DNA from: Blautia massiliensis (ex Durand et al. 2017)
GTDB lineage: Bacteria > Bacillota > Clostridia > Lachnospirales > Lachnospiraceae
Reading direction: 5' to 3'
NCBI RefSeq assembly: GCF_001487165.1
Contig: NZ_LN913006.1
Span: 2,882,657-2,946,656 of the forward strand
DNA length: 64,000 nucleotides
Under the pieces are notes generated by a model. It was not told the DNA's origin. It worked only from the letters and a program-made list of their open reading frames with translations, and did no database searches. Shown here piece after piece: positions 1 through 64,000 of this stretch. Numbering within the stretch: the first letter of the stretch is position 1; the number at the start of each line of letters is the position of its first letter. The translations under genes and the position numbers were made by a program.

Positions 1-1
1 G

Positions 2-109
2 CATGAAGATATCCATGCGAAATATGAGAACGGAATCCTTCATGTAACCTTCCCGAAGGAAGAGACCAAGAAAGAAGCAGAAGAGAAGAAATTTGTTTCT
101 ATTGATTGA
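2..109 (+). CDS. Hsp20/alpha-crystallin small heat shock protein, C-terminal fragment (cut by window edge)
   Basis: Only the last 35 codons are inside the window, ending in TGA. The peptide contains YENGILHVTFPK, the typical final beta-strand region of the Hsp20 alpha-crystallin domain, followed by a charged Lys/Glu-rich tail ending in FVSID. Hsp20 proteins are ATP-independent holdases that bind unfolding proteins in the cytoplasm. The start and the rest of the domain lie upstream of the window. A strong hairpin terminator follows about 165 bp downstream. Confidence 0.8.
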   Translation, partial: HEDIHAKYENGILHVTFPKEETKKEAEEKKFVSID

Positions 110-273
110 TCAGCATTTATTGTGAAGCCCCGGTACTGGATTGCAAGCTCCGGGTGATGGGATATAGCATAATAACAATATCCGGAACAACCCAAACGGA
201 TATTGCAAATATTAAAGCTCCAAATTGCACATTGCATTTGTTTATATAAATGAATATAACCCCCTTTTTTCCA

Positions 274-306
274 CCCCTCTGCCAATGTCCGGCAGAGGGG
301 TTCTTT
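274..306 (+). terminator. Rho-independent terminator after the Hsp20 gene
   Basis: A perfect 10-bp stem (CCCCTCTGCC at 274-283, GGCAGAGGGG at 291-300) with a 7-nt loop is followed by a short T-rich run (TTCTTT). The T-run is on the plus side, so it fits transcripts arriving from the left. The intervening 110-273 shows no gene. Confidence 0.8.
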
Positions 307-331
307 ACGTTTCAGCCTGAAGTACAGAGGT

Positions 332-411
332 GAATTCTGATTACTGTTTACTGGTAATATTCCGCGAAGCGTGTTGCTGAGAACGGAGTGAACAGTAACG
401 AATTCTGATTA
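332..411. repeat. Extragenic palindrome with flanking direct repeat
   Basis: GAATTCTGATTA occurs at 332-343 and again at 400-411. Between them TTACTGTT (341-348) is the reverse complement of AACAGTAA (391-398), and GAATTC lies at both ends. The block can therefore fold into one long imperfect hairpin just upstream of the next promoter. It resembles a repetitive extragenic palindrome or MITE relic, but whether it recurs in the genome cannot be seen here. Confidence 0.5.
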
Positions 412-413
412 AC

Positions 414-442
414 TTTACACTCTTTCCTCACTCTGTTATACT
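414..442 (+). promoter_or_regulatory. SigA-type promoter for the nucleoside hydrolase gene
   Basis: TTTACA at 414-419 and TATACT at 437-442 are separated by exactly 17 bp. The next gene starts 72 bp downstream behind an AGAGGTG ribosome binding site. Confidence 0.75.
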
Positions 443-513
443 TGGAACAGGTAAACAGCGGAAATTCGGCAATACTATAAAATTGGGGAAAGAGTTTTCA
501 CAGAGGTGAATAT

Positions 514-1476
514 ATGGGAGATAAGATCAAGGTTATCATGGACTGTGATCCCGGAATCGATGACGGGATCGCACTGGCATATGCGGCAGCACATCAGGAT
601 GAACTGGAGCTGCTTGCAGTGACGACATCTGCAGGAAGTACCAGGATAGAAAGAGTGACCCAAAATGCACTGAAGCTGGTGGATTTTTACGGACTGAAGG
701 TTCCGGTGGCAGGAGGCCAGGATCGTCCTCTTGTGAAAGCGGCAATTTATGCGGAAGAATTCCACGGAGAGACAGGGCTTGGCCATTGCGTACTGCCGGA
801 AGCAAAATCAGAGGCTGCTTCTGATAATGCAGTGCTTTTTATACGTGATATTCTGAATGCCATTCCTGAGGGCGAGCAGGTAGTAATGATCGAAACTGCA
901 CCAATGACTAATCTTGCACTTCTGTTGAAGGTTTTTCCTGAAATAAAGAATAAGATCAGAAAAATTGTATTTACAGGCGGCGCAGCAAAAGGCGGAAACA
1001 TCACACCGGCAGCGGAATTCAACATCTACGCAGATCCGGAGGCGGCAAAGATCGTATTCGATTCCGGAATCCCACTGATCATGTGTGGACTGGATGCTAC
1101 CCTGAAATGTAATCTCACCAGAAACCAGATTATGAAGCTGTGCCAGTCCGGTGATCCGGCAGCCAGAGCCTGTGGAGATATGGCTGGCTACGTACTTGAA
1201 AATTTTTCCAAATATCGCTGCGTGGCAAGTATCCATGCTGCTGTACCGTTTATGTATCTCATCCATCCGGAGTTCTTTAAAACAGAAAAAGTATTCCTGG
1301 ATGTGGAGTGTTCAGACGGTGCCGGACGGGGTGCCACATTATGCGATTTCCGCTGGTGGCTACACGAAGAAGACGAAATGAAAGATATGATTCTGACAGA
1401 TGCAGATACAGAAAGCTTCCAGCAGGAGCTGTTTGAAGCGATTTATTCTGTGTCCGAATGCAAAAATATGAAATAG
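514..1476 (+). CDS. Inosine/uridine-preferring nucleoside hydrolase family protein
   Basis: This 320-residue protein belongs to the IUNH family, which hydrolyses the N-glycosidic bond of ribonucleosides to free base plus ribose in salvage. The N-terminus carries the family signature DCDPGIDDG (about residues 9-17), whose aspartates bind the catalytic calcium and ribose. MIETAPMTNLAL near residue 125 and FNIYADPEAA near 169 are further family blocks. Length is normal for the family. The ATG follows an AGAGGTG Shine-Dalgarno, and a good promoter lies just upstream, so it is probably the first gene of its transcript. Whether it acts on purine, pyrimidine or both types of nucleoside cannot be read from the sequence, so no rih symbol is given. 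Confidence 0.9.
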   Translation: MGDKIKVIMDCDPGIDDGIALAYAAAHQDELELLAVTTSAGSTRIERVTQNALKLVDFYGLKVPVAGGQDRPLVKAAIYAEEFHGETGLGHCVLPEAKSEAASDNAVLFIRDILNAIPEGEQVVMIETAPMTNLALLLKVFPEIKNKIRKIVFTGGAAKGGNITPAAEFNIYADPEAAKIVFDSGIPLIMCGLDATLKCNLTRNQIMKLCQSGDPAARACGDMAGYVLENFSKYRCVASIHAAVPFMYLIHPEFFKTEKVFLDVECSDGAGRGATLCDFRWWLHEEDEMKDMILTDADTESFQQELFEAIYSVSECKNMK

Positions 1477-1546
1477 CCGGACAACGATCCGGAAACAGCT
1501 GCATTTATGAAGCAGCTGAGCAGTCAGATAAGAGGACAGAAAACCC

Positions 1547-2503
1547 ATGAACTATATTGTATTTGACCTGGAATGGAACCAGAATCCGGATGGAAGAAGA
1601 CATCCGGACAGTCGGCTCCCGTTTGAGATCATAGAGATCGGGGCAGTAAAATTAAATGAAAAAAGAGAGATCGTTGATACCTTTCAGTGCCTGATCAAGC
1701 CCAAAGTGTACCACTGGATCCACGACAGTATCCACGAAGTGATCCACGTGGATTATCATGAACTGGAAAAAGGCATCCCTTTTCCAAGGGCAATCCGCAG
1801 ATTTCTGGAATGGTGCGGGGAGGAGTATCGCTTTTTTACCTGGGGAGACCAGGATGTGATGGAACTTCAGCGCAATATGAAATACTATAATCTTCTGAAG
1901 CTGATGCCAGGGCCGGTGCATTACTACGATGTGCAGAAACTTTTCAGCATAAAATTCGAGGACGGAGTATCCAGGCGATCTCTGGAATATGCTACAGATT
2001 ATCTGGAACTTCCCAAAAACCGGGATTTTCACCGGGCACTGGCAGACGCCAGCTATACTGCCAGGATACTCCTGGAGATCGATGAAGCCTGCATGATCCG
2101 CCATCCGTCCCTGGATGTATATCAGAATCCAAAATCCAGAGACAGCGAGATCTATATTTCTTATACAGACCATGACAAGTTTGTGTCCAGGGAATTTGTA
2201 TCAAAGGAGCGTCTGATGAAGGACCGTACCATGGTAAGTACCATGTGTCCTATTTGCAGATGCCCTGCCAAGAGGAAGATCCGCTGGTTCAGTACCAACA
2301 ATTCCAAGGTGTATTACAGCCTTGCCCTTTGCCATGAGCATGGACCTGTTGCCGGAAAGATCCGGATCCGAAAAACCGATGAGGGAAAATATTTCGGGGT
2401 GAAGACCCTGAGAGCAGAAGATACAGAAGCGGCGGATGAGATCCGTGAAAAGCACGAATCTCTCCGCCGCAGGAAAATGTTACGAAGCCAGGAGAAGATC
2501 TGA
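1547..2503 (+). CDS. DnaQ-like 3'-5' exonuclease domain protein
   Basis: A 318-residue cytoplasmic protein with an N-terminal DEDD exonuclease domain. Motif I is FDLEWN (Asp7, Glu9), motif II lies around FTWGDQDVMEL, and motif III is HRALADASYTA, giving the catalytic acidic residues and the His of the DEDDh class. The C-terminal third has CPICRCPAKRK and a later Cys-His pair, suggesting a small zinc-binding appendage. The family includes KapD/RNase T-like enzymes and the DNA polymerase epsilon-like proofreader; substrate is unknown. It starts 70 bp after the nucleoside hydrolase stop, so co-transcription is possible. Its 3' end overlaps the convergent carboxypeptidase gene by 24 bp. Confidence 0.85.
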   Translation: MNYIVFDLEWNQNPDGRRHPDSRLPFEIIEIGAVKLNEKREIVDTFQCLIKPKVYHWIHDSIHEVIHVDYHELEKGIPFPRAIRRFLEWCGEEYRFFTWGDQDVMELQRNMKYYNLLKLMPGPVHYYDVQKLFSIKFEDGVSRRSLEYATDYLELPKNRDFHRALADASYTARILLEIDEACMIRHPSLDVYQNPKSRDSEIYISYTDHDKFVSREFVSKERLMKDRTMVSTMCPICRCPAKRKIRWFSTNNSKVYYSLALCHEHGPVAGKIRIRKTDEGKYFGVKTLRAEDTEAADEIREKHESLRRRKMLRSQEKI

Positions 2504-3769
2504 TACGATGTTTCGTTCGTATTGCATTCCCCATCCGACCATTTGTTTCTTATAATAATATTTGCTTTTCAGACGCAGTGGGCCGACAGCATTCTGAAGA
2601 ACGGCCTGGCGTTTGTTAAGCTGTGATTTTTTGATACCTTTTGGAAGAGTCACATAAACCTTTGTCTGATAATAAAACGGATAGGTGTTTCCGTTATTCT
2701 TAAGGATATATTTGTCACAAGGGAGTACCTTAAACGGGACTGGCTCCATGGACACCTTCATATCCACCTTTTCAAAATTTTCAAAACCATAATTAAAAAG
2801 AGAAGCGGTATCGCTGTAAGCATTTGCCGCGGAAGTAGAATTCAGGATCACGGCTACCAGCGTTATATTTCCTCGTTTGCAGTAGGTGACAAGTGTGTTG
2901 CCGGATGCATCCGTGTAACCTGTTTTTCCGCCACGGACGCCTTCATAATAATATTCGCCGTTTTTCATCATCTTGTGATGATTGAGCAGCTGGCGGGCTT
3001 CCGCAAATTTATTGGTAGGCGGGATCTCGTAATAACGTTTGGTGCAGTATCGCCGGAAAAGAGGATTTAGCCAGGCGGATTTGGCGATCTTTGCCATGTC
3101 GGAGGCTGTAGTGTAATGATTCTCATCCGGAAGACCGTTGGGATTGTTAAAGTGTGTGTTCTTGCAGCCAAAAAGCTTGGCGCGCCAGTTCATGAGTTCT
3201 GCGAATTTCTTTACAGAGCCGGAAACTTCTTCCGCAACGGCGACAGACATTTCATTAGCGGACTGGAGCATGACAGCCATCAGGGCCTGATCCCTGGTGA
3301 ATTTTTCACCGGGAGCAGCATAAATACTGGAATCTCCGGCAGTTACACTGGTGGAAGCTTTTTCAGATACGGTAATGTTTGTCTTAGCATTCAGATTTTC
3401 ACAGGCAAGCAGTGTAGTCAGGATCTTCGTGATGCTGGCAGGGTAGAGCTGTGTGTCCGCATTTTTGGAATAAAGAACGGCTTCTGTATTTACATCCATA
3501 AGGACTGCAGCCTGTGCTTCGATGCCGGGACCTTTGGGCCACCCGTCAATGGAATCGGTGTCGGCAGCCTGTGAATAATAGCTGGAGTGGGCAGGCGTGA
3601 CTGCTGCGGCCTGACCATCAGGAACCGGTGTGGCAGTGACGATAGGATCACCATATTCATCGTATCCATAGGCAGCCGCCGCGCAGGGAGCTGCGCCTGT
3701 GAGCAGGATCCCTATGCCGAGAATGCCTGCAAAGATCCGGCGCAAGGATTGTTTTTTCATATTTTTCAT
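2480..3769 (-). CDS. D-alanyl-D-alanine carboxypeptidase (serine-type, S11 family)
   Basis: A 429-residue secreted low-molecular-weight penicillin-binding protein that removes the terminal D-Ala from peptidoglycan pentapeptides. A Sec signal peptide occupies about residues 1-33. The three active-site motifs are visible: SITK near 112-115 (catalytic Ser and Lys), SAN near 171, and KTG in GGKTGYTD near 279. The C-terminal part resembles the beta-rich DacA/DacF stalk, but there is no clear amphipathic membrane anchor at the very end. About 50 residues of Pro/Ala/Tyr-rich linker separate the signal peptide from the catalytic domain. Its 3' end overlaps the convergent exonuclease gene. Paralogue identity (dacA, dacB or dacF) is not resolvable. 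Confidence 0.92.
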   Translation of the reverse strand: MKNMKKQSLRRIFAGILGIGILLTGAAPCAAAAYGYDEYGDPIVTATPVPDGQAAAVTPAHSSYYSQAADTDSIDGWPKGPGIEAQAAVLMDVNTEAVLYSKNADTQLYPASITKILTTLLACENLNAKTNITVSEKASTSVTAGDSSIYAAPGEKFTRDQALMAVMLQSANEMSVAVAEEVSGSVKKFAELMNWRAKLFGCKNTHFNNPNGLPDENHYTTASDMAKIAKSAWLNPLFRRYCTKRYYEIPPTNKFAEARQLLNHHKMMKNGEYYYEGVRGGKTGYTDASGNTLVTYCKRGNITLVAVILNSTSAANAYSDTASLFNYGFENFEKVDMKVSMEPVPFKVLPCDKYILKNNGNTYPFYYQTKVYVTLPKGIKKSQLNKRQAVLQNAVGPLRLKSKYYYKKQMVGWGMQYERNIVSDLLLAS

Positions 3770-3870
3770 AACAAGATACCTTTCAGTGATAAATCCGGGC
3801 GAGAAGGTTATTATTCATTTGAGAATCAGTAACCGAAAAAATCTTGCCCGTTTTGTGATGAGGTGCAGTA

Positions 3871-3901
3871 TTTCATTAATTATAGCATTGTATTAATGAA
3901 A
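3871..3901. promoter_or_regulatory. Perfect 10-bp inverted repeat upstream of the carboxypeptidase gene
   Basis: TTTCATTAAT (3871-3880) and ATTAATGAAA (3892-3901) form a perfect inverted repeat with an 11-bp spacer, about 100 bp upstream of the minus-strand start. It could be an operator for the carboxypeptidase gene. The remainder of the divergent intergenic region 3770-4031 shows no gene. Confidence 0.4.
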
Positions 3902-4031
3902 CGCTGTATTTTTGCCCTCAAGATTCTGTAGTAGTATACCACTTTCCTCCCGGAAAAACCACTTGCAGTCTGTGAAAATTCCATTAAGAAGAAGTGAACA
4001 GACATATAATAAGAAAAATCCATGAAAACAC

Positions 4032-4061
4032 TTGACATATGGATTTTCCCCAACCTATAAT
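4032..4061 (+). promoter_or_regulatory. Promoter of the ileS T-box transcript
   Basis: TTGACA at 4032-4037 and TATAAT at 4056-4061, both perfect consensus hexamers, 18 bp apart. Transcription would begin just before the T-box stem I. Confidence 0.9.
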
Positions 4062-4067
4062 AGACAG

Positions 4068-4456
4068 CGTATATAGAAAAAGCTGTGATGGAGACAGTAG
4101 GCCATATAGAAAGCTTGCAGCGAACCGGGGATGGTGTGAGCCCGGGACGAGTAAATATGGCGGAATATCACTCCTGAGCTTCAGTTCCGAAGTTGTCCGG
4201 CAGCAGCCGGAAGAATATCTGATATACAGATGATCATTAAGTAAGAACTGACGGATTTCCTCCGTTACAGGGAACATATATCGGCAGATACAAAGAATTG
4301 TCCGCCATGAACAGACATGGAACAACAGCCCGCGCCATAACACAGAGCATAAGAACACAGCAGAAGACGCAGGGATCCGGACACAGGCCCGTATAATGTA
4401 ACAGGTGGTACAGCGAATCAGACTTCGTCCTTTTACAGGATGGGGTCTTTTTTTAT
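4068..4456 (+). promoter_or_regulatory. T-box leader, isoleucine-specific
   Basis: The leader has the stem I hallmarks: GGAG followed by AGTA near 4095, a distal GGGGATGG loop region near 4127, and a specifier loop reading GAAT-ATC-A. The candidate specifier codon is ATC (Ile) at 4167-4169, and the CTCC directly after it can pair with the 5' GGAG. The conserved T-box element ACAGGTGGTACAGCG lies at 4401-4415. A terminator stem (GACTTCGTCC paired with GGATGGGGTC) with a run of T follows at 4421-4456. Uncharged tRNA-Ile binding would favour the antiterminator and let transcription reach ileS. Confidence 0.92.
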
Positions 4457-4560
4457 AAGTGCCCGAAGCATTGGCACGAACAGGTATCTGTGAAGAAACA
4501 ATCCGCTGTGGCCTTACAGATGAGGCAGCAGCCAGTAATCAGACACAGGAGGTAAATATT

Positions 4561-7500
4561 GTGTATCGTAAAGTTGACACGAATCTGAATTTTGTTGACC
4601 GTGAAAAAGAAGTCGAGAAATTCTGGAAAGACAACAAGATTTTTGAAAAGAGTATGGACAGCCGTAAAGAGGGCGAGACATACACATTCTATGACGGACC
4701 GCCTACCGCAAATGGTAAGCCACATATCGGACACGTTCTGACACGAGTTATCAAGGATATGATCCCGAGATACCGTACAATGAAGGGGTACATGGTTCCG
4801 AGAAAAGCAGGATGGGATACTCACGGACTTCCGGTTGAGCTTGAGGTTGAGAAGAAGCTTGGCCTTGACGGCAAGGAGCAGATCGAGGAGTACGGAATGG
4901 AGCCGTTCATTCAGCAGTGTAAGGAGAGCGTATGGAAATACAAGGGAATGTGGGAGGATTTCTCATCTACCGTTGGTTTCTGGGCTGACATGGAGCATCC
5001 GTATGTAACATACGACAACAATTTCATCGAGTCCGAGTGGTGGGCGCTGAAAGAGATCTGGGAAAAAGGTCTTCTTTATAAAGGCTTTAAGATCGTTCCT
5101 TATTGCCCACGCTGCGGAACTCCTCTTTCCGCACAGGAGGTTTCTCAGGGCTACAAGACTGTTAAAGAGCGCTCTGCGATCGTACGTTTCAAGGTTGTTG
5201 GTGAGGACGCATACTTCTTGGCATGGACAACAACACCATGGACACTTCCATCCAACGTTGCACTTTGTGTAAACCCGGATGAGATCTACTGTAAGGTAAA
5301 AGCAGCAGATGGTTATACCTACTACATGGCAGAAGCACTTCTGGACAAGGTTCTCGGCAAGCTTGCAAAGGATGATGAGCCTGCATATGAGATCCTTGAG
5401 AAATATAAAGGAACAGACCTTGAGCGCAGAGAATATGAGCCGCTTTTTGCATGTGCAGGAGAGGCAGCAGCAAAACAGCACAAAAAAGCTCATTTCGTAA
5501 CCTGTGACAACTACGTTACCATGAGTGATGGTACCGGTATCGTTCATATCGCACCTGCATTTGGTGAGGATGACAGCCGTGTCGGACGTGAGTATGACCT
5601 TCCGTTCGTACAGTTCGTAGACGGACAGGGCAACATGACCAAAGAGACACCATACGCAGGTGTATTCGTAAAGAAAGCGGACCCGATGGTCCTCACAGAC
5701 CTTGACAAAGAGGGCAAGCTTTTTGACGCACCGAAATTCGAGCATGATTATCCGCACTGCTGGAGATGTGACACACCGCTTATCTACTATGCACGTGAGT
5801 CCTGGTTCATCAAGATGACTGCAGTAAAGGATGATCTGATCCGTAACAACAATACTATCAACTGGATTCCAGAGAGCATCGGTAAGGGTCGTTTCGGTGA
5901 CTGGCTTGAGAACGTTCAGGACTGGGGTATTTCCAGAAACCGTTACTGGGGAACACCACTGAACATCTGGCAGTGTGAGTGCGGACATATGGAATCCGTA
6001 GGAAGCCGCCAGGATCTCTATGAGAAGAGTGGTGACGAGCGTGCGAAGACCATCGAGCTTCACCGTCCATACATTGATGATATCACCATGAAGTGTCCGG
6101 ACTGCGGCAAGACCATGCACCGTGTACCGGAGGTAATCGACTGCTGGTTCGATTCCGGAGCAATGCCTTTTGCACAGCATCATTATCCATTTGAGAATAA
6201 AGACCTGTTCGAGCAGCAGTTCCCGGCAGACTTCATCTCCGAGGCTGTTGACCAGACAAGAGGATGGTTCTACTCCCTTCTTGCTGAGTCCACACTGCTT
6301 TTCAATAAGGCTCCGTATAAGAATGTAATCGTTCTGGGACATGTACAGGATGAGAACGGACAGAAGATGAGTAAGTCCAAGGGAAATGCAGTAGATCCGT
6401 TTGATGCACTGAACAAATACGGTGCAGATGCGATCCGCTGGTATTTCTACATCAACAGTGCTCCATGGCTTCCGAACCGTTTCCATGGCAAGGCAGTTGT
6501 AGAGGGACAGAGAAAGTTCATGAGCACTCTGTGGAACACCTACGCATTCTTCGTACTGTATGCGAACATTGACAATTTTGATGCAACTAAATATACTTTA
6601 AATTACGATAAGCTTCCGGTTATGGATAAATGGCTGCTCAGCAAGCTGAATACCATGGTGAAGACTGTCGATGCGGATCTTGATTCCTACAAGATTCCGG
6701 AGGCTGCAAGAGCACTCCAGGAATTTGTTGACGATATGAGTAACTGGTATGTAAGAAGAAGCCGTGAGCGTTTTTGGGCAAAGGGCATGGAGCAGGATAA
6801 GATCAATGCTTACATGACACTTTACACAGCACTGGTAACAGTTGCCAAGGCTGCAGCTCCGATGATCCCGTTCATGACTGAGGATATCTACCAGAACCTT
6901 GTAAGAAGCATTGATGCAGACGCTCCGGAGAGTATCCATCTCTGCGATTACCCGGAGGTAAACGAAGCATGGATCGACAAGGATCTTGAGGCAAACATGG
7001 AAGAGCTTCTTGAGATCGTTGTTCTCGGACGTGCATGCAGAAATACCGCAAATATCAAGAACCGTCAGCCGATCGGAACCATGTATGTAAAAGCTGAGAA
7101 AGCTATGGATAAATTCTACACAGATATCATCGCAGATGAGCTTAACGTAAAAGAAGTGAAATTCGCAGATGATGTAGAGTCCTTCATTTCCTACAGCTTC
7201 AAGCCGCAGCTTCGTACAGTAGGACCGAAATACGGCAAGCTTCTGAACGGCATCCGTACCGCACTCTCCGAGATCGACGGAACCGCAGCAATGAAAGAGC
7301 TGAGAGATAATGGTGTTCTCGTTCTTGACATTGCCGGAAACAGAGTCGAGCTTGCAGAGGAAGACTTATTGATCGAAACAGCCCAGAGCGAGGGCTATGT
7401 GACAGAGACAGACGGTGAGACATCCGTTGTCCTTGATACAAACCTTACACCTGAACTGATCCAGGAGGGCTTTGTCCGCGAGATCATCAGCAAGGTTCAG

Positions 7501-7725
7501 ACCATGCGTAAAGAGGCTGGTTTCGAAGTCATGGACAAGATCATTGTCTATGCAAAAGATAACGATAAGATCATGGATATCATGAAAGCAAACCAGGATG
7601 AGATCAAACGTGAAGTACTGGCAGAAAACATTATTCTGGGAGAAGCAGAGGGTTACACCAAGGAGTGGAACATCAATAAAGAGGCTGTAACACTGGGAGT
7701 ATCCAAAGTACAGGAGGAAAACTAA
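4561..7725 (+). CDS. ileS: Isoleucyl-tRNA synthetase, eukaryote-like (IleS2-type)
   Basis: A 1054-residue class I aminoacyl-tRNA synthetase that charges tRNA-Ile. The HIGH motif is in GKPHIGHVLTR (His55-His58) and KMSKS is at about 602-606. The CP1 editing region and an anticodon-binding C-terminal half are present. I chose the GTG at 4561 because an AGGAGGT Shine-Dalgarno sits just upstream and the protein then begins like relatives; an upstream in-frame start at 4459 would lie directly after the terminator. Length and the motif context (ANGKPHIGHVLTRVIKDM) match the IleS2 subfamily, whose members are often insensitive to mupirocin. It is controlled by the T-box and translationally coupled to glgP by a TAATG overlap. 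Confidence 0.97.
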   Translation: MYRKVDTNLNFVDREKEVEKFWKDNKIFEKSMDSRKEGETYTFYDGPPTANGKPHIGHVLTRVIKDMIPRYRTMKGYMVPRKAGWDTHGLPVELEVEKKLGLDGKEQIEEYGMEPFIQQCKESVWKYKGMWEDFSSTVGFWADMEHPYVTYDNNFIESEWWALKEIWEKGLLYKGFKIVPYCPRCGTPLSAQEVSQGYKTVKERSAIVRFKVVGEDAYFLAWTTTPWTLPSNVALCVNPDEIYCKVKAADGYTYYMAEALLDKVLGKLAKDDEPAYEILEKYKGTDLERREYEPLFACAGEAAAKQHKKAHFVTCDNYVTMSDGTGIVHIAPAFGEDDSRVGREYDLPFVQFVDGQGNMTKETPYAGVFVKKADPMVLTDLDKEGKLFDAPKFEHDYPHCWRCDTPLIYYARESWFIKMTAVKDDLIRNNNTINWIPESIGKGRFGDWLENVQDWGISRNRYWGTPLNIWQCECGHMESVGSRQDLYEKSGDERAKTIELHRPYIDDITMKCPDCGKTMHRVPEVIDCWFDSGAMPFAQHHYPFENKDLFEQQFPADFISEAVDQTRGWFYSLLAESTLLFNKAPYKNVIVLGHVQDENGQKMSKSKGNAVDPFDALNKYGADAIRWYFYINSAPWLPNRFHGKAVVEGQRKFMSTLWNTYAFFVLYANIDNFDATKYTLNYDKLPVMDKWLLSKLNTMVKTVDADLDSYKIPEAARALQEFVDDMSNWYVRRSRERFWAKGMEQDKINAYMTLYTALVTVAKAAAPMIPFMTEDIYQNLVRSIDADAPESIHLCDYPEVNEAWIDKDLEANMEELLEIVVLGRACRNTANIKNRQPIGTMYVKAEKAMDKFYTDIIADELNVKEVKFADDVESFISYSFKPQLRTVGPKYGKLLNGIRTALSEIDGTAAMKELRDNGVLVLDIAGNRVELAEEDLLIETAQSEGYVTETDGETSVVLDTNLTPELIQEGFVREIISKVQTMRKEAGFEVMDKIIVYAKDNDKIMDIMKANQDEIKREVLAENIILGEAEGYTKEWNINKEAVTLGVSKVQEEN

Positions 7726-10187
7726 TGATTGACAAGCAGTTTGAGAAAGAGGAATTCAAAAAAAGTGTAAAAGAAAACGTAAAATTCCTTTATCGAAAAA
7801 CACTGGAAGAGGCTACACAGGAGCAGATCTTTCAGGCTGTAAGCTACACTGTGAAGGACGTGATCATTGACAACTGGCTCAAGAGCCAGAAGGCGTATGA
7901 AAAACAGGACCCGAAGATTGTATATTATATGTCCATGGAGTTCCTTATGGGCCGTGCCCTTGGAAACAACCTGATCAACCTTGGTGCATACGGTGAGGTT
8001 AAGGAGGCTCTTGAGGAGCTTGGACTTGACATTAACTGCATCGAAGACCAGGAGCCGGATCCGGCTCTTGGAAACGGTGGACTCGGAAGACTGGCAGCAT
8101 GCTTCCTGGATTCCCTTGCAACTCTGAACTACTGTGCATACGGATGCGGAATCCGTTACCGTTATGGTATGTTCAAGCAGGAGATCCGTGACGGTTATCA
8201 GGTAGAAGCACCGGATAACTGGCTGAAGAACGGCTATCCTTTCGAGCTCCGTCGTCCGGAGTATGCAAAAGAGGTTCATTTCGGCGGATATGTACGTGTT
8301 GAGTGGGATCCGGTGAAGAACGAGAATAAATTCATCCATGAAGGATATCAGGCAGTTAAGGCTGTTCCTTACGATATGCCGATCACAGGTTATAACAACG
8401 ATGTTGTAAACACACTTCGTATCTGGGATGCAGAGCCGATCGTAGACTTCAACCTTGACTCTTTTGACAAGGGTGATTATCACAACGCAGTAGAGCAGGA
8501 GAACCTTGCACGTACTATCGTAGAGGTGCTTTATCCGAATGATAACCATATGGCAGGTAAAGAGCTTCGTCTGAAACAGCAGTACTTCTTCGTATCTGCC
8601 AGCCTTCAGGCAGCGATTGCCAAATACAAAAAAACACACGACGACATTACCAAGCTTCATGAGAAGGTTGTATTCCAGATGAATGATACTCATCCGACAG
8701 TTGCAGTTGCAGAGTTGATGCGTATTCTTATCGATGAGGAAGGTCTTGGCTGGGATCAGGCATGGGATATCACAACAAAATGCTGTGCTTACACCAACCA
8801 CACCATCATGTCCGAGGCACTTGAGAAATGGCCGATCGAGCTGTTCTCCAGACTGCTTCCGCGTGTATACCAGATCATCGAGGAGATCAACCGTCGTTTC
8901 ATTCTTGAGATCCAGCAGAAATATCCTGGAAACTTCGAGAAGATCAAGAAGATGGCGATCATCTATGACGGACAGGTTAAGATGGCTCACCTTGCGATCG
9001 TTGCAGGCTACTCTGTAAACGGTGTTGCACGCCTTCATACCGAGATCCTCAAGAATCAGGAGCTGAAGGATTTCTATGAGATGATGCCTGAGAAGTTCAA
9101 CAATAAAACAAACGGTATCACACAGAGACGTTTCCTTGCTCATGGAAACCCGCTTCTGGCTGACTGGGTAACAGACAAGATCGGACCGGACTGGATCACA
9201 GATCTTTCCCAGCTTTCCAAGCTTAAAGTTTACGCAGACGATGAGAAGGCTCTTCAGGAGTTCATGACCATCAAGTTCAAGAACAAAGAGCGTCTTGCAA
9301 AATATATCCTGGAGCACAATGGTGTTGAGGTTGACCCGCACTCTATCTTCGATATCCAGGTTAAGAGACTTCATGAGTACAAACGTCAGCTTCTTAACAT
9401 CCTGCATGTGATCTATCTGTACAACCAGATCAAGGCACATCCGGAGATGGATTTCTATCCAAGAACATTTATCTTTGGTGCAAAAGCTTCCGCAGCTTAC
9501 GCACGTGCAAAGAAGATCATCAAGCTGATCAACTGTGTGGCAGATGTTGTAAACAATGATGCTTCCATCAACGGTAAGCTGAAGGTTGTATTCATCGAGA
9601 ACTACCGTGTATCCAACGCTGAGATCATCTTTGCGGCAGCAGATGTTTCCGAGCAGATCTCCACAGCAAGTAAAGAGGCTTCCGGTACAGGTAACATGAA
9701 GTTCATGCTGAACGGTGCTCCGACACTTGGAACCATGGATGGTGCTAACGTTGAGATCGTACAGGAGGTTGGCGAGGAGAATGCATTTATCTTCGGTATG
9801 AGCTCCGACCAGATCATCAACTATGAGAACAACGGCGGTTACGATCCGGACTTCATCTACAACACAGATCCGGAGATCCGTCAGGTACTGATGCAGCTGA
9901 TCAACGGAACCTTCTCCAGCGATACAGAGATGTTCCGTGACATCTACAATTCACTTCTCGACAAACGCAACATGCCGAGACCTGACCAGTACTTCATCCT
10001 TGGCGACTTCCGTTCCTATGCAGAGGCACAGAAGCGTGTTGAGGAAGCATATAAGGATGAGAAACGCTGGGCTAAGATGGCACTTCTCAATACAGCATGC
10101 AGCGGTAAGTTCACATCCGACAGAACTATCCAGGAGTATGTAGATGATATCTGGCATCTGGATAAGGTTATTGTGAAAGAGAACTAA
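7725..10187 (+). CDS. glgP: Glycogen/maltodextrin phosphorylase
   Basis: An 820-residue GT35 phosphorylase that releases glucose-1-phosphate from alpha-1,4-glucans using pyridoxal phosphate. The PLP-binding block ASGTGNMKF contains the Schiff-base lysine at about residue 659, and the N-terminal block FLMGRALGNN is also conserved. Length is typical for the bacterial enzyme. The start ATG shares its A with the TAA stop of ileS, so translation is coupled. This puts a carbohydrate-storage enzyme downstream of an isoleucine T-box, an unusual pairing unless it has its own promoter, which I did not find. Strong codon bias suggests high expression. A bidirectional hairpin terminator follows. Confidence 0.96.
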   Translation: MIDKQFEKEEFKKSVKENVKFLYRKTLEEATQEQIFQAVSYTVKDVIIDNWLKSQKAYEKQDPKIVYYMSMEFLMGRALGNNLINLGAYGEVKEALEELGLDINCIEDQEPDPALGNGGLGRLAACFLDSLATLNYCAYGCGIRYRYGMFKQEIRDGYQVEAPDNWLKNGYPFELRRPEYAKEVHFGGYVRVEWDPVKNENKFIHEGYQAVKAVPYDMPITGYNNDVVNTLRIWDAEPIVDFNLDSFDKGDYHNAVEQENLARTIVEVLYPNDNHMAGKELRLKQQYFFVSASLQAAIAKYKKTHDDITKLHEKVVFQMNDTHPTVAVAELMRILIDEEGLGWDQAWDITTKCCAYTNHTIMSEALEKWPIELFSRLLPRVYQIIEEINRRFILEIQQKYPGNFEKIKKMAIIYDGQVKMAHLAIVAGYSVNGVARLHTEILKNQELKDFYEMMPEKFNNKTNGITQRRFLAHGNPLLADWVTDKIGPDWITDLSQLSKLKVYADDEKALQEFMTIKFKNKERLAKYILEHNGVEVDPHSIFDIQVKRLHEYKRQLLNILHVIYLYNQIKAHPEMDFYPRTFIFGAKASAAYARAKKIIKLINCVADVVNNDASINGKLKVVFIENYRVSNAEIIFAAADVSEQISTASKEASGTGNMKFMLNGAPTLGTMDGANVEIVQEVGEENAFIFGMSSDQIINYENNGGYDPDFIYNTDPEIRQVLMQLINGTFSSDTEMFRDIYNSLLDKRNMPRPDQYFILGDFRSYAEAQKRVEEAYKDEKRWAKMALLNTACSGKFTSDRTIQEYVDDIWHLDKVIVKEN

Positions 10188-10236
10188 GATATAGAAAGTA
10201 ATCTGCAAAGTATTACCATAAAATAAATTTTCACAC

Positions 10237-10278
10237 AAAAACAGGGCTCGTCAGAAGTGGAGACGGCCCTGTTTTTTG
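10237..10278. terminator. Bidirectional terminator between glgP and the HD-domain gene
   Basis: ACAGGGCTCGTC (10241-10252) pairs with GACGGCCCTGT (10262-10272, with small imperfection), preceded by an A-run and followed by TTTTTT. It can end both glgP and the convergent minus-strand gene. Confidence 0.85.
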
Positions 10279-10286
10279 TGTGGAAA

Positions 10287-10787
10287 TTATGCCGGATTGA
10301 TGACGATCCGGTTCCGTCTGGCCAGTGCAATGGCGATATGGCAGCCTTCCGCGATGGCGCAGGCTTTATCGGCAAAGCTGATGATCCAGGCTTCCCTGTT
10401 GCGTGGAAGAGGTCCCAGAGGGAACATATGTGAGAGTATCGCATCCAGCTCTTTGTCTGTGACATCAAAGTGTGCGGCACTGTTGTCTGCGGCAGCCTTC
10501 GGGTGATAAAACGCCTGATGCTCACCGGTCGGTGTCTCCGCCTTGAAGTCATAGGGACAGAAATCGTGGAGAAGTCCTGCCCTTGCGGCGGCTTTCTCGT
10601 CACATCCCAGCTTCCTGGCAATGAACCAGGAGAGGTAAGAAACATTGATACTGTGCATGAGCCGTGTGGTCCACTGGTGGTGGGTGTACAGGCTCAGCTT
10701 CAGGAACTCTCTGTTACAGAGGATGTTCTTCACAAGCGCATGATATTCCTGTGAGACCTCATCCGACACCGTGATATCCATCGGCAA
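10287..10787 (-). CDS. HD-domain metal-dependent phosphohydrolase family protein
   Basis: A 166-residue cytoplasmic protein with HD-superfamily motifs: a histidine in LMHSINVSYL, the HD pair in LLHDFCPYD, a later histidine in LSHMFPLG, and the final Asp in ISFADKACA. HD proteins hydrolyse phosphate esters of nucleotides or related molecules. The substrate is not predictable. It is transcribed convergently to glgP and shares the intervening terminator. The 285-bp region upstream (10788-11072) shows no other gene, only the promoter region of the next plus-strand gene. Confidence 0.75.
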   Translation of the reverse strand: MPMDITVSDEVSQEYHALVKNILCNREFLKLSLYTHHQWTTRLMHSINVSYLSWFIARKLGCDEKAAARAGLLHDFCPYDFKAETPTGEHQAFYHPKAAADNSAAHFDVTDKELDAILSHMFPLGPLPRNREAWIISFADKACAIAEGCHIAIALARRNRIVINPA

Positions 10788-11072
10788 TCACCTTCTTTCT
10801 TTTGTTTATAATTTCATTATGACGATTATGGAGAAAAATGCAATATGGTTTATAGTTTTTTTAGAAATTAGCTTGGACAAATTTATTTGGGATGGGAAAT
10901 GTCAGCGCGCAGAAGTAAGGAGAATGTTTTTTGGGGGTCTGTTCTTTGGAAAATTATGGTATAGTAAAGTGAAAACGCTATAACGGTTTTATGGACAGCT
11001 ATATAAGATAGGCTGGAAATGGTGATTTAGGATAGCTGCTGTAATAGCAGGGAAAGGAGCATAATATTATAT

Positions 11073-11639
11073 ATGAAACCAGAAAAACTGATCGAAGTAC
11101 TTTCCGTTGCAGAACGGTTAAAGGATGCGGTACGTCATAGTTATACTTCCGGTGGCAGGCGGGAGAGCATTGCAGAGCATTCCTGGAGGATCACGTTGAT
11201 GGCATATTTTGTCAGTGATGAGTTTCCTGAGGCAGATCTTCTGAAAATTATGAAAATGTGCCTGATCCATGATCTGGGAGAAGCTTTTACCGGTGATATC
11301 CCGGCCTTTGAAAAAACGGATAAGGATTCGGAGAAAGAAGCCGATGTGCTGGGAAAATGGGTGAAGACTCTGCCGGAGCCCTTTGATAAAGAAATGGCTG
11401 AGCTTTATCAGGAAATGGAAGAGCAGCAGACTCTGGAGGCTAGGATCTATAAAGCTCTGGACAAGCTGGAAGCCCTGATCCAGCACAATGAATCTGATAT
11501 TAAAACCTGGATTCCGCTGGAGTATGATCTGCAGATGACTTACGGAAATGAACAGGTGAAATTCTCAGAATATCTGACAGAGCTTCGCGCAAAGGTTCGG
11601 GAAGATAGTGTACAGAAAATTCAGAAAAAAGGTTGTTGA
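11073..11639 (+). CDS. HD-domain 5'-nucleotidase-like protein (YfbR/HDDC2-like)
   Basis: A 188-residue protein with the HDDC2/YfbR pattern: ESIAEHSWRITLMAYF near the N-terminus (first metal-binding His), CLIHDLGEAFTGDIPAFEK (HD plus glutamate), and LDKLEALIQHNE with the distal aspartate. Characterised relatives are 5'-deoxynucleotidases that hydrolyse dNMPs. It is preceded by an AAAGGAGC Shine-Dalgarno. It is unrelated in sequence order to the neighbouring minus-strand HD protein, so this is not a recent duplication. Substrate is inferred only from family. Confidence 0.8.
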   Translation: MKPEKLIEVLSVAERLKDAVRHSYTSGGRRESIAEHSWRITLMAYFVSDEFPEADLLKIMKMCLIHDLGEAFTGDIPAFEKTDKDSEKEADVLGKWVKTLPEPFDKEMAELYQEMEEQQTLEARIYKALDKLEALIQHNESDIKTWIPLEYDLQMTYGNEQVKFSEYLTELRAKVREDSVQKIQKKGC

Positions 11640-11709
11640 ATATGAATAACTCATGTATACTAATATGTATGGAATAAGTCCAAAATGCTTATAAAAGGGG
11701 GAAAAAGTA

Positions 11710-12369
11710 ATGAAAAAAGCAGTAAAGAGATTATTGGTGTTATTTCTGGCACTTACATTTATCGTGACAGATCTTGCAGTAGCACCGGTCACAGCGCAGG
11801 CGGCGGGTACACTCAAATTTACTAAGTCTGTTGCTCTTATGAAAGGTGAGGAAATCGGATATGGAATCATAAACTCCGTCAGATCCGACAAAGTTCTGGG
11901 ACTGAAATCCAGTAATACCAGTGTGGTATCAGTTAAAAAAATGCCGTTTCTGGATGATTATACCATTACGCTGAAGGCAAAAAAAACAGGAACTTCTATT
12001 GTATCCTTCAAAGTAAAAAGAAAGAATGGAAAAACATATTCTTTCAAATCTAAAGTTACGGTACATAATTATTCAAATCCGTTAAACGTGTGCAAATTCG
12101 GAAGAAAAGATTATAAAAAATCCTTTGATAAAAAGACCATGGTCCCGGTTGCAAAAGGTTATCCCAGAAAGGCAAAAGTATGTATCACTGCAAAGAAGGG
12201 CTACAAGATAGTTGCAATATATTACAGTGAACACGGAACCGGAAGACAGAGAAAGATCAAAAATGGAAGCACAGTCATTTTGGATGGAGAACATTATCTG
12301 CAGATATTGTATAAGAATACCAGCAAAAATTATGTATCATCGGTATATCTGGATGGATATAGTATGTAG
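11710..12369 (+). CDS. Secreted protein with Ig-like (Big_2-type) region
   Basis: A 219-residue protein with a clear Sec signal peptide (positively charged start, hydrophobic core, cleavage near AQAAG at residue 34). The mature part has SSNTSVVSVKK and a following TGTSIVSFKV, a pattern typical of bacterial Ig-like group 2 folds, then a basic C-terminal region with no recognised domain. No LPxTG or transmembrane anchor is seen, so it is probably released or held non-covalently. Start chosen at the ATG after AAGGGGGAAAAAG. It sits beside a much larger secreted protein that ends in the same kind of fold, suggesting related surface functions. Confidence 0.65.
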   Translation: MKKAVKRLLVLFLALTFIVTDLAVAPVTAQAAGTLKFTKSVALMKGEEIGYGIINSVRSDKVLGLKSSNTSVVSVKKMPFLDDYTITLKAKKTGTSIVSFKVKRKNGKTYSFKSKVTVHNYSNPLNVCKFGRKDYKKSFDKKTMVPVAKGYPRKAKVCITAKKGYKIVAIYYSEHGTGRQRKIKNGSTVILDGEHYLQILYKNTSKNYVSSVYLDGYSM

Positions 12370-12381
12370 AGATGACGAAAA

Positions 12382-12410
12382 AAGGAACCGGGAGACCGGT
12401 TCCTTTTTTG
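12382..12410 (+). terminator. Rho-independent terminator
   Basis: GGAACCGG (12384-12391) pairs perfectly with CCGGTTCC (12396-12403), loop GAGA, followed by a T6 run. It ends the secreted-protein transcript. Confidence 0.9.
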
Positions 12411-12601
12411 GTGATTTCAGAACATCTCTGAGTGCTGGTATTTCAAGGCTTTTTGGAATGTTTTTATTTGCTTTATATTAGCACACTGGGTGATTTTTTA
12501 GGAATATATTTTTTTAAACCAGTAGAAGGAAGAATATGATAGCCAGTGCTTCAGTGAATATAGTATAATTATGGCAGAAAAAACGAAAATGGGAGAATCA
12601 T

Positions 12602-15600
12602 ATGAAGAAAAAGAGGATTGCAATGCTTTTGGTCGCAACACTTACGTTTTCACAGAGTATGGGCGCGGTCATACCGGTAGCAGCTGAGGAACTGACAGCA
12701 GATACCGGACAGGAAACTGCAGAGACAGAAGAAATAGTTCAGAAGAACGGTGGTTCGGAAACAACAGGGGAAGTAGCTTCAGTGCCTGATCTGGAAGACG
12801 AGGAGGAATTAAGTCTTCAGGATGATGCAGAGAATGCGGAAGAAGAAATTGCAGAAGAAGAAAACACATCAGAAATTACGGAGCTATTCGGGGATAACAC
12901 CGAAAACCAGGAGGCCTTCAGTGACGGTTCAGAAGCTGGAGAGTCTGCCGCAGCAAATGAACAATATCAGCTTAATCTGATATTTGAAGGTGCCAGTGGA
13001 GGCCAGGATTTACTGCCGAACAGCCGTGTCAGAATAAAATCCCGTCTGGTTGATACAATTGGCTATAGTGATGTTTCTGCATATGAATTGAAAGTTGCTC
13101 CGGTAACGGGTGGAAATGGTGCCAAAATGGCAGACGTATCATTAGATGGCCAGGATATTGTGCTGGATGTTTACAATAAAACCGGAGACGCCAGAATTTC
13201 CGCAACGGCATTCATAAATGGAACTGAAGTGGCAAAAAGGGAATTTTGGGTTAACATCAGTGAGTATGTGATCCTGCCGGAAAAAATCACAGATACAAGT
13301 GGTAATGAAATCAACCTTGAAGTAGGTCAGCAGCTGGATATAGCAAAAGACATGAAACCACAGCTTGTCCGTTACAAAGATGGAAAAGGAGACCCAATTC
13401 CGTTAACAGGGGACAATTACAAGATCGTCATGTCACAGACAGGTCCTGGAGGTGAAGAATTTCGTGATTATGATGCAGATGGCCTGAAATGGATAGAGGT
13501 TCCGGGACAGGATCTTCCAATCCTGGAGAGAACAACAGAGAATTCTACATAGTTTGCACTTTTGGCTATGGAGAGATCAGAAAATGGAGACTGGCATTAT
13601 ATTACCCGACATCATTATGAACTTACTTCTTTGATCAGCAACGATTATGACAATGGTCATAACGATGACAGCGAAGAGAAAAGCTCCTACAGACTGGTAT
13701 ATGATTATCAGGATACGACAGGAAATGAAGCCATGCTGCCGAACAGTCAGATGACAGCTACCACTTATCTGGAGGACAAAACAAAGGATTATCAGAGAGT
13801 AGATGATTATAAACTGGAAATCCTGGAACAGTCAAAGCTGGCAGATATTTCAGTTTCTGCAGATGGAAAAAAACTTGTTATTAAATCTGGCAATAAAACC
13901 GGTCAGGGCTGCTGTTACATATCTGTACAGATACCGGATGGAAAAGGCGGATACAGAGAAGCCTTCAGAAAAGATATGTGGTTCAGCGTCAGTGAGTATG
14001 TGATCCTGCCGGAAAAAATCACAGATGCAAATGGAAATGTAATTATTCCTAAAGTAGGCCAGCAGGTAGACATTGTAAATAACATGAAGCCGCAGCTTGT
14101 CCGTTACAAAGATGGAAAAGGAGATCCGATTCCGGTAACAGGAGATAATTATAAAATCGTAATATCTTCATGGACAGATGAAAGTACAGGCACAGTGTAC
14201 CCTGATTATGATACAGACGGCTGGAAATGGATTGATGTTCCAGGTCAGGAGCTCCCAATCCTTGAGAGAACATCAGGATATGGTACATATTTTGGGCTTA
14301 CTGCAATGGAAAAAAGTGTAGATGGAAACTGGTACCAGATTGCAAGACGGATGTATGAGCTGGATACTTTGCCCGGTTATAATGGCGATGACAGTGGAAA
14401 CTTCGGTGACAATGGTCATAACGATGACAGCGAAGAGAAAAGCTCCTACAGGCTGATATATGATTATCAGGATACGACAGGAAACGGAGCCATGCTGCCG
14501 AACAGTCAGATGACAGCTACCACTTATCTGGAGGACAAAACAAAGGATTATCAGAGAGTAGATGATTATAAACTGGAAATTCTGGAACAGTCAAAGCTGG
14601 CAGATATTTCAGTTTCTGCAGATGGAAAAAAACTTGTTATTAAATCTGGCAATAAAACCGGTCAGGGCTGCTGTTACATATCTGTACAGATACCGGATGG
14701 AAAAGGCGGATACAGAGAAGCCTTCAGAAAAGATATGTGGTTCAGCGTCAGTGAGTATGTGATCCTGCCGGAAAAAATCACAGATACAAGTGGTAATGAA
14801 ATCAACCTTGAAGTAGGTCAGCAGTTGGATATAGCAAAAGACATGAAGCCGCAGCTTGTCCGTTACAAAGATGGAAAAGGAGATCCGATTCCGGTAACAG
14901 GAGATAATTATAAAATCGTAATATCTTCATGGACAGATGAAAGTACAGGCACAGTGTACCCTGATTATGATACAGACGTCTGGAAATGGATCGATGTTCC
15001 AGGGCAGGAGCTCCCAATCCTTGAGAGAACATCAGGATATGGTACATATTTTGGGCTTACTGCAATGGAAAAAAGTGCAGATGGAAACTGGCACCAGATT
15101 GCAAGACGGATGTATGAGCTGGATACTTTGCCCGGTTATAATGGCGATGACAGTGGAAACTTCGGTGACAGTGGTCATGACAGTGATGATAGTGAGGAAA
15201 AAAGCTTTTATAATCTGACATACGATTTGGAAGGCACAGCAGGAAATGAAGCCATGCTGCCGAACAATGAAACGACCATTGTGACAGACATACTGGATAA
15301 AACCAGTGGCCAGCATCCGGTAAAAGATTATAAGCTGGAAATCATAGAACAGTCAAAACTGGCAGAAGCTACAGTTTCTCCGGATGGAAAGAAGCTTATA
15401 ATTAAATCCAACGATAAAACCGGTGTTGGCTGCTGTTATGTAGCAGTAAAACTTCTGGATAAAACCGGTGAATATAAAGAAGCCTTCAGAAAAGATATAT
15501 GGTTTGAAGTCAGCGAATTTATGCTGTTACCGGAGAATCTGACAGATAAGAATGGAAAGCTGCTTAATCCGGCTGTTGGAGAATCCATTAATCTCGCCAA

Positions 15601-16651
15601 TTTAAAAGTAAAACTGGTTCAGTATATAAACGGAAAAGGTGATCCCGTTGAGATTACAGGAAATGATATAAAAATCGTAGTGATGAGCTGGAAGGATACA
15701 GAATCCGGTAAACTGCAATATGATTACGATGATGAAGCATGGAACATGCAGAAAGTTTCCGGCCAGGAGCTTCCGATCATGACGAGAAAGTCCGATGATA
15801 ATACAAGGCTTGCACTGTCTGCCATGCGAAAAAACAAAAACGGGGAGTGGGAGCGGCTTGTAAGAAAACATTTTGAGATTGGAGAAAACAGTTCAAAACA
15901 CAGTCACAGCTGGAAAGCAGTAAAAACTGTTCAGGCAACCTGTACGTCAAAAGGAAGCAGAACCGATAAATGTACTTCCTGTGATGGTGTAAGAACCGTA
16001 ACACTTCCGGCAAAACATACCGCTGTAAAAGATGCAGCAGTTGCAGCGACAGTATTTAAAGCAGGAAAGAAGGAAGGAAGTCATTGTAAAGTATGTGGCA
16101 AAGTGCTCAGAAAACAAATTACAGTTGCCAAACTGAAACCGACGATTTCCCTGACTGCATCTTCCCTGAAAATGAAAGCAGGTCAGTCTACCACTGCATT
16201 TAAAGCAGCCGGACTGGCGAAAGGTGATTATGTTACAAGAGTGACATCCGGAAATACAGGAATCGTAAAAGTATCTTCTGTGACAAAGAAGGGAGCTTTC
16301 AGACTGACAGCAGGTAAAAAGGCAGGAAGTACTACAGTTAAGGTTATTCTTGCAAGCAAAAAGTCAGCATCTTTTAAAGTTACCGTACAGAGAGGAGTAG
16401 TAAAAACTTCGAAAATTACTGTAAGCACTAAATCTGTGACACTCAAAAAAGGAACTACTTACCGTAAACTGGCATCTTCAGTTAAAGTCACTCCTGTAAC
16501 CAGCCAGGAAAAAGTTACATACACATCATCCAACAAAAAAATTGTGACAGTAACATCCGGTGGTGTGATCAAAGGTCTGAAAAAAGGAAACGCAACGATC
16601 ACAATCCGAAGCGGCTCAAAGAGGACAACCTGTAAAGTTACAGTTAAATAA
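12602..16651 (+). pseudogene. Large secreted repeat protein split by one in-frame TAG
   Basis: Two ORFs, 12602-13552 (316 aa) and 13562-16651, lie in the same frame and are separated only by a TAG at 13550-13552. Read through, they give about 1349 residues: Sec signal peptide, acidic Glu-rich linker, four tandem repeat units of roughly 253 residues, a Cys-rich module (paired CxxC in CTSCDG and CKVCGK), and two Big_2-like domains at the C-terminus. In the equivalent place of two other units the codon is TAT (Tyr) in GTYFGLTAMEK, so one T-to-G change explains the stop. No LPxTG motif is seen. As it stands, only the first 316 residues would be exported. A TATAAT -10 element lies at 12564-12569. 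It could also be a sequencing error or a suppressed stop. Confidence 0.85.
13649..15166 (+). repeat. Two near-identical 759-bp tandem repeats within the secreted protein gene
   Basis: GACAATGGTCATAACGATGA recurs at 13649 and 14408, and a diverged counterpart starts at 15167, giving an exact 759-bp (253-codon) period. Units 13649-14407 and 14408-15166 are almost identical in DNA, while the first (about 12962-13648) and fourth (15167-15890) are diverged. This pattern indicates a recent duplication or gene conversion of the central unit. Confidence 0.9.
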
Positions 16652-16660
16652 AAATTGTAC

Positions 16661-16702
16661 GAAAAAAGGGGGAATCACTTCTGTGATTCCCCCTTAAAAA
16701 AT
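16661..16702. terminator. Bidirectional terminator between convergent genes
   Basis: A perfect 13-bp stem (AAGGGGGAATCAC at 16666-16678; GTGATTCCCCCTT at 16683-16695) with a TTCT loop. The A-run at its left edge becomes a T-run for minus-strand transcripts, so it best serves the rubrerythrin gene, and also stops plus-strand transcription. Confidence 0.85.
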
Positions 16703-16722
16703 CCTTATTTTATGCGGATTTC

Positions 16723-17268
16723 TTATTTACCGAAATATCTCTTAAGCAGACCAGCGAATGCTTTTCCGTGTCTTGCCTCGTCCTTAGCCATCTCATGTAC
16801 TGTGTCATGGATTGCGTCAAGGTCAGCTGCTTTCGCACGTTTTGCAAGGTCGAATTTACCTGCTGTAGCGCCGTTTTCAGCCTCTACACGCATCTGAAGG
16901 TTCTTCTCTGTGCTGTCTGTTACAACCTCACCAAGGAGCTCTGCGAATTTAGCTGCATGCTCTGCTTCCTCGTAAGCTGCTTTCTCATAGTACATACCAA
17001 CTTCCGGATATCCTTCTCTGTGAGCAACTCTAGCCATTGCAAGATACATACCAACCTCAGAGCACTCGCCCTCGAAGTTCGCTCTCAGGTCTGCAAGGAT
17101 GTCCTCGCTAACGCCTTTAGCTACACCTACAACATGCTCAGCTGCCCATGAGAGCTCGCCTTCCTGTTTCTGGAATTTAGAAGCTGGTGCTTTACATACT
17201 GGACAGGCTTCCGGTGCCTGCTCGCCTTCATAAACATATCCACATACTGTACATACCCATTTAGCCAT
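16723..17268 (-). CDS. Reverse-type rubrerythrin (rubredoxin-ferritin fusion), NADH peroxidase family
   Basis: A 181-residue non-haem iron protein that reduces hydrogen peroxide in anaerobes. An N-terminal rubredoxin domain ([10 protein letters not shown] and CPVCKAP, four Cys for one iron) precedes a ferritin-like di-iron domain with ExxH motifs ([18 protein letters not shown]). This order, rubredoxin first, marks the reverse rubrerythrins. It lies next to perR, and its promoter region contains a 9-1-9 palindrome shared with the perR promoter, implying peroxide induction. The minus-strand start is preceded by a GGAGA Shine-Dalgarno. Confidence 0.93.
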
Positions 17269-17329
17269 AGTAATGATCTCCTTTTCTTTTTTGAAATATA
17301 TTGTTTGTTTTTGTTTCTTCTAAATTAAT

Positions 17330-17348
17330 AATAGTAATTATTACTATT
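17330..17348 (-). promoter_or_regulatory. PerR-type operator of the rubrerythrin gene
   Basis: AATAGTAAT-T-ATTACTATT is a perfect 9-1-9 inverted repeat about 60 bp upstream of the rubrerythrin start. Its core recurs upstream of perR. It fits the AT-rich palindromic boxes bound by PerR/Fur repressors. Confidence 0.75.
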
Positions 17349-17375
17349 TTATAATATCATGTGATCTTTGTTTTG

Positions 17376-17780
17376 TCAAGCTTGTTTTTCTTCTTTTTTC
17401 AGGCATTCCTTGCAGATTCCATAGAAGCTTGCATCTACGTCAAAGACTTTTCCGTGGATAAATTCTGCAGCTGCCTGTTCAAGAATTCCGTTAAGGCTGT
17501 CTGACTGCATATCGATCACCCGGTTGCATCTGGTACACATGAAATGTGAGTGTGGTGCGACCCTTCCATCGTAGCGATCCGCGCTTCCGAAATTGGTCAG
17601 CTTCCGGATCTCACCGATGTCACTGAGAAGAGAAAGATTACGGTAGACAGTTCCGAGACTGATATTCGGGTAGATCTGTCGAAGATTCTCGTATACTGTA
17701 TCTGCCGTTGGATGATCTGTTCTGGATCTCAGAAATTCCTTGATGGACTCTCGCTGACGGCTGTATTTAAGTGCTGCCAT
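17376..17780 (-). CDS. perR: Peroxide-responsive repressor of the Fur family (PerR)
   Basis: A 134-residue Fur-family regulator. The winged-helix part includes HPTADTVYENLR and SLGTVYRNLSLL, the recognition-helix pattern of PerR/Fur. Two CxxC motifs (CTRCN and CKECL) form the structural zinc site, and the HSHF and later His/Asp residues are regulatory metal ligands. PerR senses peroxide by iron-catalysed histidine oxidation. Location beside rubrerythrin and a matching operator in its own promoter point to PerR rather than Fur or Zur, with autoregulation. Confidence 0.88.
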   Translation of the reverse strand: MAALKYSRQRESIKEFLRSRTDHPTADTVYENLRQIYPNISLGTVYRNLSLLSDIGEIRKLTNFGSADRYDGRVAPHSHFMCTRCNRVIDMQSDSLNGILEQAAAEFIHGKVFDVDASFYGICKECLKKEEKQA

Positions 17781-17793
17781 AATGTTTCCTCCT

Positions 17794-17818
17794 ATCAGTA
17801 ATAGTAATTATTACTGAT
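17794..17818 (-). promoter_or_regulatory. PerR-type operator upstream of perR
   Basis: ATCAGTAATA (17794-17803) and TATTACTGAT (17809-17818) form a perfect 10-5-10 inverted repeat. The inner sequence AATAGTAATTATTACT is identical to the core of the rubrerythrin box, so both genes probably answer to the same repressor. Confidence 0.75.
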
Positions 17819-18087
17819 ATTATAATACATGACAGAGGGAGGTTTGTCAAGAGGTTTGGATATGATTATCCTGAAATATTTTCATTTTATGAGTTGGATG
17901 TAAATGAGTATTTTTACGCTGCAGGTGTAGGAGATATTTGCAACCCTGCAGAGGACTTACTTGATTCAGTTAAATGGTGAGAACTGGCAGTCGGATGTCT
18001 GACAGAGTGTTTGTTATAAGGAATATTGTGCCCTTAATGATAGGATTTTATCAGTAAAAATTCTCGGTGAAAATTTATAAAAATAAG

Positions 18088-18139
18088 TTGACAGAGACTA
18101 ACTTTAGTAGTATATTTACAACAGTTAGAGAAATCTAAC
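18088..18139 (+). promoter_or_regulatory. Promoter with overlapping palindromic operators (iron-type, inferred)
   Basis: TTGACA (18088-18093) and TATATT (18111-18116) are 17 bp apart. Between them ACTAA-CT-TTAGT forms a short palindrome, and downstream GTTAGA-GAAA-TCTAAC (18124-18139) forms another. The TTAG/CTAA half-sites resemble DtxR/IdeR-type boxes. Because a flavodoxin follows, iron control is plausible but unproven. The upstream gap 17819-18087 shows no gene. Confidence 0.6.
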
Positions 18140-18161
18140 TAATATGTAAAGGAGAATGCAA

Positions 18162-18755
18162 ATGACTTGTGAAAAATTTGAATCTGTCATGGGTTATCAT
18201 TGTTCCCCTGTATTAATGGGAATGAAACCGGCGAATCTTGTTTCCTTTTCCAAGGAAAAAATGCCGGAGCTGCCGGAGATCATTTCGGATTATGAGGAGA
18301 GTCTTGAACGGGAAGGTATCCGTATGGAGATCATCTGTGGATGCAGGAAGCATTATCTTCTTCTGGTGTACCGGCCGGATATGCTGCAGGAATATCTTAA
18401 GCAGGATGAAGCCAGGAAACTTTTGCTTCAGGATGGGTATAATATAGATAGTTCTTTGGATGAGATGATCGCCCGTTTGAAGGAGAGATTTTTTCATAAG
18501 ACGGAGTTTCCTCATGAGATCGGACTTTTCCTGGGTTATCCCATTGAAGACGTGAAGGGCTTCCGGAAGTTCGGAGGCAGTGGCTGCAAGATGTGTGGTT
18601 ACTGGAAGGTTTATGATGATGTGGAGCAGGCTCGCAGGATTTTTGACAGCTATGATAAGTGCCGGGAGTTTACTGCGGCGCAGATCCGTGCGGGGTATTC
18701 GATTTTGCAGGTTGTTGGTATGAAGCATCTCTGTACATCTCAGATGTGCGTATAA
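18162..18755 (+). CDS. DUF3793 family protein
   Basis: A 197-residue cytoplasmic protein of a family common in Clostridia and of unknown function. Recognisable features are the N-terminal CSPVLMGMKPANLVSF, the central FPHEIGLFLGYPIEDVKGF, and GCKMCGYWKVYDD, plus a C-terminal CTSQMCV. Conserved cysteines could bind metal. I prefer the ATG at 18162, which is 7 nt from GGAG, over the ATG at 18156, which is too close. It is followed 30 bp later by flavodoxin, the usual neighbour of this family, and both lie behind the putative iron-responsive promoter. Confidence 0.8.
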   Translation: MTCEKFESVMGYHCSPVLMGMKPANLVSFSKEKMPELPEIISDYEESLEREGIRMEIICGCRKHYLLLVYRPDMLQEYLKQDEARKLLLQDGYNIDSSLDEMIARLKERFFHKTEFPHEIGLFLGYPIEDVKGFRKFGGSGCKMCGYWKVYDDVEQARRIFDSYDKCREFTAAQIRAGYSILQVVGMKHLCTSQMCV

Positions 18756-18785
18756 TATAAAGTTTAAAAACAGGAGGTTTTTGAG

Positions 18786-19211
18786 ATGAGCAAGGTAGGA
18801 ATTATTTACTGGTCTTCTACAGGTAACACAGAGGCTATGGCGCAGGCTGTTGAGGAAGGTGCCAAGGCTGCCGGTGCGGATGTTGAGATTATGGAAGTGG
18901 CTGATGCGGATGTGGATAAAGCGCTTTCTTTTGATGTTCTGGCTCTTGGTTGTCCGGCAATGGGAGATGAGGAGCTTGAGGAGGGTGAGTTCGAGCCATT
19001 CTTCTCTGATCTGGAAGGCAAACTTTCCGGTAAGAAAGTTGCGCTTTTTGGTTCCTATGACTGGGGCGACGGAGAGTGGATGAGAACCTGGTGCGGCAGA
19101 GCAAAAGACGCAGGCGCAGAGCTTGTTGATGATGAAGGACTCATTGTAAACAACACACCTGATGATGAAGGACTTGCAGCTTGCCGTGAACTTGGCGGAA
19201 AACTTGCATAA
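18786..19211 (+). CDS. Flavodoxin
   Basis: A 141-residue short-chain flavodoxin, a soluble FMN electron carrier that replaces ferredoxin when iron is scarce. The FMN phosphate loop is SSTGNTEAMA (about residues 10-19); the isoalloxazine-contacting loops lie around GCPAMGDEELEE and GSYDWGDGEWM. The length fits the short-chain class. A CAGGAGG Shine-Dalgarno precedes the ATG. Probably co-transcribed with the DUF3793 gene from the promoter at 18088. Confidence 0.93.
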   Translation: MSKVGIIYWSSTGNTEAMAQAVEEGAKAAGADVEIMEVADADVDKALSFDVLALGCPAMGDEELEEGEFEPFFSDLEGKLSGKKVALFGSYDWGDGEWMRTWCGRAKDAGAELVDDEGLIVNNTPDDEGLAACRELGGKLA

Positions 19212-19266
19212 GATCTATTAGATTTCAAATAAATAAAAACTGAGCAGAGCATTGGATTTTCAAACA

Positions 19267-19325
19267 CAAACACCATCCGGACAGAAGGGATAGATATCTT
19301 TTTTGTCCGGGTGGTGTTTTATTTT
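19267..19325 (+). terminator. Terminator after flavodoxin
   Basis: A 15-bp stem (AACACCATCCGGACA at 19269-19283; TGTCCGGGTGGTGTT at 19304-19318, with G-T pairs) with a 20-nt loop, followed by TTTATTTT. Confidence 0.85.
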
Positions 19326-19463
19326 GAGCGAAAATATCTGCTTATTACTTTGAGGAAATATAGAAGAAATGAATATTAAGACAAAAAATCCTTGTTGATT
19401 TTAATATTTACGTGTCCTAAAATAGATAAAAATGAAATAAAGCAGGAAAGTGAGGGATGCCGG

Positions 19464-20219
19464 ATGACGCGGGAGGAAGCGGAACAGTATTTATATTATG
19501 CGATGACAATTGGTGAACAGCTTCTTTGCTGCGGAGCAGAGGTTGGACGTGTGGAAGATACCATACGGCGGATCTGCCTGGCATATGGAGCCACCCGGGC
19601 AGATGTTTTTTCTATCACATCCAGTATTGTGACGACTATTTATGGAGAGGATTTCGGTATTTGCACCCAGACGCGGCGTGTGCCGGGAATGTCCAATGAT
19701 CTGGGACGGCTGGATGACCTGAACCAGCTTTCCAGATACATCTGTGAGTATCGGCCGAAGCCGGAGGAGATCCAGAAGGGGCTGGAAAAGATCCGGGATA
19801 AACAAGGATATTCTTTTAAAACGCAGATTTTGATCTATGCTGTAATTTCAGGTTCTTTTTCCGTGTTTTTCGGAGGAGATGTCAACGATATGATTGCTTC
19901 TGCGCTGATTGGTATCGCCCTGAAGCTGTTTGAGGCTTTTGTAAAAAAAGGTGCATTAAACTCGCTGCTGACAGTGCTTCTTTGCTGCGGAGCCGGCGGA
20001 GTACTTTCCAATCTTACAGTTCTGATCGGGCTTGGACATCATGCGGATCTGATCAGTATCGGAAATATCATGCTTCTGATACCGGGAATTGCATTTACCA
20101 ATTCATTGCGTGATATGTTTTCAGGAGATACCATTACAGGTTTGATCCGATGTATGGAGGCACTTTTGCTGGCACTGGTCGTGGGCCTTGGTTTTACGGT
20201 GGCAAATCTGTTGTTTTAA
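19464..20219 (+). CDS. Threonine/serine exporter family protein, ThrE N-terminal (YjjP-like) subunit
   Basis: A 251-residue membrane protein of the DUF1212/YjjP family. The soluble N-terminal part includes CGAEVGRVEDTIRRI and the SITSSIVTTI motif, followed by five or so hydrophobic segments (about residues 120-250). Together with the smaller following gene it forms the split ThrE exporter that releases threonine, serine or related small acids. The ATG at 19464 is preceded by GAGGG at the right distance, so I use it rather than an upstream in-frame ATG. Confidence 0.85.
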   Translation: MTREEAEQYLYYAMTIGEQLLCCGAEVGRVEDTIRRICLAYGATRADVFSITSSIVTTIYGEDFGICTQTRRVPGMSNDLGRLDDLNQLSRYICEYRPKPEEIQKGLEKIRDKQGYSFKTQILIYAVISGSFSVFFGGDVNDMIASALIGIALKLFEAFVKKGALNSLLTVLLCCGAGGVLSNLTVLIGLGHHADLISIGNIMLLIPGIAFTNSLRDMFSGDTITGLIRCMEALLLALVVGLGFTVANLLF

Positions 20220-20364
20220 CCGAATCAGGGAAGTTCTCTTGAAGGTTACGAAAAGCAATAAGCAGTGAATGAGGAGTTTACATACTGTATCAATTGCGGA
20301 GTAGCGAAATGCAGCAGATAATGGGAGCATTTGATAGTAGTTATGATTTATTCAGGAGGAAAAT

Positions 20365-20811
20365 ATGCGGGAAATCATACAGCTGGTTGTATCCTTCACA
20401 GGATCCCTCGGCTTTGCGGCATTATTTAATATCCATGGAAAAAAACTCTGGTTTGCGGCATTGGGTGGATGTCTGTCCTGGGCTGTATATCTGGCAGTAG
20501 AGTTCATAACGCCAAGTCCGTATGTGTGCGGTTTCTGGTCAACAGTAGCTATTACTTTGTATGCAGAATGTATGGCAAGAATTCATAAAACGCCGGTAAC
20601 TGTATTTCTGGTTTCCGCGACAATTCCGCTGATTCCGGGAGCAGCACTTTACCGGACAATGAACTGGATGTTGATGAAGGACTGGGCGAAATTCCAGAAA
20701 GACGGAATCTATACGATCCTTTTTGCGGTGAGCATGGCAGCAGGAATGACGCTGACAACCATTGCGTTCCGGATGGCGTGGCGGTGGATGTACAGGCAGA
20801 GGAGAATGTAA
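20365..20811 (+). CDS. Threonine/serine exporter family protein, ThrE C-terminal (YjjB-like) subunit
   Basis: A 148-residue integral membrane protein with four predicted helices, DUF3815/YjjB-like. VSATIPLIPGAALYRTM is the conserved family block. It pairs with the preceding YjjP-like protein to form the bipartite exporter; in other species the two parts are fused as ThrE. AGGAGG precedes the ATG. The 145-bp gap between the two genes is longer than usual and holds no recognised element. Confidence 0.85.
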   Translation: MREIIQLVVSFTGSLGFAALFNIHGKKLWFAALGGCLSWAVYLAVEFITPSPYVCGFWSTVAITLYAECMARIHKTPVTVFLVSATIPLIPGAALYRTMNWMLMKDWAKFQKDGIYTILFAVSMAAGMTLTTIAFRMAWRWMYRQRRM

Positions 20812-20831
20812 TACAGTATCGAAATTCCCCG

Positions 20832-20860
20832 TTTACAAACCATCGGAAATGTGTTACGAT
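20832..20860 (+). promoter_or_regulatory. Promoter of the metG leader
   Basis: TTTACA at 20832-20837 and TACGAT at 20855-20860 with a 17-bp spacer, about 450 bp upstream of metG and before the structured leader. Confidence 0.6.
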
Positions 20861-20866
20861 TTTCCC

Positions 20867-21280
20867 ATATGGAAAACTCATGGAAGAAGAGAGTACATGT
20901 GTACACCGTACTACAGGGAAATCCCCGGAGGACTTTTTAGATGCAGGCTGTGACGCAGTTGCGGTCATAGATCTGCGGCAGAGTGAATGGTAAAGGTTCA
21001 CTTTATGCAGGAGTTCCGAGACTGAGAGGGATGTGCAGGCACAGATGGAAGATGGCTTCGGAGAGGCATTGCTGAACCGGTTTAAACGCGATAAGCGAAG
21101 TGCGAATGTCCGATTTAACGGACACCGGCAGGCAGTGACAGGACCGCCTGTTATAGCGGAAGGGTATAGAGCTTGCTGTACCTGATGAGGTTTTTGCCGC
21201 GAGGCAGGAGCGAAAAGAAGTGGTAACACGGGTAATAACTCGTCTTCTCATATCATTATGGTATGAGAAGACGTTTTTTA
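20867..21280 (+). promoter_or_regulatory. T-box leader of metG (methionine-specific expected)
   Basis: GTGGTAACACGG at 21220-21231 followed by GTAATAACTCGTC is the conserved antiterminator T-box. A perfect 12-bp terminator stem (CGTCTTCTCATA at 21241-21252, TATGAGAAGACG at 21262-21273) plus T7 follows. AGAGAGTA near 20890 fits the start of stem I. The specifier is not certain; ATG at 21106-21108 is one candidate. Uncharged tRNA-Met would permit readthrough into metG. No coding gene is visible in this stretch. Confidence 0.8.
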
Positions 21281-21306
21281 TTTTATATTTATGGAGGAAA
21301 GAAAAG

Positions 21307-23286
21307 ATGGAAAAGCAGAGATATTATATCAGCACTGCCATTGCGTACACATCCGGTAAACCGCATATCGGAAATACCTATGAGGTCGTTCTTGCGGATG
21401 CGATCGCACGTTTTAAAAGACAGCAGGGTTATGACGTATATTTTCAGACAGGTACTGATGAGCATGGCCAGAAGATCGAGCTGAAGGCTGAGGAGGCTGG
21501 TGTTACACCAAAGGAATTCGTAGATAACGTTTCCGGTGAGATCAAACGCATCTGGGATCTGATGAACACATCCTATGATAAATTCATCCGTACAACAGAT
21601 AAAGACCATGAAGAGCAGGTCAAAAAAATCTTCAAAAAAATGTATGCAAAGGGAGATATCTACAAGGGTCATTATGAAGGAATGTACTGTACACCATGTG
21701 AGTCCTTCTTCACAGAGTCCCAGCTTGTAGACGGCAAATGTCCGGATTGCGGACGTCCATGCGTACCTGCCAAGGAAGAGGCATATTTCTTCAAAATGAG
21801 TAAATATGCAGATAAGCTTATTGACTACATCAACACACATCCGGATTTCATCCAGCCGGAGTCCCGTAAAAACGAGATGATGAACAACTTCCTTCTTCCG
21901 GGACTTCAGGATCTCTGTGTATCCAGAACATCCTTTAAATGGGGAATCCCGGTAGATTTCGATCCGAAGCACGTTGTATATGTATGGCTGGATGCCCTGA
22001 CAAACTATATCACAGGTATCGGCTATGACTGCGACGGAAACAGCAGCGATAAATTCAACAAATACTGGCCGGCAGATCTTCACCTGATCGGAAAAGATAT
22101 CATCCGTTTCCATACCATTTACTGGCCGATCTTCCTGATGTCTCTGGATCTTCCGCTTCCGAAACAGGTATTCGGACATCCATGGCTGCTTCAGGGCGAT
22201 GGAAAAATGAGTAAATCCAAAGGAAATGTAATCTATGCAGATGAGCTGGTTGAGTTCTTCGGTGTAGATGCTGTCCGTTATTTTGTACTCCACGAAATGC
22301 CATTTGAGAATGACGGTGTGATCACATGGGAGCTGATGGTTGAGAGACTGAATTCCGACCTTGCAAACACACTTGGAAATCTTGTAAACCGTACAATTTC
22401 CATGTCCAACAAATATTTTAACGGAGTCGTTGAGAATAAGAATGTTATTGAGCCGGTTGATGAGGATCTTAAGAGCTTCATCCTTCAGGTTCCGAAGAAC
22501 GTTTCCGCAAAAATGGACAAGCTTCGTGTGGCAGATGCTATCACAGAGGTATTCTCTCTGTTTAAACGCTGCAACAAATATATCGACGAGACAATGCCAT
22601 GGGCACTTGCAAAGGATGAGACAAAGCAGGATCGTCTTGCAACCGTTCTCTACAACCTGGTTGAGGGAATCTGCATCGGCGCATCTCTTCTGAAATCCTT
22701 TATGCCGCGTACAACAGAGCGTATTCTTGTACAGCTCAACGCAAACGAGAGAACTCTTGAGGAGATGGAGCAGTTTGGTCTTTATCCTTCAGGAAACCGC
22801 GTAACTGACAAACCGGAGATCCTTTTTGCGAGACTTGACCTGAAAGAGGTTCTTGAGAAGGTTGAGAAGCTTCATCCGAAGAAAGAAGAGCCGAAAGAAG
22901 AGCCGAAGGAAGAGGTAGAAGAGGAGAAAACAGAGAATGTGATCGATATCGAGGCAAAGCCGGAGATCACTTTCGATGATTTTGAGAAGCTGCAGTTCCA
23001 GGTTGGTGAGATCATCGCCTGTGAGGAGGTTAAGAAATCCAGAAAACTTCTCTGCTCTCAGGTTAAGATCGGAAGTCAGGTTCGTCAGATCGTATCCGGA
23101 ATCAAGGCTCATTATTCCGCAGAGGAAATGGTGGGCAAAAAGGTTATGGTCGTTACAAACCTGAAGCCTGCTAAGCTTGCCGGAATCCTCAGCGAGGGTA
23201 TGATCCTCTGTGCAGAGGATGCAGACGGAAATCTTTCCCTGATGGTACCGGAGAAAGAGATGCCTGCAGGCGCTGAGATCTGCTAA
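21307..23286 (+). CDS. metG: Methionyl-tRNA synthetase with C-terminal tRNA-binding domain
   Basis: A 659-residue class I synthetase. The HIGH-type motif is PHIGNTYE (residues 19-26), KMSKSKGN is near residue 300, and a zinc knuckle is formed by CTPCESFF and CPDCGRPC. After a Lys/Glu-rich linker the last ~110 residues are an EMAP/Trbp111-like OB fold that binds tRNA and often dimerises the enzyme. The ATG at 21307 is chosen because GGAGG lies 9 nt upstream; the earlier in-frame start would lie inside the T-box terminator. moaC follows 12 bp later, so the T-box transcript may continue into the molybdopterin genes. Confidence 0.97.
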   Translation: MEKQRYYISTAIAYTSGKPHIGNTYEVVLADAIARFKRQQGYDVYFQTGTDEHGQKIELKAEEAGVTPKEFVDNVSGEIKRIWDLMNTSYDKFIRTTDKDHEEQVKKIFKKMYAKGDIYKGHYEGMYCTPCESFFTESQLVDGKCPDCGRPCVPAKEEAYFFKMSKYADKLIDYINTHPDFIQPESRKNEMMNNFLLPGLQDLCVSRTSFKWGIPVDFDPKHVVYVWLDALTNYITGIGYDCDGNSSDKFNKYWPADLHLIGKDIIRFHTIYWPIFLMSLDLPLPKQVFGHPWLLQGDGKMSKSKGNVIYADELVEFFGVDAVRYFVLHEMPFENDGVITWELMVERLNSDLANTLGNLVNRTISMSNKYFNGVVENKNVIEPVDEDLKSFILQVPKNVSAKMDKLRVADAITEVFSLFKRCNKYIDETMPWALAKDETKQDRLATVLYNLVEGICIGASLLKSFMPRTTERILVQLNANERTLEEMEQFGLYPSGNRVTDKPEILFARLDLKEVLEKVEKLHPKKEEPKEEPKEEVEEEKTENVIDIEAKPEITFDDFEKLQFQVGEIIACEEVKKSRKLLCSQVKIGSQVRQIVSGIKAHYSAEEMVGKKVMVVTNLKPAKLAGILSEGMILCAEDADGNLSLMVPEKEMPAGAEIC

Positions 23287-23298
23287 GTATAGACAGAT

Positions 23299-23778
23299 AT
23301 GGAATTGAATCATTTTGATAAAAACGGCAATGCTGTTATGGTGGATGTGTCCGACAAACCGGTCACTCACCGTACGGCAACAGCCACGGGTTCCATTCAG
23401 GTAAGCCCGGAGATCATGGCCGCGGTAAAAAGCGGAAATGTGAAAAAGGGTGATGTACTTGGTGTGGCCCGTGTGGCAGGTATCATGGGTGTGAAGCGTA
23501 CTTCTGAGCTGATCCCCATGTGTCATCCACTTCCCATCCAGAAGTGTTCTGTGGATTTTGAGACGGATGAGGATGCGGGAGTGATCCGTGTATTCTGCAC
23601 GGTAAAAACAGAGGGAAAAACAGGCGTGGAGATGGAGGCGCTGACAGGTGTTCAGGTGACGCTTCTTACCATTTATGACATGTGCAAGGCAATTGACAAG
23701 CACATGGTCATGTCTGATATCCATCTGGAAGAAAAAACAGGAGGCAAAAGCGGAGATTTTCGTTTTGAGGAAAAATAA
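23299..23778 (+). CDS. moaC: Cyclic pyranopterin monophosphate synthase
   Basis: A 159-residue MoaC, which with MoaA converts GTP to cyclic pyranopterin monophosphate, the first step of molybdenum/tungsten cofactor synthesis. Conserved blocks are [20 protein letters not shown] and [23 protein letters not shown] split over its centre, with the catalytic lysine in the C-terminal [13 protein letters not shown]. It overlaps moaA by one base (TAATG) and is closely spaced to metG. Confidence 0.96.
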
Positions 23779-24767
23779 TGATAGACAGGTGCGGAAGAAA
23801 TATTGATTATCTCAGGATTTCCGTAACTGACAGATGTAATTTGCGGTGTATTTATTGTATGCCGGAGGAGGGAGTGCAGCATGTGGAGCGCTCCCTCATT
23901 TTGCAGGAAGAGGAAATTTTGAGGATCTGCCGGGTGATGGCAGAGCTGGGTATCCGGAAGATCAAGCTGACCGGCGGGGAACCGCTTGTACGGCCGCGGA
24001 TGCCTCAGCTGGTGGAAAAACTGAAAAATATGCCGGGGATCGAGAAGGTGACTCTGACTACAAATGGTGTGCTTCTGAAAGATCAGATGAGTGATTTTGC
24101 CCGGGCGAGGCTGGACGGATTGAATATCAGCCTGGATACGCTGGATGAGGCCTGCAGCAGGAGGATCACGCGGCGGGATGAACTGGGGCGGACGCTGGAA
24201 GGGATTTCGGAGGCAATGAAGTATCCGGAGATTTCACTGAAGATCAATTGTGTGCCTCTTGGGATCCAGGAGCAGGATCTTTGCCGGGTGGCGCTTTTGG
24301 CCAGGGATCATAGGGTGCATGTGCGGTTTATTGAGATGATGCCCATTGGGATGGGAAAAGAATTTCATGGGGTGTCGGAGGAGGAACTGCTTCGGATCCT
24401 TGGGGAAAAGCTTCCGCGGTTTTCGCCGTATGTTGGGGAGCCCCTTGGGAATGGACCGTGTCATTATTATGATGTGGATGGTTTTTCCGGAAAGATCGGG
24501 TTTATCAGCGCGGTGAGCCATAAGTTCTGTGGGGAGTGTAACCGGATCCGGCTGACTTCTCAGGGTTTTTTGAAGACCTGTCTGCAGTATGCGGCGGGAA
24601 GGGATCTTCGGGAGGTGATCCGCAGTGGTGGTTCGGATGAGGTGCTGAAGGCTGTGATCCTGGAGGCTCTGGCGGAGAAACCGGACGGGCATGCTTTTGG
24701 CGTAGGCCTGGAGAAACAGAAGGATGATAAGACGGAGAAGCTTTGTATGGCTCAGATCGGAGGTTGA
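23778..24767 (+). CDS. moaA: GTP 3',8-cyclase (radical SAM)
   Basis: A 329-residue MoaA. The radical-SAM cluster motif is CNLRCIYC (Cys20, 24, 27); LTGGEPLVRP follows as the SAM-binding GGE motif. A second C-terminal cluster is formed by CGECNRIRL and a following Cys in FLKTC, as expected for GTP binding. The typical C-terminal GG dipeptide motif is present (last residues IGG). Translation is coupled to moaC. A stretch of higher-GC codon use begins within this gene and continues through mogA. Confidence 0.96.
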   Translation: MIDRCGRNIDYLRISVTDRCNLRCIYCMPEEGVQHVERSLILQEEEILRICRVMAELGIRKIKLTGGEPLVRPRMPQLVEKLKNMPGIEKVTLTTNGVLLKDQMSDFARARLDGLNISLDTLDEACSRRITRRDELGRTLEGISEAMKYPEISLKINCVPLGIQEQDLCRVALLARDHRVHVRFIEMMPIGMGKEFHGVSEEELLRILGEKLPRFSPYVGEPLGNGPCHYYDVDGFSGKIGFISAVSHKFCGECNRIRLTSQGFLKTCLQYAAGRDLREVIRSGGSDEVLKAVILEALAEKPDGHAFGVGLEKQKDDKTEKLCMAQIGG

Positions 24768-24770
24768 GTG

Positions 24771-25259
24771 ATGAAGAGAGTTGCTGTGATCACTTCTAGT
24801 GATAAGGGGTACAGAGGAGAGCGGGAGGATCTTAGTGGTCCTGCTGTGAAGGAGATTATGGAGGCGGCCGGGTATGAGGTTGTTTCTGTGGATGTTTTGC
24901 CGGATGACCGTGGGATGCTTGGAAGCCGGATGGCTGAGATCGCAGATCTGGGGCTTGCGGAGCTGATCCTGACTACGGGTGGTACCGGGTTTTCTCAGAG
25001 GGATGTGACACCGGAGGCTACGGAGGATGTGATCGAGCGGCGTGTGCCGGGGATTCCGGAGGCGATGCGGGCGTTTAGTCTGACGATCACGAAGCGGGCG
25101 ATGCTGAGCCGGGCTACGGCCGGGATCCGGAAGGGGACGTTGATCGTTAACCTGCCGGGGAGTCCTAAGGCTGTCAGGGAGTGCCTGGAGGTTATTATTG
25201 AGGCGTTGGGGCATGGGATTGAGATTTTGACTGGCGATGCTGGAGAATGCGGACGGTAG
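24771..25259 (+). CDS. mogA: Molybdopterin adenylyltransferase (MogA/MoaB family)
   Basis: A 162-residue MPT-binding protein that adenylylates molybdopterin before metal insertion. TTGGTGFSQRDVTPEAT is the family signature, and NLPGSPKAVRECLE is the second conserved block. The ATG at 24771 lies directly after the moaA stop with GGAGG upstream; a GTG at 24768 is the alternative. Subfamily (MogA or MoaB) is not resolved. MoaD, MoaE and MoeA are not in the window, so the pathway must be completed elsewhere. Confidence 0.88.
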   Translation: MKRVAVITSSDKGYRGEREDLSGPAVKEIMEAAGYEVVSVDVLPDDRGMLGSRMAEIADLGLAELILTTGGTGFSQRDVTPEATEDVIERRVPGIPEAMRAFSLTITKRAMLSRATAGIRKGTLIVNLPGSPKAVRECLEVIIEALGHGIEILTGDAGECGR

Positions 25260-25290
25260 TGTGCGGTGTATACTTGTATTAACGAACGGA

Positions 25291-25474
25291 CGCCCAACGG
25301 AGGCAGGGCCAGTACGGTGACACGCTGCGCGGCCTGTTCGGCTGCGTCGCTGGTTTGCTGCCATTCGCGCCAACTCGCCTGCGGCTCAAACAGGGCGCTC
25401 GGTGGCAGCAGCTATACTCGCCTCTCGACGGCCGCTCCGCTAACGTCACCGTACTGGCCCTGCCTCCGTTGGGC
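25291..25474. repeat. GC-rich 184-bp element bounded by a perfect 30-bp inverted repeat
   Basis: Left arm 25291-25320 begins GCCCAACGGAGGCAGGGCC; right arm 25445-25474 is its exact reverse complement. The 124-bp interior is GC-rich and itself partly self-complementary (for example CTGCTGCCACC-type stretches). Composition differs sharply from the AT-rich flanks. No protein is supported. It looks like a non-autonomous mobile palindrome or a highly structured RNA. Confidence 0.85.
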
Positions 25475-25484
25475 TGGTTGTTGA

Positions 25485-25564
25485 ATGTGGTAGGTTTTAT
25501 GATTAAAATTCATCTCCAGCGATTCATAATTCCTGAGGCTTGAGAGTTACATGTGGTAGGTTTT
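25485..25564 (+). repeat. Short direct repeat next to the palindromic element
   Basis: ATGTGGTAGGTTTT occurs at 25485-25498 and at 25551-25564, 66 bp apart, between the palindrome and the next gene. Function unknown; it may be duplication scar. The rest of 25475-25633 shows no gene. Confidence 0.6.
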
Positions 25565-25633
25565 GGAAATCAATATTGCTGGTGTGATATAGGAATAAAT
25601 TTGGTAACGATGTGTAATTAATAGGAGTCTGTT

Positions 25634-26845
25634 ATGGGAAAAGTACTTGCGGTTTGTATCAGTGAGAAGAAAGGAACACAGAAGAAGAATGTTGGGTCTG
25701 CAGTTTTTGTGGAGGACTGGGGGCTTGAGGGGGATGCTCATGCCGGAAAGTGGCACCGGCAGGTGAGTCTTCTTTCCGGTGAAAAGATCGATGCGTTTCG
25801 TGCGAAGGGCGCAGAGGTCGAGGATGGTGCTTTTGGTGAGAATCTGGTTGTGGAAGGGATTGATTTCGCAAAGCTTCCGGTTGGCACCAGATTTCGCTGT
25901 GGTGAGGTTGTGCTGGAGCTGACTCAGATCGGAAAGGAGTGCCACAATGGCTGTGCCATTTTTCAGAAGATGGGTGAGTGCATCATGCCCCGTGAAGGTG
26001 TGTTTACAAGAGTACTGAAAGGTGGAAAAGTTTCCGTCGGTGACGAGATGACTGTGGATAAAGCTATGATTTTTGATACTCATGCACATTACGATGATGA
26101 GGCTTTTGATGAGGATCGTTTTGCCATGCTGGATAGTATGCAGGAGAACGTGATCGGGCATATTGTGGATGTGTGTGCTTCTGTGGGGCATTTTGATCGG
26201 GTTTATGATCTGGTTGAGAAGTATCCTTTTGTTTATGGCGCAGTGGGTGTTCATCCGGATGATGCGGATAAGGTGGATGCAGCAGTTCTGGATGAGATCC
26301 GCAGATATTGCGACATGAAAAAAACGGTAGCCGTAGGCGAGATCGGCCTGGATTATTACTGGCATAAGGAGAAGGAGGAGCATCTTCTCCAGCAGAAGGT
26401 ATTCCGCCAGCAGATGGACATCGCCCGTGAGAAAAAGCTCCCGTTTATGATCCACAGCCGTGATGCAGCAGAGGATACGCTGAATATTGTGAAAGAATAT
26501 ATGCAGGATGGGATGTATGGTGGAGTTATCCATTGCTTTTCTTATAGCAAAGAAATTGCAAGAGAGTATCTGAATATGGGACTTTATCTTGGAATCGGCG
26601 GAGTGGTTACTTTTAAGAATTCCCGGAAGTTGAAAGAGGTGGCAGAGTATGCGCCGCTGAATCAGATCCTGCTTGAAACCGATTGCCCCTACATGGCACC
26701 TGTGCCGAACCGTGGAAAAAGAAACAGCTCCCTGTATCTGCCGGAGGTTGTGAAGACCATTGCGGAGATTAAGGGAATCAGCTGCGAGGAGGTTGTGGCT
26801 GTGACGGAGAGTAATGCGTTGAAGGTGTTGGGGTTGGTTAAGTAA
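25634..26845 (+). CDS. MOSC domain - TatD-type metal-dependent hydrolase fusion
   Basis: A 403-residue protein made of two complete domains in one frame. Residues 1 to about 143 are a MOSC domain (DWGLEGDAHAG, FGENLVVEG, and cysteines in ECHNGCAIF and GECIMPREG), a fold linked to molybdenum-cofactor sulfur handling. Residues from about 146 are a TatD deoxyribonuclease-like TIM barrel: FDTHAHYDD, GEIGLDYYWH, MIHSRDA, HCFSYS and ETDCPYMAP carry the metal ligands. The joint reads DKAMIFDTHAH with no stop and no Shine-Dalgarno before the internal ATG. The MOSC half fits the adjacent moaC-moaA-mogA genes. TatD enzymes act on DNA ends or related substrates; joint function is unknown. Confidence 0.9.
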   Translation: MGKVLAVCISEKKGTQKKNVGSAVFVEDWGLEGDAHAGKWHRQVSLLSGEKIDAFRAKGAEVEDGAFGENLVVEGIDFAKLPVGTRFRCGEVVLELTQIGKECHNGCAIFQKMGECIMPREGVFTRVLKGGKVSVGDEMTVDKAMIFDTHAHYDDEAFDEDRFAMLDSMQENVIGHIVDVCASVGHFDRVYDLVEKYPFVYGAVGVHPDDADKVDAAVLDEIRRYCDMKKTVAVGEIGLDYYWHKEKEEHLLQQKVFRQQMDIAREKKLPFMIHSRDAAEDTLNIVKEYMQDGMYGGVIHCFSYSKEIAREYLNMGLYLGIGGVVTFKNSRKLKEVAEYAPLNQILLETDCPYMAPVPNRGKRNSSLYLPEVVKTIAEIKGISCEEVVAVTESNALKVLGLVK

Positions 26846-26912
26846 ATCGCAGAGATATTATGGGACTATGAGTAAGTAGTGAATGCTTGATTGATTTTGG
26901 CATATGAAGTGA

Positions 26913-26970
26913 AGAAGGAGCCATTGCGTGACAGATGAATAAATCAGCTGTTCAGCAACGACTCCTTTTC
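26913..26970 (+). terminator. Probable terminator after the MOSC-TatD gene
   Basis: AAGGAGCCATTGC (26915-26927) pairs with GCAACGACTCCTT (26955-26967) with two mismatches, then a short TTTC run. Moderately convincing. Confidence 0.5.
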
Positions 26971-26975
26971 GAATT

Positions 26976-27102
26976 AACAAGGAAATCACCCGGCAGGCGT
27001 GCCATTCTCCTGCATCTCTCAGAGCTTAAAAGAAAACTCTTGTCAGTACCGGCGGCGCGTGGTTGACACGAAAGTTTACCACCACGGGGAATTCCTTTTG
27101 TT
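26976..27102. repeat. Intergenic element with imperfect inverted ends
   Basis: AACAAGGAAATCACCC at the left and GGGGAATTCCTTTTGTT at the right are imperfect inverted repeats enclosing about 95 bp of GC-richer sequence that can form further hairpins (GCAGG...CCTGC near 26993-27018). No ORF is supported. It may be a small mobile palindrome or an RNA. Confidence 0.35.
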
Positions 27103-27125
27103 ATTGTATGATTATTATATCTACT

Positions 27126-27503
27126 TTAATCTTTTCTGTAAAGGATTTTTTTGTTACGAAGATATTTATTCCATGTTTTAATATCAATTTTTAAAAACGT
27201 TATAATAGAATTTTTGTACCCTTTGGGATCTTGAGAGGTTTGTAAACGAAGTATTAATTGAACCGTTAAGTCGTTTTCAGTTATTTGTTTTAAAATAAAA
27301 GCGGTATTAGGCTTATTTGCTTCTAAAATGAAATCGGGATCAGACAAAATGTCGGAAAAATAGGAAGAAAAATTTTCGTAATCGTTGGGATGCCTGTTTT
27401 TTATATGGTTAATTTGATTATCTGTTATGATAACTTCTTCTGTAGTAATATCTTCAGTTACACATTTGTATATGTTTTTATTTATTTTACCGATTATATG
27501 CAT
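27126..27503 (-). CDS. PBECR/BECR-fold nuclease-like small protein
   Basis: A 125-residue AT-rich gene. The protein has IKNRHPNDYENF near residue 33, DPDFILEANKPNTAFIL near 55, and LILRLQTSQDPKGYKNSIITF near 82, ending in WNKYLRNKKILYRKD. This layout matches the phage-derived barnase-EndoU-ColicinE5-RelE-like nuclease domains (PBECR2 group), with His, Lys/Arg and the Thr/Ser late region as likely catalytic residues. Such domains act as RNase toxins or phage effectors. No antitoxin or immunity partner is seen beside it. It sits in a decayed AT-rich stretch, suggesting horizontal origin. Assignment is by pattern only. Confidence 0.55.
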   Translation of the reverse strand: MHIIGKINKNIYKCVTEDITTEEVIITDNQINHIKNRHPNDYENFSSYFSDILSDPDFILEANKPNTAFILKQITENDLTVQLILRLQTSQDPKGYKNSIITFLKIDIKTWNKYLRNKKILYRKD

Positions 27504-27843
27504 GGGAAATCCTCAGTTGTAGATATTAATGAGAGATGAACATATTGTACTATACATGGAATGGAAAGACAATATCTGATGATGAAATAAACTATTTGTA
27601 ATGTGTATTGAGTAATAAAAAGGTATGAAAGGGAAATGTAAAGTTTTAACTTAAGAAACAAAAATTGATTTTATCCATATGCGAGATTATAATTAGGTTA
27701 AAATCTATTATACCAAAACTTTATGTAATGTAAATATATTTCAGCTAGATAAAATTTAAGGAAATAGTAATTATTAAAGAAATAAAAGACATATTGTCTA
27801 TTAACTATAATGAAAATAGCAAAAGTATTGAATAATATGTTCG
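27504..27843. other. AT-rich gap without a recognisable gene
   Basis: About 340 bp of strongly AT-rich DNA between the nuclease-like gene and the csn2 remnant. I see no ORF with a ribosome binding site, no tRNA and no CRISPR spacer array. It looks like decayed sequence. Confidence 0.6.
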
Positions 27844-28128
27844 GTGGAATTTTTCCAAATGAATCTTAAGGAAATCACAAAAGGGGGTAATTATAGTTTT
27901 TCTGAGAAAATTATTCAGTATATGAAAATTATGTCGGAACTGATGGGAAAGAAACTGCTTGTCTTTGTAAATATACGTTCTGACCTGGAAAAAGATCAGA
28001 TTCAGGAATTGATGAAAAATGCAGTGTATAACGAGATTGCGTTATTATTTATTGAAAATATACAACGAGACTTCTCGAAAGACAAAAAATATTATATAAT
28101 TGATAAAGATGGTTGTGAAATTTGTTGA
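27844..28128 (+). pseudogene. csn2: C-terminal remnant of csn2 (type II-A CRISPR adaptation gene)
   Basis: An ORF of 94 codons whose product reads like the last 40% of Csn2: KLLVFVNIRSDLEKDQIQ, then ELMKNAVYNEIALLFIEN and the ending YYIIDKDGCEIC. Full Csn2 proteins are about 220 residues with an N-terminal ATPase-like fold, which is missing here; an in-frame TGA lies just upstream at 27829. Csn2 forms DNA-encircling rings that help acquire spacers. No cas9, cas1 or cas2 is in the window. The remnant therefore marks a lost type II-A locus. Downstream sequence contains a repeat-like 36-mer supporting this reading. Confidence 0.65.
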
Positions 28129-28136
28129 TTTCCAAA

Positions 28137-28180
28137 GTTTGAATACTATACGATAAGTGCATATGAGGCACTTCATTTTT
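28137..28180 (+). ncRNA. Possible anti-repeat plus terminator hairpin (tracrRNA-like remnant)
   Basis: GTTTGAATACTATACG (28137-28152) is complementary to the 3' half of the repeat-like sequence that follows (CGTATAGTAT matches exactly). It is followed by AAGTGC...GCACTT (28155-28173) and a T5 run. This could be a short remnant of a tracrRNA, or simply an inverted repeat copy with the csn2 terminator. Confidence 0.35.
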
Positions 28181-28189
28181 GAATTTGAG

Positions 28190-28225
28190 GTTTGAGAACG
28201 ATGTAAAACGTATAGTATAAAAAGG
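28190..28225 (+). CRISPR. Single degenerate CRISPR-like repeat
   Basis: A 36-nt sequence beginning GTTTGAGAACGATGTAAAAC and continuing GTATAGTAT has the look of a type II-A repeat, but its 3' end (AAAAAGG instead of an expected TTCAAAC) is degenerate. There is no second copy or spacer in the window. Its location 62 bp after the csn2 remnant is where a type II-A array would begin. Confidence 0.4.
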
Positions 28226-28235
28226 TAAGATAAGG

Positions 28236-28934
28236 ATGAAGAATAAAAAAAATATCCGGAAGCGTTTTGTAAGTATAGGGCTTGTTATTGTACTTGCTCT
28301 TGTTTGCAATATTACAGAATATACAATAGCATTTGCTGCACCGACAGCTAAGGTTTCCTATAAAATTGAGAAAAAGCAACAAATTAGACGTTGCAAAAAA
28401 TTGACAGCGCAATATTTATATGAATTACCTCAGATAAAAGGAAACAGTCCTACAATAAGAAAAATAAATAAGTTATTAGTTGCGGATTATAAAGCATCTT
28501 TGCAATATAGAAATAGTTTATTCCAGTGTTATAAGGCTTTGAAAAAGTCATCCTATAAAAAGATTTACTATATCAGTAAATGTAGTGTTACATATAATCA
28601 AAATGGCTACATAAGCTTTAGATTTGCCTCTGAGTGGTATGCAGGGGGAGTTGGAGAAAGCAGAGAATATGGCTTAACATATCGTCTTAAAGACGGAAAG
28701 AAGTTGGCGGTTCAAGATGTTGCGTCTGGAAAGAAAAGTAATGTAAAGAAAAATATAGCAACAGCATATTCGAAAAAACTTTCCGGCCAGGGGTATTCTT
28801 ATGTTATGAAAATGAAGTATTCAGACTTTCAGTTTTATATTAAACCCGGAAAAAAAGTCGTTATATGTTTTGGTCCATATGGAGCATTGGGAGCACATGG
28901 AAAAGTTGTGGTTGAAATAAAAGGCAAATTATAA
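28236..28934 (+). CDS. Secreted DUF3298/RsiV-like protein
   Basis: A 232-residue protein with an N-terminal signal or anchor sequence (hydrophobic residues 11-34, ending near AFAAP). The mature part carries FRFASEWYAGGVGESREYGLTYRLKDGKKLAVQDV and ends FYIKPGKKVVICFGPY, both split here only for description, which match the DUF3298 domain found in RsiV anti-sigma factors and PdaC-type deacetylases. It lacks the rest of those proteins, so it is a stand-alone extracytoplasmic domain, possibly binding lysozyme or cell-wall sugars. AT-rich composition like its neighbours. An AAGGTAAG sequence precedes the ATG. Confidence 0.55.
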   Translation: MKNKKNIRKRFVSIGLVIVLALVCNITEYTIAFAAPTAKVSYKIEKKQQIRRCKKLTAQYLYELPQIKGNSPTIRKINKLLVADYKASLQYRNSLFQCYKALKKSSYKKIYYISKCSVTYNQNGYISFRFASEWYAGGVGESREYGLTYRLKDGKKLAVQDVASGKKSNVKKNIATAYSKKLSGQGYSYVMKMKYSDFQFYIKPGKKVVICFGPYGALGAHGKVVVEIKGKL

Positions 28935-28949
28935 GGATTGATCAGCTGC

Positions 28950-29025
28950 AAATTCTGCTTGAACGGTACGCCTATTCTGAAATCGGCGGTACATTCATTC
29001 TGATTTAGCGGTATGCGTTTTCTGT
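28950..29025. repeat. Possible insertion-sequence end remnant
   Basis: Three imperfect copies of a CGGTA-N-TATTCTGA-type unit (around 28958, 28985 and 29008) are arranged in series, as seen in multi-repeat ends of IS21-like elements. No transposase gene is attached. Weak evidence. Confidence 0.3.
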
Positions 29026-29096
29026 TCAGAGCTGACAGCACCAAACAAAAATATCCTGACAGTTACAGAGCTTTCTGGCTCTGCCCCCTACAAAGT

Positions 29097-30125
29097 CTAT
29101 GAAAAAATCTTCCCCAGTACTTTCTCATCCCCCATCTCACAAACCCAGCTAAACCCAATCCCCACCAAATACATAAGCAGAAAACAGACCACTGCATAAA
29201 CATAAGCGTTTGCTCCAACGACAGTATGCTGCAGCAGGGCCATAGGCAGTCTCTGCATAATATACAATCCGAACAGATGCTTTCCGGCGAATTCCAGGAG
29301 TGAATTTCCAAGCTGCATTTTCATGGTAAACATCACAACCACCAGTGCGAATACAACAGCGCCGATGGCATACATACAGATCTACTGGCGGGTTTTGTAA
29401 ACCACGAGGAGCAGGGCCAGGAGTATAAGGGCTGCAAGGATGTAATTCTTTGTGGCCTTTAATTTTACATCAATTTTTTCCTTAAAGAATCCGTACCACA
29501 TGCCGGCGGGGTAGCAGAGCATGGTGTTGTACCAGTAGTCGGTTTTGTGGAGGGACAGGATGTACATGCTTATCACGGTCAGAACTGTGATGAAAAGCAG
29601 AGAGGGTACAGGGTTGTTTTTTAAGATCCGGAATGCGAGCCAGGTGATGAGGTACAGGATCAACATGACAAAAATGTACCAGTTGCTGTTGCTGAGGCTT
29701 TCTCAGCCCAGCAGTGCCAGGAGAATTTTTTGCAGGGAAAAGGTTCTTCCCATGAAAGAATAGGCTGTCAGATAAAGCAGTACAGCCAGATCAAAATGCA
29801 CCAGTGTCCGCAGCACTCGGTGAACTGGGATGCGGCGGACGTAGGGCGTGCCTTTTTTCATGATGGAGACGAAGACACCGTATCCGGAATAAAGCAGGAA
29901 CAGGGTGACTACCAGTTGGCCGGAGTGGGGGCGCCAGAACTGGAAGATCCGGTCTGTGGGGCCGTTCATCTGGATGTACAGGCAGAAGTGAATCATGAAT
30001 ACCAGCAGCAGAAAAAATCCGCGGATGATGTTGGTCTGTTTCATCGAGATATATTCCGGATTGAATTCCACAGGCCTGGATGGAATGAGCAGCAGAAGGA
30101 TTGCTGCCAGAATGAAAAAGTTCAT
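29097..30125 (-). pseudogene. Acyltransferase-3 family membrane protein, broken by two nonsense codons
   Basis: Three minus-strand ORFs (29703-30125, 29382-29666, 29097-29375) lie in one frame and together give about 342 residues of a multi-pass membrane protein of the OafA/YrhL acyltransferase type: NIIRGFFLLLVFMIHFCLYI, the catalytic-His region, then repeated hydrophobic helices and FGLYIMQRLP. The first break is TGA at 29703-29705, where GGC-TGA-GAA suggests an original TGG (Trp); the second is TAG at 29382-29384 after CGC-CAG. No frameshift is needed. Members O-acetylate cell-wall or capsule sugars. The gene is presumably inactive. Confidence 0.8.
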
Positions 30126-30202
30126 AAAATAAATGCTTCTTGAGGTGTTTTCGGAGTGCTGCCCCGTTTGTATACGCAGGTTATACAGAAAAACTTTGAG
30201 GA

Positions 30203-31300
30203 CTACAGTGATTTCAGCACTTTAACAAGTCGTGAATTATCCTCCGGCATCATAATACAGAATCGTACAAATTCCCCGTCCAGGCACTGGAAGGAAGAAC
30301 AGTCACGGATCATCATGCCTTGTCTGATGCAGGCTTCAAATACGTCATAGGAGGTCAGTCCGTTTTTCAGGATCCGGAGCAGGATAAAGTTTGCATAGGC
30401 GGGATAGATTTTGTAGGTGTCTGTATCCCTCAGTTCTCGGATCATCCGGTCGCGTTCGGAAAGGATCAGATTTCTGGTTTCTTTAATATAATCTTCATCC
30501 TGCAGCATGATCTCTCCTGCAAAGGCACCAAGGCTGTTAAGTGACCATGGTGTCTGTTTTTCACGCATTTTTGCAAGAAAGTCCATATTTCCGGTGATGC
30601 CGTAGCCCAGGCGCATTCCGGGAGCAGCGAAGAATTTGGATACGCCGCGGAGTACCATGAGATTGGTGAATTCCCGTGTCAGCGGAACTGCGGTGATGGC
30701 GTTGATATCCGGGGCAAATTCCACATAGGTTTCGTCGATCATCACGAAGATATTTTTTTCTGCACAGAAACCGATAAGTCTGCGAAGCTCTTCCTGGGTG
30801 ATGGCAGAGGAGGTCGGATTGTTGGGATTGCAGAGGATGAGAAAATCATAGCCCTGCTCCAGCTTCCGGCAGAGATCCGGAATGTCCGGCTCGAAATCAT
30901 TGCTTTCCTGAAGGTGGTAGTATTCCTGGGTACTTCCGGAGAAGGAGAGCTCTCTGGAGTATTCAGAATAGGTAGGCCCAAGGATCAGAGTATGCTTCGG
31001 GGCACGCTCCTGGATCAGAAGGGAGATCAGCTCGCTAGAGCCATTTCCCGGAAGGATGAAATCAGCGGGAATATTGCAGTAGCTGGAAATCGTATTCCGA
31101 AGGGATGTGTATTCTCTGTCTGGGTAGGAGGAAAGGATATCCACGTGTTCTGCAATGGCTCTGCCGGCTTTTGGGGAAAGTCCCAGAGGATTGACATTTG
31201 CACCGAATTTGACGATGTTTTCCTTTTTCAGATTGTAGTAGCTGCAGATCTTTTCTATATCACTTCCGTGAAAAACGGGTTTGGTATCCATTTTTGTCAC
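30203..31300 (-). CDS. PLP-dependent class I/II aminotransferase, HisC/CobD-like
   Basis: A 365-residue fold-type I PLP enzyme. The PLP-contacting blocks are PGNGSSELISLL, LCNPNNPTSSAIT, IDETYVEFAP, and RGVSKFFAAPGMRLGYGI, where the Lys after Ser forms the Schiff base. The sequence resembles histidinol-phosphate aminotransferase and the cobalamin-pathway decarboxylase CobD; the context has no his or cob genes, so substrate is open. It lies 78 bp upstream of the acyltransferase pseudogene on the same strand and may have shared its transcript, perhaps in cell-surface modification. Confidence 0.85.
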   Translation of the reverse strand: MTKMDTKPVFHGSDIEKICSYYNLKKENIVKFGANVNPLGLSPKAGRAIAEHVDILSSYPDREYTSLRNTISSYCNIPADFILPGNGSSELISLLIQERAPKHTLILGPTYSEYSRELSFSGSTQEYYHLQESNDFEPDIPDLCRKLEQGYDFLILCNPNNPTSSAITQEELRRLIGFCAEKNIFVMIDETYVEFAPDINAITAVPLTREFTNLMVLRGVSKFFAAPGMRLGYGITGNMDFLAKMREKQTPWSLNSLGAFAGEIMLQDEDYIKETRNLILSERDRMIRELRDTDTYKIYPAYANFILLRILKNGLTSYDVFEACIRQGMMIRDCSSFQCLDGEFVRFCIMMPEDNSRLVKVLKSL

Positions 31301-31473
31301 CTCACATTTTTGCTTTTTTCGTAAAAAATTTATATCCAGTATACACCAGAATCCGCGACAAAAAAAGACGGGATAAAAAGTTTCTGTATTTTTCTATATT
31401 TTTTGAACAGGATATTACTGAAAATTGCTTTCTGGAAATGTATGGGAATATTTGATACAATGAGCAGGTAGCG

Positions 31474-31526
31474 AATGCGGATTGTGAATATCCATGCTGT
31501 TTGTCAATGCGGATCGTGAATATCCA
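31474..31526 (+). promoter_or_regulatory. Tandem direct repeats upstream of the panE-like gene
   Basis: AATGCGGATTGTGAATATCC (31474) recurs with a single mismatch as AATGCGGATCGTGAATATCC (31506), a 32-bp period, about 3 helical turns. Each copy contains the GGAT...ATCC half-palindrome. This looks like a pair of regulator binding sites ahead of the start at 31585. Confidence 0.5.
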
Positions 31527-31584
31527 CATTTTTCCGGGGAGGGTAAGTCCTCAGTGAGAAACAGCAGGAAAGGAAACAGAAAAT

Positions 31585-32529
31585 ATGAATACAGAAGAGA
31601 AAAAGATCGCAGTGATCGGAATTGGTGGTGTTGGTGGTTACATAGCCGGGCTGCTGGCGAAGGCGTATCCTCATGTGACGATGGTTGCACGTGGCGCCAG
31701 GGCAGAGAGCATCCGGAAAAAAGGCCTGGTGCTTCACAGTGATTATAAGGGTGAGATCGTGGCAAAGCCAGAGCGGGTAGTTCCAATTCAGGATATGGGA
31801 CAGCAGGATTATATTTTTATCTGTGTAAAAAATTATTCACTGGCGGAGGTGTGCGAAAGTATCCGGGACATGGTCACGGATGATACAGTGATCATTCCGG
31901 TGATGAATGGTGTGGACCCGGGAGAAAACATCCGCCGTCTGGTTGGTAAGGGAACGGTTGTGGATTCGCTGATCTATACGGTGGCTTTTGCCAATGAGGA
32001 TTTTTCCATTTCCCAGCAGGATACGTTTACGTGGCTTTGTATTGGAATAAAAGATGCGGATGAACGGCAGCAGAAGAAAGTTGCAGAAGTGGCAGGGATC
32101 CTGAAAGGTGCGGATATTGACTATAAGGATCAGGGGGATATCGAGGTGGAAATCTGGAGAAAGTATATCCTCAACTGTGCCTTTAATGTGATGACTGCTT
32201 TTTATGATAATACCATCGGGGAGCTCCGCAGAGATCCGGTGAAAGCGCAGCAGTATGAGAAGCTTGTATGGGAAGCTGCCAGTGTAGGTCAGGCCAAGGG
32301 GGTTGCGTTGACGGATGAGCACATCAATGAGGTAATCCATAAATTCCGCCATGTACATGCAGATAATGCAACCAGCTCCCTGCAGAGAGATTTTCGCATC
32401 CGGAGAAAACAGACGGAGCTGGAAACCTTCAGCGGCTATATTGTGAAAGAAGCGAAGAGACTTGGTGTTTCCATTCCGCTTTCCGAAAAAATATATCAGG
32501 GACTTATGGAAATAGCAGAAAAATTCTGA
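31585..32529 (+). CDS. 2-dehydropantoate 2-reductase family protein
   Basis: A 314-residue NADP-dependent ketopantoate reductase-like enzyme. The Rossmann glycine motif is IGIGGVGGYIAG (residues 10-21); VKNYSLAEV carries the catalytic lysine region, VMNGVDPGENI the conserved Asn-Gly, and WRKYILNCAFN the second lysine/asparagine block. This enzyme makes pantoate for CoA synthesis, but many Clostridia have several paralogues of other specificity, so panE is not asserted. Good Shine-Dalgarno AGGAAAG upstream. Confidence 0.88.
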   Translation: MNTEEKKIAVIGIGGVGGYIAGLLAKAYPHVTMVARGARAESIRKKGLVLHSDYKGEIVAKPERVVPIQDMGQQDYIFICVKNYSLAEVCESIRDMVTDDTVIIPVMNGVDPGENIRRLVGKGTVVDSLIYTVAFANEDFSISQQDTFTWLCIGIKDADERQQKKVAEVAGILKGADIDYKDQGDIEVEIWRKYILNCAFNVMTAFYDNTIGELRRDPVKAQQYEKLVWEAASVGQAKGVALTDEHINEVIHKFRHVHADNATSSLQRDFRIRRKQTELETFSGYIVKEAKRLGVSIPLSEKIYQGLMEIAEKF

Positions 32530-32644
32530 CCGAAAAGGTGAGTTTTTCTGGTGGAATCCTGTATGCTCTGGTACAATGGGGATATAAAAAATCCTGTATC
32601 GCAGGCTGAAAGGTTATCTGTGATATCGGAAGGGAGGAAAAGAG

Positions 32645-33211
32645 ATGAAGAAAGTATTTTTGGCTGTTATTGCAGTGATCGTGGTCCTTGCCGGAGGACT
32701 TATGCTCAGTTACAACGGGCTTGCTGGAAGTAAAGAAGCTGTGGAAACTGCAGAGGCTGATGTGGATACCATGCTGCAGAGACGTGCAGATCTGATCCCG
32801 AATCTTGTCAGCACGGTAAAAAGTTACACGAAGCATGAGACGGGGGTTGTTGACAGGGTTCTGGAGGCGCGGGACCAGCTGATGAATGCAGATACCGTGG
32901 AAGAGAAATCTGAGGCAGATCAGCAGATGGACAGTGCACTTTCCGGTCTGAAGGTTGTGGTGGAAAATTATCCGGAACTGAAAAGCAATACTACTTATGT
33001 GGGCCTGATGGATGAACTGTCCGGAAGCGAAAACCGGATTTCTGTAGCGAGAAAAGATTATAATGAGGCTGTGAAAGCTTATAACACAAGGCTTGTGAAA
33101 TTCCCAGGGAATGTATTTGGTTCCATGCTTGGCTTTGAGAAGGCGTCGTATTTTGAGGCTGATGATTCAGCAGCAGATACGCCGGATGTAGGGGATATGC
33201 TGGCAGAGTGA
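32645..33211 (+). CDS. LemA family protein
   Basis: A 188-residue membrane-anchored protein. One N-terminal transmembrane helix (residues 4-22) is followed by the LemA helical-bundle domain with LQRRADLIPNLVSTVKSYTKHE, VVVENYPELKS and LSGSENRISVARKDYN, all family hallmarks; most of the protein faces outside. Function is not established; lemA genes are often paired with TPM-domain genes, as here. GGGAGG precedes the ATG. Confidence 0.93.
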   Translation: MKKVFLAVIAVIVVLAGGLMLSYNGLAGSKEAVETAEADVDTMLQRRADLIPNLVSTVKSYTKHETGVVDRVLEARDQLMNADTVEEKSEADQQMDSALSGLKVVVENYPELKSNTTYVGLMDELSGSENRISVARKDYNEAVKAYNTRLVKFPGNVFGSMLGFEKASYFEADDSAADTPDVGDMLAE

Positions 33212-33267
33212 TAAGATCAGACTATTGTTCTGATGAAATGAAAGAATGGATAGAGGGAGAATATCCT

Positions 33268-34209
33268 ATGAAAAAATGGATCGGACGGATGGCTGTGCTG
33301 CTGGCTTTTGTATTGACGCTGTCCGGAAGTACGCTGGCAGCTTTCGGGAAGATCCCGTCTGCCACAAAAGAATTCTATGTTAATGATTATGCAGGGGTTT
33401 TCAGCGATACCTGGAAGGAAGAGCTTTGCAAGGCTGGTGAGCAGCTTTATGAGGATACCACAGCGCAGCTGGTTGTCCTTACCGTGGATACCACTGATGG
33501 GGAAGACATCAGTGATTATGCAGTGGAAACCGGCCGCAAATGGGGAATTGGTTCAAAGAAGAAAAATAATGGTGTCCTGATCGTCCTCTCGGTTTCGGAC
33601 CGTAAAGTCTGGGTATCTGTCGGCTACGGTCTTGAGGGAAAGCTGCCTGATTCAAAGATCGGACGACTTCTGGATGAATATGCAGTTCCTTCCTATAAAG
33701 ACAATCAGTTTGAAAAAGGTACCGTGGAGCTTTATTATGCACTGCTAAATGAGATCCGTGAGGAATACGGCCTGGAGAAGATAACAGCTCCCAGGTATGA
33801 GAAGGTGCAGCAGGATGTGGACGACGATGAGGATGAGGGAACTGTCTGGGAGATCGCGCTGGGGCTTGTGATGATCGTTTTGCTCATGGTGGGCGCATAT
33901 CTGCTGTGCGTGATGCTGCCTGTATTTCTTATCGTGACTATGGTTCTGATTCTGAAGGGCCTGATAATGAAATTGTCGGGAAAGGATACCGCAGACTACT
34001 GGAAAAAGAATTTCAGCCGTATGAGTGTACTGCACCGGCTCTTTAATTCCCTGTTTCCGCTGAGCTGGATCCTGGGAAGAGGGGGAAAAAGCAGCGGCGG
34101 AAGTTCCGGTAATGACGATGACAGAGATGATGATTATGACAGCTACGACAGCGGAAGCTCCGGAGACGGAGGAAGCTTCGGCGGTGGCGGTGCCGGCAGG
34201 GATTTCTAG
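33268..34209 (+). CDS. TPM-domain membrane protein (YgcG family)
   Basis: A 313-residue protein with a signal peptide (residues 1-24), an extracytoplasmic TPM domain (FYVNDYAGVFSD, then ITTDDGEDISDYA-like and VWVSVGYGLEGKLPD), two hydrophobic helices near residues 195-230, and a low-complexity tail rich in Ser, Asp and Gly ending GGGGAGRDF. The glycine-rich end is typical of the family. I use the ATG at 33268, preceded by GAGGGAG, because it starts a clear signal peptide; an earlier in-frame start at 33208 would overlap lemA. LemA/TPM pairs are thought to act in membrane or photosystem-like protein repair, unproven here. Confidence 0.88.
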   Translation: MKKWIGRMAVLLAFVLTLSGSTLAAFGKIPSATKEFYVNDYAGVFSDTWKEELCKAGEQLYEDTTAQLVVLTVDTTDGEDISDYAVETGRKWGIGSKKKNNGVLIVLSVSDRKVWVSVGYGLEGKLPDSKIGRLLDEYAVPSYKDNQFEKGTVELYYALLNEIREEYGLEKITAPRYEKVQQDVDDDEDEGTVWEIALGLVMIVLLMVGAYLLCVMLPVFLIVTMVLILKGLIMKLSGKDTADYWKKNFSRMSVLHRLFNSLFPLSWILGRGGKSSGGSSGNDDDRDDDYDSYDSGSSGDGGSFGGGGAGRDF

Positions 34210-34268
34210 TGGTGTCGGCATGAATCGCCGGTTCTCTTGTACAGCACAGGCGGAGCTTTCTAATGCTC

Positions 34269-34297
34269 TTGACAAAATTTCTCAACTTTGCTACAAT
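34269..34297 (+). promoter_or_regulatory. Promoter of the manganese riboswitch transcript
   Basis: TTGACA at 34269-34274 and TACAAT at 34292-34297 with a 17-bp spacer, immediately before the riboswitch aptamer. Confidence 0.85.
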
Positions 34298-34304
34298 GAC
34301 GAAA

Positions 34305-34444
34305 ATCAATTTCGTGAGGGAGTAATTCGCGTGTAGACGTGGTTTGTCAACATACTGGTGCATGCACCTGGCAAATCTTAAAGAATGAGACTCATGTATA
34401 TTTTATTTCTGTTACAGAGATAGAGTATACGTGGGTCTTTTTTT
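34305..34444 (+). promoter_or_regulatory. yybP-ykoY manganese riboswitch with intrinsic terminator
   Basis: The leader carries the conserved pieces of this class: GAGGGAGTAAT near 34316, GTCAACATACTGG near 34346, CCTGGCAAATCTT near 34368, and GAATGAGACTCATG before the expression platform. GACTCATGTATA (34389-34400) pairs with TATACGTGGGTC (34426-34437) and is followed by T7, forming the terminator. Mn2+ binding normally favours expression of the exporter downstream. Confidence 0.9.
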
Positions 34445-34483
34445 ATGGCTCCGGAGCGGATGAATATGCAAAGGAGAAGAAAA

Positions 34484-35158
34484 ATGCTGTTATTTATGAA
34501 AGTGCTTTTTACCCAGTTTATTGCGGAAATGGGTGACAAAACACAGCTGATGCCGGTGGCAATGACTTCCAGGTTCAAGCTGAAGGATATTTTGCTTGGA
34601 ACCGGTGTTGCTGTCCTGGTGCTCAACGGACTGGCAGTGCTTGCAGGAGGTATTATCAGTACCGTGGTCCCTACCTGGCTGATCCGTCTGATCGCAGGTG
34701 CAGCGTTCCTGTTTTTTGCGGTGACAACGCTGAAGGGTGACGATGATGAGGAGGAGAATGTTAAGGATCGTAAGATCAAATTTGCACCGCTGTCTGTATT
34801 CTGTACATTTTTTGTTGCGGAGCTGGGGGATAAGACACAGCTTACCGCAATTACATTTGGTGCCAATGAGGGACTGAGTTCAGCGGTTGTGGTATGGCTT
34901 GCCTGTTCACTGGGACTTTTTGCAGCGGATGTGATCGGACTTCTGATCGGATATCTTCTGAAAAGCAAGGCACCGGAGGGAATCCTCAATACAGTTGCAT
35001 TTGTTATTTTTTCCATCTTTGGAATCCTGACACTGAGACAGGGATTTGGCCTTCTGCTCGGGGCGGGCTCTTCTATGATGCTTCCGCTTACCGTAGCGGT
35101 TACGGTTGTGTTTGTGATCGTCTGTCTTGTGCTTTATAAGCAGGCGAAAAAGAATTAA
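34484..35158 (+). CDS. UPF0016 (GDT1/TMEM165) family manganese exporter
   Basis: A 224-residue membrane protein with six predicted helices and the two inverted signature motifs EMGDKTQL (first half) and ELGDKTQL (second half), whose acidic residues bind the cation. Family members export Mn2+ (or Ca2+ in eukaryotes). The start at 34484 is supported by AAGGAG 7 nt upstream; an earlier in-frame ATG at 34445 lies in the T-run of the riboswitch terminator. Control by a yybP-ykoY riboswitch directly upstream strongly supports a Mn2+ role. Confidence 0.93.
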   Translation: MLLFMKVLFTQFIAEMGDKTQLMPVAMTSRFKLKDILLGTGVAVLVLNGLAVLAGGIISTVVPTWLIRLIAGAAFLFFAVTTLKGDDDEEENVKDRKIKFAPLSVFCTFFVAELGDKTQLTAITFGANEGLSSAVVVWLACSLGLFAADVIGLLIGYLLKSKAPEGILNTVAFVIFSIFGILTLRQGFGLLLGAGSSMMLPLTVAVTVVFVIVCLVLYKQAKKN

Positions 35159-35190
35159 ATTATTATAAGGAGCTTTGCACAGAATAGGGC

Positions 35191-35219
35191 TCATACCTGA
35201 AAAAGCCTCCGCATACACT
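35191..35219 (+). promoter_or_regulatory. SigE-like sporulation promoter for spoIIID
   Basis: TCATACC (35191-35197), a 14-bp spacer, and CATACACT (35212-35219). The -10 fits the SigE consensus CATACAnT exactly and the -35 shares the TCATA core. This is the mother-cell sigma factor that drives spoIIID in Bacillus. The start codon is 28 bp downstream. Confidence 0.65.
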
Positions 35220-35247
35220 GTAAAAAAGCGTCTTCGGGGGCTTGGCA

Positions 35248-35379
35248 GTGAAGGATTATATTGAAGAACGTGCAGTTGAGATCGCAGGATATATTGTTGA
35301 AACAAAGGCTACGGTGCGGCAGGCAGCTAAGAAATTCGGAATCAGTAAGAGTACGGTACACAAGGTAGTGACAATATAG
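35248..35379 (+). pseudogene. spoIIID: 5' part of spoIIID, interrupted by a mobile element
   Basis: A GTG start 7 nt after GGGGG opens a frame encoding KDYIEERAVEIAGYIVET, then KATVRQAAKKFGISKSTVHK, the N-terminus and helix-turn-helix of SpoIIID, the mother-cell transcription regulator of sporulation. After His38 (35359-35361) the sequence leaves the family: the current frame runs VVTI and stops at 35377-35379. The missing second half is found at 51687-51830. The divergence falls exactly at an AAGG shared with the right junction. As written the gene cannot make a whole protein; excision of the intervening DNA would restore it. Confidence 0.88.
35356..35376 (+). other. Left attachment junction (attL)
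   Basis: GTACACAAGG joins spoIIID codons to element sequence TAGTGACAATA. The AAGG at 35362-35365 matches the right junction. TAGTGACAA (35366-35374) also occurs near the right end (51670-51678) in the same orientation, so it is probably part of the recombinase recognition sequence. Confidence 0.7.
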
Positions 35380-35644
35380 AACGTTTTGTGTGGGTGATAG
35401 AATAACAATAACGAAGGTGGAACGGAACCATGAAGGAACTGAAACAAAGAATTATAGGGAATGAAGAATATTCGAAATCGAACAGAAGAAGTTGTATTGA
35501 ATGAATTGATATATGTATAAGCTGAAACGGAGTAGGAAACTGCTCCGTTTTAACATTGTTATAATATGAATAATAACTATGATGCATGAAAAAGTAGTTA
35601 AATGCAAAAAAACGACACATATGTAGGAAAAACAAAAATAACAG
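35380..35644 (+). other. Left-end region of the element, no recognised gene
   Basis: Contains a hairpin AAACGGAG (35525-35532) paired with CTCCGTTT (35543-35550) followed by TT, likely a terminator that isolates the interior from spoIIID transcription. A 24-codon ORF at 35430-35504 has a weak ribosome binding site and is not called. Confidence 0.5.
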
Positions 35645-35673
35645 TTGACATTATGGAGTTGGTTGCATATAAT
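35645..35673 (+). promoter_or_regulatory. Promoter of the AAA ATPase gene
   Basis: TTGACA (35645-35650) and TATAAT (35668-35673), perfect consensus with a 17-bp spacer. Confidence 0.9.
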
Positions 35674-35692
35674 GTATGATGGAGGTGGAACT

Positions 35693-36979
35693 ATGGGAAC
35701 AACAGTATTAAAAAGCATATCAGCTGAAAACTTTGCTTCTTTTGCAGAAAAGGTAACATTTACTTGTGTGGCAGATGGAAGTAAGAAAGAATATGCAATG
35801 AACACTTTTGAATCAGGAGATGAAGTTATTAACAAAGTTTCTTATGTGTATGGTTCTAATGGTTCCGGTAAAACATTTTTTTGCAAGATATTGAGAGAAA
35901 TACAGAGGATGATTGCGTTATCACCGCTCTCGATGATGAAAAGCTCGCAAATAAAAGCATTATTTCCGAGTGAAGAACTGTTAAAACCAATACCCAAGTT
36001 TGCTTTCGATATTGCATATCAGGAGTTACCAACAACTTTAGGTATTGATATGATTATCGATGATGTTACTTATCATTACGAATTTTCGGTCTTAGAGCAA
36101 AAGATTGTTCATGAGCTTTTAACGAAGAAATATCGTAGGACTGAAAAAATTCTGGAAAGAACATCACCATCTTTTCAAGACATAACTGTAAAGTCAGAAC
36201 TTAAAGGCTTTGAAGATACCAAGCGTGTTGTAAAAGAAGATGCATTGTGTCTGGTGATGGCAGCAATGTTGAATAACGATTTCGCAAATATGTTAGTGGA
36301 CGCTATTAAAGAAATTAACATATTTAATATGACCTCTCCACGTTTGAACCCGGGTGAGCTGGAAGCATTTTCTGAAGAACGTATCGAAAAATATGTAAAG
36401 ATATTGAAGAAAGCTGATCCTACCATTCGAGGAATGCAGGTAAAATACGAGGAAGAGGAAGTTGCGAGACAAAAGGTGGATTCTGATGATTTCGAAAACA
36501 GAGAAATTATACAAACTAAGACAACAGTAGGGGTAAAAACGGAACATGCATTATATGACCATGGTATTGAAATTGAGTCTGGAACTGACCAGATAGATTT
36601 TTTTAGAGATGAGTCATTAGGAACTGTTAAATTGTTTACTACGCTACCGCACCTCTTCGATGTGTTGGAAAAAGGCGGTATATTAGTTTTGGATGAGATT
36701 GAAAATAGTTTGCATCCGGCATTAGTTAAAGAAATGATTTCTCTTTTTATAAATGAAGAAAGCAATCCGTATCATGCACAGTTAATATGTACAACACATC
36801 AGCCATTATTGGTTAGTGAGAACGTTAAACGCGACCAAATATGGATTCTTAGTAAAGATGAATTTGGAAAAAGCTCTTTGAAGAGATTGAGTGATAAGAG
36901 CTTTTCAAGAACTAAAGTCAATCTTACAAATAAGATTTTGGAAGGTGCTTTAGGATGTAATCCAGAAAAATTCTTTTAA
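35693..36979 (+). CDS. AAA family ATPase (AAA_15/OLD-like), putative defence ATPase
   Basis: A 428-residue SMC/ABC-like ATPase. Walker A is VYGSNGSGKTFF near residue 48, and Walker B is ILVLDEIENSLHPAL near residue 330, followed by the ICTTHQP sensor histidine. It starts with the usual LKSISAENFASF strand. No TOPRIM or HNH nuclease domain is fused. Such stand-alone ATPases often work with a nuclease partner in abortive infection systems; no typical RloB partner follows. The ATG at 35693 follows GGAGGTGG; an earlier start at 35645 lies inside the promoter and is rejected. First gene inside the element on the left. Confidence 0.8.
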   Translation: MGTTVLKSISAENFASFAEKVTFTCVADGSKKEYAMNTFESGDEVINKVSYVYGSNGSGKTFFCKILREIQRMIALSPLSMMKSSQIKALFPSEELLKPIPKFAFDIAYQELPTTLGIDMIIDDVTYHYEFSVLEQKIVHELLTKKYRRTEKILERTSPSFQDITVKSELKGFEDTKRVVKEDALCLVMAAMLNNDFANMLVDAIKEINIFNMTSPRLNPGELEAFSEERIEKYVKILKKADPTIRGMQVKYEEEEVARQKVDSDDFENREIIQTKTTVGVKTEHALYDHGIEIESGTDQIDFFRDESLGTVKLFTTLPHLFDVLEKGGILVLDEIENSLHPALVKEMISLFINEESNPYHAQLICTTHQPLLVSENVKRDQIWILSKDEFGKSSLKRLSDKSFSRTKVNLTNKILEGALGCNPEKFF

Positions 36980-36999
36980 AACAACACTGGATAGAAAAA

Positions 37000-37026
37000 G
37001 ACACCGAGTTGCCACACCCGGTGTCA
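37000..37026 (+). terminator. Hairpin between the ATPase gene and the next gene
   Basis: GACACCG (37000-37006) pairs with CGGTGTC (37019-37025). There is no strong T-run, so termination is uncertain. The remainder of 37027-37229 is AT-rich with no gene. Confidence 0.4.
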
Positions 37027-37229
37027 TGGAAAGACATAAGTCATAAACTCTGTCTTAATTTAATTCGCAAAGTTAATTCTATCACAGAGTAAAAAAAAAT
37101 ACAATAATATAGAGGTCTTTTCATCAGATTTTGCAAATATTTTTTTGAAAGTGCACTGCCAATGCACAAGAAATCTGTTTTTCTTCCTTGTGATTTTATA
37201 GATATAAAATAAAAAAAGGAGGAAGAGAA

Positions 37230-38123
37230 ATGTATCTTTCTGATTATATTAAAGATGACCGTAAAGGTCATGTGAATTTTGAATTTGTCGATGTACAATT
37301 GGATTCTGATAACCGTATTTTTATCGATCCGGTTGTATTGGAAAACGCAACAGATGAATGGAGCATAAAGGCAAATAATTGTGTACAGTCATTTTTTGAT
37401 TGTTTATTTGAAGCTCTAAAAAATAACCGCTCTGATGAGTTGTTTGACCATGCTCATGAACAGAATGCTACTAAATTAGGTTATGGTAATGGGCAGAATG
37501 GAAAAGGTAAAACTGCTGATGGGTTAGAAGAGGCACTGAGTAAATTAAAAAATTTAGTACATGCTATTCCAACTATCAGTAAAGGTGAAGATATTCCCGT
37601 TTTAGTAGATGGGTTTGCTGAAGATTGTATGTCAGATCTTCTTACCAATATTTTGCATGAACAATTGAATGAATTCACCGCAAGTCAAATGAAGAGCAGG
37701 GATATTCCGGCAGATGGGAAGAAGACCTTTTGGACCTGGGATACGGTAAGCAATACATGGCATCAAGTTACAAAGGAAAGTTGGTTTTATAAAGGTAAGG
37801 AACTGTTGATGGTTCCTAAGTGGATTGTAAGAAAAAATTATCTTTTTAAAGCACATCAGTACCTTTGCGGTGTCATAATTGAAAGAATGCAGACTGAAAA
37901 AGGCTGGGAAGATATGAAAAAGACTGATGTGCTGCATAATATGCCAAAATATAATGAACATTGGGAATACGAAACAGTAATTCAGTATTCGAAAGAACAT
38001 CCGGATGCCTTAGAGGAATATCATAAACGAATTCCTAAATACTACAGTCGTGCTCATGGAATAATGACCGATGAAGAGTTGGATGTGGCAATTTACGGAT
38101 GTGAAATTGAAGACGTTGCTTAA
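37230..38123 (+). CDS. Unknown 297-residue protein in a defence-like cassette
   Basis: I do not recognise this protein. It begins MYLSDYIKDDRKGHVNFEFVD, has an N-terminal region naming FIDPVVLE (acidic, near residues 35-45), a Gly/Lys-rich loop GNGQNGKGKTADG near 90, a tryptophan-rich middle (FWTWDTVSNTWHQ) and many histidines towards the end. No signal peptide or transmembrane segment is seen, so it is cytoplasmic. The Gly/Lys loop is not a clean Walker A. AAAGGAGG precedes the ATG. It sits 250 bp after the AAA ATPase and 105 bp before a DUF2188 gene, all on the same strand, suggesting a functional cassette. Confidence 0.7.
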   Translation: MYLSDYIKDDRKGHVNFEFVDVQLDSDNRIFIDPVVLENATDEWSIKANNCVQSFFDCLFEALKNNRSDELFDHAHEQNATKLGYGNGQNGKGKTADGLEEALSKLKNLVHAIPTISKGEDIPVLVDGFAEDCMSDLLTNILHEQLNEFTASQMKSRDIPADGKKTFWTWDTVSNTWHQVTKESWFYKGKELLMVPKWIVRKNYLFKAHQYLCGVIIERMQTEKGWEDMKKTDVLHNMPKYNEHWEYETVIQYSKEHPDALEEYHKRIPKYYSRAHGIMTDEELDVAIYGCEIEDVA

Positions 38124-38228
38124 TTATATGTAAATCAACAAATTACATAGTGGCATGTAATTTGACTGATATGAGGCAAGGGTGGCAGCTTGCCTCCATA
38201 GACTGAAATTATTGAGAGGTGATAAACT

Positions 38229-38447
38229 GTGAATCATCATATAACTAAACGCCCAGATGGAAAGTGGCAGGTAAAAGGAGAAGGAAATCAGCGAGCATCT
38301 GTTGTAACAGATACACAGAGAGAAGCGATAAATTTGGGAAGAGAAATATCCAGAAACCAGCATGGAGAATTATATATCCATGGTGTCGATGGAAAAATAA
38401 GGGCACGAGATTCCCATGGGAATGATCCATATCCTCCCAGAGGGTAA
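38229..38447 (+). CDS. DUF2188 domain protein
   Basis: A 72-residue protein that is essentially one DUF2188 domain: RPDGKWQVKGEGNQRAS, then TDTQREAINLGREISRNQ, GELYIHGVDGKIRARDSHGND split at its centre, ending PYPPRG. The family is small, cytoplasmic and uncharacterised, and is frequent in mobile elements. It starts with GTG after GAGAGGTGA. Its placement behind the AAA ATPase and unknown protein suggests a regulatory or antitoxin-like role, which is inference. Confidence 0.75.
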   Translation: MNHHITKRPDGKWQVKGEGNQRASVVTDTQREAINLGREISRNQHGELYIHGVDGKIRARDSHGNDPYPPRG

Positions 38448-38588
38448 TAATTAAAAGACTAAACAAAATTTAATGCATTACTGCGAATGTGAAAATTCAA
38501 AGTCAAAAGAAGGGATTGTTGTAGAATAGCTAATTACTCAGCTGTTTTACAACAGTCTTTTTTCTTTTTGATAATTAATGGAGAAGTA

Positions 38589-38644
38589 TTGACAATGCTA
38601 TAAGACTGTGGTAGTCTGAAAACAAGAACAGACTACTGTAGTCT
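38589..38644 (+). promoter_or_regulatory. Promoter with two BlaI/MecI-type operators
   Basis: TTGACA (38589-38594) is followed by two palindromes: AGACT-GTGGT-AGTCT (38603-38617) and AGACT-ACTGT-AGTCT (38630-38644), the second perfect in its arms. Both are flanked by TATA/GTCTTATA sequences in mirrored orientation. Such AGACTnnnnnAGTCT-like dyads are typical BlaI/MecI binding sites; the first covers the -10 region. The repressor gene follows directly. Confidence 0.8.
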
Positions 38645-38661
38645 TATAGGAGGCGAAACAA

Positions 38662-39030
38662 GTGACAGAGGAAAATATCAAACTTTTTGATTCGGAATTA
38701 AAGGTAATGGATGTTCTGTGGAAGGATGGTGACGTGCCAGCGAAATATGTTGCAGATACTTTAAACAGAGAAGTAGGCTGGAATAAAAACACAACGTATA
38801 CATTGATTAAGCGGTGTATCAATAAAGGCGCGATTGAACGAACGGAACCGGGATTTATGTGCCATGCGCTTATAGCAAAAGAACAGGTACAGGATCTGGA
38901 AACAGATGAACTTATTGATAAGATATATGATGGATCTGTTGACAAGTTGTTTGCGGCACTTCTTGGCAGAAAAAAACTTTCTATGGAGCAGATTAAGAAC
39001 CTGAAGCAGATCGTCAGTGAATTGGAATGA
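38662..39030 (+). CDS. BlaI/MecI/CopY family transcriptional repressor
   Basis: A 122-residue winged-helix repressor. The N-terminal ELKVMDVLWKDGDVPAKYVAD, ending in the helix-turn-helix with NKNTTYTLIKRCINKGAI, is the standard BlaI/MecI DNA-binding domain; the C-terminal helices, including LFAALLGRKKLS, form the dimer. GTG start after TAGGAGGC. It sits behind its own operators and is followed by a BlaR1-like sensor whose start lies 11 bp after its stop. In beta-lactam systems BlaR1 cleaves BlaI; there is no beta-lactamase gene here. Confidence 0.92.
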   Translation: MTEENIKLFDSELKVMDVLWKDGDVPAKYVADTLNREVGWNKNTTYTLIKRCINKGAIERTEPGFMCHALIAKEQVQDLETDELIDKIYDGSVDKLFAALLGRKKLSMEQIKNLKQIVSELE

Positions 39031-39040
39031 GGTGATGCAT

Positions 39041-41065
39041 ATGAGCCTGCTGCAAATGAGTTTTCTGGGAACGGTTATTATTTTACTTATTGTGGTATTA
39101 AGGGCTGTGCTTATCAACAGATTACCGAAGAAAACATTTTTGATTTTATGGTGGATTGCATTAATACGGTTATTAGTTCCATTTTCCATAAAATCAGTCA
39201 CAAGTATTTATTCTCTGTTGCAGAGTATTTATTCTGATATAAACCCAGTGAGAACGGCGCAAACGACAACATTTTTACCCATTCATGGGAATATGCCTGA
39301 GATAGCAAATGGATTATCAGAGGCTATGGTACAGAGAACAGAATCCATTTCGATTTTGAGTGTAATATGGCTGGCAGGTCTGTTACTTTGTTTTGGATTT
39401 TTTGCGGTTTCCTATATAAAATGTTATCGGGAATTTCGATTTTCGCTGCCTGTTGAAAATGATATTTTGGAGGCATGGAAGGAAAAACATCCACTAAAAA
39501 GGAGTTTATCCATTCGGCAGATAGAAACTATAGCGGCACCACTTTCTTATGGTGTGATTCGCCCAGTTATTTTAATGCCGAAAAATACAGAATGGAAAAA
39601 TATTTATCAGCTTCGTTATGTGTTGGAACATGAATATGTGCATATCAGACGGCTTGATATGCTTACAAAGCTGATAATGATTGCTGCAGTATGCATTCAT
39701 TGGTTTAATCCTCTTGTGTGGGTAATGTATATTCTTTTTAACAGAGATTTGGAATTATCCTGTGACGAAACCGTAGTCCGTAGATTTGGAATGGATATAA
39801 AGTCGGTATATGCAACTGCTTTAATATCTATGGAAGAAAAAAAGAGCGGACTGACACCATTATGTAACAGTTTCAGTAAAAATGCGATTGAAGAAAGGAT
39901 AAGAGCAATTATGAAGATAAAGAAGACATCTAAGTTTGCAGTAATTATAAGTGCAGTATTGGTAATTTGCGTGACAGGTGGATTTGCAACTTCCGCATCA
40001 TCCTTGGAAAAAAAGACAGAGACAGCGCAAGAAAACGGTGAAACAACAGTTGCTTTAAACGAAGTGAATATCCGGGAAGATGAATCACTTTCAAGTTCGG
40101 ATGTGGAATGGTGGACAGCAGAAGAGTATGCGAAATGGCTGGACGAGGAAAAAGAAGTTCTGCAGTCTATGATTGGTGAAAAAGCTTATACAGGCGGCGA
40201 CGGATGGTTTGTATGGACACAGGAAAAGGTAGATGAGACGATTGCACTTTATGAGGATAATCTTCAAAAAATAAAAGATGGGATGAAGTTGTCGAAATCA
40301 TCTGATGATGCAGTGGGAATTACAATGGCATATTCTCCGGAAAATATAGAATATGCGAAGCAGGAAGCAGAAACGGTCACCGAAAATAAAGACAGTAATG
40401 AAAATGTATTCAGCGAAGAACAGCTTTCTGAATATGCAAAAGCGGGAATAACTTACCAGAAAGAAACAGGATTTCTGATGTATGATGGAAAGACCATTGG
40501 ATATTTCCGGGATGAGTTTAAGCCGGGTACTTATACAATAAGTTCCAAACGTGGAGGTACGCTTCGAGTTGAAGTGCAAAGGGAAAACTATGGCACCATC
40601 ACAGACGTAAAGGCAGAACCGTTATCAGATGATTTTTGGTCAGAACCGGCGGCATTGGTTGAAAGTTCCGGCGGAGAAGCTGTAACTGCAGATGAAATGA
40701 AAGGATCTGTTTTTGAAGAAGGAGGAAGTGAGAACATAGCGGCTGATGACATGGGCGAATATAGCAGTGAAGAGGGAAAAGGTCTTAATATTGCTGTTCC
40801 ACAGGAGTATGCTGATTATGGAGTATCCTGTGATGCTCAAGGAAACTGGGTTTATAATGGTAAGATTATAGCAGATTTATATGATGAGGGAAGGGGAATC
40901 TTTTCTAACAGCAACGGCACTATGTACATTGAAGTAACGAGAGACAAAAGTGGAAAGATTAGCAGCTTTCAAAAAGTAAGCAAAAATAGAATGCAGGAAT
41001 TATTTACTGAATTTAATCCGGAAGCGGAAACATTTGCGGAATATAATTCAGAGGCGAAGCATTAA
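39041..41065 (+). CDS. M56 family (BlaR1-like) membrane metallopeptidase with unusual extracellular domain
   Basis: A 674-residue protein. The first ~310 residues form four to five membrane helices plus the M56 zinc peptidase with LEHEYVHIRRLD (HExxH) and ELSCDETVVRR. After a final helix (TSKFAVIISAVLVICVTGG) about 350 residues face outward. That ectodomain is not a penicillin-binding sensor: I see no SxxK/KTG set. Instead it carries two copies of a ~55-residue module, GITYQKETGFLMYDGKTIG near 468 and GVSCDAQGNWVYNGKIIA near 592, separated by an acidic Ser/Glu-rich spacer. The signal sensed is unknown. The ATG at 39041 is preceded by GAGGTG. Confidence 0.88.
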   Translation: MSLLQMSFLGTVIILLIVVLRAVLINRLPKKTFLILWWIALIRLLVPFSIKSVTSIYSLLQSIYSDINPVRTAQTTTFLPIHGNMPEIANGLSEAMVQRTESISILSVIWLAGLLLCFGFFAVSYIKCYREFRFSLPVENDILEAWKEKHPLKRSLSIRQIETIAAPLSYGVIRPVILMPKNTEWKNIYQLRYVLEHEYVHIRRLDMLTKLIMIAAVCIHWFNPLVWVMYILFNRDLELSCDETVVRRFGMDIKSVYATALISMEEKKSGLTPLCNSFSKNAIEERIRAIMKIKKTSKFAVIISAVLVICVTGGFATSASSLEKKTETAQENGETTVALNEVNIREDESLSSSDVEWWTAEEYAKWLDEEKEVLQSMIGEKAYTGGDGWFVWTQEKVDETIALYEDNLQKIKDGMKLSKSSDDAVGITMAYSPENIEYAKQEAETVTENKDSNENVFSEEQLSEYAKAGITYQKETGFLMYDGKTIGYFRDEFKPGTYTISSKRGGTLRVEVQRENYGTITDVKAEPLSDDFWSEPAALVESSGGEAVTADEMKGSVFEEGGSENIAADDMGEYSSEEGKGLNIAVPQEYADYGVSCDAQGNWVYNGKIIADLYDEGRGIFSNSNGTMYIEVTRDKSGKISSFQKVSKNRMQELFTEFNPEAETFAEYNSEAKH

Positions 41066-41095
41066 GTTAGTGCTAAATGAAACGAGGATGATTAA

Positions 41096-41527
41096 GTGGG
41101 AAAAATATTGCTGGTATCATTCGAGGGAGATGAGGAAGAGTTGGTAAATTCTGTTATTTCCGTGTTAGATTCCGGCAGAGAAAAATTCCTTTTTCAGGAA
41201 ATACAACTTCAATCGAAAATAAGGCATAAGGGTATAGCGATTGATTTGAAACGGAGGGAAGTTGTTCGTGATAATAGAAAAATAGAATTAACTTACACCG
41301 AGTTTGAAATCCTGCAGTTATTAGCACAAAATCCAGGAAGGGTATTTAGTAAGGAGCAGATTTATGATGTAGTCTGGAAAGAAGCCTATTCTGGCGATTA
41401 CAATATTGTCATGAGTCATATCAGCCATATTCGTGAGAAGATAGAAGATGATCCGGGCAACCCGGTATATATTCAAACCGTCTGGGGTGTAGGATACAAG
41501 TTTAATGAGAGGGCAGGCAGCGAGTAA
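41096..41527 (+). CDS. OmpR/PhoB-type winged-helix DNA-binding protein lacking a full receiver
   Basis: A 143-residue protein. Residues from about 50 form a trans_reg_C winged helix: LTYTEFEILQLLAQNPGRVF, KEQIYDVVWKEA and NIVMSHISHIREKIEDD then IQTVWGVGYKF. The N-terminal 45 residues (GKILLVSFEGDEEELVNSV) resemble neither a complete receiver nor contain the phospho-Asp, so it would be a non-phosphorylated regulator, or a recombined fragment of a response regulator. It follows the BlaR1-like gene by 30 bp. GTG start with ACGAGGA upstream. Confidence 0.75.
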   Translation: MGKILLVSFEGDEEELVNSVISVLDSGREKFLFQEIQLQSKIRHKGIAIDLKRREVVRDNRKIELTYTEFEILQLLAQNPGRVFSKEQIYDVVWKEAYSGDYNIVMSHISHIREKIEDDPGNPVYIQTVWGVGYKFNERAGSE

Positions 41528-41557
41528 ATTCGCTGCCTTTCCTTTACAGGGATGGAT

Positions 41558-42601
41558 TCAGATTTCGCTGAGTTTCAAGATAATATTGCTCTGCTGATAC
41601 AGCCAGTCCGTGAATTCCGTTGGCTTGGTTGTTCCTGCCTTTACAGCTTTCTTACGCCGCAGAGCTTCTTTCTTAAAAAGGTCAAACGCAGTTTTCATTT
41701 CTTCCAGACGTTCAATCGGAAAATCAGCAGTTTTTTTGGATTTATTGATTTTATTACGCCAATTCTGGCATTCATTTTTATAAAGCAAATCATAGTTATT
41801 TTCTCTGGCTCGTTCATCAAATTCCCTTTTATTTTGAAGTGCCTGTGCTTTACGGCACTTATCACTGCATAGTTCATAACGCTGGTTTTTTGCCAGAAAA
41901 TATTTTCCACAGACTTTGCACTGACGGAAACAAAGGCCCCAGTCATTCAGCCGATTCAAGTAATAAGTGATAAGCGGATAAAAAGAGCTGTAGGCAGCTA
42001 CGCATTCTGTTCTGCGCCTATTATCCGGAAACCAAAGTTCAAGTCGAGTGATTTCAGCAGGAGTGTTGCGGAAATAAAGACTGCCAGTATGAAAACGTTC
42101 TGGTTTTCCGGTATCAGAATTAAAATTCATGACATTTTCTGTTTGGAATGCCTGAGTCAAAATTTGGATTTTTTCTATAAAACGATCACAGGCAGTATTA
42201 CGGTCACGATATTCCCTTGTAACAAGATATTCATTCCAAATACGGAATGTAGCATACATTCTCACCGGATCACCGGTGAGATATTTTTTTGCCAGAAAAT
42301 CACCAGCAGTCTGTTCCAGTGCAGGCTGTTTCCAACGGTTAGTGTGCAATGCATCACGTAGGGGAGCAAGTCCATATATATTCCAGTTCTTTTCTTTATC
42401 ATATTCAAAATCTATCAGAAAACGTCCGAGAGGGCGCGTTATATCATGCATGACATCGTTATCTTTATTTCCGTCCAGTCGAAAACGGATTTGCTGTTCT
42501 GTTCCGATTAAAATTCGCTCCTTCATTTTGCCCCTGTCCAGTGCCAGAACGAAGAGGATGCGGTCATAGCAAGGCTCTTGCCTTATAAATTGATAAGCCA
42601 T
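41558..42601 (-). CDS. DUF6076 family protein with Cys4 zinc motif
   Basis: A 347-residue cytoplasmic protein. The C-terminal third has CKVCGKYFLAKNQRYELCSD plus CRKAQ, a Cys-x2-Cys...Cys-x3-Cys zinc-binding motif like that of CGNR/DUF6076 proteins found in Lachnospiraceae mobile elements. After it the sequence is basic and helical (Lys/Arg-rich KKAVKAG). The N-terminal two-thirds have no recognised domain. It is convergent with the winged-helix gene and divergent from the excisionase, typical of accessory genes in these elements. Function is unknown. Confidence 0.65.
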   Translation of the reverse strand: MAYQFIRQEPCYDRILFVLALDRGKMKERILIGTEQQIRFRLDGNKDNDVMHDITRPLGRFLIDFEYDKEKNWNIYGLAPLRDALHTNRWKQPALEQTAGDFLAKKYLTGDPVRMYATFRIWNEYLVTREYRDRNTACDRFIEKIQILTQAFQTENVMNFNSDTGKPERFHTGSLYFRNTPAEITRLELWFPDNRRRTECVAAYSSFYPLITYYLNRLNDWGLCFRQCKVCGKYFLAKNQRYELCSDKCRKAQALQNKREFDERARENNYDLLYKNECQNWRNKINKSKKTADFPIERLEEMKTAFDLFKKEALRRKKAVKAGTTKPTEFTDWLYQQSNIILKLSEI

Positions 42602-42917
42602 TTCTATTTACTCCTGCTTTATATGGTAATTTTAAAAACTATAATATTAGTTGCATTTATGGTATCGCGGAAATATTGAAAAGTAAAGATAAGATTGATA
42701 TGATGCGGATGCGTGGTAATTTTGTACTATGCAGTATGTTTTGACAACTTTATAATCGTCTAACCTGAGATAAACCGCCATGACCTTCGATAAAAGAAGC
42801 GAGCGCATCCGAATGGATGACGTGTTGTATGCCTTGACAGCAGTATGACTTAGGAAACAGGAAAGATAAAACGGCAACGAGAAGCTAAAAAAAAGAAATC
42901 AAAAATGGAGGAACAAC
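42602..42917. other. Divergent intergenic region before the excisionase gene
   Basis: 316 bp with no supported gene. It contains a small dyad CATCCGAATGGATG near 42807 and a TTGACA at 42834 that could serve rightward transcription, but no matching -10 at proper spacing was found with confidence. A TTGACA and TATAAT at 42741-42756 are only 4 bp apart, so not a promoter. Confidence 0.5.
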
Positions 42918-43142
42918 ATGAGTGAAAATAAGAGATTAAACAATTATGATGAACTGCCTCTTGTACTGGATGTGGCTGATATTCAGCGGATTATGGGGAT
43001 TTCCAGAGTAACGGCTTATGAACTGGTTCATACACCCGGTTTTCCGGCATTTCGAAGCGGCAGATTAATTAAGGTTAGTAAAATTGCTTTTTTCGAATGG
43101 ATGGCAAAGGGGAATGGAAGGGTGCCGGAGAATAGTAACTAA
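42918..43142 (+). CDS. Excisionase-like helix-turn-helix protein
   Basis: A 74-residue MerR/Xis-type winged HTH: LVLDVADIQRIMGISRVTAYEL, then FPAFRSGRLIKVSKIAFFEWM, the standard pattern of excisionase family DNA-binding proteins. These direct recombinase to excision or regulate element genes. AATGGAGGAAC precedes the ATG. Element-encoded Xis-type proteins normally partner tyrosine integrases, whereas this element has a serine recombinase; its role may be regulation of the mobilization genes that follow. Confidence 0.85.
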   Translation: MSENKRLNNYDELPLVLDVADIQRIMGISRVTAYELVHTPGFPAFRSGRLIKVSKIAFFEWMAKGNGRVPENSN

Positions 43143-43322
43143 ATCTGGAGCAGAGCGGAGAGCGAAGTCTTTTGTGCAGGTTAAGGGCGGCAGCCATTGC
43201 CCAGTGAGTTGATGCGTGCGTCTACTCGTACTGGGTATTACCTGACGCAAATTCACGCAGGTTTGCAGCTTCGCTGCCTTATTTAATTTGGAAAAACGTG
43301 AAAAAGGAGGGCAAGAAAATTA
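43143..43322 (+). other. Candidate origin of transfer upstream of the relaxase gene
   Basis: The 180-bp gap before the relaxase gene has GC-rich inverted-repeat content, including CCTGACGC...CACGCAGG around 43233-43259 and CAGCTTCGCTG (43267-43277). MobV-type oriT sites usually lie directly upstream of mob. No nick site can be assigned. Confidence 0.35.
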
Positions 43323-44564
43323 TTGAAAGCAACAAGACACAATGGACGCTCCGGAAAAAATGGCACTTACAATCCAAGGCATAATGATCGCCGTTTCAAC
43401 TTGGAAAACAGTGAACATATTGATGTTGGAAGAGTCAGAGAAAATATTTACTGGGACTGTTACCGTGGCTATACCACAATGCAGAGCAGAGAAGATGATG
43501 ATTCTCAGGATATCAGTTTTGAGGAAATTGAATGTACTTTTTATCAGGAACATTATGGAAAGTATATAGAAGCGCAGAATGAAAGAAATGCAAGAACCCG
43601 TCATACAGAGCGTAACCGATCTGTGGAAGATTTACTAAAGAACAATAAAACCTGTCCAGAGGAAACTATTTTTCAAATAGGAACAGTAGAAGAAGCTGTT
43701 TCCTATGAAATATTACTTGCAGTCGTACAGGATTTTACAAAGCAGTTCACAAATCGGTTCGGTTCTCATGTCCATATTCTGGACTGGGCACTGCATTTGG
43801 ACGAAGGAACGCCGCACATTCATGAACGTCATGTTTTTGATTGTGAGAATAAGTACGGGGAAATCTGTCCCCAGCAGGAAAAAGCACTGGAAGAATTAGG
43901 GATTCCACTTCCAAAACCGGATAAACCTAAAGGCCGCAATAATAATCGAAAGCAGACTTTTGATGCTATTTGCCGGACAATGCTTTTTGATATAACTCGA
44001 AAATACGGGTTGCATCTGGAAGAAGAACCGTCTTATGGAGGGCGAGATTATCTTGAAAAGCAGGATTATATCCTGTTTAAGCAAAAGGAACAGATGAAAA
44101 ACCAGACGGAAATACTGGATAGACTTACTTTGAAAATTGAGGATGTGGAAGCTCTGATCGATGAAGTTTCAGATATTGCTTACGACAAAGCTGTGGAGGT
44201 TGTGACGGATGAGGTCAGAGTGGAAACCCATAAAGAAGACATTCGTCTGGTAGAACAGTCAAAGGCGTGGGTGCTTTCCCCTGAGCGCAAGGCTTCCCAA
44301 AAAGAAAGAACTTATGCTGCAAGTCGATTGGACGGAGTAATTACCAAAATTACAAAAGCTATGCAGACAGCAGTTAAAACAATCCAGACCACGCTGATAA
44401 AACCGGAAGTCAAAAAGGTGAATACCGAACAGATTAAGAAAAAAGCCAGAAGTTCCATTCTGGATAGGCTGGCAAAAGCAAAAATTACTGCGGAACAGGA
44501 GAACCGAGAGCGATGGGAACACGAAGGAAGAACTAAATTGGGAAGGAACGATATGGAGTTGTGA
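43323..44564 (+). CDS. Plasmid-recombination/mobilization relaxase (MobV-like)
   Basis: A 413-residue DNA-nicking relaxase. The metal-binding triad is LHLDEGTPHIHERHVF near residue 158, matching the MobV/Pre signature HxDExTPHxH. N-terminal RHNDR and the GTYNPRHND block fit the DNA-binding start of such proteins. The C-terminal half is coiled-coil (KQKEQMKNQTEILDRLTLK). A TTG start 12 nt after GGAGG is inferred because no ATG fits the family start. It nicks oriT to transfer the element using a helper conjugation apparatus, none of which is seen here, hence 'mobilizable' rather than conjugative. Confidence 0.85.
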   Translation: MKATRHNGRSGKNGTYNPRHNDRRFNLENSEHIDVGRVRENIYWDCYRGYTTMQSREDDDSQDISFEEIECTFYQEHYGKYIEAQNERNARTRHTERNRSVEDLLKNNKTCPEETIFQIGTVEEAVSYEILLAVVQDFTKQFTNRFGSHVHILDWALHLDEGTPHIHERHVFDCENKYGEICPQQEKALEELGIPLPKPDKPKGRNNNRKQTFDAICRTMLFDITRKYGLHLEEEPSYGGRDYLEKQDYILFKQKEQMKNQTEILDRLTLKIEDVEALIDEVSDIAYDKAVEVVTDEVRVETHKEDIRLVEQSKAWVLSPERKASQKERTYAASRLDGVITKITKAMQTAVKTIQTTLIKPEVKKVNTEQIKKKARSSILDRLAKAKITAEQENRERWEHEGRTKLGRNDMEL

Positions 44565-44585
44565 TGTAAAGAAAAGAGGAAAAGG

Positions 44586-45290
44586 ATGAATATATTTGAA
44601 GCAGTTAAACAGTCTGTGACTACCCGGCAGGCTGCAGAAAGCTATGGAATACGGGTAAACAAGAATGGAATGGCGGTCTGTCCATTTCACCGTGACAAGA
44701 ATCCAAGCATGAAAGTGGACAGGCGTTTTCATTGTTTCGGATGTCAGGCAGATGGGGATGTGATTGATTTTACGGCACACTTGTACAATTTAAAACCAAA
44801 AGAGGCGGCAGAGAAATTGGCAAGAGATTTTTCTATACATTATGAGAACATGGGGCACAGCCCGCCACAGAGAAAACAAATCAAACGACAGCTAACACAG
44901 GAACAGAGGTATCTGCAGGCAGAAAATAGATATTTCCGTGCACTGGCAGATTACCTGCATTTGTTGAAACAGTGGAAAGAAGAGTATCCGCCGAAACAGA
45001 TGGAAGATGTCTGGCATCCGCTGTTTATGGAGGCATTGGAAAAAATATCAGAAACAGAGTACCTGTTGGATACATTATTATCAGGCACATTAGAAGAACG
45101 AGTTGCCGTAGTGGTAGCTCATGGGAAGGAGGTGACAGCGATTGAACAGAGAATTTCAGACTTTATCACCACAGACACGACAGGAATTGTGCGAAGTAAT
45201 GGATATAATGGAAACGGAGTTGACAGTAGAGGAAATCAGAGAACAACTGGAAATGACACAGAAGGGTGCTGTGAAAAACAATCGGCATAA
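44586..45290 (+). CDS. CHC2 zinc-finger DNA primase-like protein
   Basis: A 234-residue protein with an N-terminal CHC2 zinc finger: AVCPFHRDKNPSMKVD then FHCFGCQADGDVIDFTAHL, as in DnaG. The catalytic TOPRIM domain is absent; the remaining ~150 residues are helical and charged. It is therefore a primase accessory or replication initiation protein of the element. It overlaps the following vapE-like gene by 149 bp in another frame, so the C-terminal 49 residues (from about TAIEQRIS) share DNA with the next protein's start. ATG follows AGAGGAAAAGG. Confidence 0.85.
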   Translation: MNIFEAVKQSVTTRQAAESYGIRVNKNGMAVCPFHRDKNPSMKVDRRFHCFGCQADGDVIDFTAHLYNLKPKEAAEKLARDFSIHYENMGHSPPQRKQIKRQLTQEQRYLQAENRYFRALADYLHLLKQWKEEYPPKQMEDVWHPLFMEALEKISETEYLLDTLLSGTLEERVAVVVAHGKEVTAIEQRISDFITTDTTGIVRSNGYNGNGVDSRGNQRTTGNDTEGCCEKQSA

Positions 45291-46548
45291 CTGTAAGCTA
45301 ATTTTAGAACATGATCCTCTGTTAAAAGATGTATTCCGGCACAATATTTTGACTGAGCAGACAGACATTGTAAAACCCGTGTGGTGGGAACGGATAAGCC
45401 CGGCATTCACAGATATGGATTTGAACTATATTATGCTTTATTTGGAAGAGACTTACGGTTTGACGATGGATAAGATTGTGCAGAAAAGTATTGTCCATCA
45501 GGCAGATCGGAACAAATATCACCCTGTCCGGGATTATTTGAACAGTCTGCAATGGGATGGGCAGGAACGTATCCGCTATGTGCTGCATCATTTTCTTGGT
45601 GCACCTGTGGATGAGTTGACCTATGAAAGTATGAAAATGTTTTTGCTGGGAGCTATTGCCCGTGCGTTCCGCCCCGGAATTAAGTTTGAATATATGCTCT
45701 GTCTGGTCGGGGGTCAGGGCGTGGGAAAATCTACATTTTTTCGTTTCATGGCAGTAAAGGATGACTGGTTCACTGATGACATTGGCAAGCTGGATTCAGA
45801 AAAAGTTTATTGTCAGCTTCGCGGTCACTGGATGATTGAAATGTCTGAAATGGTTGCAACGGCACGTTCCAAGAGTATTGAGGAAACAAAGAGCTTTCTG
45901 AGCAGGCAGAAAGAGACTTATCGGGATTCTTATGCAGTATATGCTCTTGATCGTCCGAGACAATGTGTATTTGTAGGAACATCCAATATTAAGCGATTCC
46001 TGCCGTTTGACCGTACCGGAAATCGAAGATTCGTTCCGGTTCAGACGAACCGGGCAGAGATGGAGGTTCATATCCTCGAAAATGAGAAGGAATCCAGACA
46101 GTATATTGATCAGGTGTGGGCGGAAGCAATGATGTTGTACCGTAATGGGAATTTTAAATTGGCGTTTTCAAAGGAAACAGAAGCACAGCTTGATAAATTG
46201 CGGCAGGAGTTCATGGCGGATGATACGGAGGCCGGAATGATACAGGCATGGCTGGATGAACATGAGGATAGGAAAGTCTGTTCATTGATGCTGTTTAAGG
46301 AGGCACTGGACAATCCTTATATAAAGCCGAAGAAGGCGGAGACAGACCGCATCTGTGAAATCATGAATACAAGTATTGTGGGTTGGAAACAGGGGACGAT
46401 GACAAGATTCAAGGATTACGGTACACAGCGTTCGTGGGTATGTGTAAACGAAAACTGTAAACGAGACGCAAAAGACTTAAAAAATGAAAATGACTGGCAT
46501 CCGGTTACTGAGGAGGAAGCCCGGCAGATGGAGTTATCCTTCCAGTAA
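45142..46548 (+). CDS. VapE domain (virulence-associated E) replication helicase-like protein
   Basis: A 468-residue P-loop ATPase. Walker A is LVGGQGVGKSTFFRF near residue 192; the Walker B/sensor region is HWMIEMSEM and the typical FVGTSNIKRFLPFDRTGNRRF block is near 275. VapE proteins serve as superfamily 3-like helicases in replication of phages and genomic islands. Start is TTG at 45142, 7 nt after AAGGAGGTG, which lies inside the preceding primase gene, giving a 149-nt out-of-frame overlap. Together the two proteins probably replicate the excised circle. Confidence 0.9.
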   Translation: MNREFQTLSPQTRQELCEVMDIMETELTVEEIREQLEMTQKGAVKNNRHNCKLILEHDPLLKDVFRHNILTEQTDIVKPVWWERISPAFTDMDLNYIMLYLEETYGLTMDKIVQKSIVHQADRNKYHPVRDYLNSLQWDGQERIRYVLHHFLGAPVDELTYESMKMFLLGAIARAFRPGIKFEYMLCLVGGQGVGKSTFFRFMAVKDDWFTDDIGKLDSEKVYCQLRGHWMIEMSEMVATARSKSIEETKSFLSRQKETYRDSYAVYALDRPRQCVFVGTSNIKRFLPFDRTGNRRFVPVQTNRAEMEVHILENEKESRQYIDQVWAEAMMLYRNGNFKLAFSKETEAQLDKLRQEFMADDTEAGMIQAWLDEHEDRKVCSLMLFKEALDNPYIKPKKAETDRICEIMNTSIVGWKQGTMTRFKDYGTQRSWVCVNENCKRDAKDLKNENDWHPVTEEEARQMELSFQ

Positions 46549-46560
46549 AATGCCAGTCAG

Positions 46561-46730
46561 GTTTACGGTAGTTGGCGTGTTGTTTACGCTTTTATCTATG
46601 GTTATTGCTTTGAGTTGTAGAATTTGTAAACAGTAAACAGATATATAAGAGTAATTTGGTATTGAGGAAAGAAAACTGAAAAAACAAAAAGAATTAGATT
46701 TTTTGGAGCTTGTTTACAGCGGTGGTTTAC
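46561..46730 (+). repeat. Cluster of six GTTTAC/GTAAAC hexamers (candidate replication iterons)
   Basis: GTTTAC at 46561, 46582, 46712 and 46725 and its complement GTAAAC at 46626 and 46633, all within 170 bp directly after the vapE-like gene. The clustering beside replication genes suggests an origin region. The rest of 46549-46855 shows no gene. Confidence 0.4.
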
Positions 46731-46855
46731 AACAGGGGTGCCCCTTTGACCGGCATTTATTGAAGTTGAACAGGAATGACATTTGGTAGGACTATTTGAA
46801 AAAATATTTTCATAGTTATGGACAAGGATATACGGGAGGAGGTGGAAATTCCGCT

Positions 46856-47032
46856 ATGAAAAAGAGAAAACTTAATTATCGATTCCATAATCCAAACACT
46901 GCGGAAGTAACCGCCGACTATCTGTTAAAGATATTGATTGAAGCAAATGCAAGTAAGGTGGAACAGGCAATACAAGAAGCAGCGGATGAGCTTCCCGAGC
47001 AGATGAATGGTACAGAAGGGCACTCTACATAG
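46856..47032 (+). CDS. Small conserved mobile-element protein
   Basis: A 58-residue basic-then-acidic protein: MKKRKLNYRFHNPNTAEVTA followed by DYLLKILIEANASKVEQAI. Similar small proteins are commonly found in Lachnospiraceae transposons next to recombinase genes. I prefer the ATG at 46856 preceded by GGGAGGAGG over an upstream in-frame start at 46796. Function unknown; it could be a regulator. It is followed by a short hairpin-like region and the promoter of the next operon. Confidence 0.65.
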   Translation: MKKRKLNYRFHNPNTAEVTADYLLKILIEANASKVEQAIQEAADELPEQMNGTEGHST

Positions 47033-47159
47033 GAATGTAGGGTGTCTTTTGAGCTGTGTGTGGAGAGAGGAATAAAAGTGTCATAAAGAAAAACAAGGGT
47101 AGATATAGACAAATAAATTTGATATAATTAACCTGATAAAGTATACGGAGGTGAAAAGT

Positions 47160-48020
47160 ATGGAAAAGAACAAATTAAATATTTTGAATAAAATTTTTTC
47201 TCGTAGTACTTTTCGCAACTGTTTTGATAATGGATATGATAAAACATACAGTCAAGTTGTTAGAAGATACGTCGATAATGGTACAGGAAAGCAAAATTCA
47301 GAATTGATAAGTCAAATTTATAATGTATTAAGAGAAGGTTATAGAAACGAATATTATTATAAAAATACATTGTTGAATAAATTATTATTAGGCATACATA
47401 GTGTGAATACGACAACCGCATTAACGGAAATTCCTATTGCAAAGTCTAAAGCAGATTTTGTTTTGATTAATGGTAAAGCAGTTGTGTATGAAATAAAAAC
47501 GGAATTGGATAATTTTGATAGATTGGAAAATCAAATAAATGATTATTATAAGGCATTTGATCATGTAGCGGTTGTTACTTGCAAAGAAAATCTTCAGGTA
47601 TTGAAGAAAAAGATAGAAATGATTGGAAAACCTGTTGGTATTTACATTTTGCAAAAACGTGGAACTATAACAACAATACAAAAGCCACAGGCATATAGCG
47701 TAGAGTTAGATGCTGAAATTCTTTTTAAGATATTGAGAAAACAAGAATACGAAGAAATCCTTTTTAATAAATATAAACATTTGCCGGATGTTTCAGAATT
47801 TAAATACTATTCAGAGTGTAAAAAAATGTTTTTAGAGATACCATTAGAAGAAGCATATTTATCAGTTTTGAAGCTTTTAAAAAAGAGAAGTCAAATTATA
47901 AAAGACGAATTTAGTAAGATTCCTTATGAACTAAAATTTTTGGCATATTTTATGAATTTGAAATCTGATGATTATAAAAAGATAACGAAATTTTTGAATG
48001 AATCCTATGGAGGTGTGTAA
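47160..48020 (+). CDS. sce7726 family protein (PD-(D/E)XK-like)
   Basis: A 286-residue cytoplasmic protein. The region IPIAKSKADFVLINGKAVVY followed by EIKTELDNFDRLENQINDYY is the pattern of a PD-(D/E)XK nuclease core (Asp, then Glu-x-Lys) as in sce7726 proteins. The C-terminal half is helical and lysine-rich. ATG at 47160 lies 8 nt after GGAGG; a TATAAT at 47123-47128 suggests a local promoter. It is the first gene of a tight operon with sce7725 and a RES protein (1-nt and 2-nt gaps). The activity is inferred; family function is uncharacterised as far as I know. Confidence 0.8.
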   Translation: MEKNKLNILNKIFSRSTFRNCFDNGYDKTYSQVVRRYVDNGTGKQNSELISQIYNVLREGYRNEYYYKNTLLNKLLLGIHSVNTTTALTEIPIAKSKADFVLINGKAVVYEIKTELDNFDRLENQINDYYKAFDHVAVVTCKENLQVLKKKIEMIGKPVGIYILQKRGTITTIQKPQAYSVELDAEILFKILRKQEYEEILFNKYKHLPDVSEFKYYSECKKMFLEIPLEEAYLSVLKLLKKRSQIIKDEFSKIPYELKFLAYFMNLKSDDYKKITKFLNESYGGV

Positions 48021-48021
48021 A

Positions 48022-48954
48022 ATGTATTTTCCGTATTTACGTGGAAGACAATTTGAGTTAATTGCTTTGCGAGAATTGCTGGAAGGAAAACGTATTAGCG
48101 AAAAAGTTATTCCGATAATAGAACCGGTGAAACCATCTTCAACATTATTAAAAACATTAGAAACATTTGTTAAAAATGATAGAGAAATTGCGGTAGTATT
48201 TAATCCAACAGTGGGGGATTTCGCAAAAAAGTTGAAGGAAATGCGTGAAGAAGATTCCAAGGTTGCTAATGAAATGTATGATTTACTAACCCAAAATGAT
48301 AAAGTGATTAAGTCTTATATCATGGATCGTGGTATTTTATCTGAAATAAAAAGTGAAGCATCTAAGAATAAATATCTTATTATAAATTTGAATAGGGATT
48401 GCTTGGATGACTTTTTGGATGCATACGAAGATACATTACCACGATTTACGTTAATTCCGGATGATAGAGCTTTTAGACGAGTAATTCCAGATTCAAAAGT
48501 TTTATTTGAAGATAACTTTAATAAGCAATCTAGAAATATTGATTATATAGACAATCAGGATGAATTCTTTTCAGATAGTCATTTATATTATCAGAATGAA
48601 AATTATGTTGGATTTGCAGATTATTCTGTTGTTGGAGAAGAATTTAATGAATCAGGATTTGCTCCGGTTGCAGTAGCGATTCATGTTGTTTATTTTGATA
48701 AAAAAAAGGAATTGCGGATACATCATTTTGTTTCTGATTCAAATGAGGGAATCGAAGACCCGGGTGGAAAATTTGGTGAAGCACTGGAAAAATTAGTTTA
48801 CTGGTGTGACGAAAATAATGTACAGAATACATTAGGTTTACAAGGGTTTTATGATTGTTATAGTTCTGGAAAATATCCAGGTTTAGGAACAGTTAAGAAA
48901 TATTCTATTATGCATCATATTGAGTTGGTCAGCAATTTCTTGGGAGGAAAATAA
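48022..48954 (+). CDS. sce7725 family protein (beta family)
   Basis: A 310-residue protein beginning MYFPYLRGRQFELIALREL, the signature start of sce7725 proteins. Other conserved pieces are KVIPIIEPVKPS, IAVVFNPTVGDF, VGFADYSVVGEEFNESGFAP and the C-terminal LGLQGFYDCY. The fold is TIM-barrel-like in related beta proteins. I chose ATG 48022, preceded by GGAGGTG, one base after the sce7726 stop. sce7725 and sce7726 genes habitually occur side by side, which implies one complex or pathway. Function is unknown. Confidence 0.82.
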   Translation: MYFPYLRGRQFELIALRELLEGKRISEKVIPIIEPVKPSSTLLKTLETFVKNDREIAVVFNPTVGDFAKKLKEMREEDSKVANEMYDLLTQNDKVIKSYIMDRGILSEIKSEASKNKYLIINLNRDCLDDFLDAYEDTLPRFTLIPDDRAFRRVIPDSKVLFEDNFNKQSRNIDYIDNQDEFFSDSHLYYQNENYVGFADYSVVGEEFNESGFAPVAVAIHVVYFDKKKELRIHHFVSDSNEGIEDPGGKFGEALEKLVYWCDENNVQNTLGLQGFYDCYSSGKYPGLGTVKKYSIMHHIELVSNFLGGK

Positions 48955-48956
48955 TA

Positions 48957-50039
48957 ATGCAGATTGGATTAGAATGCTTTTTGGATGAGCAGCTCAGTTC
49001 AATGATTGCAAGTGAAAATCGACATGGTGATTGCGAAATCCAACATAAAACGGATTGTATTATTTATGATACGGAAGAAGATCATTATTTAGAAGAGTAT
49101 CTGGAAGAAATTATGGATGCTTTTACGGTAGCTAAACATCTTAAAGTTACCGAGTCAGATGTAAGGGCAGATTATTTAAAGAATTTTTTGAGTAAATGGA
49201 AAGTGTTTTCTGTTACAGGGGACGATATACAGCAGATCATTACAGCTATTTGTAGTGAACGGTATCAAGATGAACCAGAGTTATTTGACGAGAAGGTTAC
49301 AATACGAGAATTCTTTTCGGCGGATACAATGGAACAACAATGTATCCTAAAAACTTATAATTGGGATGATTTTTGTTATAATATCAAGCATGTAAATAGA
49401 TTTCATTCTCAGCAAGTTAATTTTGATCAATTAGAGAATTTGTTAAAAAACATGGTCATTGATATTCCGAAAGGTACTTTAAAATTATTTCGTTCAAGAA
49501 TATGCGATGAGGATAGTTATACTTCTGGATATTCTACGAGAAAAATGGGAGTGCCACCAGTAGCATTAACAACGGCTGGACGAACAAATTCAGAAGGTAT
49601 TCAATGCTTGTATCTGGCAGGTGATGAGGAAACCACCTTTCATGAAGTAAGAGCAAGGGATTATGATCATGTATCTGTCGGAGAGTTTATTCAAACAAAA
49701 GATTTGCGAATAGTGGATTTGAGTTTGTTTGATAAAATAGGTCCTTTTTCTATCCCTGATTTTGATATGACATGGTTTGCAATTAACATTGAAATCATTC
49801 GAAAAATTGGAGATGAGGTTGCAAAACCGATGCGACGATTTGACCGTGCATTGGATTATGTGCCAACGCAGTATATTTGTGATTATATCAAGCACTTAGG
49901 ATATGATGGAATAAAATTTAAAAGTACGTTGGTTGATGGTGGAACAAATTATGCTATTTTTAATGAAAAGAAATTTGAATGTACGAATGTAAAGGTTGTT
50001 CAAATAGGAAACATTGATTATAATTGGAGTCCATTATAA
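48957..50039 (+). CDS. RES-domain protein (NAD+ phosphorylase/toxin family)
   Basis: A 360-residue protein. The C-terminal half is a RES domain: LFRSRICDE near residue 178 (conserved Arg), GVPPVALTTAGRTNSEGIQC and LYLAGDEETTFHEVRA near 229 (conserved Glu), and LDYVPTQYICDYIKHLGYDG then IKFKSTL near 320 (conserved Ser region). Known RES toxins degrade NAD+ by phosphorolysis. The N-terminal ~140 residues are acidic and cysteine-containing and may be a sensor or interaction domain; this arrangement differs from simple Xre-RES toxin-antitoxin pairs, and no Xre antitoxin is present. It starts 2 bp after the sce7725 stop. Confidence 0.82.
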   Translation: MQIGLECFLDEQLSSMIASENRHGDCEIQHKTDCIIYDTEEDHYLEEYLEEIMDAFTVAKHLKVTESDVRADYLKNFLSKWKVFSVTGDDIQQIITAICSERYQDEPELFDEKVTIREFFSADTMEQQCILKTYNWDDFCYNIKHVNRFHSQQVNFDQLENLLKNMVIDIPKGTLKLFRSRICDEDSYTSGYSTRKMGVPPVALTTAGRTNSEGIQCLYLAGDEETTFHEVRARDYDHVSVGEFIQTKDLRIVDLSLFDKIGPFSIPDFDMTWFAINIEIIRKIGDEVAKPMRRFDRALDYVPTQYICDYIKHLGYDGIKFKSTLVDGGTNYAIFNEKKFECTNVKVVQIGNIDYNWSPL

Positions 50040-50079
50040 GTATAAGGTTAAAGGCAAGGGAAAATGTGAAAGTTATCTC

Positions 50080-50107
50080 TTGCTTTTTTTACTTGTTTTG
50101 CTATAAT
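50080..50107 (+). promoter_or_regulatory. Promoter of the serine recombinase gene
   Basis: TTGCTT (50080-50085) and TATAAT (50102-50107) with a 16-bp spacer, 45 bp before the recombinase start. This allows expression independent of the RES operon. Confidence 0.6.
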
Positions 50108-50152
50108 AAAGTTGTAACAGAACGACTTAAATATAACAGAAAGGCACTGAAT

Positions 50153-51688
50153 ATGAATATAGCAGCTTACTGCCGTGTCTCCACTGATAAAGCCGACCAG
50201 CTCAACAGTCTGGAAGCTCAAAAGCAATTTTTTTCTGAGTACACCCAGCGTACTGGTGACAACTTAGTTAGATTATATGCAGATGAGGGTATTTCAGGCA
50301 CGAAAATAAAAAATCGAAAAGAATTTTTACGCATGATGGCTGATGCTGAACATGGACTATTTGATATGGTAGTAGTAAAGGACATCTCTCGCTTTGCCAG
50401 AAATACTGTAGACCTTCTGCAGAATGTCCGCAAACTGAAAGCATTAGGAATCGAGACACAGTTTTTGACGGCCAACATGACCAGCATGGGAAACAGTGAA
50501 TTTGTTCTGACAATCTTCGGTGCATTGGCGCAGGAAGAAAGTGCCAATACTTCAAAGCGTGTGAAATTCGGCAAGAAAATGAATGCTGAAAAAGGACGAG
50601 TTCCGAATATTGTGTACGGATATGATAAAACCATTGGAGATTACTTTAATTTGGCAATCAACGAGGGAGAAGCAGCTGTTATCAGGCAGATTTATAAATG
50701 GTATATCGAAGAAGGATATGGTGCCGCCAAGATTGCAAACATGCTGAATGCGAAAGGTATCCGAACAAAGCGTAATTGTCAGTGGAGCCAGAATGCGACG
50801 TGCCGGATTTTAACGAATGAACTTTATACCGGAAAAATTATCAACGGCAAGCAGGAAGTAGCTGACTTCCTGACTGGACAGAGAACGGAAAAAGACGAGA
50901 CGGAGTGGATGGTAACAGAACGTCCGGAACTGCGGATTATTGAGCCGGAAATGTATGAAAAGGCACAGGAGATTTTGGAGTGCAGAAGCAAGACTTTTAA
51001 ATTAACAAAGGAACGGCAGAGCAATAAGTATTTGTTTTCTACTCTGATTAAATGTAAGGAATGTGGCTGGTCATTTCGACGAACTGTTCGTACTTATAAG
51101 AATACTTATATTCGCTGGGTATGTTCCGGTCATAATGGACGTGGGGCGGATAGCTGCCCGAATGCTCAGACAGTGGACGAGGAAGAGTTGATTGAAGTTC
51201 TGTCCGAATACTTTTCCGAGCTGCTGAAAGCAAAGAAAAATGTAATTCGTCACGTAACAGGCGAATTCCAGAGGGTTTACAAAGCCAAGGATGAGAACCT
51301 GAATTACGAAAAGGAATTGAACGCACAGCTTCACAAGCTTCAAAAAATGCGTCAGAAATACATAGATATGTACACCGATGACCTCATTACACGTGAGGAA
51401 CTGAATGAAAAAATCGGCGGCACAAAACAGGAAATCGAGCGTCTGGAGAATGAGTTGAAAATGGTTGCTTATCACCTGACAAAAGGTGAACAACTGGAAA
51501 CAATCTTGAATCGCACGTTTAAAGAGATTGAAGATATTTCCGATGTTCACCAGATGACCAATGCACAGCTTAAACGGATTATCCAGAAAATTGAAGTAGA
51601 CAAGGATGGTAACGTAGATATTTACTTACGAATCTTCGGTGATTTAGGCTTAGATGAAACCGTTCTAATTAGTGACAACCAAACATAA
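50153..51688 (+). CDS. Large serine recombinase (site-specific integrase/excisase of the element)
   Basis: A 511-residue large serine recombinase. The catalytic serine is Ser10 in AAYCRVSTDK; the resolvase domain continues through YADEGISGTKIKNRKEF and VVKDISRFARN. A recombinase domain (GYGAAKIANMLNAKGIRTK), a zinc ribbon (CKECGWSFRR ... CSGHNGRGADSC) and a C-terminal coiled coil (residues ~410-470) follow in the standard order. The ATG at 50153 begins the family N-terminus; an earlier in-frame start would add a non-homologous stretch. The TAA stop (51686-51688) overlaps the AAGG of the right junction with spoIIID, so the gene abuts its own attachment site. Confidence 0.93.
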   Translation: MNIAAYCRVSTDKADQLNSLEAQKQFFSEYTQRTGDNLVRLYADEGISGTKIKNRKEFLRMMADAEHGLFDMVVVKDISRFARNTVDLLQNVRKLKALGIETQFLTANMTSMGNSEFVLTIFGALAQEESANTSKRVKFGKKMNAEKGRVPNIVYGYDKTIGDYFNLAINEGEAAVIRQIYKWYIEEGYGAAKIANMLNAKGIRTKRNCQWSQNATCRILTNELYTGKIINGKQEVADFLTGQRTEKDETEWMVTERPELRIIEPEMYEKAQEILECRSKTFKLTKERQSNKYLFSTLIKCKECGWSFRRTVRTYKNTYIRWVCSGHNGRGADSCPNAQTVDEEELIEVLSEYFSELLKAKKNVIRHVTGEFQRVYKAKDENLNYEKELNAQLHKLQKMRQKYIDMYTDDLITREELNEKIGGTKQEIERLENELKMVAYHLTKGEQLETILNRTFKEIEDISDVHQMTNAQLKRIIQKIEVDKDGNVDIYLRIFGDLGLDETVLISDNQT

Positions 51689-51700
51689 GGATTGCGTAGA
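51669..51700 (+). other. Right attachment junction (attR)
   Basis: TAGTGACAACCAAACATAAGG ends the element at 51690; spoIIID coding sequence resumes with ATTGCGTAGAACG. AAGG at 51687-51690 matches the left junction, and the base before it (CAT versus CAC on the left) still encodes His. Confidence 0.75.
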
Positions 51701-51830
51701 ACGCCTGAAAGTGATCAATCCGGCTCTGGCCATAGAAGTTCGCAAGGTACTGGATGTAAACAAGCAGGAGCGACATATCCGGGGAGGTATCGCTACCCGG
51801 GAAAAATATCTCCATGCTCACATGCGGTGA
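51687..51830 (+). pseudogene. spoIIID: 3' part of spoIIID
   Basis: From AAG at 51687 the frame encodes KDCVERLKVINPALAIEVRK, then VLDVNKQERHIRGGIATREK and YLHAHMR, ending in TGA. This is the second half of SpoIIID, including the basic C-terminal RHIRGGxATxEKY motif. Joined after codon 38 of the 5' part it gives ...SKSTVHK-DCVERL..., matching SpoIIID proteins and the expected length of about 85 residues. There is no ribosome binding site here, so the fragment is silent on its own. The stretch 51831-52013 holds no other gene. Confidence 0.88.
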
Positions 51831-52013
51831 ACAGGCGGGCCGGGTTAAATGCTGATCATAAAATATCAGTGTTTATGGAGCCGGGTAAACTAAAATATGA
51901 AGGTCTGTGTTATTATCCGGCTTGCTCTGGTTGACATACCTGATAAGATGTGCGAAGATTTATCATACGATAGAACAGCAAAATAAAGCACATAGGAAAG
52001 AGAGGATTTTATC

Positions 52014-52418
52014 ATGCTGAAACAGTTATCCATCTATGCAGAAAATAAAAAGGGTGTTATGCAGAACATTACCGGTATCCTGAAGAACGAGGATATCAAC
52101 ATTCTGGGCTCTGTAACCAACGATAGCGCAGAGTACGGAATCGTACGAATGGTAGTTTCGGAGCCGGATAAGGCAATGGAGGCTCTGATTGCTGCAGGAT
52201 ATCTCTGCCACGTGATCGAGGTGATCGGAGTGGAGGTTGAGGATAAAACCGGAAATCTGAATGATCTGCTTCTTACACTGAAGGACAGTAATGTGAGCGT
52301 GGATTATCTGTACCTCTCCTTTAACCGTGATTCCGGCAAGCCGATCATGGTATTCCATACCGAGGATATCATGGAAGTAAGAGCCTGCCTGAAATCCAGA
52401 GGCTATACCGTTTTATAA
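52014..52418 (+). CDS. ACT-domain amino-acid-binding protein (tandem ACT)
   Basis: A 134-residue cytoplasmic protein with two ACT domains: LKQLSIYAENKKGVMQNITG at the N-terminus and VGVEVEDKTGNLNDLLLTLK-like sequence from residue 75 on. Stand-alone ACT proteins bind amino acids or act as regulatory subunits. No catalytic domain is present and no branched-chain gene is adjacent, so it is not called ilvH. AGAGAGGA precedes the ATG. It was probably the normal neighbour of spoIIID before insertion. Confidence 0.85.
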   Translation: MLKQLSIYAENKKGVMQNITGILKNEDINILGSVTNDSAEYGIVRMVVSEPDKAMEALIAAGYLCHVIEVIGVEVEDKTGNLNDLLLTLKDSNVSVDYLYLSFNRDSGKPIMVFHTEDIMEVRACLKSRGYTVL

Positions 52419-52503
52419 AAACAGAATTTTACCGTGTGGTAGAGGCTTTTATCCGTTTGATAAATATTAAAATATTCTATATTATAAACACGAAATATCA
52501 ATT

Positions 52504-52531
52504 TTGCAAACATATATGGCCATGCTATCAT
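52504..52531 (+). promoter_or_regulatory. Promoter of the structured leader
   Basis: TTGCAA (52504-52509) and TATCAT (52526-52531), 16-bp spacer, immediately upstream of the folded leader RNA. Confidence 0.5.
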
Positions 52532-52537
52532 ATATCC

Positions 52538-52750
52538 ATAATAGTTCTTAACCTGTAAACAGCCACTTCAGGATATGTGAATATCCGTATCATACAGGCT
52601 GGGAACTAAAAAACTCATCACATAAAGTTAATAATTACACCCATGAAGAGATCTGTGGATCAGCGTACACAGATTCCTTCAGAAAGAAGCTGTTACGTCG
52701 GCGGAGTTTTCTGTGTCTCCAATGATGTGACAGCTTTTTTCTTTTGCTCT
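52538..52750 (+). ncRNA. Structured leader RNA with intrinsic terminator (unassigned, riboswitch-like)
   Basis: Nested stems AGTTC (52543-52547)/GAACT (52603-52607), CCTGTA (52552-52557)/TACAGG (52593-52598) and GGATAT (52571-52576)/ATATCC (52581-52586) fold one long bulged hairpin with a 4x4 internal loop. A strong terminator follows: AAGCTGTTACGTC pairs with GATGTGACAGCTT near 52689-52736, then TTTTTTCTT. I do not match it to a known riboswitch class. It precedes the yfhO-like gene by 160 bp. Confidence 0.5.
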
Positions 52751-52903
52751 GAAAAAATTCGCAGTAATTTCACAAAAACATGATACAGTAGGAAAAAACG
52801 ACGGAAAAGAAATAACAGTATTTCAGAAAATAACAGCCGATAGATAATTCAGCTGTCCAGAACAGAACGGCCTGGAATTGCTGCAGACAGACGAGGAAAT
52901 GAA

Positions 52904-55426
52904 ATGAGACCAATAAGAATACAGAAAGCGGAAAAAAACAAAAAACAGGGAAACAGAGGGTGGATCTATCTCCTGGCGTTTCTGTTTCCGGTGCTGATCT
53001 TTACGCTGGGCTTTGCATTGAAGGGTGTTTATCCTTTTGGAGAAAATTCGGCGCTGGTGGTAGATGGAGTCCATCAGTATACAGCCTTTTACAGGGAACT
53101 TTCAGAGCAGCTTGGAAAGGGAACGGGCTGGACCTGGTCTGCACATGCCATGGGATATAATTTTTACGGATTGTTTTGCTATTATCTCTGCAGTCCGTTC
53201 AGCTTCCTAATACTGCTGTTTATGAAATTCATGTATGTAAACGAGGCTGTCACTGCGGTGATCCTGATCAAGGCAGGGCTTTGCAGCGTATCCATGGCAT
53301 GGTATTCCGGGAAAAAATATCCGGGCAGAGGAAGTATGGCAGTTTCTCTTGGCTGTATGTACGCACTGTCTAATTTTCTTATAGGCTATTACAGCAATGT
53401 GATGTGGCTGGACTGTATCATGCTTCTTCCGGTGCTTGCATATCTTATTGAACAGCTGGTGCATACCGGAAAATGGCGAGGGTATTGTCTGGTGCTGGGG
53501 TACTGTATTTTAACCAGCTATTATATGGGATTTATGTTATGCACATTTGCGGCTTTTTATTATCTGGCAGAGCTGGCTGCGGCAGAATCCGGTCGACGGC
53601 CGGAGAAAATCCGTTTTTCATTATTGAAATTTGCCGGGGCGTCTGTTGCCGGAGCCGGATTTGCAGGAATCACACTGATCCCCGGAATTGCTGCGGTATC
53701 CAGAACTGCAGCGGCGGAAAAGGCAGGCACCGGACTTTCGGGAGTGTACGGAGATATCTGGAAACAGCTGGGCGCACTATGCGAGGATTCCCTGTCCTTT
53801 GTAAAATCCGGCGACCAGGGAGATGTGAACCTTTACTGTGGCTGTGCAGTGCTGCTTTTTGCCGGAATTTATTTTCTGAATAAAGAAATCCGCACAGCAG
53901 AAAAAATCGTAACAGGTATATTGATCGTTTTGTATTTTGCGGGGATCCATATCACAGCGCTGAATTTGCTTTTTCACGGATTGCATAAACCTGTGGGAAT
54001 CCCCAATCGTTTTGTGTTCATCCTGATATTTCTGCTGTTGAAAATGTCCTGTGATGCATGGGGAAATGTGGAAAATGAAAGCACAGGAAGAATTTTTGCC
54101 GGACTGATCGCTGCAGAGGGCTTCTGTATCGTTGTGGGGATCAAAAGTGGAAATATCTGGGGACTTCTGCTTACAGCAGGGGTTCTTGCAGTATTCTTTC
54201 TGGTTATGTGGACGGAACGGTGTATCTGTGGAAAACTGTCCGGTCATGCCTTCTGCTGTGTGGAGATCCGAAAGCTGGGATGTCTGGTGCTGGCAGTGCT
54301 GATCCTTGCAGAGACAGGAATTCACGGAATCGTCAGTATTACAGATAATGGAACCGCAAACCGTGATATTTATGTGGAAAGTGAGCAGGAGGTTTGTGGA
54401 TTACTGGAATCTGCCGGTGTGGATCAGGTGGATTACCGTGCCGCCATCGTAAATCCTCTTGTGAGGAATGAAGAGATGCTGTATCAGCTGAACGGGATAT
54501 CTATGTATTCCTCTACTAATACAGAGGTAATGTGGGATTTTGTAAAAAACATGGGCTTTGAAAATCTGGAAAATCGTTTTCAGTATGCGGGATCCACGGA
54601 AGTGACGGATATGCTTCTGGGAATACGATATCTGTTTTGCAGGAATACAAGAAAGCTTCATACTGTTTATAAAAAAATCGGAGAAAGCCAGTCCTTTGAT
54701 CTCTATGAGAATCCGAGAGCACTGAAAGCAGGATATATGGTCAGTGATTCCGTACTGGACTATGCAATGGAAGGAACAGATCCACTTGAGGTTCAGAACC
54801 GGCTGCTCAGCGGTATTGCGGGAAAAAGACTGTACAAAATGCAGACGGTGTCTTCAGAAGCAGTATGGGCCGGGACTGTGGATTTTGATATTTCGCTGAA
54901 AGAAGGAGAGCATGGGTATCTTTATATCCCGGGAACAGAGCCGGAAACTGTAACGATCAACGGCCAGGAGCAGAAATCCGATTACTGGAATAATAATTTC
55001 CTGGATCTTGGCACTTATGATACGGATACGGTTGTGCATGTAACTGCGGAAACCGGAATGCAGGAAGCGGTTCTGGGAACTTACCGGGAATCGGACCTGG
55101 ATGAGATCTATGAAATGCTTACTTCCCGGCAGATGGATCTGAAGAATGGAAAGGGTACCATAGCTGCAGCAAAGGATGGAATGCTCCTTCTCAGCATATT
55201 TTATGATCCTGATATGCAGATTTATGTAGATGGGAAAAAGGTCGATGGGAAAAGCATCCAGGGGCTTACCGGTGTAAAGCTTTCGGCCGGGACACATACG
55301 GTTACTATGAAATATCGGACTCCGGGGCTGCAGGCGGGAGCAGTTCTTTCTATATTAATAGCAGGAATACTGGGAATACTCTGGTATATCAGCAGAAGAA
55401 AAATGGGTATTTCCGGCAGGTTGTGA
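52904..55426 (+). CDS. YfhO family membrane protein (GT-C-like)
   Basis: An 840-residue multi-pass membrane protein. After a basic N-terminus there are about 12 hydrophobic segments up to residue ~480, then a large extracytoplasmic region (residues ~490-800) and a last transmembrane helix near 815-832 followed by RRKMGISGRL. Early family motifs include YPFGENSALVVDGVHQY and MWLDCIMLLPVLAYLIEQL. YfhO proteins are GT-C-fold glycosyltransferase relatives that modify lipoteichoic acid or other surface glycans. CGAGGAAATGAA precedes the ATG. Possible control by the upstream leader RNA. Confidence 0.88.
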   Translation: MRPIRIQKAEKNKKQGNRGWIYLLAFLFPVLIFTLGFALKGVYPFGENSALVVDGVHQYTAFYRELSEQLGKGTGWTWSAHAMGYNFYGLFCYYLCSPFSFLILLFMKFMYVNEAVTAVILIKAGLCSVSMAWYSGKKYPGRGSMAVSLGCMYALSNFLIGYYSNVMWLDCIMLLPVLAYLIEQLVHTGKWRGYCLVLGYCILTSYYMGFMLCTFAAFYYLAELAAAESGRRPEKIRFSLLKFAGASVAGAGFAGITLIPGIAAVSRTAAAEKAGTGLSGVYGDIWKQLGALCEDSLSFVKSGDQGDVNLYCGCAVLLFAGIYFLNKEIRTAEKIVTGILIVLYFAGIHITALNLLFHGLHKPVGIPNRFVFILIFLLLKMSCDAWGNVENESTGRIFAGLIAAEGFCIVVGIKSGNIWGLLLTAGVLAVFFLVMWTERCICGKLSGHAFCCVEIRKLGCLVLAVLILAETGIHGIVSITDNGTANRDIYVESEQEVCGLLESAGVDQVDYRAAIVNPLVRNEEMLYQLNGISMYSSTNTEVMWDFVKNMGFENLENRFQYAGSTEVTDMLLGIRYLFCRNTRKLHTVYKKIGESQSFDLYENPRALKAGYMVSDSVLDYAMEGTDPLEVQNRLLSGIAGKRLYKMQTVSSEAVWAGTVDFDISLKEGEHGYLYIPGTEPETVTINGQEQKSDYWNNNFLDLGTYDTDTVVHVTAETGMQEAVLGTYRESDLDEIYEMLTSRQMDLKNGKGTIAAAKDGMLLLSIFYDPDMQIYVDGKKVDGKSIQGLTGVKLSAGTHTVTMKYRTPGLQAGAVLSILIAGILGILWYISRRKMGISGRL

Positions 55427-55488
55427 CATCTATGGAGAAAACCGTGTAAAACCCCTGTAAAATCAGCAAAAATTCTTTATAAAACACC

Positions 55489-55518
55489 TTGACAAGCCCT
55501 GTATTTACGGTCTATAAT
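55489..55518 (+). promoter_or_regulatory. Promoter of the rpsL-rpsG-fusA transcript
   Basis: TTGACA (55489-55494) and TATAAT (55513-55518), perfect consensus with an 18-bp spacer. A small hairpin CCATGGG...CCCATGG (about 55586-55603) lies in the leader before rpsL. Confidence 0.9.
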
Positions 55519-55629
55519 GAGCAAGCGTGCGAATGAAACGTTATATTTTCGCATGCCGTAATTTGTAAATAGCAACCGCAAGGCCCCATGGGAAAGCCCA
55601 TGGAGAAATAAATCGGGAGGTGAAATGGA

Positions 55630-56049
55630 ATGCCAACATTCAACCAGTTAGTAAGAAAGGGCCGTCAGACAGCTGTTAAAAAATCTACAGCACCGGCTCT
55701 GCAGAAAACATACAACTCTTTAAGAAAGAAAGCAGTTGATCAGGCTGCTCCACAGAAACGTGGTGTTTGTACTGCTGTTAAAACAGCTACTCCTAAAAAG
55801 CCTAACTCAGCTCTTAGAAAGATCGCCAGAGTTCGTCTTTCCAACGGTATCGAGGTAACAAGTTATATTCCAGGAGAGGGTCACAACCTTCAGGAGCATA
55901 GCGTTGTTCTTATCCGTGGAGGAAGAGTTAAGGACTTACCTGGTACAAGATACCATATCATCAGAGGTACTCTTGATACCGCAGGTGTCGCTAACAGAAA
56001 ACAGGCTCGTTCCAAATACGGAGCTAAGAGACCTAAAGTTAAAAAATAA
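55630..56049 (+). CDS. rpsL: 30S ribosomal protein S12
   Basis: A 139-residue S12, part of the decoding centre of the small subunit. Conserved loops [17 protein letters not shown] and [20 protein letters not shown] are present; KKPNSA includes the lysine whose change causes streptomycin resistance, and here it is the wild-type Lys. GGGAGGTG lies upstream of the ATG. First gene of the str cluster. Confidence 0.98.
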
Positions 56050-56749
<700 letters not shown>

Positions 56750-56767
56750 TTCGAGGAGGAAAATTCA

Positions 56768-58891
56768 TTGGCTGGAAAAGAAGGAAGAGAATATCCATTA
56801 GAGAGAACCAGAAATATCGGTATCATGGCGCATATCGATGCTGGTAAAACAACTCTTACAGAGCGTATTCTTTATTACACAGGTGTTAACTACAAGATCG
56901 GTGATACTCATGAAGGTACAGCGACAATGGACTGGATGGAGCAGGAGCAGGAGCGTGGTATCACAATCACATCCGCTGCTACAACATGTCACTGGACTCT
57001 TGAGGAGAACTGCAAGCCAAAGCCAGGTGCTCTTGAGCATCGTATCAACATCATTGATACACCAGGACACGTAGACTTCACTGTTGAGGTTGAGCGTTCC
57101 CTTCGTGTACTTGATGGTGCTGTCGGCGTTTTCTGTGCTAAGGGTGGTGTTGAGCCGCAGTCAGAGAACGTATGGCGTCAGGCTGATACCTACAATGTAC
57201 CTCGTATGGCATTCATCAACAAGATGGATATCCTTGGTGCAAACTTCTACGGTGCAGTAGAGCAGATCAAGACTCGTCTTGGTAAAAACGCTATCTGCCT
57301 TCAGCTTCCGATCGGAAAAGAGGATGACTTCAAAGGAATCATCGATCTTTTCGAGATGAAAGCATACATCTACAATGATGAGAAGGGTGATGACATCTCC
57401 ATTACTGATATCCCGGAGGATATGCAGGAAGATGCAGAACTTTATCATACAGAGCTGATCGAGAAGATCTGCGAGCTGGATGATGACCTCATGATGGAGT
57501 ATCTTGAGGGAGATGAGCCTTCTGTAGACAAGCTGAAAGCTGTCCTCAGAAAAGCTACATGTGAGTGTACAGCAGTACCGGTTTGCTGCGGTTCCGCTTA
57601 CAGAAACAAAGGTGTTCAGAAACTTCTGGATGCAATCCTTGAGTATATGCCGGCTCCTACAGATATCCCGGCTATCAAGGGTGTTGACCTTGACGGCAAC
57701 GAAGTTGAGAGACATTCATCTGATGATGAGCCGTTCTCCGCTCTTGCATTCAAGATCATGACTGACCCATTCGTAGGAAAACTTGCTTATTTCCGTGTTT
57801 ATTCAGGAACAATGAACTCCGGTTCTTATGTACTGAATGCCACAAAAGATAAAAAAGAGCGTGTTGGACGTATTCTTCAGATGCACGCTAACAAACGTAT
57901 GGAGCTGGATAAGGTTTACTCCGGTGATATCGCTGCAGCGATCGGATTCAAATTCACTACAACAGGTGATACAATCTGTGACGAGCAGCATCCGGTAATC
58001 CTTGAGTCCATGGAGTTCCCGGAGCCAGTTATCGAGCTCGCGATCGAGCCTAAGACAAAAGCTGGACAGGGCAAACTTGGTGAGGCACTTGCTAAGCTTG
58101 CTGAGGAGGACCCGACATTCCGTGCTCATACAGATCAGGAAACTGGACAGACCATTATCGCTGGTATGGGTGAGCTTCACCTGGATATCATCGTTGACCG
58201 TCTTCTTCGTGAGTTCAAGGTTGAGGCTAACGTTGGTGCACCTCAGGTTGCTTACAAAGAGACAATCACCAAGCCTGTTGATGTAGACAGCAAGTATGCT
58301 AAACAGTCTGGTGGTCGTGGACAGTATGGTCACTGTAAAGTTAAATTCGAGCCTATGGATGCCAACGGAGAAGAGCTGTACAAGTTCGAGTCCACAGTTG
58401 TTGGTGGTGCTATTCCGAAGGAATACATCCCGGCAATTGGCGAAGGTATCGAGGAAGCTATGAAAGCTGGTATCCTCGGAGGATTCCCGGTAGTTGGTGT
58501 ACATGCAAATGTATACGATGGTTCTTACCATGAAGTCGATTCTTCTGAGATGGCATTCCACATTGCAGGTTCTCTTGCATTCAAGGATGCTATGCAGAAA
58601 GCAGCTCCGATTCTTCTTGAGCCAATCATGAAGGTCGAAGTTACTACACCAGAGGATTACATGGGTGACGTTATCGGTGATATCAACTCCCGTCGTGGAC
58701 GTATCGAGGGTATGGAAGATATCGGCGGCGGTAAGATGATCCGTGGATATGTTCCGCTTTCCGAGATGTTCGGATACGCTACAGACCTTCGTTCCAGAAC
58801 ACAGGGACGTGGTAACTACTCTATGTTCTTTGAGAAATATGAGCAGGTTCCGAAGTCTGTACAGGAGAAGATCCTTTCTAAGAAGGACTGA
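56768..58891 (+). CDS. fusA: Elongation factor G
   Basis: A 707-residue translational GTPase. G1 is [15 protein letters not shown] (residues ~18-32), G3 DTPGHVDF, G4 NKMD, and the later domains II-V include [13 protein letters not shown] and the C-terminal domain IV/V. EF-G moves tRNAs and mRNA through the ribosome. A TTG start at 56768, about 7 nt after GAGGAGGAAAA, is inferred; the first residues [18 protein letters not shown] match relatives. It lies 18 bp after rpsG. Confidence 0.98.
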
Positions 58892-58914
58892 TCCACTATA
58901 AATAAATAAAATGC

Positions 58915-58949
58915 TTGCAAATAACCTTGGTTTGCAATATAATCAAGGT
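58915..58949 (+). promoter_or_regulatory. tuf promoter embedded in an inverted repeat
   Basis: TTGCAA (58915-58920) and TATAAT (58938-58943) with a 17-bp spacer. AACCTTG (58923-58929) and CAAGGTT (58944-58950) form an inverted repeat that encloses the -10 box, possibly a regulator site. Confidence 0.75.
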
Positions 58950-59017
58950 TAGCAAGTTTAAATCTGAAAAAATGCTCTAATTTTGATAGAGCCAAGTTTT
59001 AAGGAGGACATTTTAAA

Positions 59018-60211
59018 ATGGCAAAGGCTAAGTTTGAGAGAACAAAACCGCATTGTAACATTGGTACCATCGGACACGTTGACCATGGTAAAACAACATT
59101 AACAGCAGCTATCACTAAAGTTCTTGCAGAGAGAGTTCCAGGAAACGTAGTAGAGAACTTTGAGGATATCGATAAAGCTCCAGAGGAAAGAGAGCGTGGT
59201 ATCACAATTTCTACAGCTCACGTTGAGTATCAGACAGAGCGTAGACATTACGCACACGTTGACTGCCCAGGACATGCTGACTACGTTAAGAACATGATCA
59301 CAGGTGCAGCTCAGATGGATGGTGCTATCCTTGTTGTTGCTGCTACAGACGGTGTTATGGCTCAGACTAAAGAGCATATCCTTCTTTCCCGTCAGGTAGG
59401 TGTTCCTTACATCGTTGTATTCATGAACAAATGTGATATGGTAGACGATGAGGAGCTTCTTGAGCTCGTTGAGATGGAGATCCGTGATCTTCTTTCCGAG
59501 TATGACTTCCCAGGAGATGACATTCCGGTTATCCAGGGTTCTGCTCTTAAAGCTCTTGAGGATCCGGCTGGCCCATGGGGAGACAAGATCATGGAGCTTA
59601 TGGATGCTGTTGATGAGTACATTCCGGACCCACAGCGTGACACAGATAAACCGTTCGTAATGCCTGTAGAGGACGTATTCTCCATCACAGGACGTGGTAC
59701 AGTTGCAACTGGTAGAGTTGAGGCTGGTGTTCTTCACGTATCTGAGGAAGTTGAGATCGTTGGTATCAAAGAGGAGACTCGTAAAGTTGTTGTAACTGGT
59801 ATCGAGATGTTCCGTAAACTTCTTGATGAGGCTCAGGCTGGTGATAACATCGGAGCACTTCTTCGTGGTGTTCAGAGAAACGAGATCGAGCGTGGACAGG
59901 TTCTTGCTAAACCAGGAACACTTACATGCCATACAAAATTCACAGCTCAGGTTTACGTTCTGACTAAAGACGAGGGTGGCCGTCATACACCATTCTTCAA
60001 CAACTATCGTCCGCAGTTCTATTTCAGAACAACAGACGTAACAGGTGTTTGCAACCTTCCAGAGGGAACAGAGATGTGCATGCCTGGAGATAACATCGAG
60101 ATGACAATCGAGCTGATTCATCCGATCGCTATGAGCCAGGGTCTTACATTTGCTATCCGTGAAGGTGGACGTACTGTAGGATCAGGACGTGTTGCTACAA
60201 TCATCGAGTAA
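59018..60211 (+). CDS. tuf: Elongation factor Tu
   Basis: A 397-residue EF-Tu that brings aminoacyl-tRNA to the ribosome. GTP-binding motifs: [11 protein letters not shown] (residues 19-29), DCPGHADY, and NKCDMVDD. Switch [10 protein letters not shown] is intact. Domains II and III follow with [11 protein letters not shown] and the C-terminal [11 protein letters not shown]. Start after TAAGGAGGA. Strongly biased codons. Confidence 0.99.
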
Positions 60212-60285
60212 TCGTTAATTAGTATAACATCCTAATTTAATATATATTGAGTACCGCAAGGTACATTGTGTCCAAACGTAAGATA

Positions 60286-60315
60286 CCCCGGAACCGTAAG
60301 GTTTCCGGGGTTTTT
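60286..60315 (+). terminator. Terminator after tuf
   Basis: CCCCGGAACC (60286-60295) pairs with GGTTTCCGGGG (60300-60310, one bulge) with loop GTAA, followed by TTTTT. Confidence 0.9.
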
Positions 60316-60446
60316 CTGTTGGGTGGAAAGTAAAATCATCTATGAATTTTCAATGCGGAGATTAAAGGAAATTTATCAATAAGACTAAGTAAAGATAAAT
60401 TTAAAATTGAAAAATAAGACCAGCGGTGCCAAAACGGTGCCAAAAA

Positions 60447-60488
60447 AACTCCTGCGAATGTTTGCTATTCACAGGAGTAATTTTTTTA
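60447..60488. terminator. Bidirectional terminator hairpin at the edge of the mobile-element remnant
   Basis: ACTCCTG...CAGGAGT with an inner GAAT/ATTC pairing, A-run before and T7 after. Two copies of GGTGCCAAAA lie just before it (60424-60445), as often seen at integrated-element ends. Confidence 0.6.
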
Positions 60489-60570
60489 CCAGCCTTTGAT
60501 CTGTTTGATCTGTTCAGCACGTTCCGGATCACGATGATATTGCAGTTTCAGACGGATTGTTACCACAATA
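60488..60570 (-). pseudogene. Tail of a minus-strand gene, unassigned
   Basis: On the minus strand the reading TIRLKLQYHRDPERAEQIKQ followed by IKGW and a stop ends just before the terminator hairpin. Only about 25-30 codons remain before the frame is lost near 60575. It looks like the end of a deleted element gene; I cannot name it. Confidence 0.35.
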
Positions 60571-60575
60571 TCCAG

Positions 60576-61211
60576 CTTTTAAAAGATGACAAGGAGCAGG
60601 CAGTTAAAGATAAAGAGGAAGCTGAGAAGTGTGCGGAAAAAGCCGAGAAAGATCTGCATAGCCTGGAAGAACGCAGAGAACGGTTACAGCCGGTAATGGA
60701 TAATGTCAGCAAAGAAATAAAGGAATATGGAACAGTGAAAACTCTACTTCCAGAAGCTGGTGCATTGGAACGTGCAACAACCTACCGGGATAAGAAAATA
60801 AAACCACTGTTTACTCAGGTGAAAAATAAAATTGCTGCGATGGCTGCACAGGTTAAAGAACTTGCCGAAGAAGTAGAAAAATGGAAACACAAATATCAGA
60901 AAACAAAGCAAGCATATAACCAAATACAAAGAGAGTTAGATGCAGTGCGTGAAGAAAAAGAGCAGTTATTTGATGAAAAACAACAATTGCAGGATGTTTC
61001 TGATAGATATGACCGGGTAGTGCGTGTTCTTGGAGAAAATGCTGTAGATGATGCGGTACAACAGGATATACAGGAGCAGAAGGCATTAGAAGAAAAGCGA
61101 CAAATGGAGCAAATGCCAACAGGAAGTATTCACGAAAGACTTGCCTGGGGAGCCAGAAAGAGCAGTCGGAAGGCTGCTCTTTGGCAATCTAAGAATAGAG
61201 TTTTGGGATAG
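60576..61211 (+). pseudogene. C-terminal coiled-coil remnant of a relaxase (Mob/Pre-type)
   Basis: About 210 codons of a charged coiled coil: KDKEEAEKCAEKAEKDLHSL, then LPEAGALERATTYRDKKIKP, and further helices ending ARKSSRKAALWQSKNRVLG. This matches the C-terminal part of plasmid-recombination/mobilization proteins; the catalytic N-terminal domain with the HxDExTPH motif is missing. The open frame extends upstream to 60426, but that part overlaps a minus-strand gene tail and has no relaxase similarity. It is a truncation product at a deletion junction. Confidence 0.7.
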
Positions 61212-61263
61212 AATATGATAAAATGTAAGAGATAAATCGGTATTTAACGAGGAGGTAATGATT

Positions 61264-61485
61264 ATGAGTAGAAATATAAAAGGTGGTTTTTTAACATTAA
61301 GTAGTGTTGTTGGTATTGTAGGAATGATAATAGCGGCAATGCAAAATCCAGCAACTGCATGGGTAACGCCACCTGGAAGAATGATTATAAGTATTTTAGA
61401 AAATGGATTATTGATTCCTACGGTTTTATTCCTTGTTCTTTTTATTTATGGATTGTATATTCTCCTAACGGAGAAAAACGATTGA
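61264..61485 (+). CDS. Small two-helix membrane protein
   Basis: A 73-residue protein with two transmembrane helices: GGFLTLSSVVGIVGMIIAAM (residues 6-25) and LLIPTVLFLVLFIYGLYILL (47-67), joined by a polar loop. ATG at 61264 lies 8 nt after GGAGG, better than the ATG at 61258. Function unknown; small membrane proteins of this kind are common in element cargo. Followed by a methyltransferase gene 57 bp later. Confidence 0.65.
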   Translation: MSRNIKGGFLTLSSVVGIVGMIIAAMQNPATAWVTPPGRMIISILENGLLIPTVLFLVLFIYGLYILLTEKND

Positions 61486-61541
61486 GCAATACCGGTTTGT
61501 CGAATTAAGAAAACCGGTATTTGTGGAGGAGGAATTCTGTA

Positions 61542-62153
61542 ATGAGATTTTTTGAAAATACCCGTAAGCCACAAGGCTTCGGCGGAAAATTGATGACGAA
61601 GATGATGAACAGCGGTCACGCCAAATTATCGCAATGGGGATTCTCAAATATCTCCACGAAGTCTGATGCTGAAGTTCTTGACGTCGGCTGTGGCGGCGGA
61701 GCAAATATTGCGGTCTGGCTTGATAGATGTAGAAATGGCCACGTGACAGGAATGGATTATTCTGAGGTTAGTGTGGCAAAATCTCAAAAATTGAACGCCC
61801 TCGCCATTAAACAAGGGAAATGTAATGTAGTTCAAGGAGATGTATCTGCTATACCCTTTTCTGACGCGACTTTTGATTATGTTTCTGCCTTCGAAACAGT
61901 TTACTTTTGGCCAGGATTAGTAAAATGCTTTTCCGAGGTCAACCGTGTGCTGAAAAGCGAAGGCATATTCCTGATTTGTAACGAGAGTGACGGAACGAAT
62001 GCCGCAGATGAAAAATGGACAAAGATGATCAATGGTATGAAGATTTACACATCTAAACAACTTGTTGCCGCTTTGAAAGAAGCGGGTTTTACAGAGATCA
62101 AAACGTATTCAAATGCAAAAAATCATTGGATAAGTATTGTTGCAACGAAATAG
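61542..62153 (+). CDS. Class I SAM-dependent methyltransferase
   Basis: A 203-residue methyltransferase. Motif I VLDVGCGGGANI (residues ~44-55) binds SAM, GMDYSEVSVAKS is motif II, and VQGDVSAIPFSDATFDYV contains motifs III/IV of the UbiE-like group. LVKCFSEVNRVLKSEGIFLI completes the fold. Substrate unknown. ATG at 61542 after GGAGGAGG. Located in element-remnant DNA, so it is possibly cargo. Confidence 0.88.
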   Translation: MRFFENTRKPQGFGGKLMTKMMNSGHAKLSQWGFSNISTKSDAEVLDVGCGGGANIAVWLDRCRNGHVTGMDYSEVSVAKSQKLNALAIKQGKCNVVQGDVSAIPFSDATFDYVSAFETVYFWPGLVKCFSEVNRVLKSEGIFLICNESDGTNAADEKWTKMINGMKIYTSKQLVAALKEAGFTEIKTYSNAKNHWISIVATK

Positions 62154-62454
62154 CCAAATTCCAGTTGATATTTCACATATTTTAGGAAATTTAATAACTG
62201 TTATATTTGATTATCAAATTCTTCGCAAACCCTTGAAAATACTAAGTTTGTAGCAAGTGAACTTTCCCTTACTCTTTCCCTTGTGTTACATTTTCCCATT
62301 GCTTTTCATGAACCTTAATATGGGAAAAATTAAGGGAAAGAAAATTTCATAACACAATATAACATATAACAATAACGACATGGTGAACTGATTGAAATGT
62401 TTTCGATATTTAACTCTGTAACTGATTATCAAAAGAAAATGGAGATAAGATACG
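62154..62454. other. Intergenic region, no gene seen
   Basis: 301 bp of AT-rich DNA with three imperfect copies of a TTCCCTT/AAGGGAA motif (near 62264, 62274 and 62331). No ORF with a ribosome binding site and no RNA gene is recognised. Confidence 0.5.
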
Positions 62455-62694
62455 ATGAGAACAATTTATGCAGAATATAATATAAACCACGATAGTATTG
62501 ATGTTTACACAAGTGCTGGATATATGCTTCGCATTGATTGCTGGGAAGCTGAAAAAAATTTAAAAACCACATATGGATCAGAATGTGCGCTTACTTCATT
62601 GGCTGTGGATGAGCCTTTGGAATATGCAAGATTATATCTTGATGGCAATTTACAGATGTGGGTGGATACAGAAGATTCATTAGAACTTTATTAA
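62455..62694 (+). CDS. DUF6061 family protein
   Basis: A 79-residue protein: RTIYAEYNINHDSIDVYTSA, then GYMLRIDCWEAEKNL and the C-terminal DEPLEYARLYLDGNLQMWVD. This family is small, acidic, cytoplasmic and typical of Tn-like elements of gut Firmicutes, where it sits near mobilization genes. Function unknown. Preceded by ATGGAGATAAG. Confidence 0.7.
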   Translation: MRTIYAEYNINHDSIDVYTSAGYMLRIDCWEAEKNLKTTYGSECALTSLAVDEPLEYARLYLDGNLQMWVDTEDSLELY

Positions 62695-62788
62695 GCAAGA
62701 AGTGAGATAGTGTTGTAGGGAGTTTCCTGTAGTTAAAGATACCACACCCGATATGATGAACCCACGCTTATACACTACCAGCTATGAT

Positions 62789-62830
62789 AAAAGAAAGGAC
62801 AGCAATTTGACACTGCTGTCCTTTCTTTTA
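62789..62830. terminator. Bidirectional terminator
   Basis: A perfect 16-bp stem: AAAAGAAAGGACAGCA (62789-62804) and TGCTGTCCTTTCTTTT (62814-62829) with a 9-nt loop. Confidence 0.9.
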
Positions 62831-62943
62831 TAAAATTGCAGTACACAGAAAAAAGCTGTAAAATGAAAAATATATTTGTCCTTGTAACAATTCTCGGACA
62901 TTTGCCTGTTATACTATCTGCAAAAAGAAAAGGAAGTGATAAT

Positions 62944-63633
62944 ATGAAGCATATTTTAATTGTCGAAGATGATAATCTTTTGAATAAAACGCTTACTTAT
63001 AATTTGGAATTGGACGGTTACACAATAACTTCTGTTCTGAATGCAAGGACAGCCGCTGAATCATTAAAAACAAACATTTTTGATTTGGTATTGCTGGATA
63101 TAAATTTACCAGACGGAAATGGTTATGACCTATGCCGTCTTATCAAGCCAGAGCATCCTGATACAGTAGTTATATTTCTAACTGCCAACGATCAGGAAAG
63201 CAATCAGATACGGGGATATGAAGCTGGTGCAGTGGATTATATCACGAAACCTTTTTCGATTAGTGCTTTGCAGCGAAAAATCAAAGCCATGTTCGCTATG
63301 TTGGAGCATCACAAACCAGCTAAGGATATTTACGAGGATGGTAGCTTGTTTCTGGATTTTTCGGAACAATTTGCAAGTTTGAACGGGAAACCATTAGCAC
63401 TTTCTGCGATGGAATATAAAATGTTGAACCTATTTCTTAAAAATCCGAAGCAGGTACTTACTCGCCAACAATTTTTAGAAAAACTGTGGGATGTTGATGA
63501 AAAATATGTAGATGAACATACCCTTACTACTTCTATCAGCCGTATTCGCAGTAAGATTGAAGCGGATGGCGACACATATATCAAAACGGTTTATGGTATG
63601 GGGTATCAATGGACAGGAGGCGAAAAGAAATGA
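62944..63633 (+). CDS. OmpR/PhoB family response regulator
   Basis: A 229-residue two-component regulator. The receiver has the acidic pocket IVEDD, the phospho-Asp in LVLLDINLPDGNG (about residue 51), and the conserved Lys in ITKPF. The winged-helix output domain includes LSAMEYKMLNLFLKNPKQVL and VYGMGYQWTG. I use the ATG at 62944, preceded by GGAAGTG, which begins the receiver; the ORF extends upstream to 62836 without receiver similarity. It overlaps the histidine kinase start (ATGA). Such pairs in these elements often control an ABC transporter for peptide antibiotics. Confidence 0.92.
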   Translation: MKHILIVEDDNLLNKTLTYNLELDGYTITSVLNARTAAESLKTNIFDLVLLDINLPDGNGYDLCRLIKPEHPDTVVIFLTANDQESNQIRGYEAGAVDYITKPFSISALQRKIKAMFAMLEHHKPAKDIYEDGSLFLDFSEQFASLNGKPLALSAMEYKMLNLFLKNPKQVLTRQQFLEKLWDVDEKYVDEHTLTTSISRIRSKIEADGDTYIKTVYGMGYQWTGGEKK

Positions 63634-64000
63634 ATCTGAATAACCTTTCTGCTAAGAAAATTTGTAGACTGGTTAGTGCTGGCATGGTTTTCTCTATGCT
63701 GGTAATTACCGGTATTTTCGGCGGTATAATGCAGGATATACGAATTTTTATAGTGGGTGGAACATTGACACTCTGTGCGTTTTTCTGGATTTGGCTATTG
63801 GTGCTGATTTTTGGAAAACGCCTTTCTCATTTTACTTCTAATTTGTGCCGGACGCTGGACAACATGATTGATGGAAACGAGGAATTACAAAAGTCAAATG
63901 ATAGTGAAACTCTTTTTGCCCGTATCAACCACCGCTTAATTCGGTTGTATGAGATTATGCAGAAAAACCGGCACAAGGTAGACATGGAACGACAGGAGCT
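63630..64000 (+). CDS. Sensor histidine kinase, N-terminal part (runs off window)
   Basis: ATG at 63630 overlaps the response-regulator stop as ATGA. The first 123 codons are visible: a basic start, two membrane helices (VSAGMVFSMLVITGIFGG and IFIVGGTLTLCAFFWIWLLVL), then a cytoplasmic linker resembling HAMP/pre-dimerisation sequence (RLIRLYEIMQKNRHKVDMER). The H-box and ATPase domain lie beyond the window. The short extracellular loop between the helices suggests an intramembrane-sensing kinase. Confidence 0.85.
   Translation, partial: MNLNNLSAKKICRLVSAGMVFSMLVITGIFGGIMQDIRIFIVGGTLTLCAFFWIWLLVLIFGKRLSHFTSNLCRTLDNMIDGNEELQKSNDSETLFARINHRLIRLYEIMQKNRHKVDMERQE

Follow-up and report, generated by a model that had tools for sequence, protein, structure and literature searches.

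A recombinase-bearing element splits spoIIID in Blautia massiliensis and its relatives and most likely excises in the mother cell

In Blautia massiliensis (ex Durand et al. 2017) an element of 16.3 kb, with a large serine recombinase at its end, interrupts the spoIIID gene behind codon 38 (His). Many spore-forming relatives have spoIIID split in this way too, and, as judged from genome comparison, the element most likely excises in the mother cell, restoring spoIIID.

The interrupted gene and the element within it

The gene and the element were located in the window (the whole analysed stretch of 64,000 nucleotides) as follows, the slash in the attachment sites marking the junction:
35248..35379, + strand: spoIIID 5′ half, codons 1-38 from GTG, ending SKSTVH, plus five element codons to TAG (sequence, Pfam)
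35345..35385, limits approximate, + strand: attL, ...AGTACGGTACAC/AAGGTAGTGAC... (31 attL loci side by side)
35690..36979, + strand: AAA ATPase cargo of the AbiLi or abortive-infection type, from an inner ATG, longest frame from 35645 (Pfam AAA_21 6.1e-27; PADLOC AbiLi 7.1e-62)
37230-38123, + strand: cargo gene, weak PADLOC match to PDC-M36A
38229-38447, + strand: cargo gene, DUF2188 (Pfam) and PDC-S16 (PADLOC)
38662..41527, + strand: genes for a BlaI-like repressor, an M56 (BlaR1-type) membrane peptidase and a response-regulator C-terminal domain (Pfam)
41558..42601, - strand: DUF6076 protein (Pfam 24.1 bits, cut-off 23.5)
42918..43142, + strand: HTH_17 excisionase-like DNA-binding protein (Pfam, NCBIfam; in 3/31 elements)
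43323..44564, + strand: relaxase-like candidate gene with an HLDEGTPHIH motif, putatively MOBV-like (translation; in 6/31 elements)
44586-45290, + strand: CHC2 zinc-finger primase part (profile match; in 4/31 elements)
45142-46548, + strand: VapE-type helicase (profile match; in 6/31 elements)
46790..46818, + strand: sigma-E-like promoter before the gene of the candidate directionality factor, GACTATTT-12-TCATAGTTA (model score 5.0 bits)
46856..47032, + strand: candidate directionality factor, a 58-residue protein (in 31/31 complete elements)
47151..50039, + strand: cargo genes for sce7726-family, Beta-protein-like (weak) and RES-domain proteins (profile matches)
50080..50107, + strand: sigma-A-type promoter of the recombinase, TTGCTT-16-TATAAT (by eye)
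50153..51688, + strand: large serine recombinase with resolvase, recombinase and zinc-ribbon domains (Pfam)
51665..51705, limits approximate, + strand: attR, GTGACAACCAAACAT/AAGGATTGC (comparison of loci)
51687..51830, + strand: spoIIID 3′ half, KDCVERL... to TGA (sequence, profile match)

An earlier note on this DNA had placed the N-terminal codons of spoIIID at 35248-35361 and its C-terminal half at 51687-51830, joinable to an in-frame protein of 85 residues, and both the sequence and the profile matches confirmed this. Read directly, the gene starts with GTG at 35248 and reaches the His38 codon at 35359-35361, from where the frame continues into the element up to a TAG stop at 35377-35379; the C-terminal half extends from AAG at 51687 through TGA at 51828-51830. 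Each half exceeds the cut-off of Pfam SpoIIID (66.7 bits for the N half and 68.3 bits for the C half, with 3.1e-19 for the 43-residue N part), and fusing the flanks at the core yields an in-frame, uninterrupted 85-residue SpoIIID that scores 154.5 bits with a model derived from the intact proteins of 30 relatives. A sigma-E-type promoter, TCATACC-14-CATACACT, is found directly 5′ of the 5′ half. The recombinase stop overlaps the right junction, as had been claimed, its TAA at 51686-51688 sharing two bases with the start of the C half. The AAGG reported at both junctions is indeed present in the window, but it was ruled out as a general crossover core: among 31 aligned loci the left-junction AAGG is unique to the window copy, most attL sites reading ACATA(T/C)GG or similar, and the core common to the relatives is ACA(C/T), directly 5′ of the AAGG position.

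An empty site, which the note had proposed to look for in relatives, was found in a congener (L017), where an intact SpoIIID, 95% identical, lies between the same neighbours, a GDT1-type gene upstream and an ACT-domain gene downstream. The note had further counted a second intact spoIIID and the loss of other sporulation genes among the signs of mere disruption. A profile search of the host's own genome, rated 100% complete, revealed no second intact copy, and the genome keeps spoIVA and a sigma-K-type factor gene in one piece.

The cargo differs between elements. The AbiLi-type AAA ATPase gene is present in 11 of the 31 complete elements, the genes at 37230-38123 and 38229-38447 are each confined to the window element, and the sce7726, Beta-protein-like and RES cargo is absent from the other 30. 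The relaxase-like protein had no usable match in Pfam, NCBIfam or PDB sequences. Neither Pfam on all 16 element genes nor PHROGs on nine proteins reported a capsid, tail, portal or terminase. The skin-like reading in the note therefore needs two corrections: the element appears to be of the mobilizable rather than the prophage type, and it is one of a large family.

Recurrence of the split and constraint on the halves

Among 80 relatives of the recombinase, the spoIIID 3′ half starts at most 169 bases past the aligned recombinase end in 77, including one locus (L081) whose match covers 12 residues up to the contig end; in the other three the recombinase is found outside spoIIID. In all 31 complete loci read end to end, the window included, the cut falls at one and the same codon and the rejoined spoIIID is in frame and uninterrupted (111-163 bits), with a CATA-type promoter before the gene in most (by eye). 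With spoIIID broken identically in dozens of genomes, the split is not due to chance. In a sample of the family, about one in ten SpoIIID-bearing genomes had half-length SpoIIID matches only (28/255, counted by hand; for most of these the best match was half-length, and some may be contig breaks).

A search of the first 50 carriers revealed no intact spare spoIIID: 49 had parts only and one was without the gene. Cultured commensal carriers include Blautia schinkii, Extibacter muris DSM 28560 and Schaedlerella arabinosiphila DSM 106076, the last with an element of 5.3 kb on a contig of 6.3 Mb. Full-length spoIIID besides the element was seen in five of the 80 carrier genomes: L051, where the element sits elsewhere, and the metagenome-assembled genomes L082, L084, L089 and L092. 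We considered whether the extra copies in the latter four represent the same locus after excision and rejected this, as they look like other strains or bins rather than plainly that locus: the L092 copy shows 83-84% identity in the coding parts and 73% in the flank, the L089 copy 78% over 94 bases, and the L082 copy no alignment over the gene, while the L084 copy, the least clear, is 96% identical over 137 bases, to the contig end.

The element core is 97.8% identical to that of B. schinkii over 8.4 kb, versus 81% identity of the flanks, and recombinase distances do not correlate with SpoIIID distances (Mantel r 0.13, a value reached in 110 of 999 permutations). These two results rule out simple vertical domestication as the general case. 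As read from such comparisons, the element transfers between species and, having its own integrase and marks of transfer, is an integrative and probably mobilizable element.

Horizontal movement is also what a plain disruptive insertion would predict, where a mobilizable element happens to dock in spoIIID and thereby puts an end to sporulation, leaving asporogenous carriers with recently ruined half-genes; the intact frame could then partly reflect recent insertion. The searches for an excised circle are in line with this explanation too. One exact attP pattern retrieved no stretches from IMG/VR, the window-specific attP had no match in the host's own genome assembly, and a degenerate attP with one mismatch gave two near-matches in 50 carrier assemblies, one a known attL and the other a known attR. 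Several results argue against disruption. In a survey of 200 family genomes selected independently of the recombinase, SpoIVA is kept by all 15 with half-length SpoIIID, as it is by 109 of 112 with full-length SpoIIID versus 8 of 73 without SpoIIID (table compiled by hand, Fisher tests ignoring kinship); it was also found in 47 of 49 carriers searched. The split copies appear to be under purifying selection, with a median dN/dS of 0.134 (27 pairs), somewhat above the 0.09 of intact copies (44 pairs), kinship being ignored. The uninterrupted joined frames in 31 of 31 loci and the CATA-type spoIIID promoter in most point the same way, as do the mother-cell-like promoter on a small element gene, needless for a mere parasite, and the elements as short as 3.8 kb that still hold this gene and the recombinase (see below). 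We therefore consider a disruptive insertion unlikely. Ethanol-resistant, possibly spore-forming Blautia are mentioned in the available text of a review, where ethanol-resistant Flavonifractor spores are given as known (PMC7801112).

A candidate directionality factor and the proposed switch

Of the 16 genes in the window element, only the recombinase and the 58-residue protein are common to all 31 elements, and elements down to 3.8 kb retain both. Searching with seven seeds, taken from the window and five of the positive loci, we found the small protein at 72 of 80 loci, the eight misses having less than 1.6 kb before the recombinase. It matched no family in NCBIfam, PHROGs or Pfam and is predicted to form a single long helix (mean pLDDT 80.6), for which no PDB fold match was found. 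We regard it as a candidate recombination directionality (excision) factor, RDF.

To score promoters we fitted a two-block sigma-E model to 101 upstream stretches (30 of intact and 31 of split spoIIID, 40 of spoIVA), seeded with CATA and ATA blocks from recall; some spoIVA stretches were wrongly anchored, and a score of 8 bits is attained by 81% of the training sequences themselves. At least 8 bits were obtained before the small gene in 68% of 69 valid loci. For comparison, this level was reached by 8% of shuffles (made by permuting 2-mer blocks rather than as exact dinucleotide shuffles), by 12% of the upstreams of 78 recombinases and by 11% of those of 227 other ORFs (from an element set in which three elements were shortened), kinship being ignored in these tests. 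In the window the small-gene promoter scores merely 5.0 bits, its -10 being CATAG versus mostly CATA(C/T) in host promoters. A SpoIIID-like sequence, ATGGACAA, at 46818-46825 is a predicted site just downstream of this -10, and a WWRRACAR match lies 6-11 bases from CATA, nearly always 6-7, in 35 of the 69 small-gene upstreams. Sigma-E control of the recombinase itself was rejected, because its upstream scores like shuffles and carries the sigma-A-type promoter; in many relatives this upstream reads TTTACA / TATAAT (by eye).

A sigma-A-type promoter on the recombinase would also suit a population-level switch, with random excision and reinsertion in which cell type plays no part and only a fraction of cells can sporulate; likewise, yin in yabG of C. 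botulinum was excised at all time points, according to the accessible part of the report (PMC10747680). The sigma-E-like sequence before the candidate RDF points instead to mother-cell control, and no circle junction was seen in the carrier assemblies, weak evidence because assemblies hide rare forms. We give such a switch very little credence. It is hardly conceivable that the split SpoIIID functions as an N-terminal half or a two-piece protein, making excision needless: although the 43-residue N half retains a helix-turn-helix match, the C half opens within the recombinase stop and has no initial start codon, its first in-frame start-like codon being GTG at the ninth codon, yet it is conserved (dN/dS 0.187, 35 pairs, kinship ignored), so that its translation probably continues in frame from the N half.

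The fixed site, the in-frame rejoining in 31 of 31 loci, the conserved gene pair and the mother-cell-like promoter all support the skin-like developmental switch that the earlier note had suggested. We consider it highly probable that an integrative, probably mobilizable element docks at codon 38/39 of spoIIID, its attB, and that it is excised during sporulation in the mother cell. The recombinase would be made constitutively in vegetative cells and would only integrate there. Activation of sigma-E in the mother cell would lead to transcription of the spoIIID 5′ half and of the small protein, which would act as RDF and promote the excision that joins spoIIID; SpoIIID would then be made and the mother-cell programme would proceed to sigma-K. 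The death of the mother cell would leave the forespore to inherit the element in place, and the element would thus hold a harmless, protected site. Much more tentatively, and more likely wrong than right, a mobile-element family may commonly dock in spoIIID of Lachnospiraceae and their kin and may have captured its control: a sigma-E-driven RDF of the element times SpoIIID, and the restored SpoIIID represses the RDF gene by binding just 3′ of its -10 box.

Relation to known intervening elements

Developmental gene rearrangement by excision has so far been described in few strains and genes. If our reading is true, excision is common among commensal Clostridia that form spores and spreads between them horizontally, and its target is an early mother-cell regulator rather than late genes. 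Gene-presence surveys may then score carrier species as lacking SpoIIID. The family offers a compact pair of recombinase and candidate RDF with a defined attB, and the case shows an element hiding in a gene needed only by a cell destined to die. Among the known intervening elements, vrin is the one in spoVR.

That spoIIID is not usually named among such targets, as the note had remarked, is borne out by the accessible parts of the literature on intervening elements, which name sigK, spsM, spoVFB, spoVR, gerE and yabG; in the one open-access library searched we found no report of spoIIID as a target, and the available text of an Anaerostipes paper refers to spoIIID only as strain differences. 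SP-beta in spsM (SprA, SprB), vfbin in spoVFB and yin in yabG are likewise excised from a sporulation gene (PMC4191935, PMC10747680, PMC5025042, as far as their available texts go), but these elements and vrin are prophages or prophage-like, and none described there is in spoIIID. A non-phage intervening element is also known from Bacillus cereus ATCC 10987: gin (GirC, GirX) lies in gerE, likewise a very short gene for a transcription factor of the mother cell, according to the accessible text (PMC5595907). It has three recombinases, spans 28.6 kb and is described in one strain, whereas here one recombinase family is spread over many species.

In the skin element of B. subtilis (sigK; SpoIVCA) a serine recombinase likewise rebuilds a mother-cell regulator by excision, but target and site differ, that element is prophage-like, and its recombinase gene is driven jointly by sigma-E and SpoIIID (PMC5025042, available part). 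The element also resembles skin in sigK of C. difficile: according to the same part of that source, there too a large serine recombinase gene borders on the 3′ portion of a regulator gene of the mother cell, and the recombinase CD1231 has a sigma-A promoter while the small RDF gene CD1234 has a sigma-E promoter, as the recombinase and candidate RDF here have sigma-A-type and sigma-E-like ones (PMC5025042). The present element differs in its target, spoIIID, upstream of sigK in the cascade, in its many host species, in a candidate RDF that matches no family searched, and in that activation by SpoIIID, reported for CD1234 (PMC5025042), would be impossible at onset. In the accessible literature SpoIIID drives skin excision in both B. 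subtilis and C. difficile; here SpoIIID would be the product to be restored, and the network must therefore be rewired.

The split gene and its rejoined frame

An earlier note had held that spoIIID is split in the window by a 16.3-kb recombinase-bearing element, and this is borne out: the element measures 16,325 bases by the join, and each half of the gene separately passed the Pfam SpoIIID cut-off in a profile search. The parts at the junctions are as follows.

35248-35361, + strand: spoIIID 5′ part, from GTG at 35248 to His38 at 35361, by sequence reading
50153-51688, + strand: large serine recombinase, whose stop codon overlaps the start of the spoIIID 3′ part
51687-51830, + strand: spoIIID 3′ part, opening inside the recombinase stop codon

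The 5′ part is preceded by a sigma-E-type promoter, TCATACC-14-CATACACT, and past His38 its frame enters foreign DNA and reaches a stop at 35379. The G+C content of the element is 37.6%, versus 44.2% for the remaining window. A profile search of the same genome (3.7 Mb in 4 contigs, rated 100% complete) found no other spoIIID copy, in favour of the note, and the sole additional SpoIIID match was a sub-threshold stretch within a 352-residue frame. An empty site, which the note had proposed to seek in related strains, is present in a congener (L017), with the same neighbour genes and a SpoIIID 95% identical.

The in-frame product described in the note is also obtained on joining the halves. Thirty of 50 carriers, the genomes with recombinase relatives, had both halves on one contig within ~20 kb, and these loci were taken whole together with the window. 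Joining at the shared core ACA(C/T) gave an uninterrupted SpoIIID in 31/31, the window included, at 111-163 bits with a model from 30 intact relatives. Median dN/dS was 0.134 for split spoIIID (27 pairs) versus 0.09 for the intact gene (44 pairs). Whole-genome search of the first 50 carriers revealed full-length spoIIID in none, parts in 49 and no gene in one. Among the remaining 30 it was full-length in five, namely L051, where the element lies elsewhere, and four MAGs, in which the extra copy was 78-96% identical to the split one or did not align.

SpoIVA, a marker of sporulation, is present in the window's own genome and in 47 of 49 carriers, both misses being MAGs. Across 200 sampled genomes of the family, it accompanied half-length SpoIIID in 15/15, full-length SpoIIID in 109/112 and none above cut-off in 8/73 (half-length versus absent, Fisher p 1.5e-11, genomes treated as unrelated). 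The own genome also encodes a sigma-K-type factor in one frame (profile positions 25-224 of 227), its 277 bits lying below the curated cut-off of 298.65, as in 21 of the 26 genomes searched. To the note, loss of other sporulation genes together with lack of any excision product would mean a plain disruptive insertion; SpoIVA and an unsplit sigma-K-type factor are retained.

Two carriers appear to have further split genes. SpoIVA of Pseudoflavonifractor sp. Marseille-P3106 (G460) lies in two pieces on one contig and strand, 252 kb apart (C20:236830-237279 and 489491-489769), by insertion, rearrangement or misassembly. In Flavonifractor sp. An82 (G467; locus L204, 758-18660) sigK seems also to be split, with profile parts 21-67 and 66-213 located 17 kb apart on the same strand and a serine-recombinase-like frame, recognised by eye, at 16508-18253 directly before the 3′ part; this genome may hold a skin-like element in sigK together with the spoIIID element.

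Recurrence and mobility of the element

Both half-genes were found in six of 61 close genomes (G000, G004, G007, G009, G010 and G036), only one half in a further four (G014, G033, G042 and G054), and a half plus a full copy in two (G012 and G052). A family survey of 396 genomes, at least 90% complete, yielded SpoIIID above cut-off in 255, of which 28 by hand count had only half-length best matches, 21 of these with at least two matches; some of the 28 may be contig breaks. A search of named genomes with the recombinase as query found 142 relatives, and the best 80, which were retained, include Blautia, Extibacter, Schaedlerella, [Ruminococcus] torques, Agathobaculum, Flavonifractor, Pseudoflavonifractor, Angelakisella and many MAGs of Lachnospiraceae and Oscillospiraceae. 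Among these best 80 of 142, the spoIIID 3′ half starts at most 169 bases from the aligned recombinase end in 77, counting L081 on 12 residues before a contig end. In the exceptions (L038, L043 and L051) the recombinase lies outside spoIIID, possibly at secondary sites; intact spoIIID is present in the L051 genome, and whole-genome search found no full-length copy in the other two.

A recombinase-independent sample of nine stretches from eight genomes, drawn from the 61, contained a recombinase relative (37-86% identical) in six, one of which (G009) is the same genome as L053, and the 5′ half alone in three (L209, L213 and L214). The 5′ half ends at the same codon in all five stretches having one. 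In a variant element of a congener (L206, 584-2300), the small gene described below and a recombinase 61% identical adjoin the 5′ half, at the left end, rather than the 3′ half. On sequence evidence, a widespread family of elements uses spoIIID as a dedicated docking site.

Other arrangements were observed at these loci. In L004 (G012, ~1130-1740) a 5′ half, with the left-junction (attL) signature after it, lies ~235 bases upstream of a whole spoIIID that has a promoter of its own, likely the scar of a lost element. In five of the first 50 carriers (L133 of G486, G477, G478, G479 and G480) the 5′ half was matched two or three times before the element end, and L133 has two full 5′ halves with a separate promoter each, an arrangement resembling stacked elements.

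Compared with B. schinkii, the window's element shows 97.8% identity in its core (8.4 kb) and 97.3% at the recombinase end (1.7 kb), versus 80.5-81.0% for the chromosomal flanks; for B. glucerasea the values are 97.1% (core), 87.8% (recombinase end) and 76% (one flank). Across 31 loci, the distances between recombinases show no correlation with those for SpoIIID. Together these comparisons indicate that the element travels between hosts. We class it as integrative and of the mobilizable type, the relaxase being putative, because it has a relaxase-like gene and primase and helicase parts, and no phage structural gene was recognised in it with Pfam or PHROGs. Part of the cargo is defence-like (an AbiLi-like ATPase; others are weak matches). 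A BlaI/BlaR1-like regulator pair lies at 38662-41065; scanning the element genes gave no beta-lactamase family.

A candidate directionality factor and comparison with known elements

When the 16 element genes of the window were compared by tblastn with 31 complete elements of 3.8-18.8 kb, only the recombinase and a 58-residue protein (46856-47032) were common to 31/31, followed by an AAA ATPase (11/31) and the relaxase-like gene and VapE (6/31 each). The small protein occurs in 72 of 80 loci, all eight misses having under 1.6 kb of sequence ahead of the recombinase. It matched no family in NCBIfam, PHROGs or Pfam; its predicted model (mean pLDDT 80.6) starts extended and then forms one helix at residues 16-45, and it had no structural match in the PDB. 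Its position, size and universality make it the best candidate recombination directionality factor (RDF). An inverted-repeat attP, the circle junction, is expected for this recombinase class, and the attP worked out by eye from attL and attR (the right junction) is an inverted repeat around ATACATA; the junction itself was not found in IMG/VR, the own genome or 50 carriers.

Most of the loci displayed have, ahead of the small gene, CTATT or TAATAAT, then 12-14 bases, then TCATAG. With a two-block promoter model trained on 101 host spoIIID and spoIVA upstreams, sites of at least 8 bits were found in 69% of 70 small-gene upstreams versus 8% of 350 shuffles, in 12% of 78 recombinase upstreams, and before 11% of 227 other element ORFs (at least 100 residues). 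The best site includes CATA in 60 of the 70; the window's own site has the same layout and scores just 5.0 bits. The recombinase promoter is sigma-A-type. For SpoIIID-type sites we used WWRRACAR, which we take to be the consensus. A match (in the window, ATGGACAA) lies 6-11 bases past CATA in 35 of 69 small-gene upstreams, at 6-7 in 34 of these 35, and anywhere in the last 90 bases in 42 of 69, versus 5.6 on average and at most 14 in shuffled sequences. As some of the sigma-E regulon is repressed by SpoIIID in B. subtilis (PMC517825), one might guess that SpoIIID, once restored, shuts off the RDF gene.

From precedent, promoter layout and conservation, we strongly infer that the element is excised in the mother cell, restoring sporulation. 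The literature consulted names sigK, spsM, spoVFB, spoVR, gerE and yabG as targets of such elements, and no report of spoIIID as a target was found in the open-access literature searched. In C. difficile skin (PMC5025042), the recombinase is constitutive and the RDF is made in the mother cell, and the element here likewise has a sigma-A-type recombinase promoter and a sigma-E-like upstream region before the small gene. The same source states that the skin RDF gene, CD1234, additionally requires SpoIIID; unlike there, such a requirement at onset is impossible for the element here, because SpoIIID is the very product to be restored.
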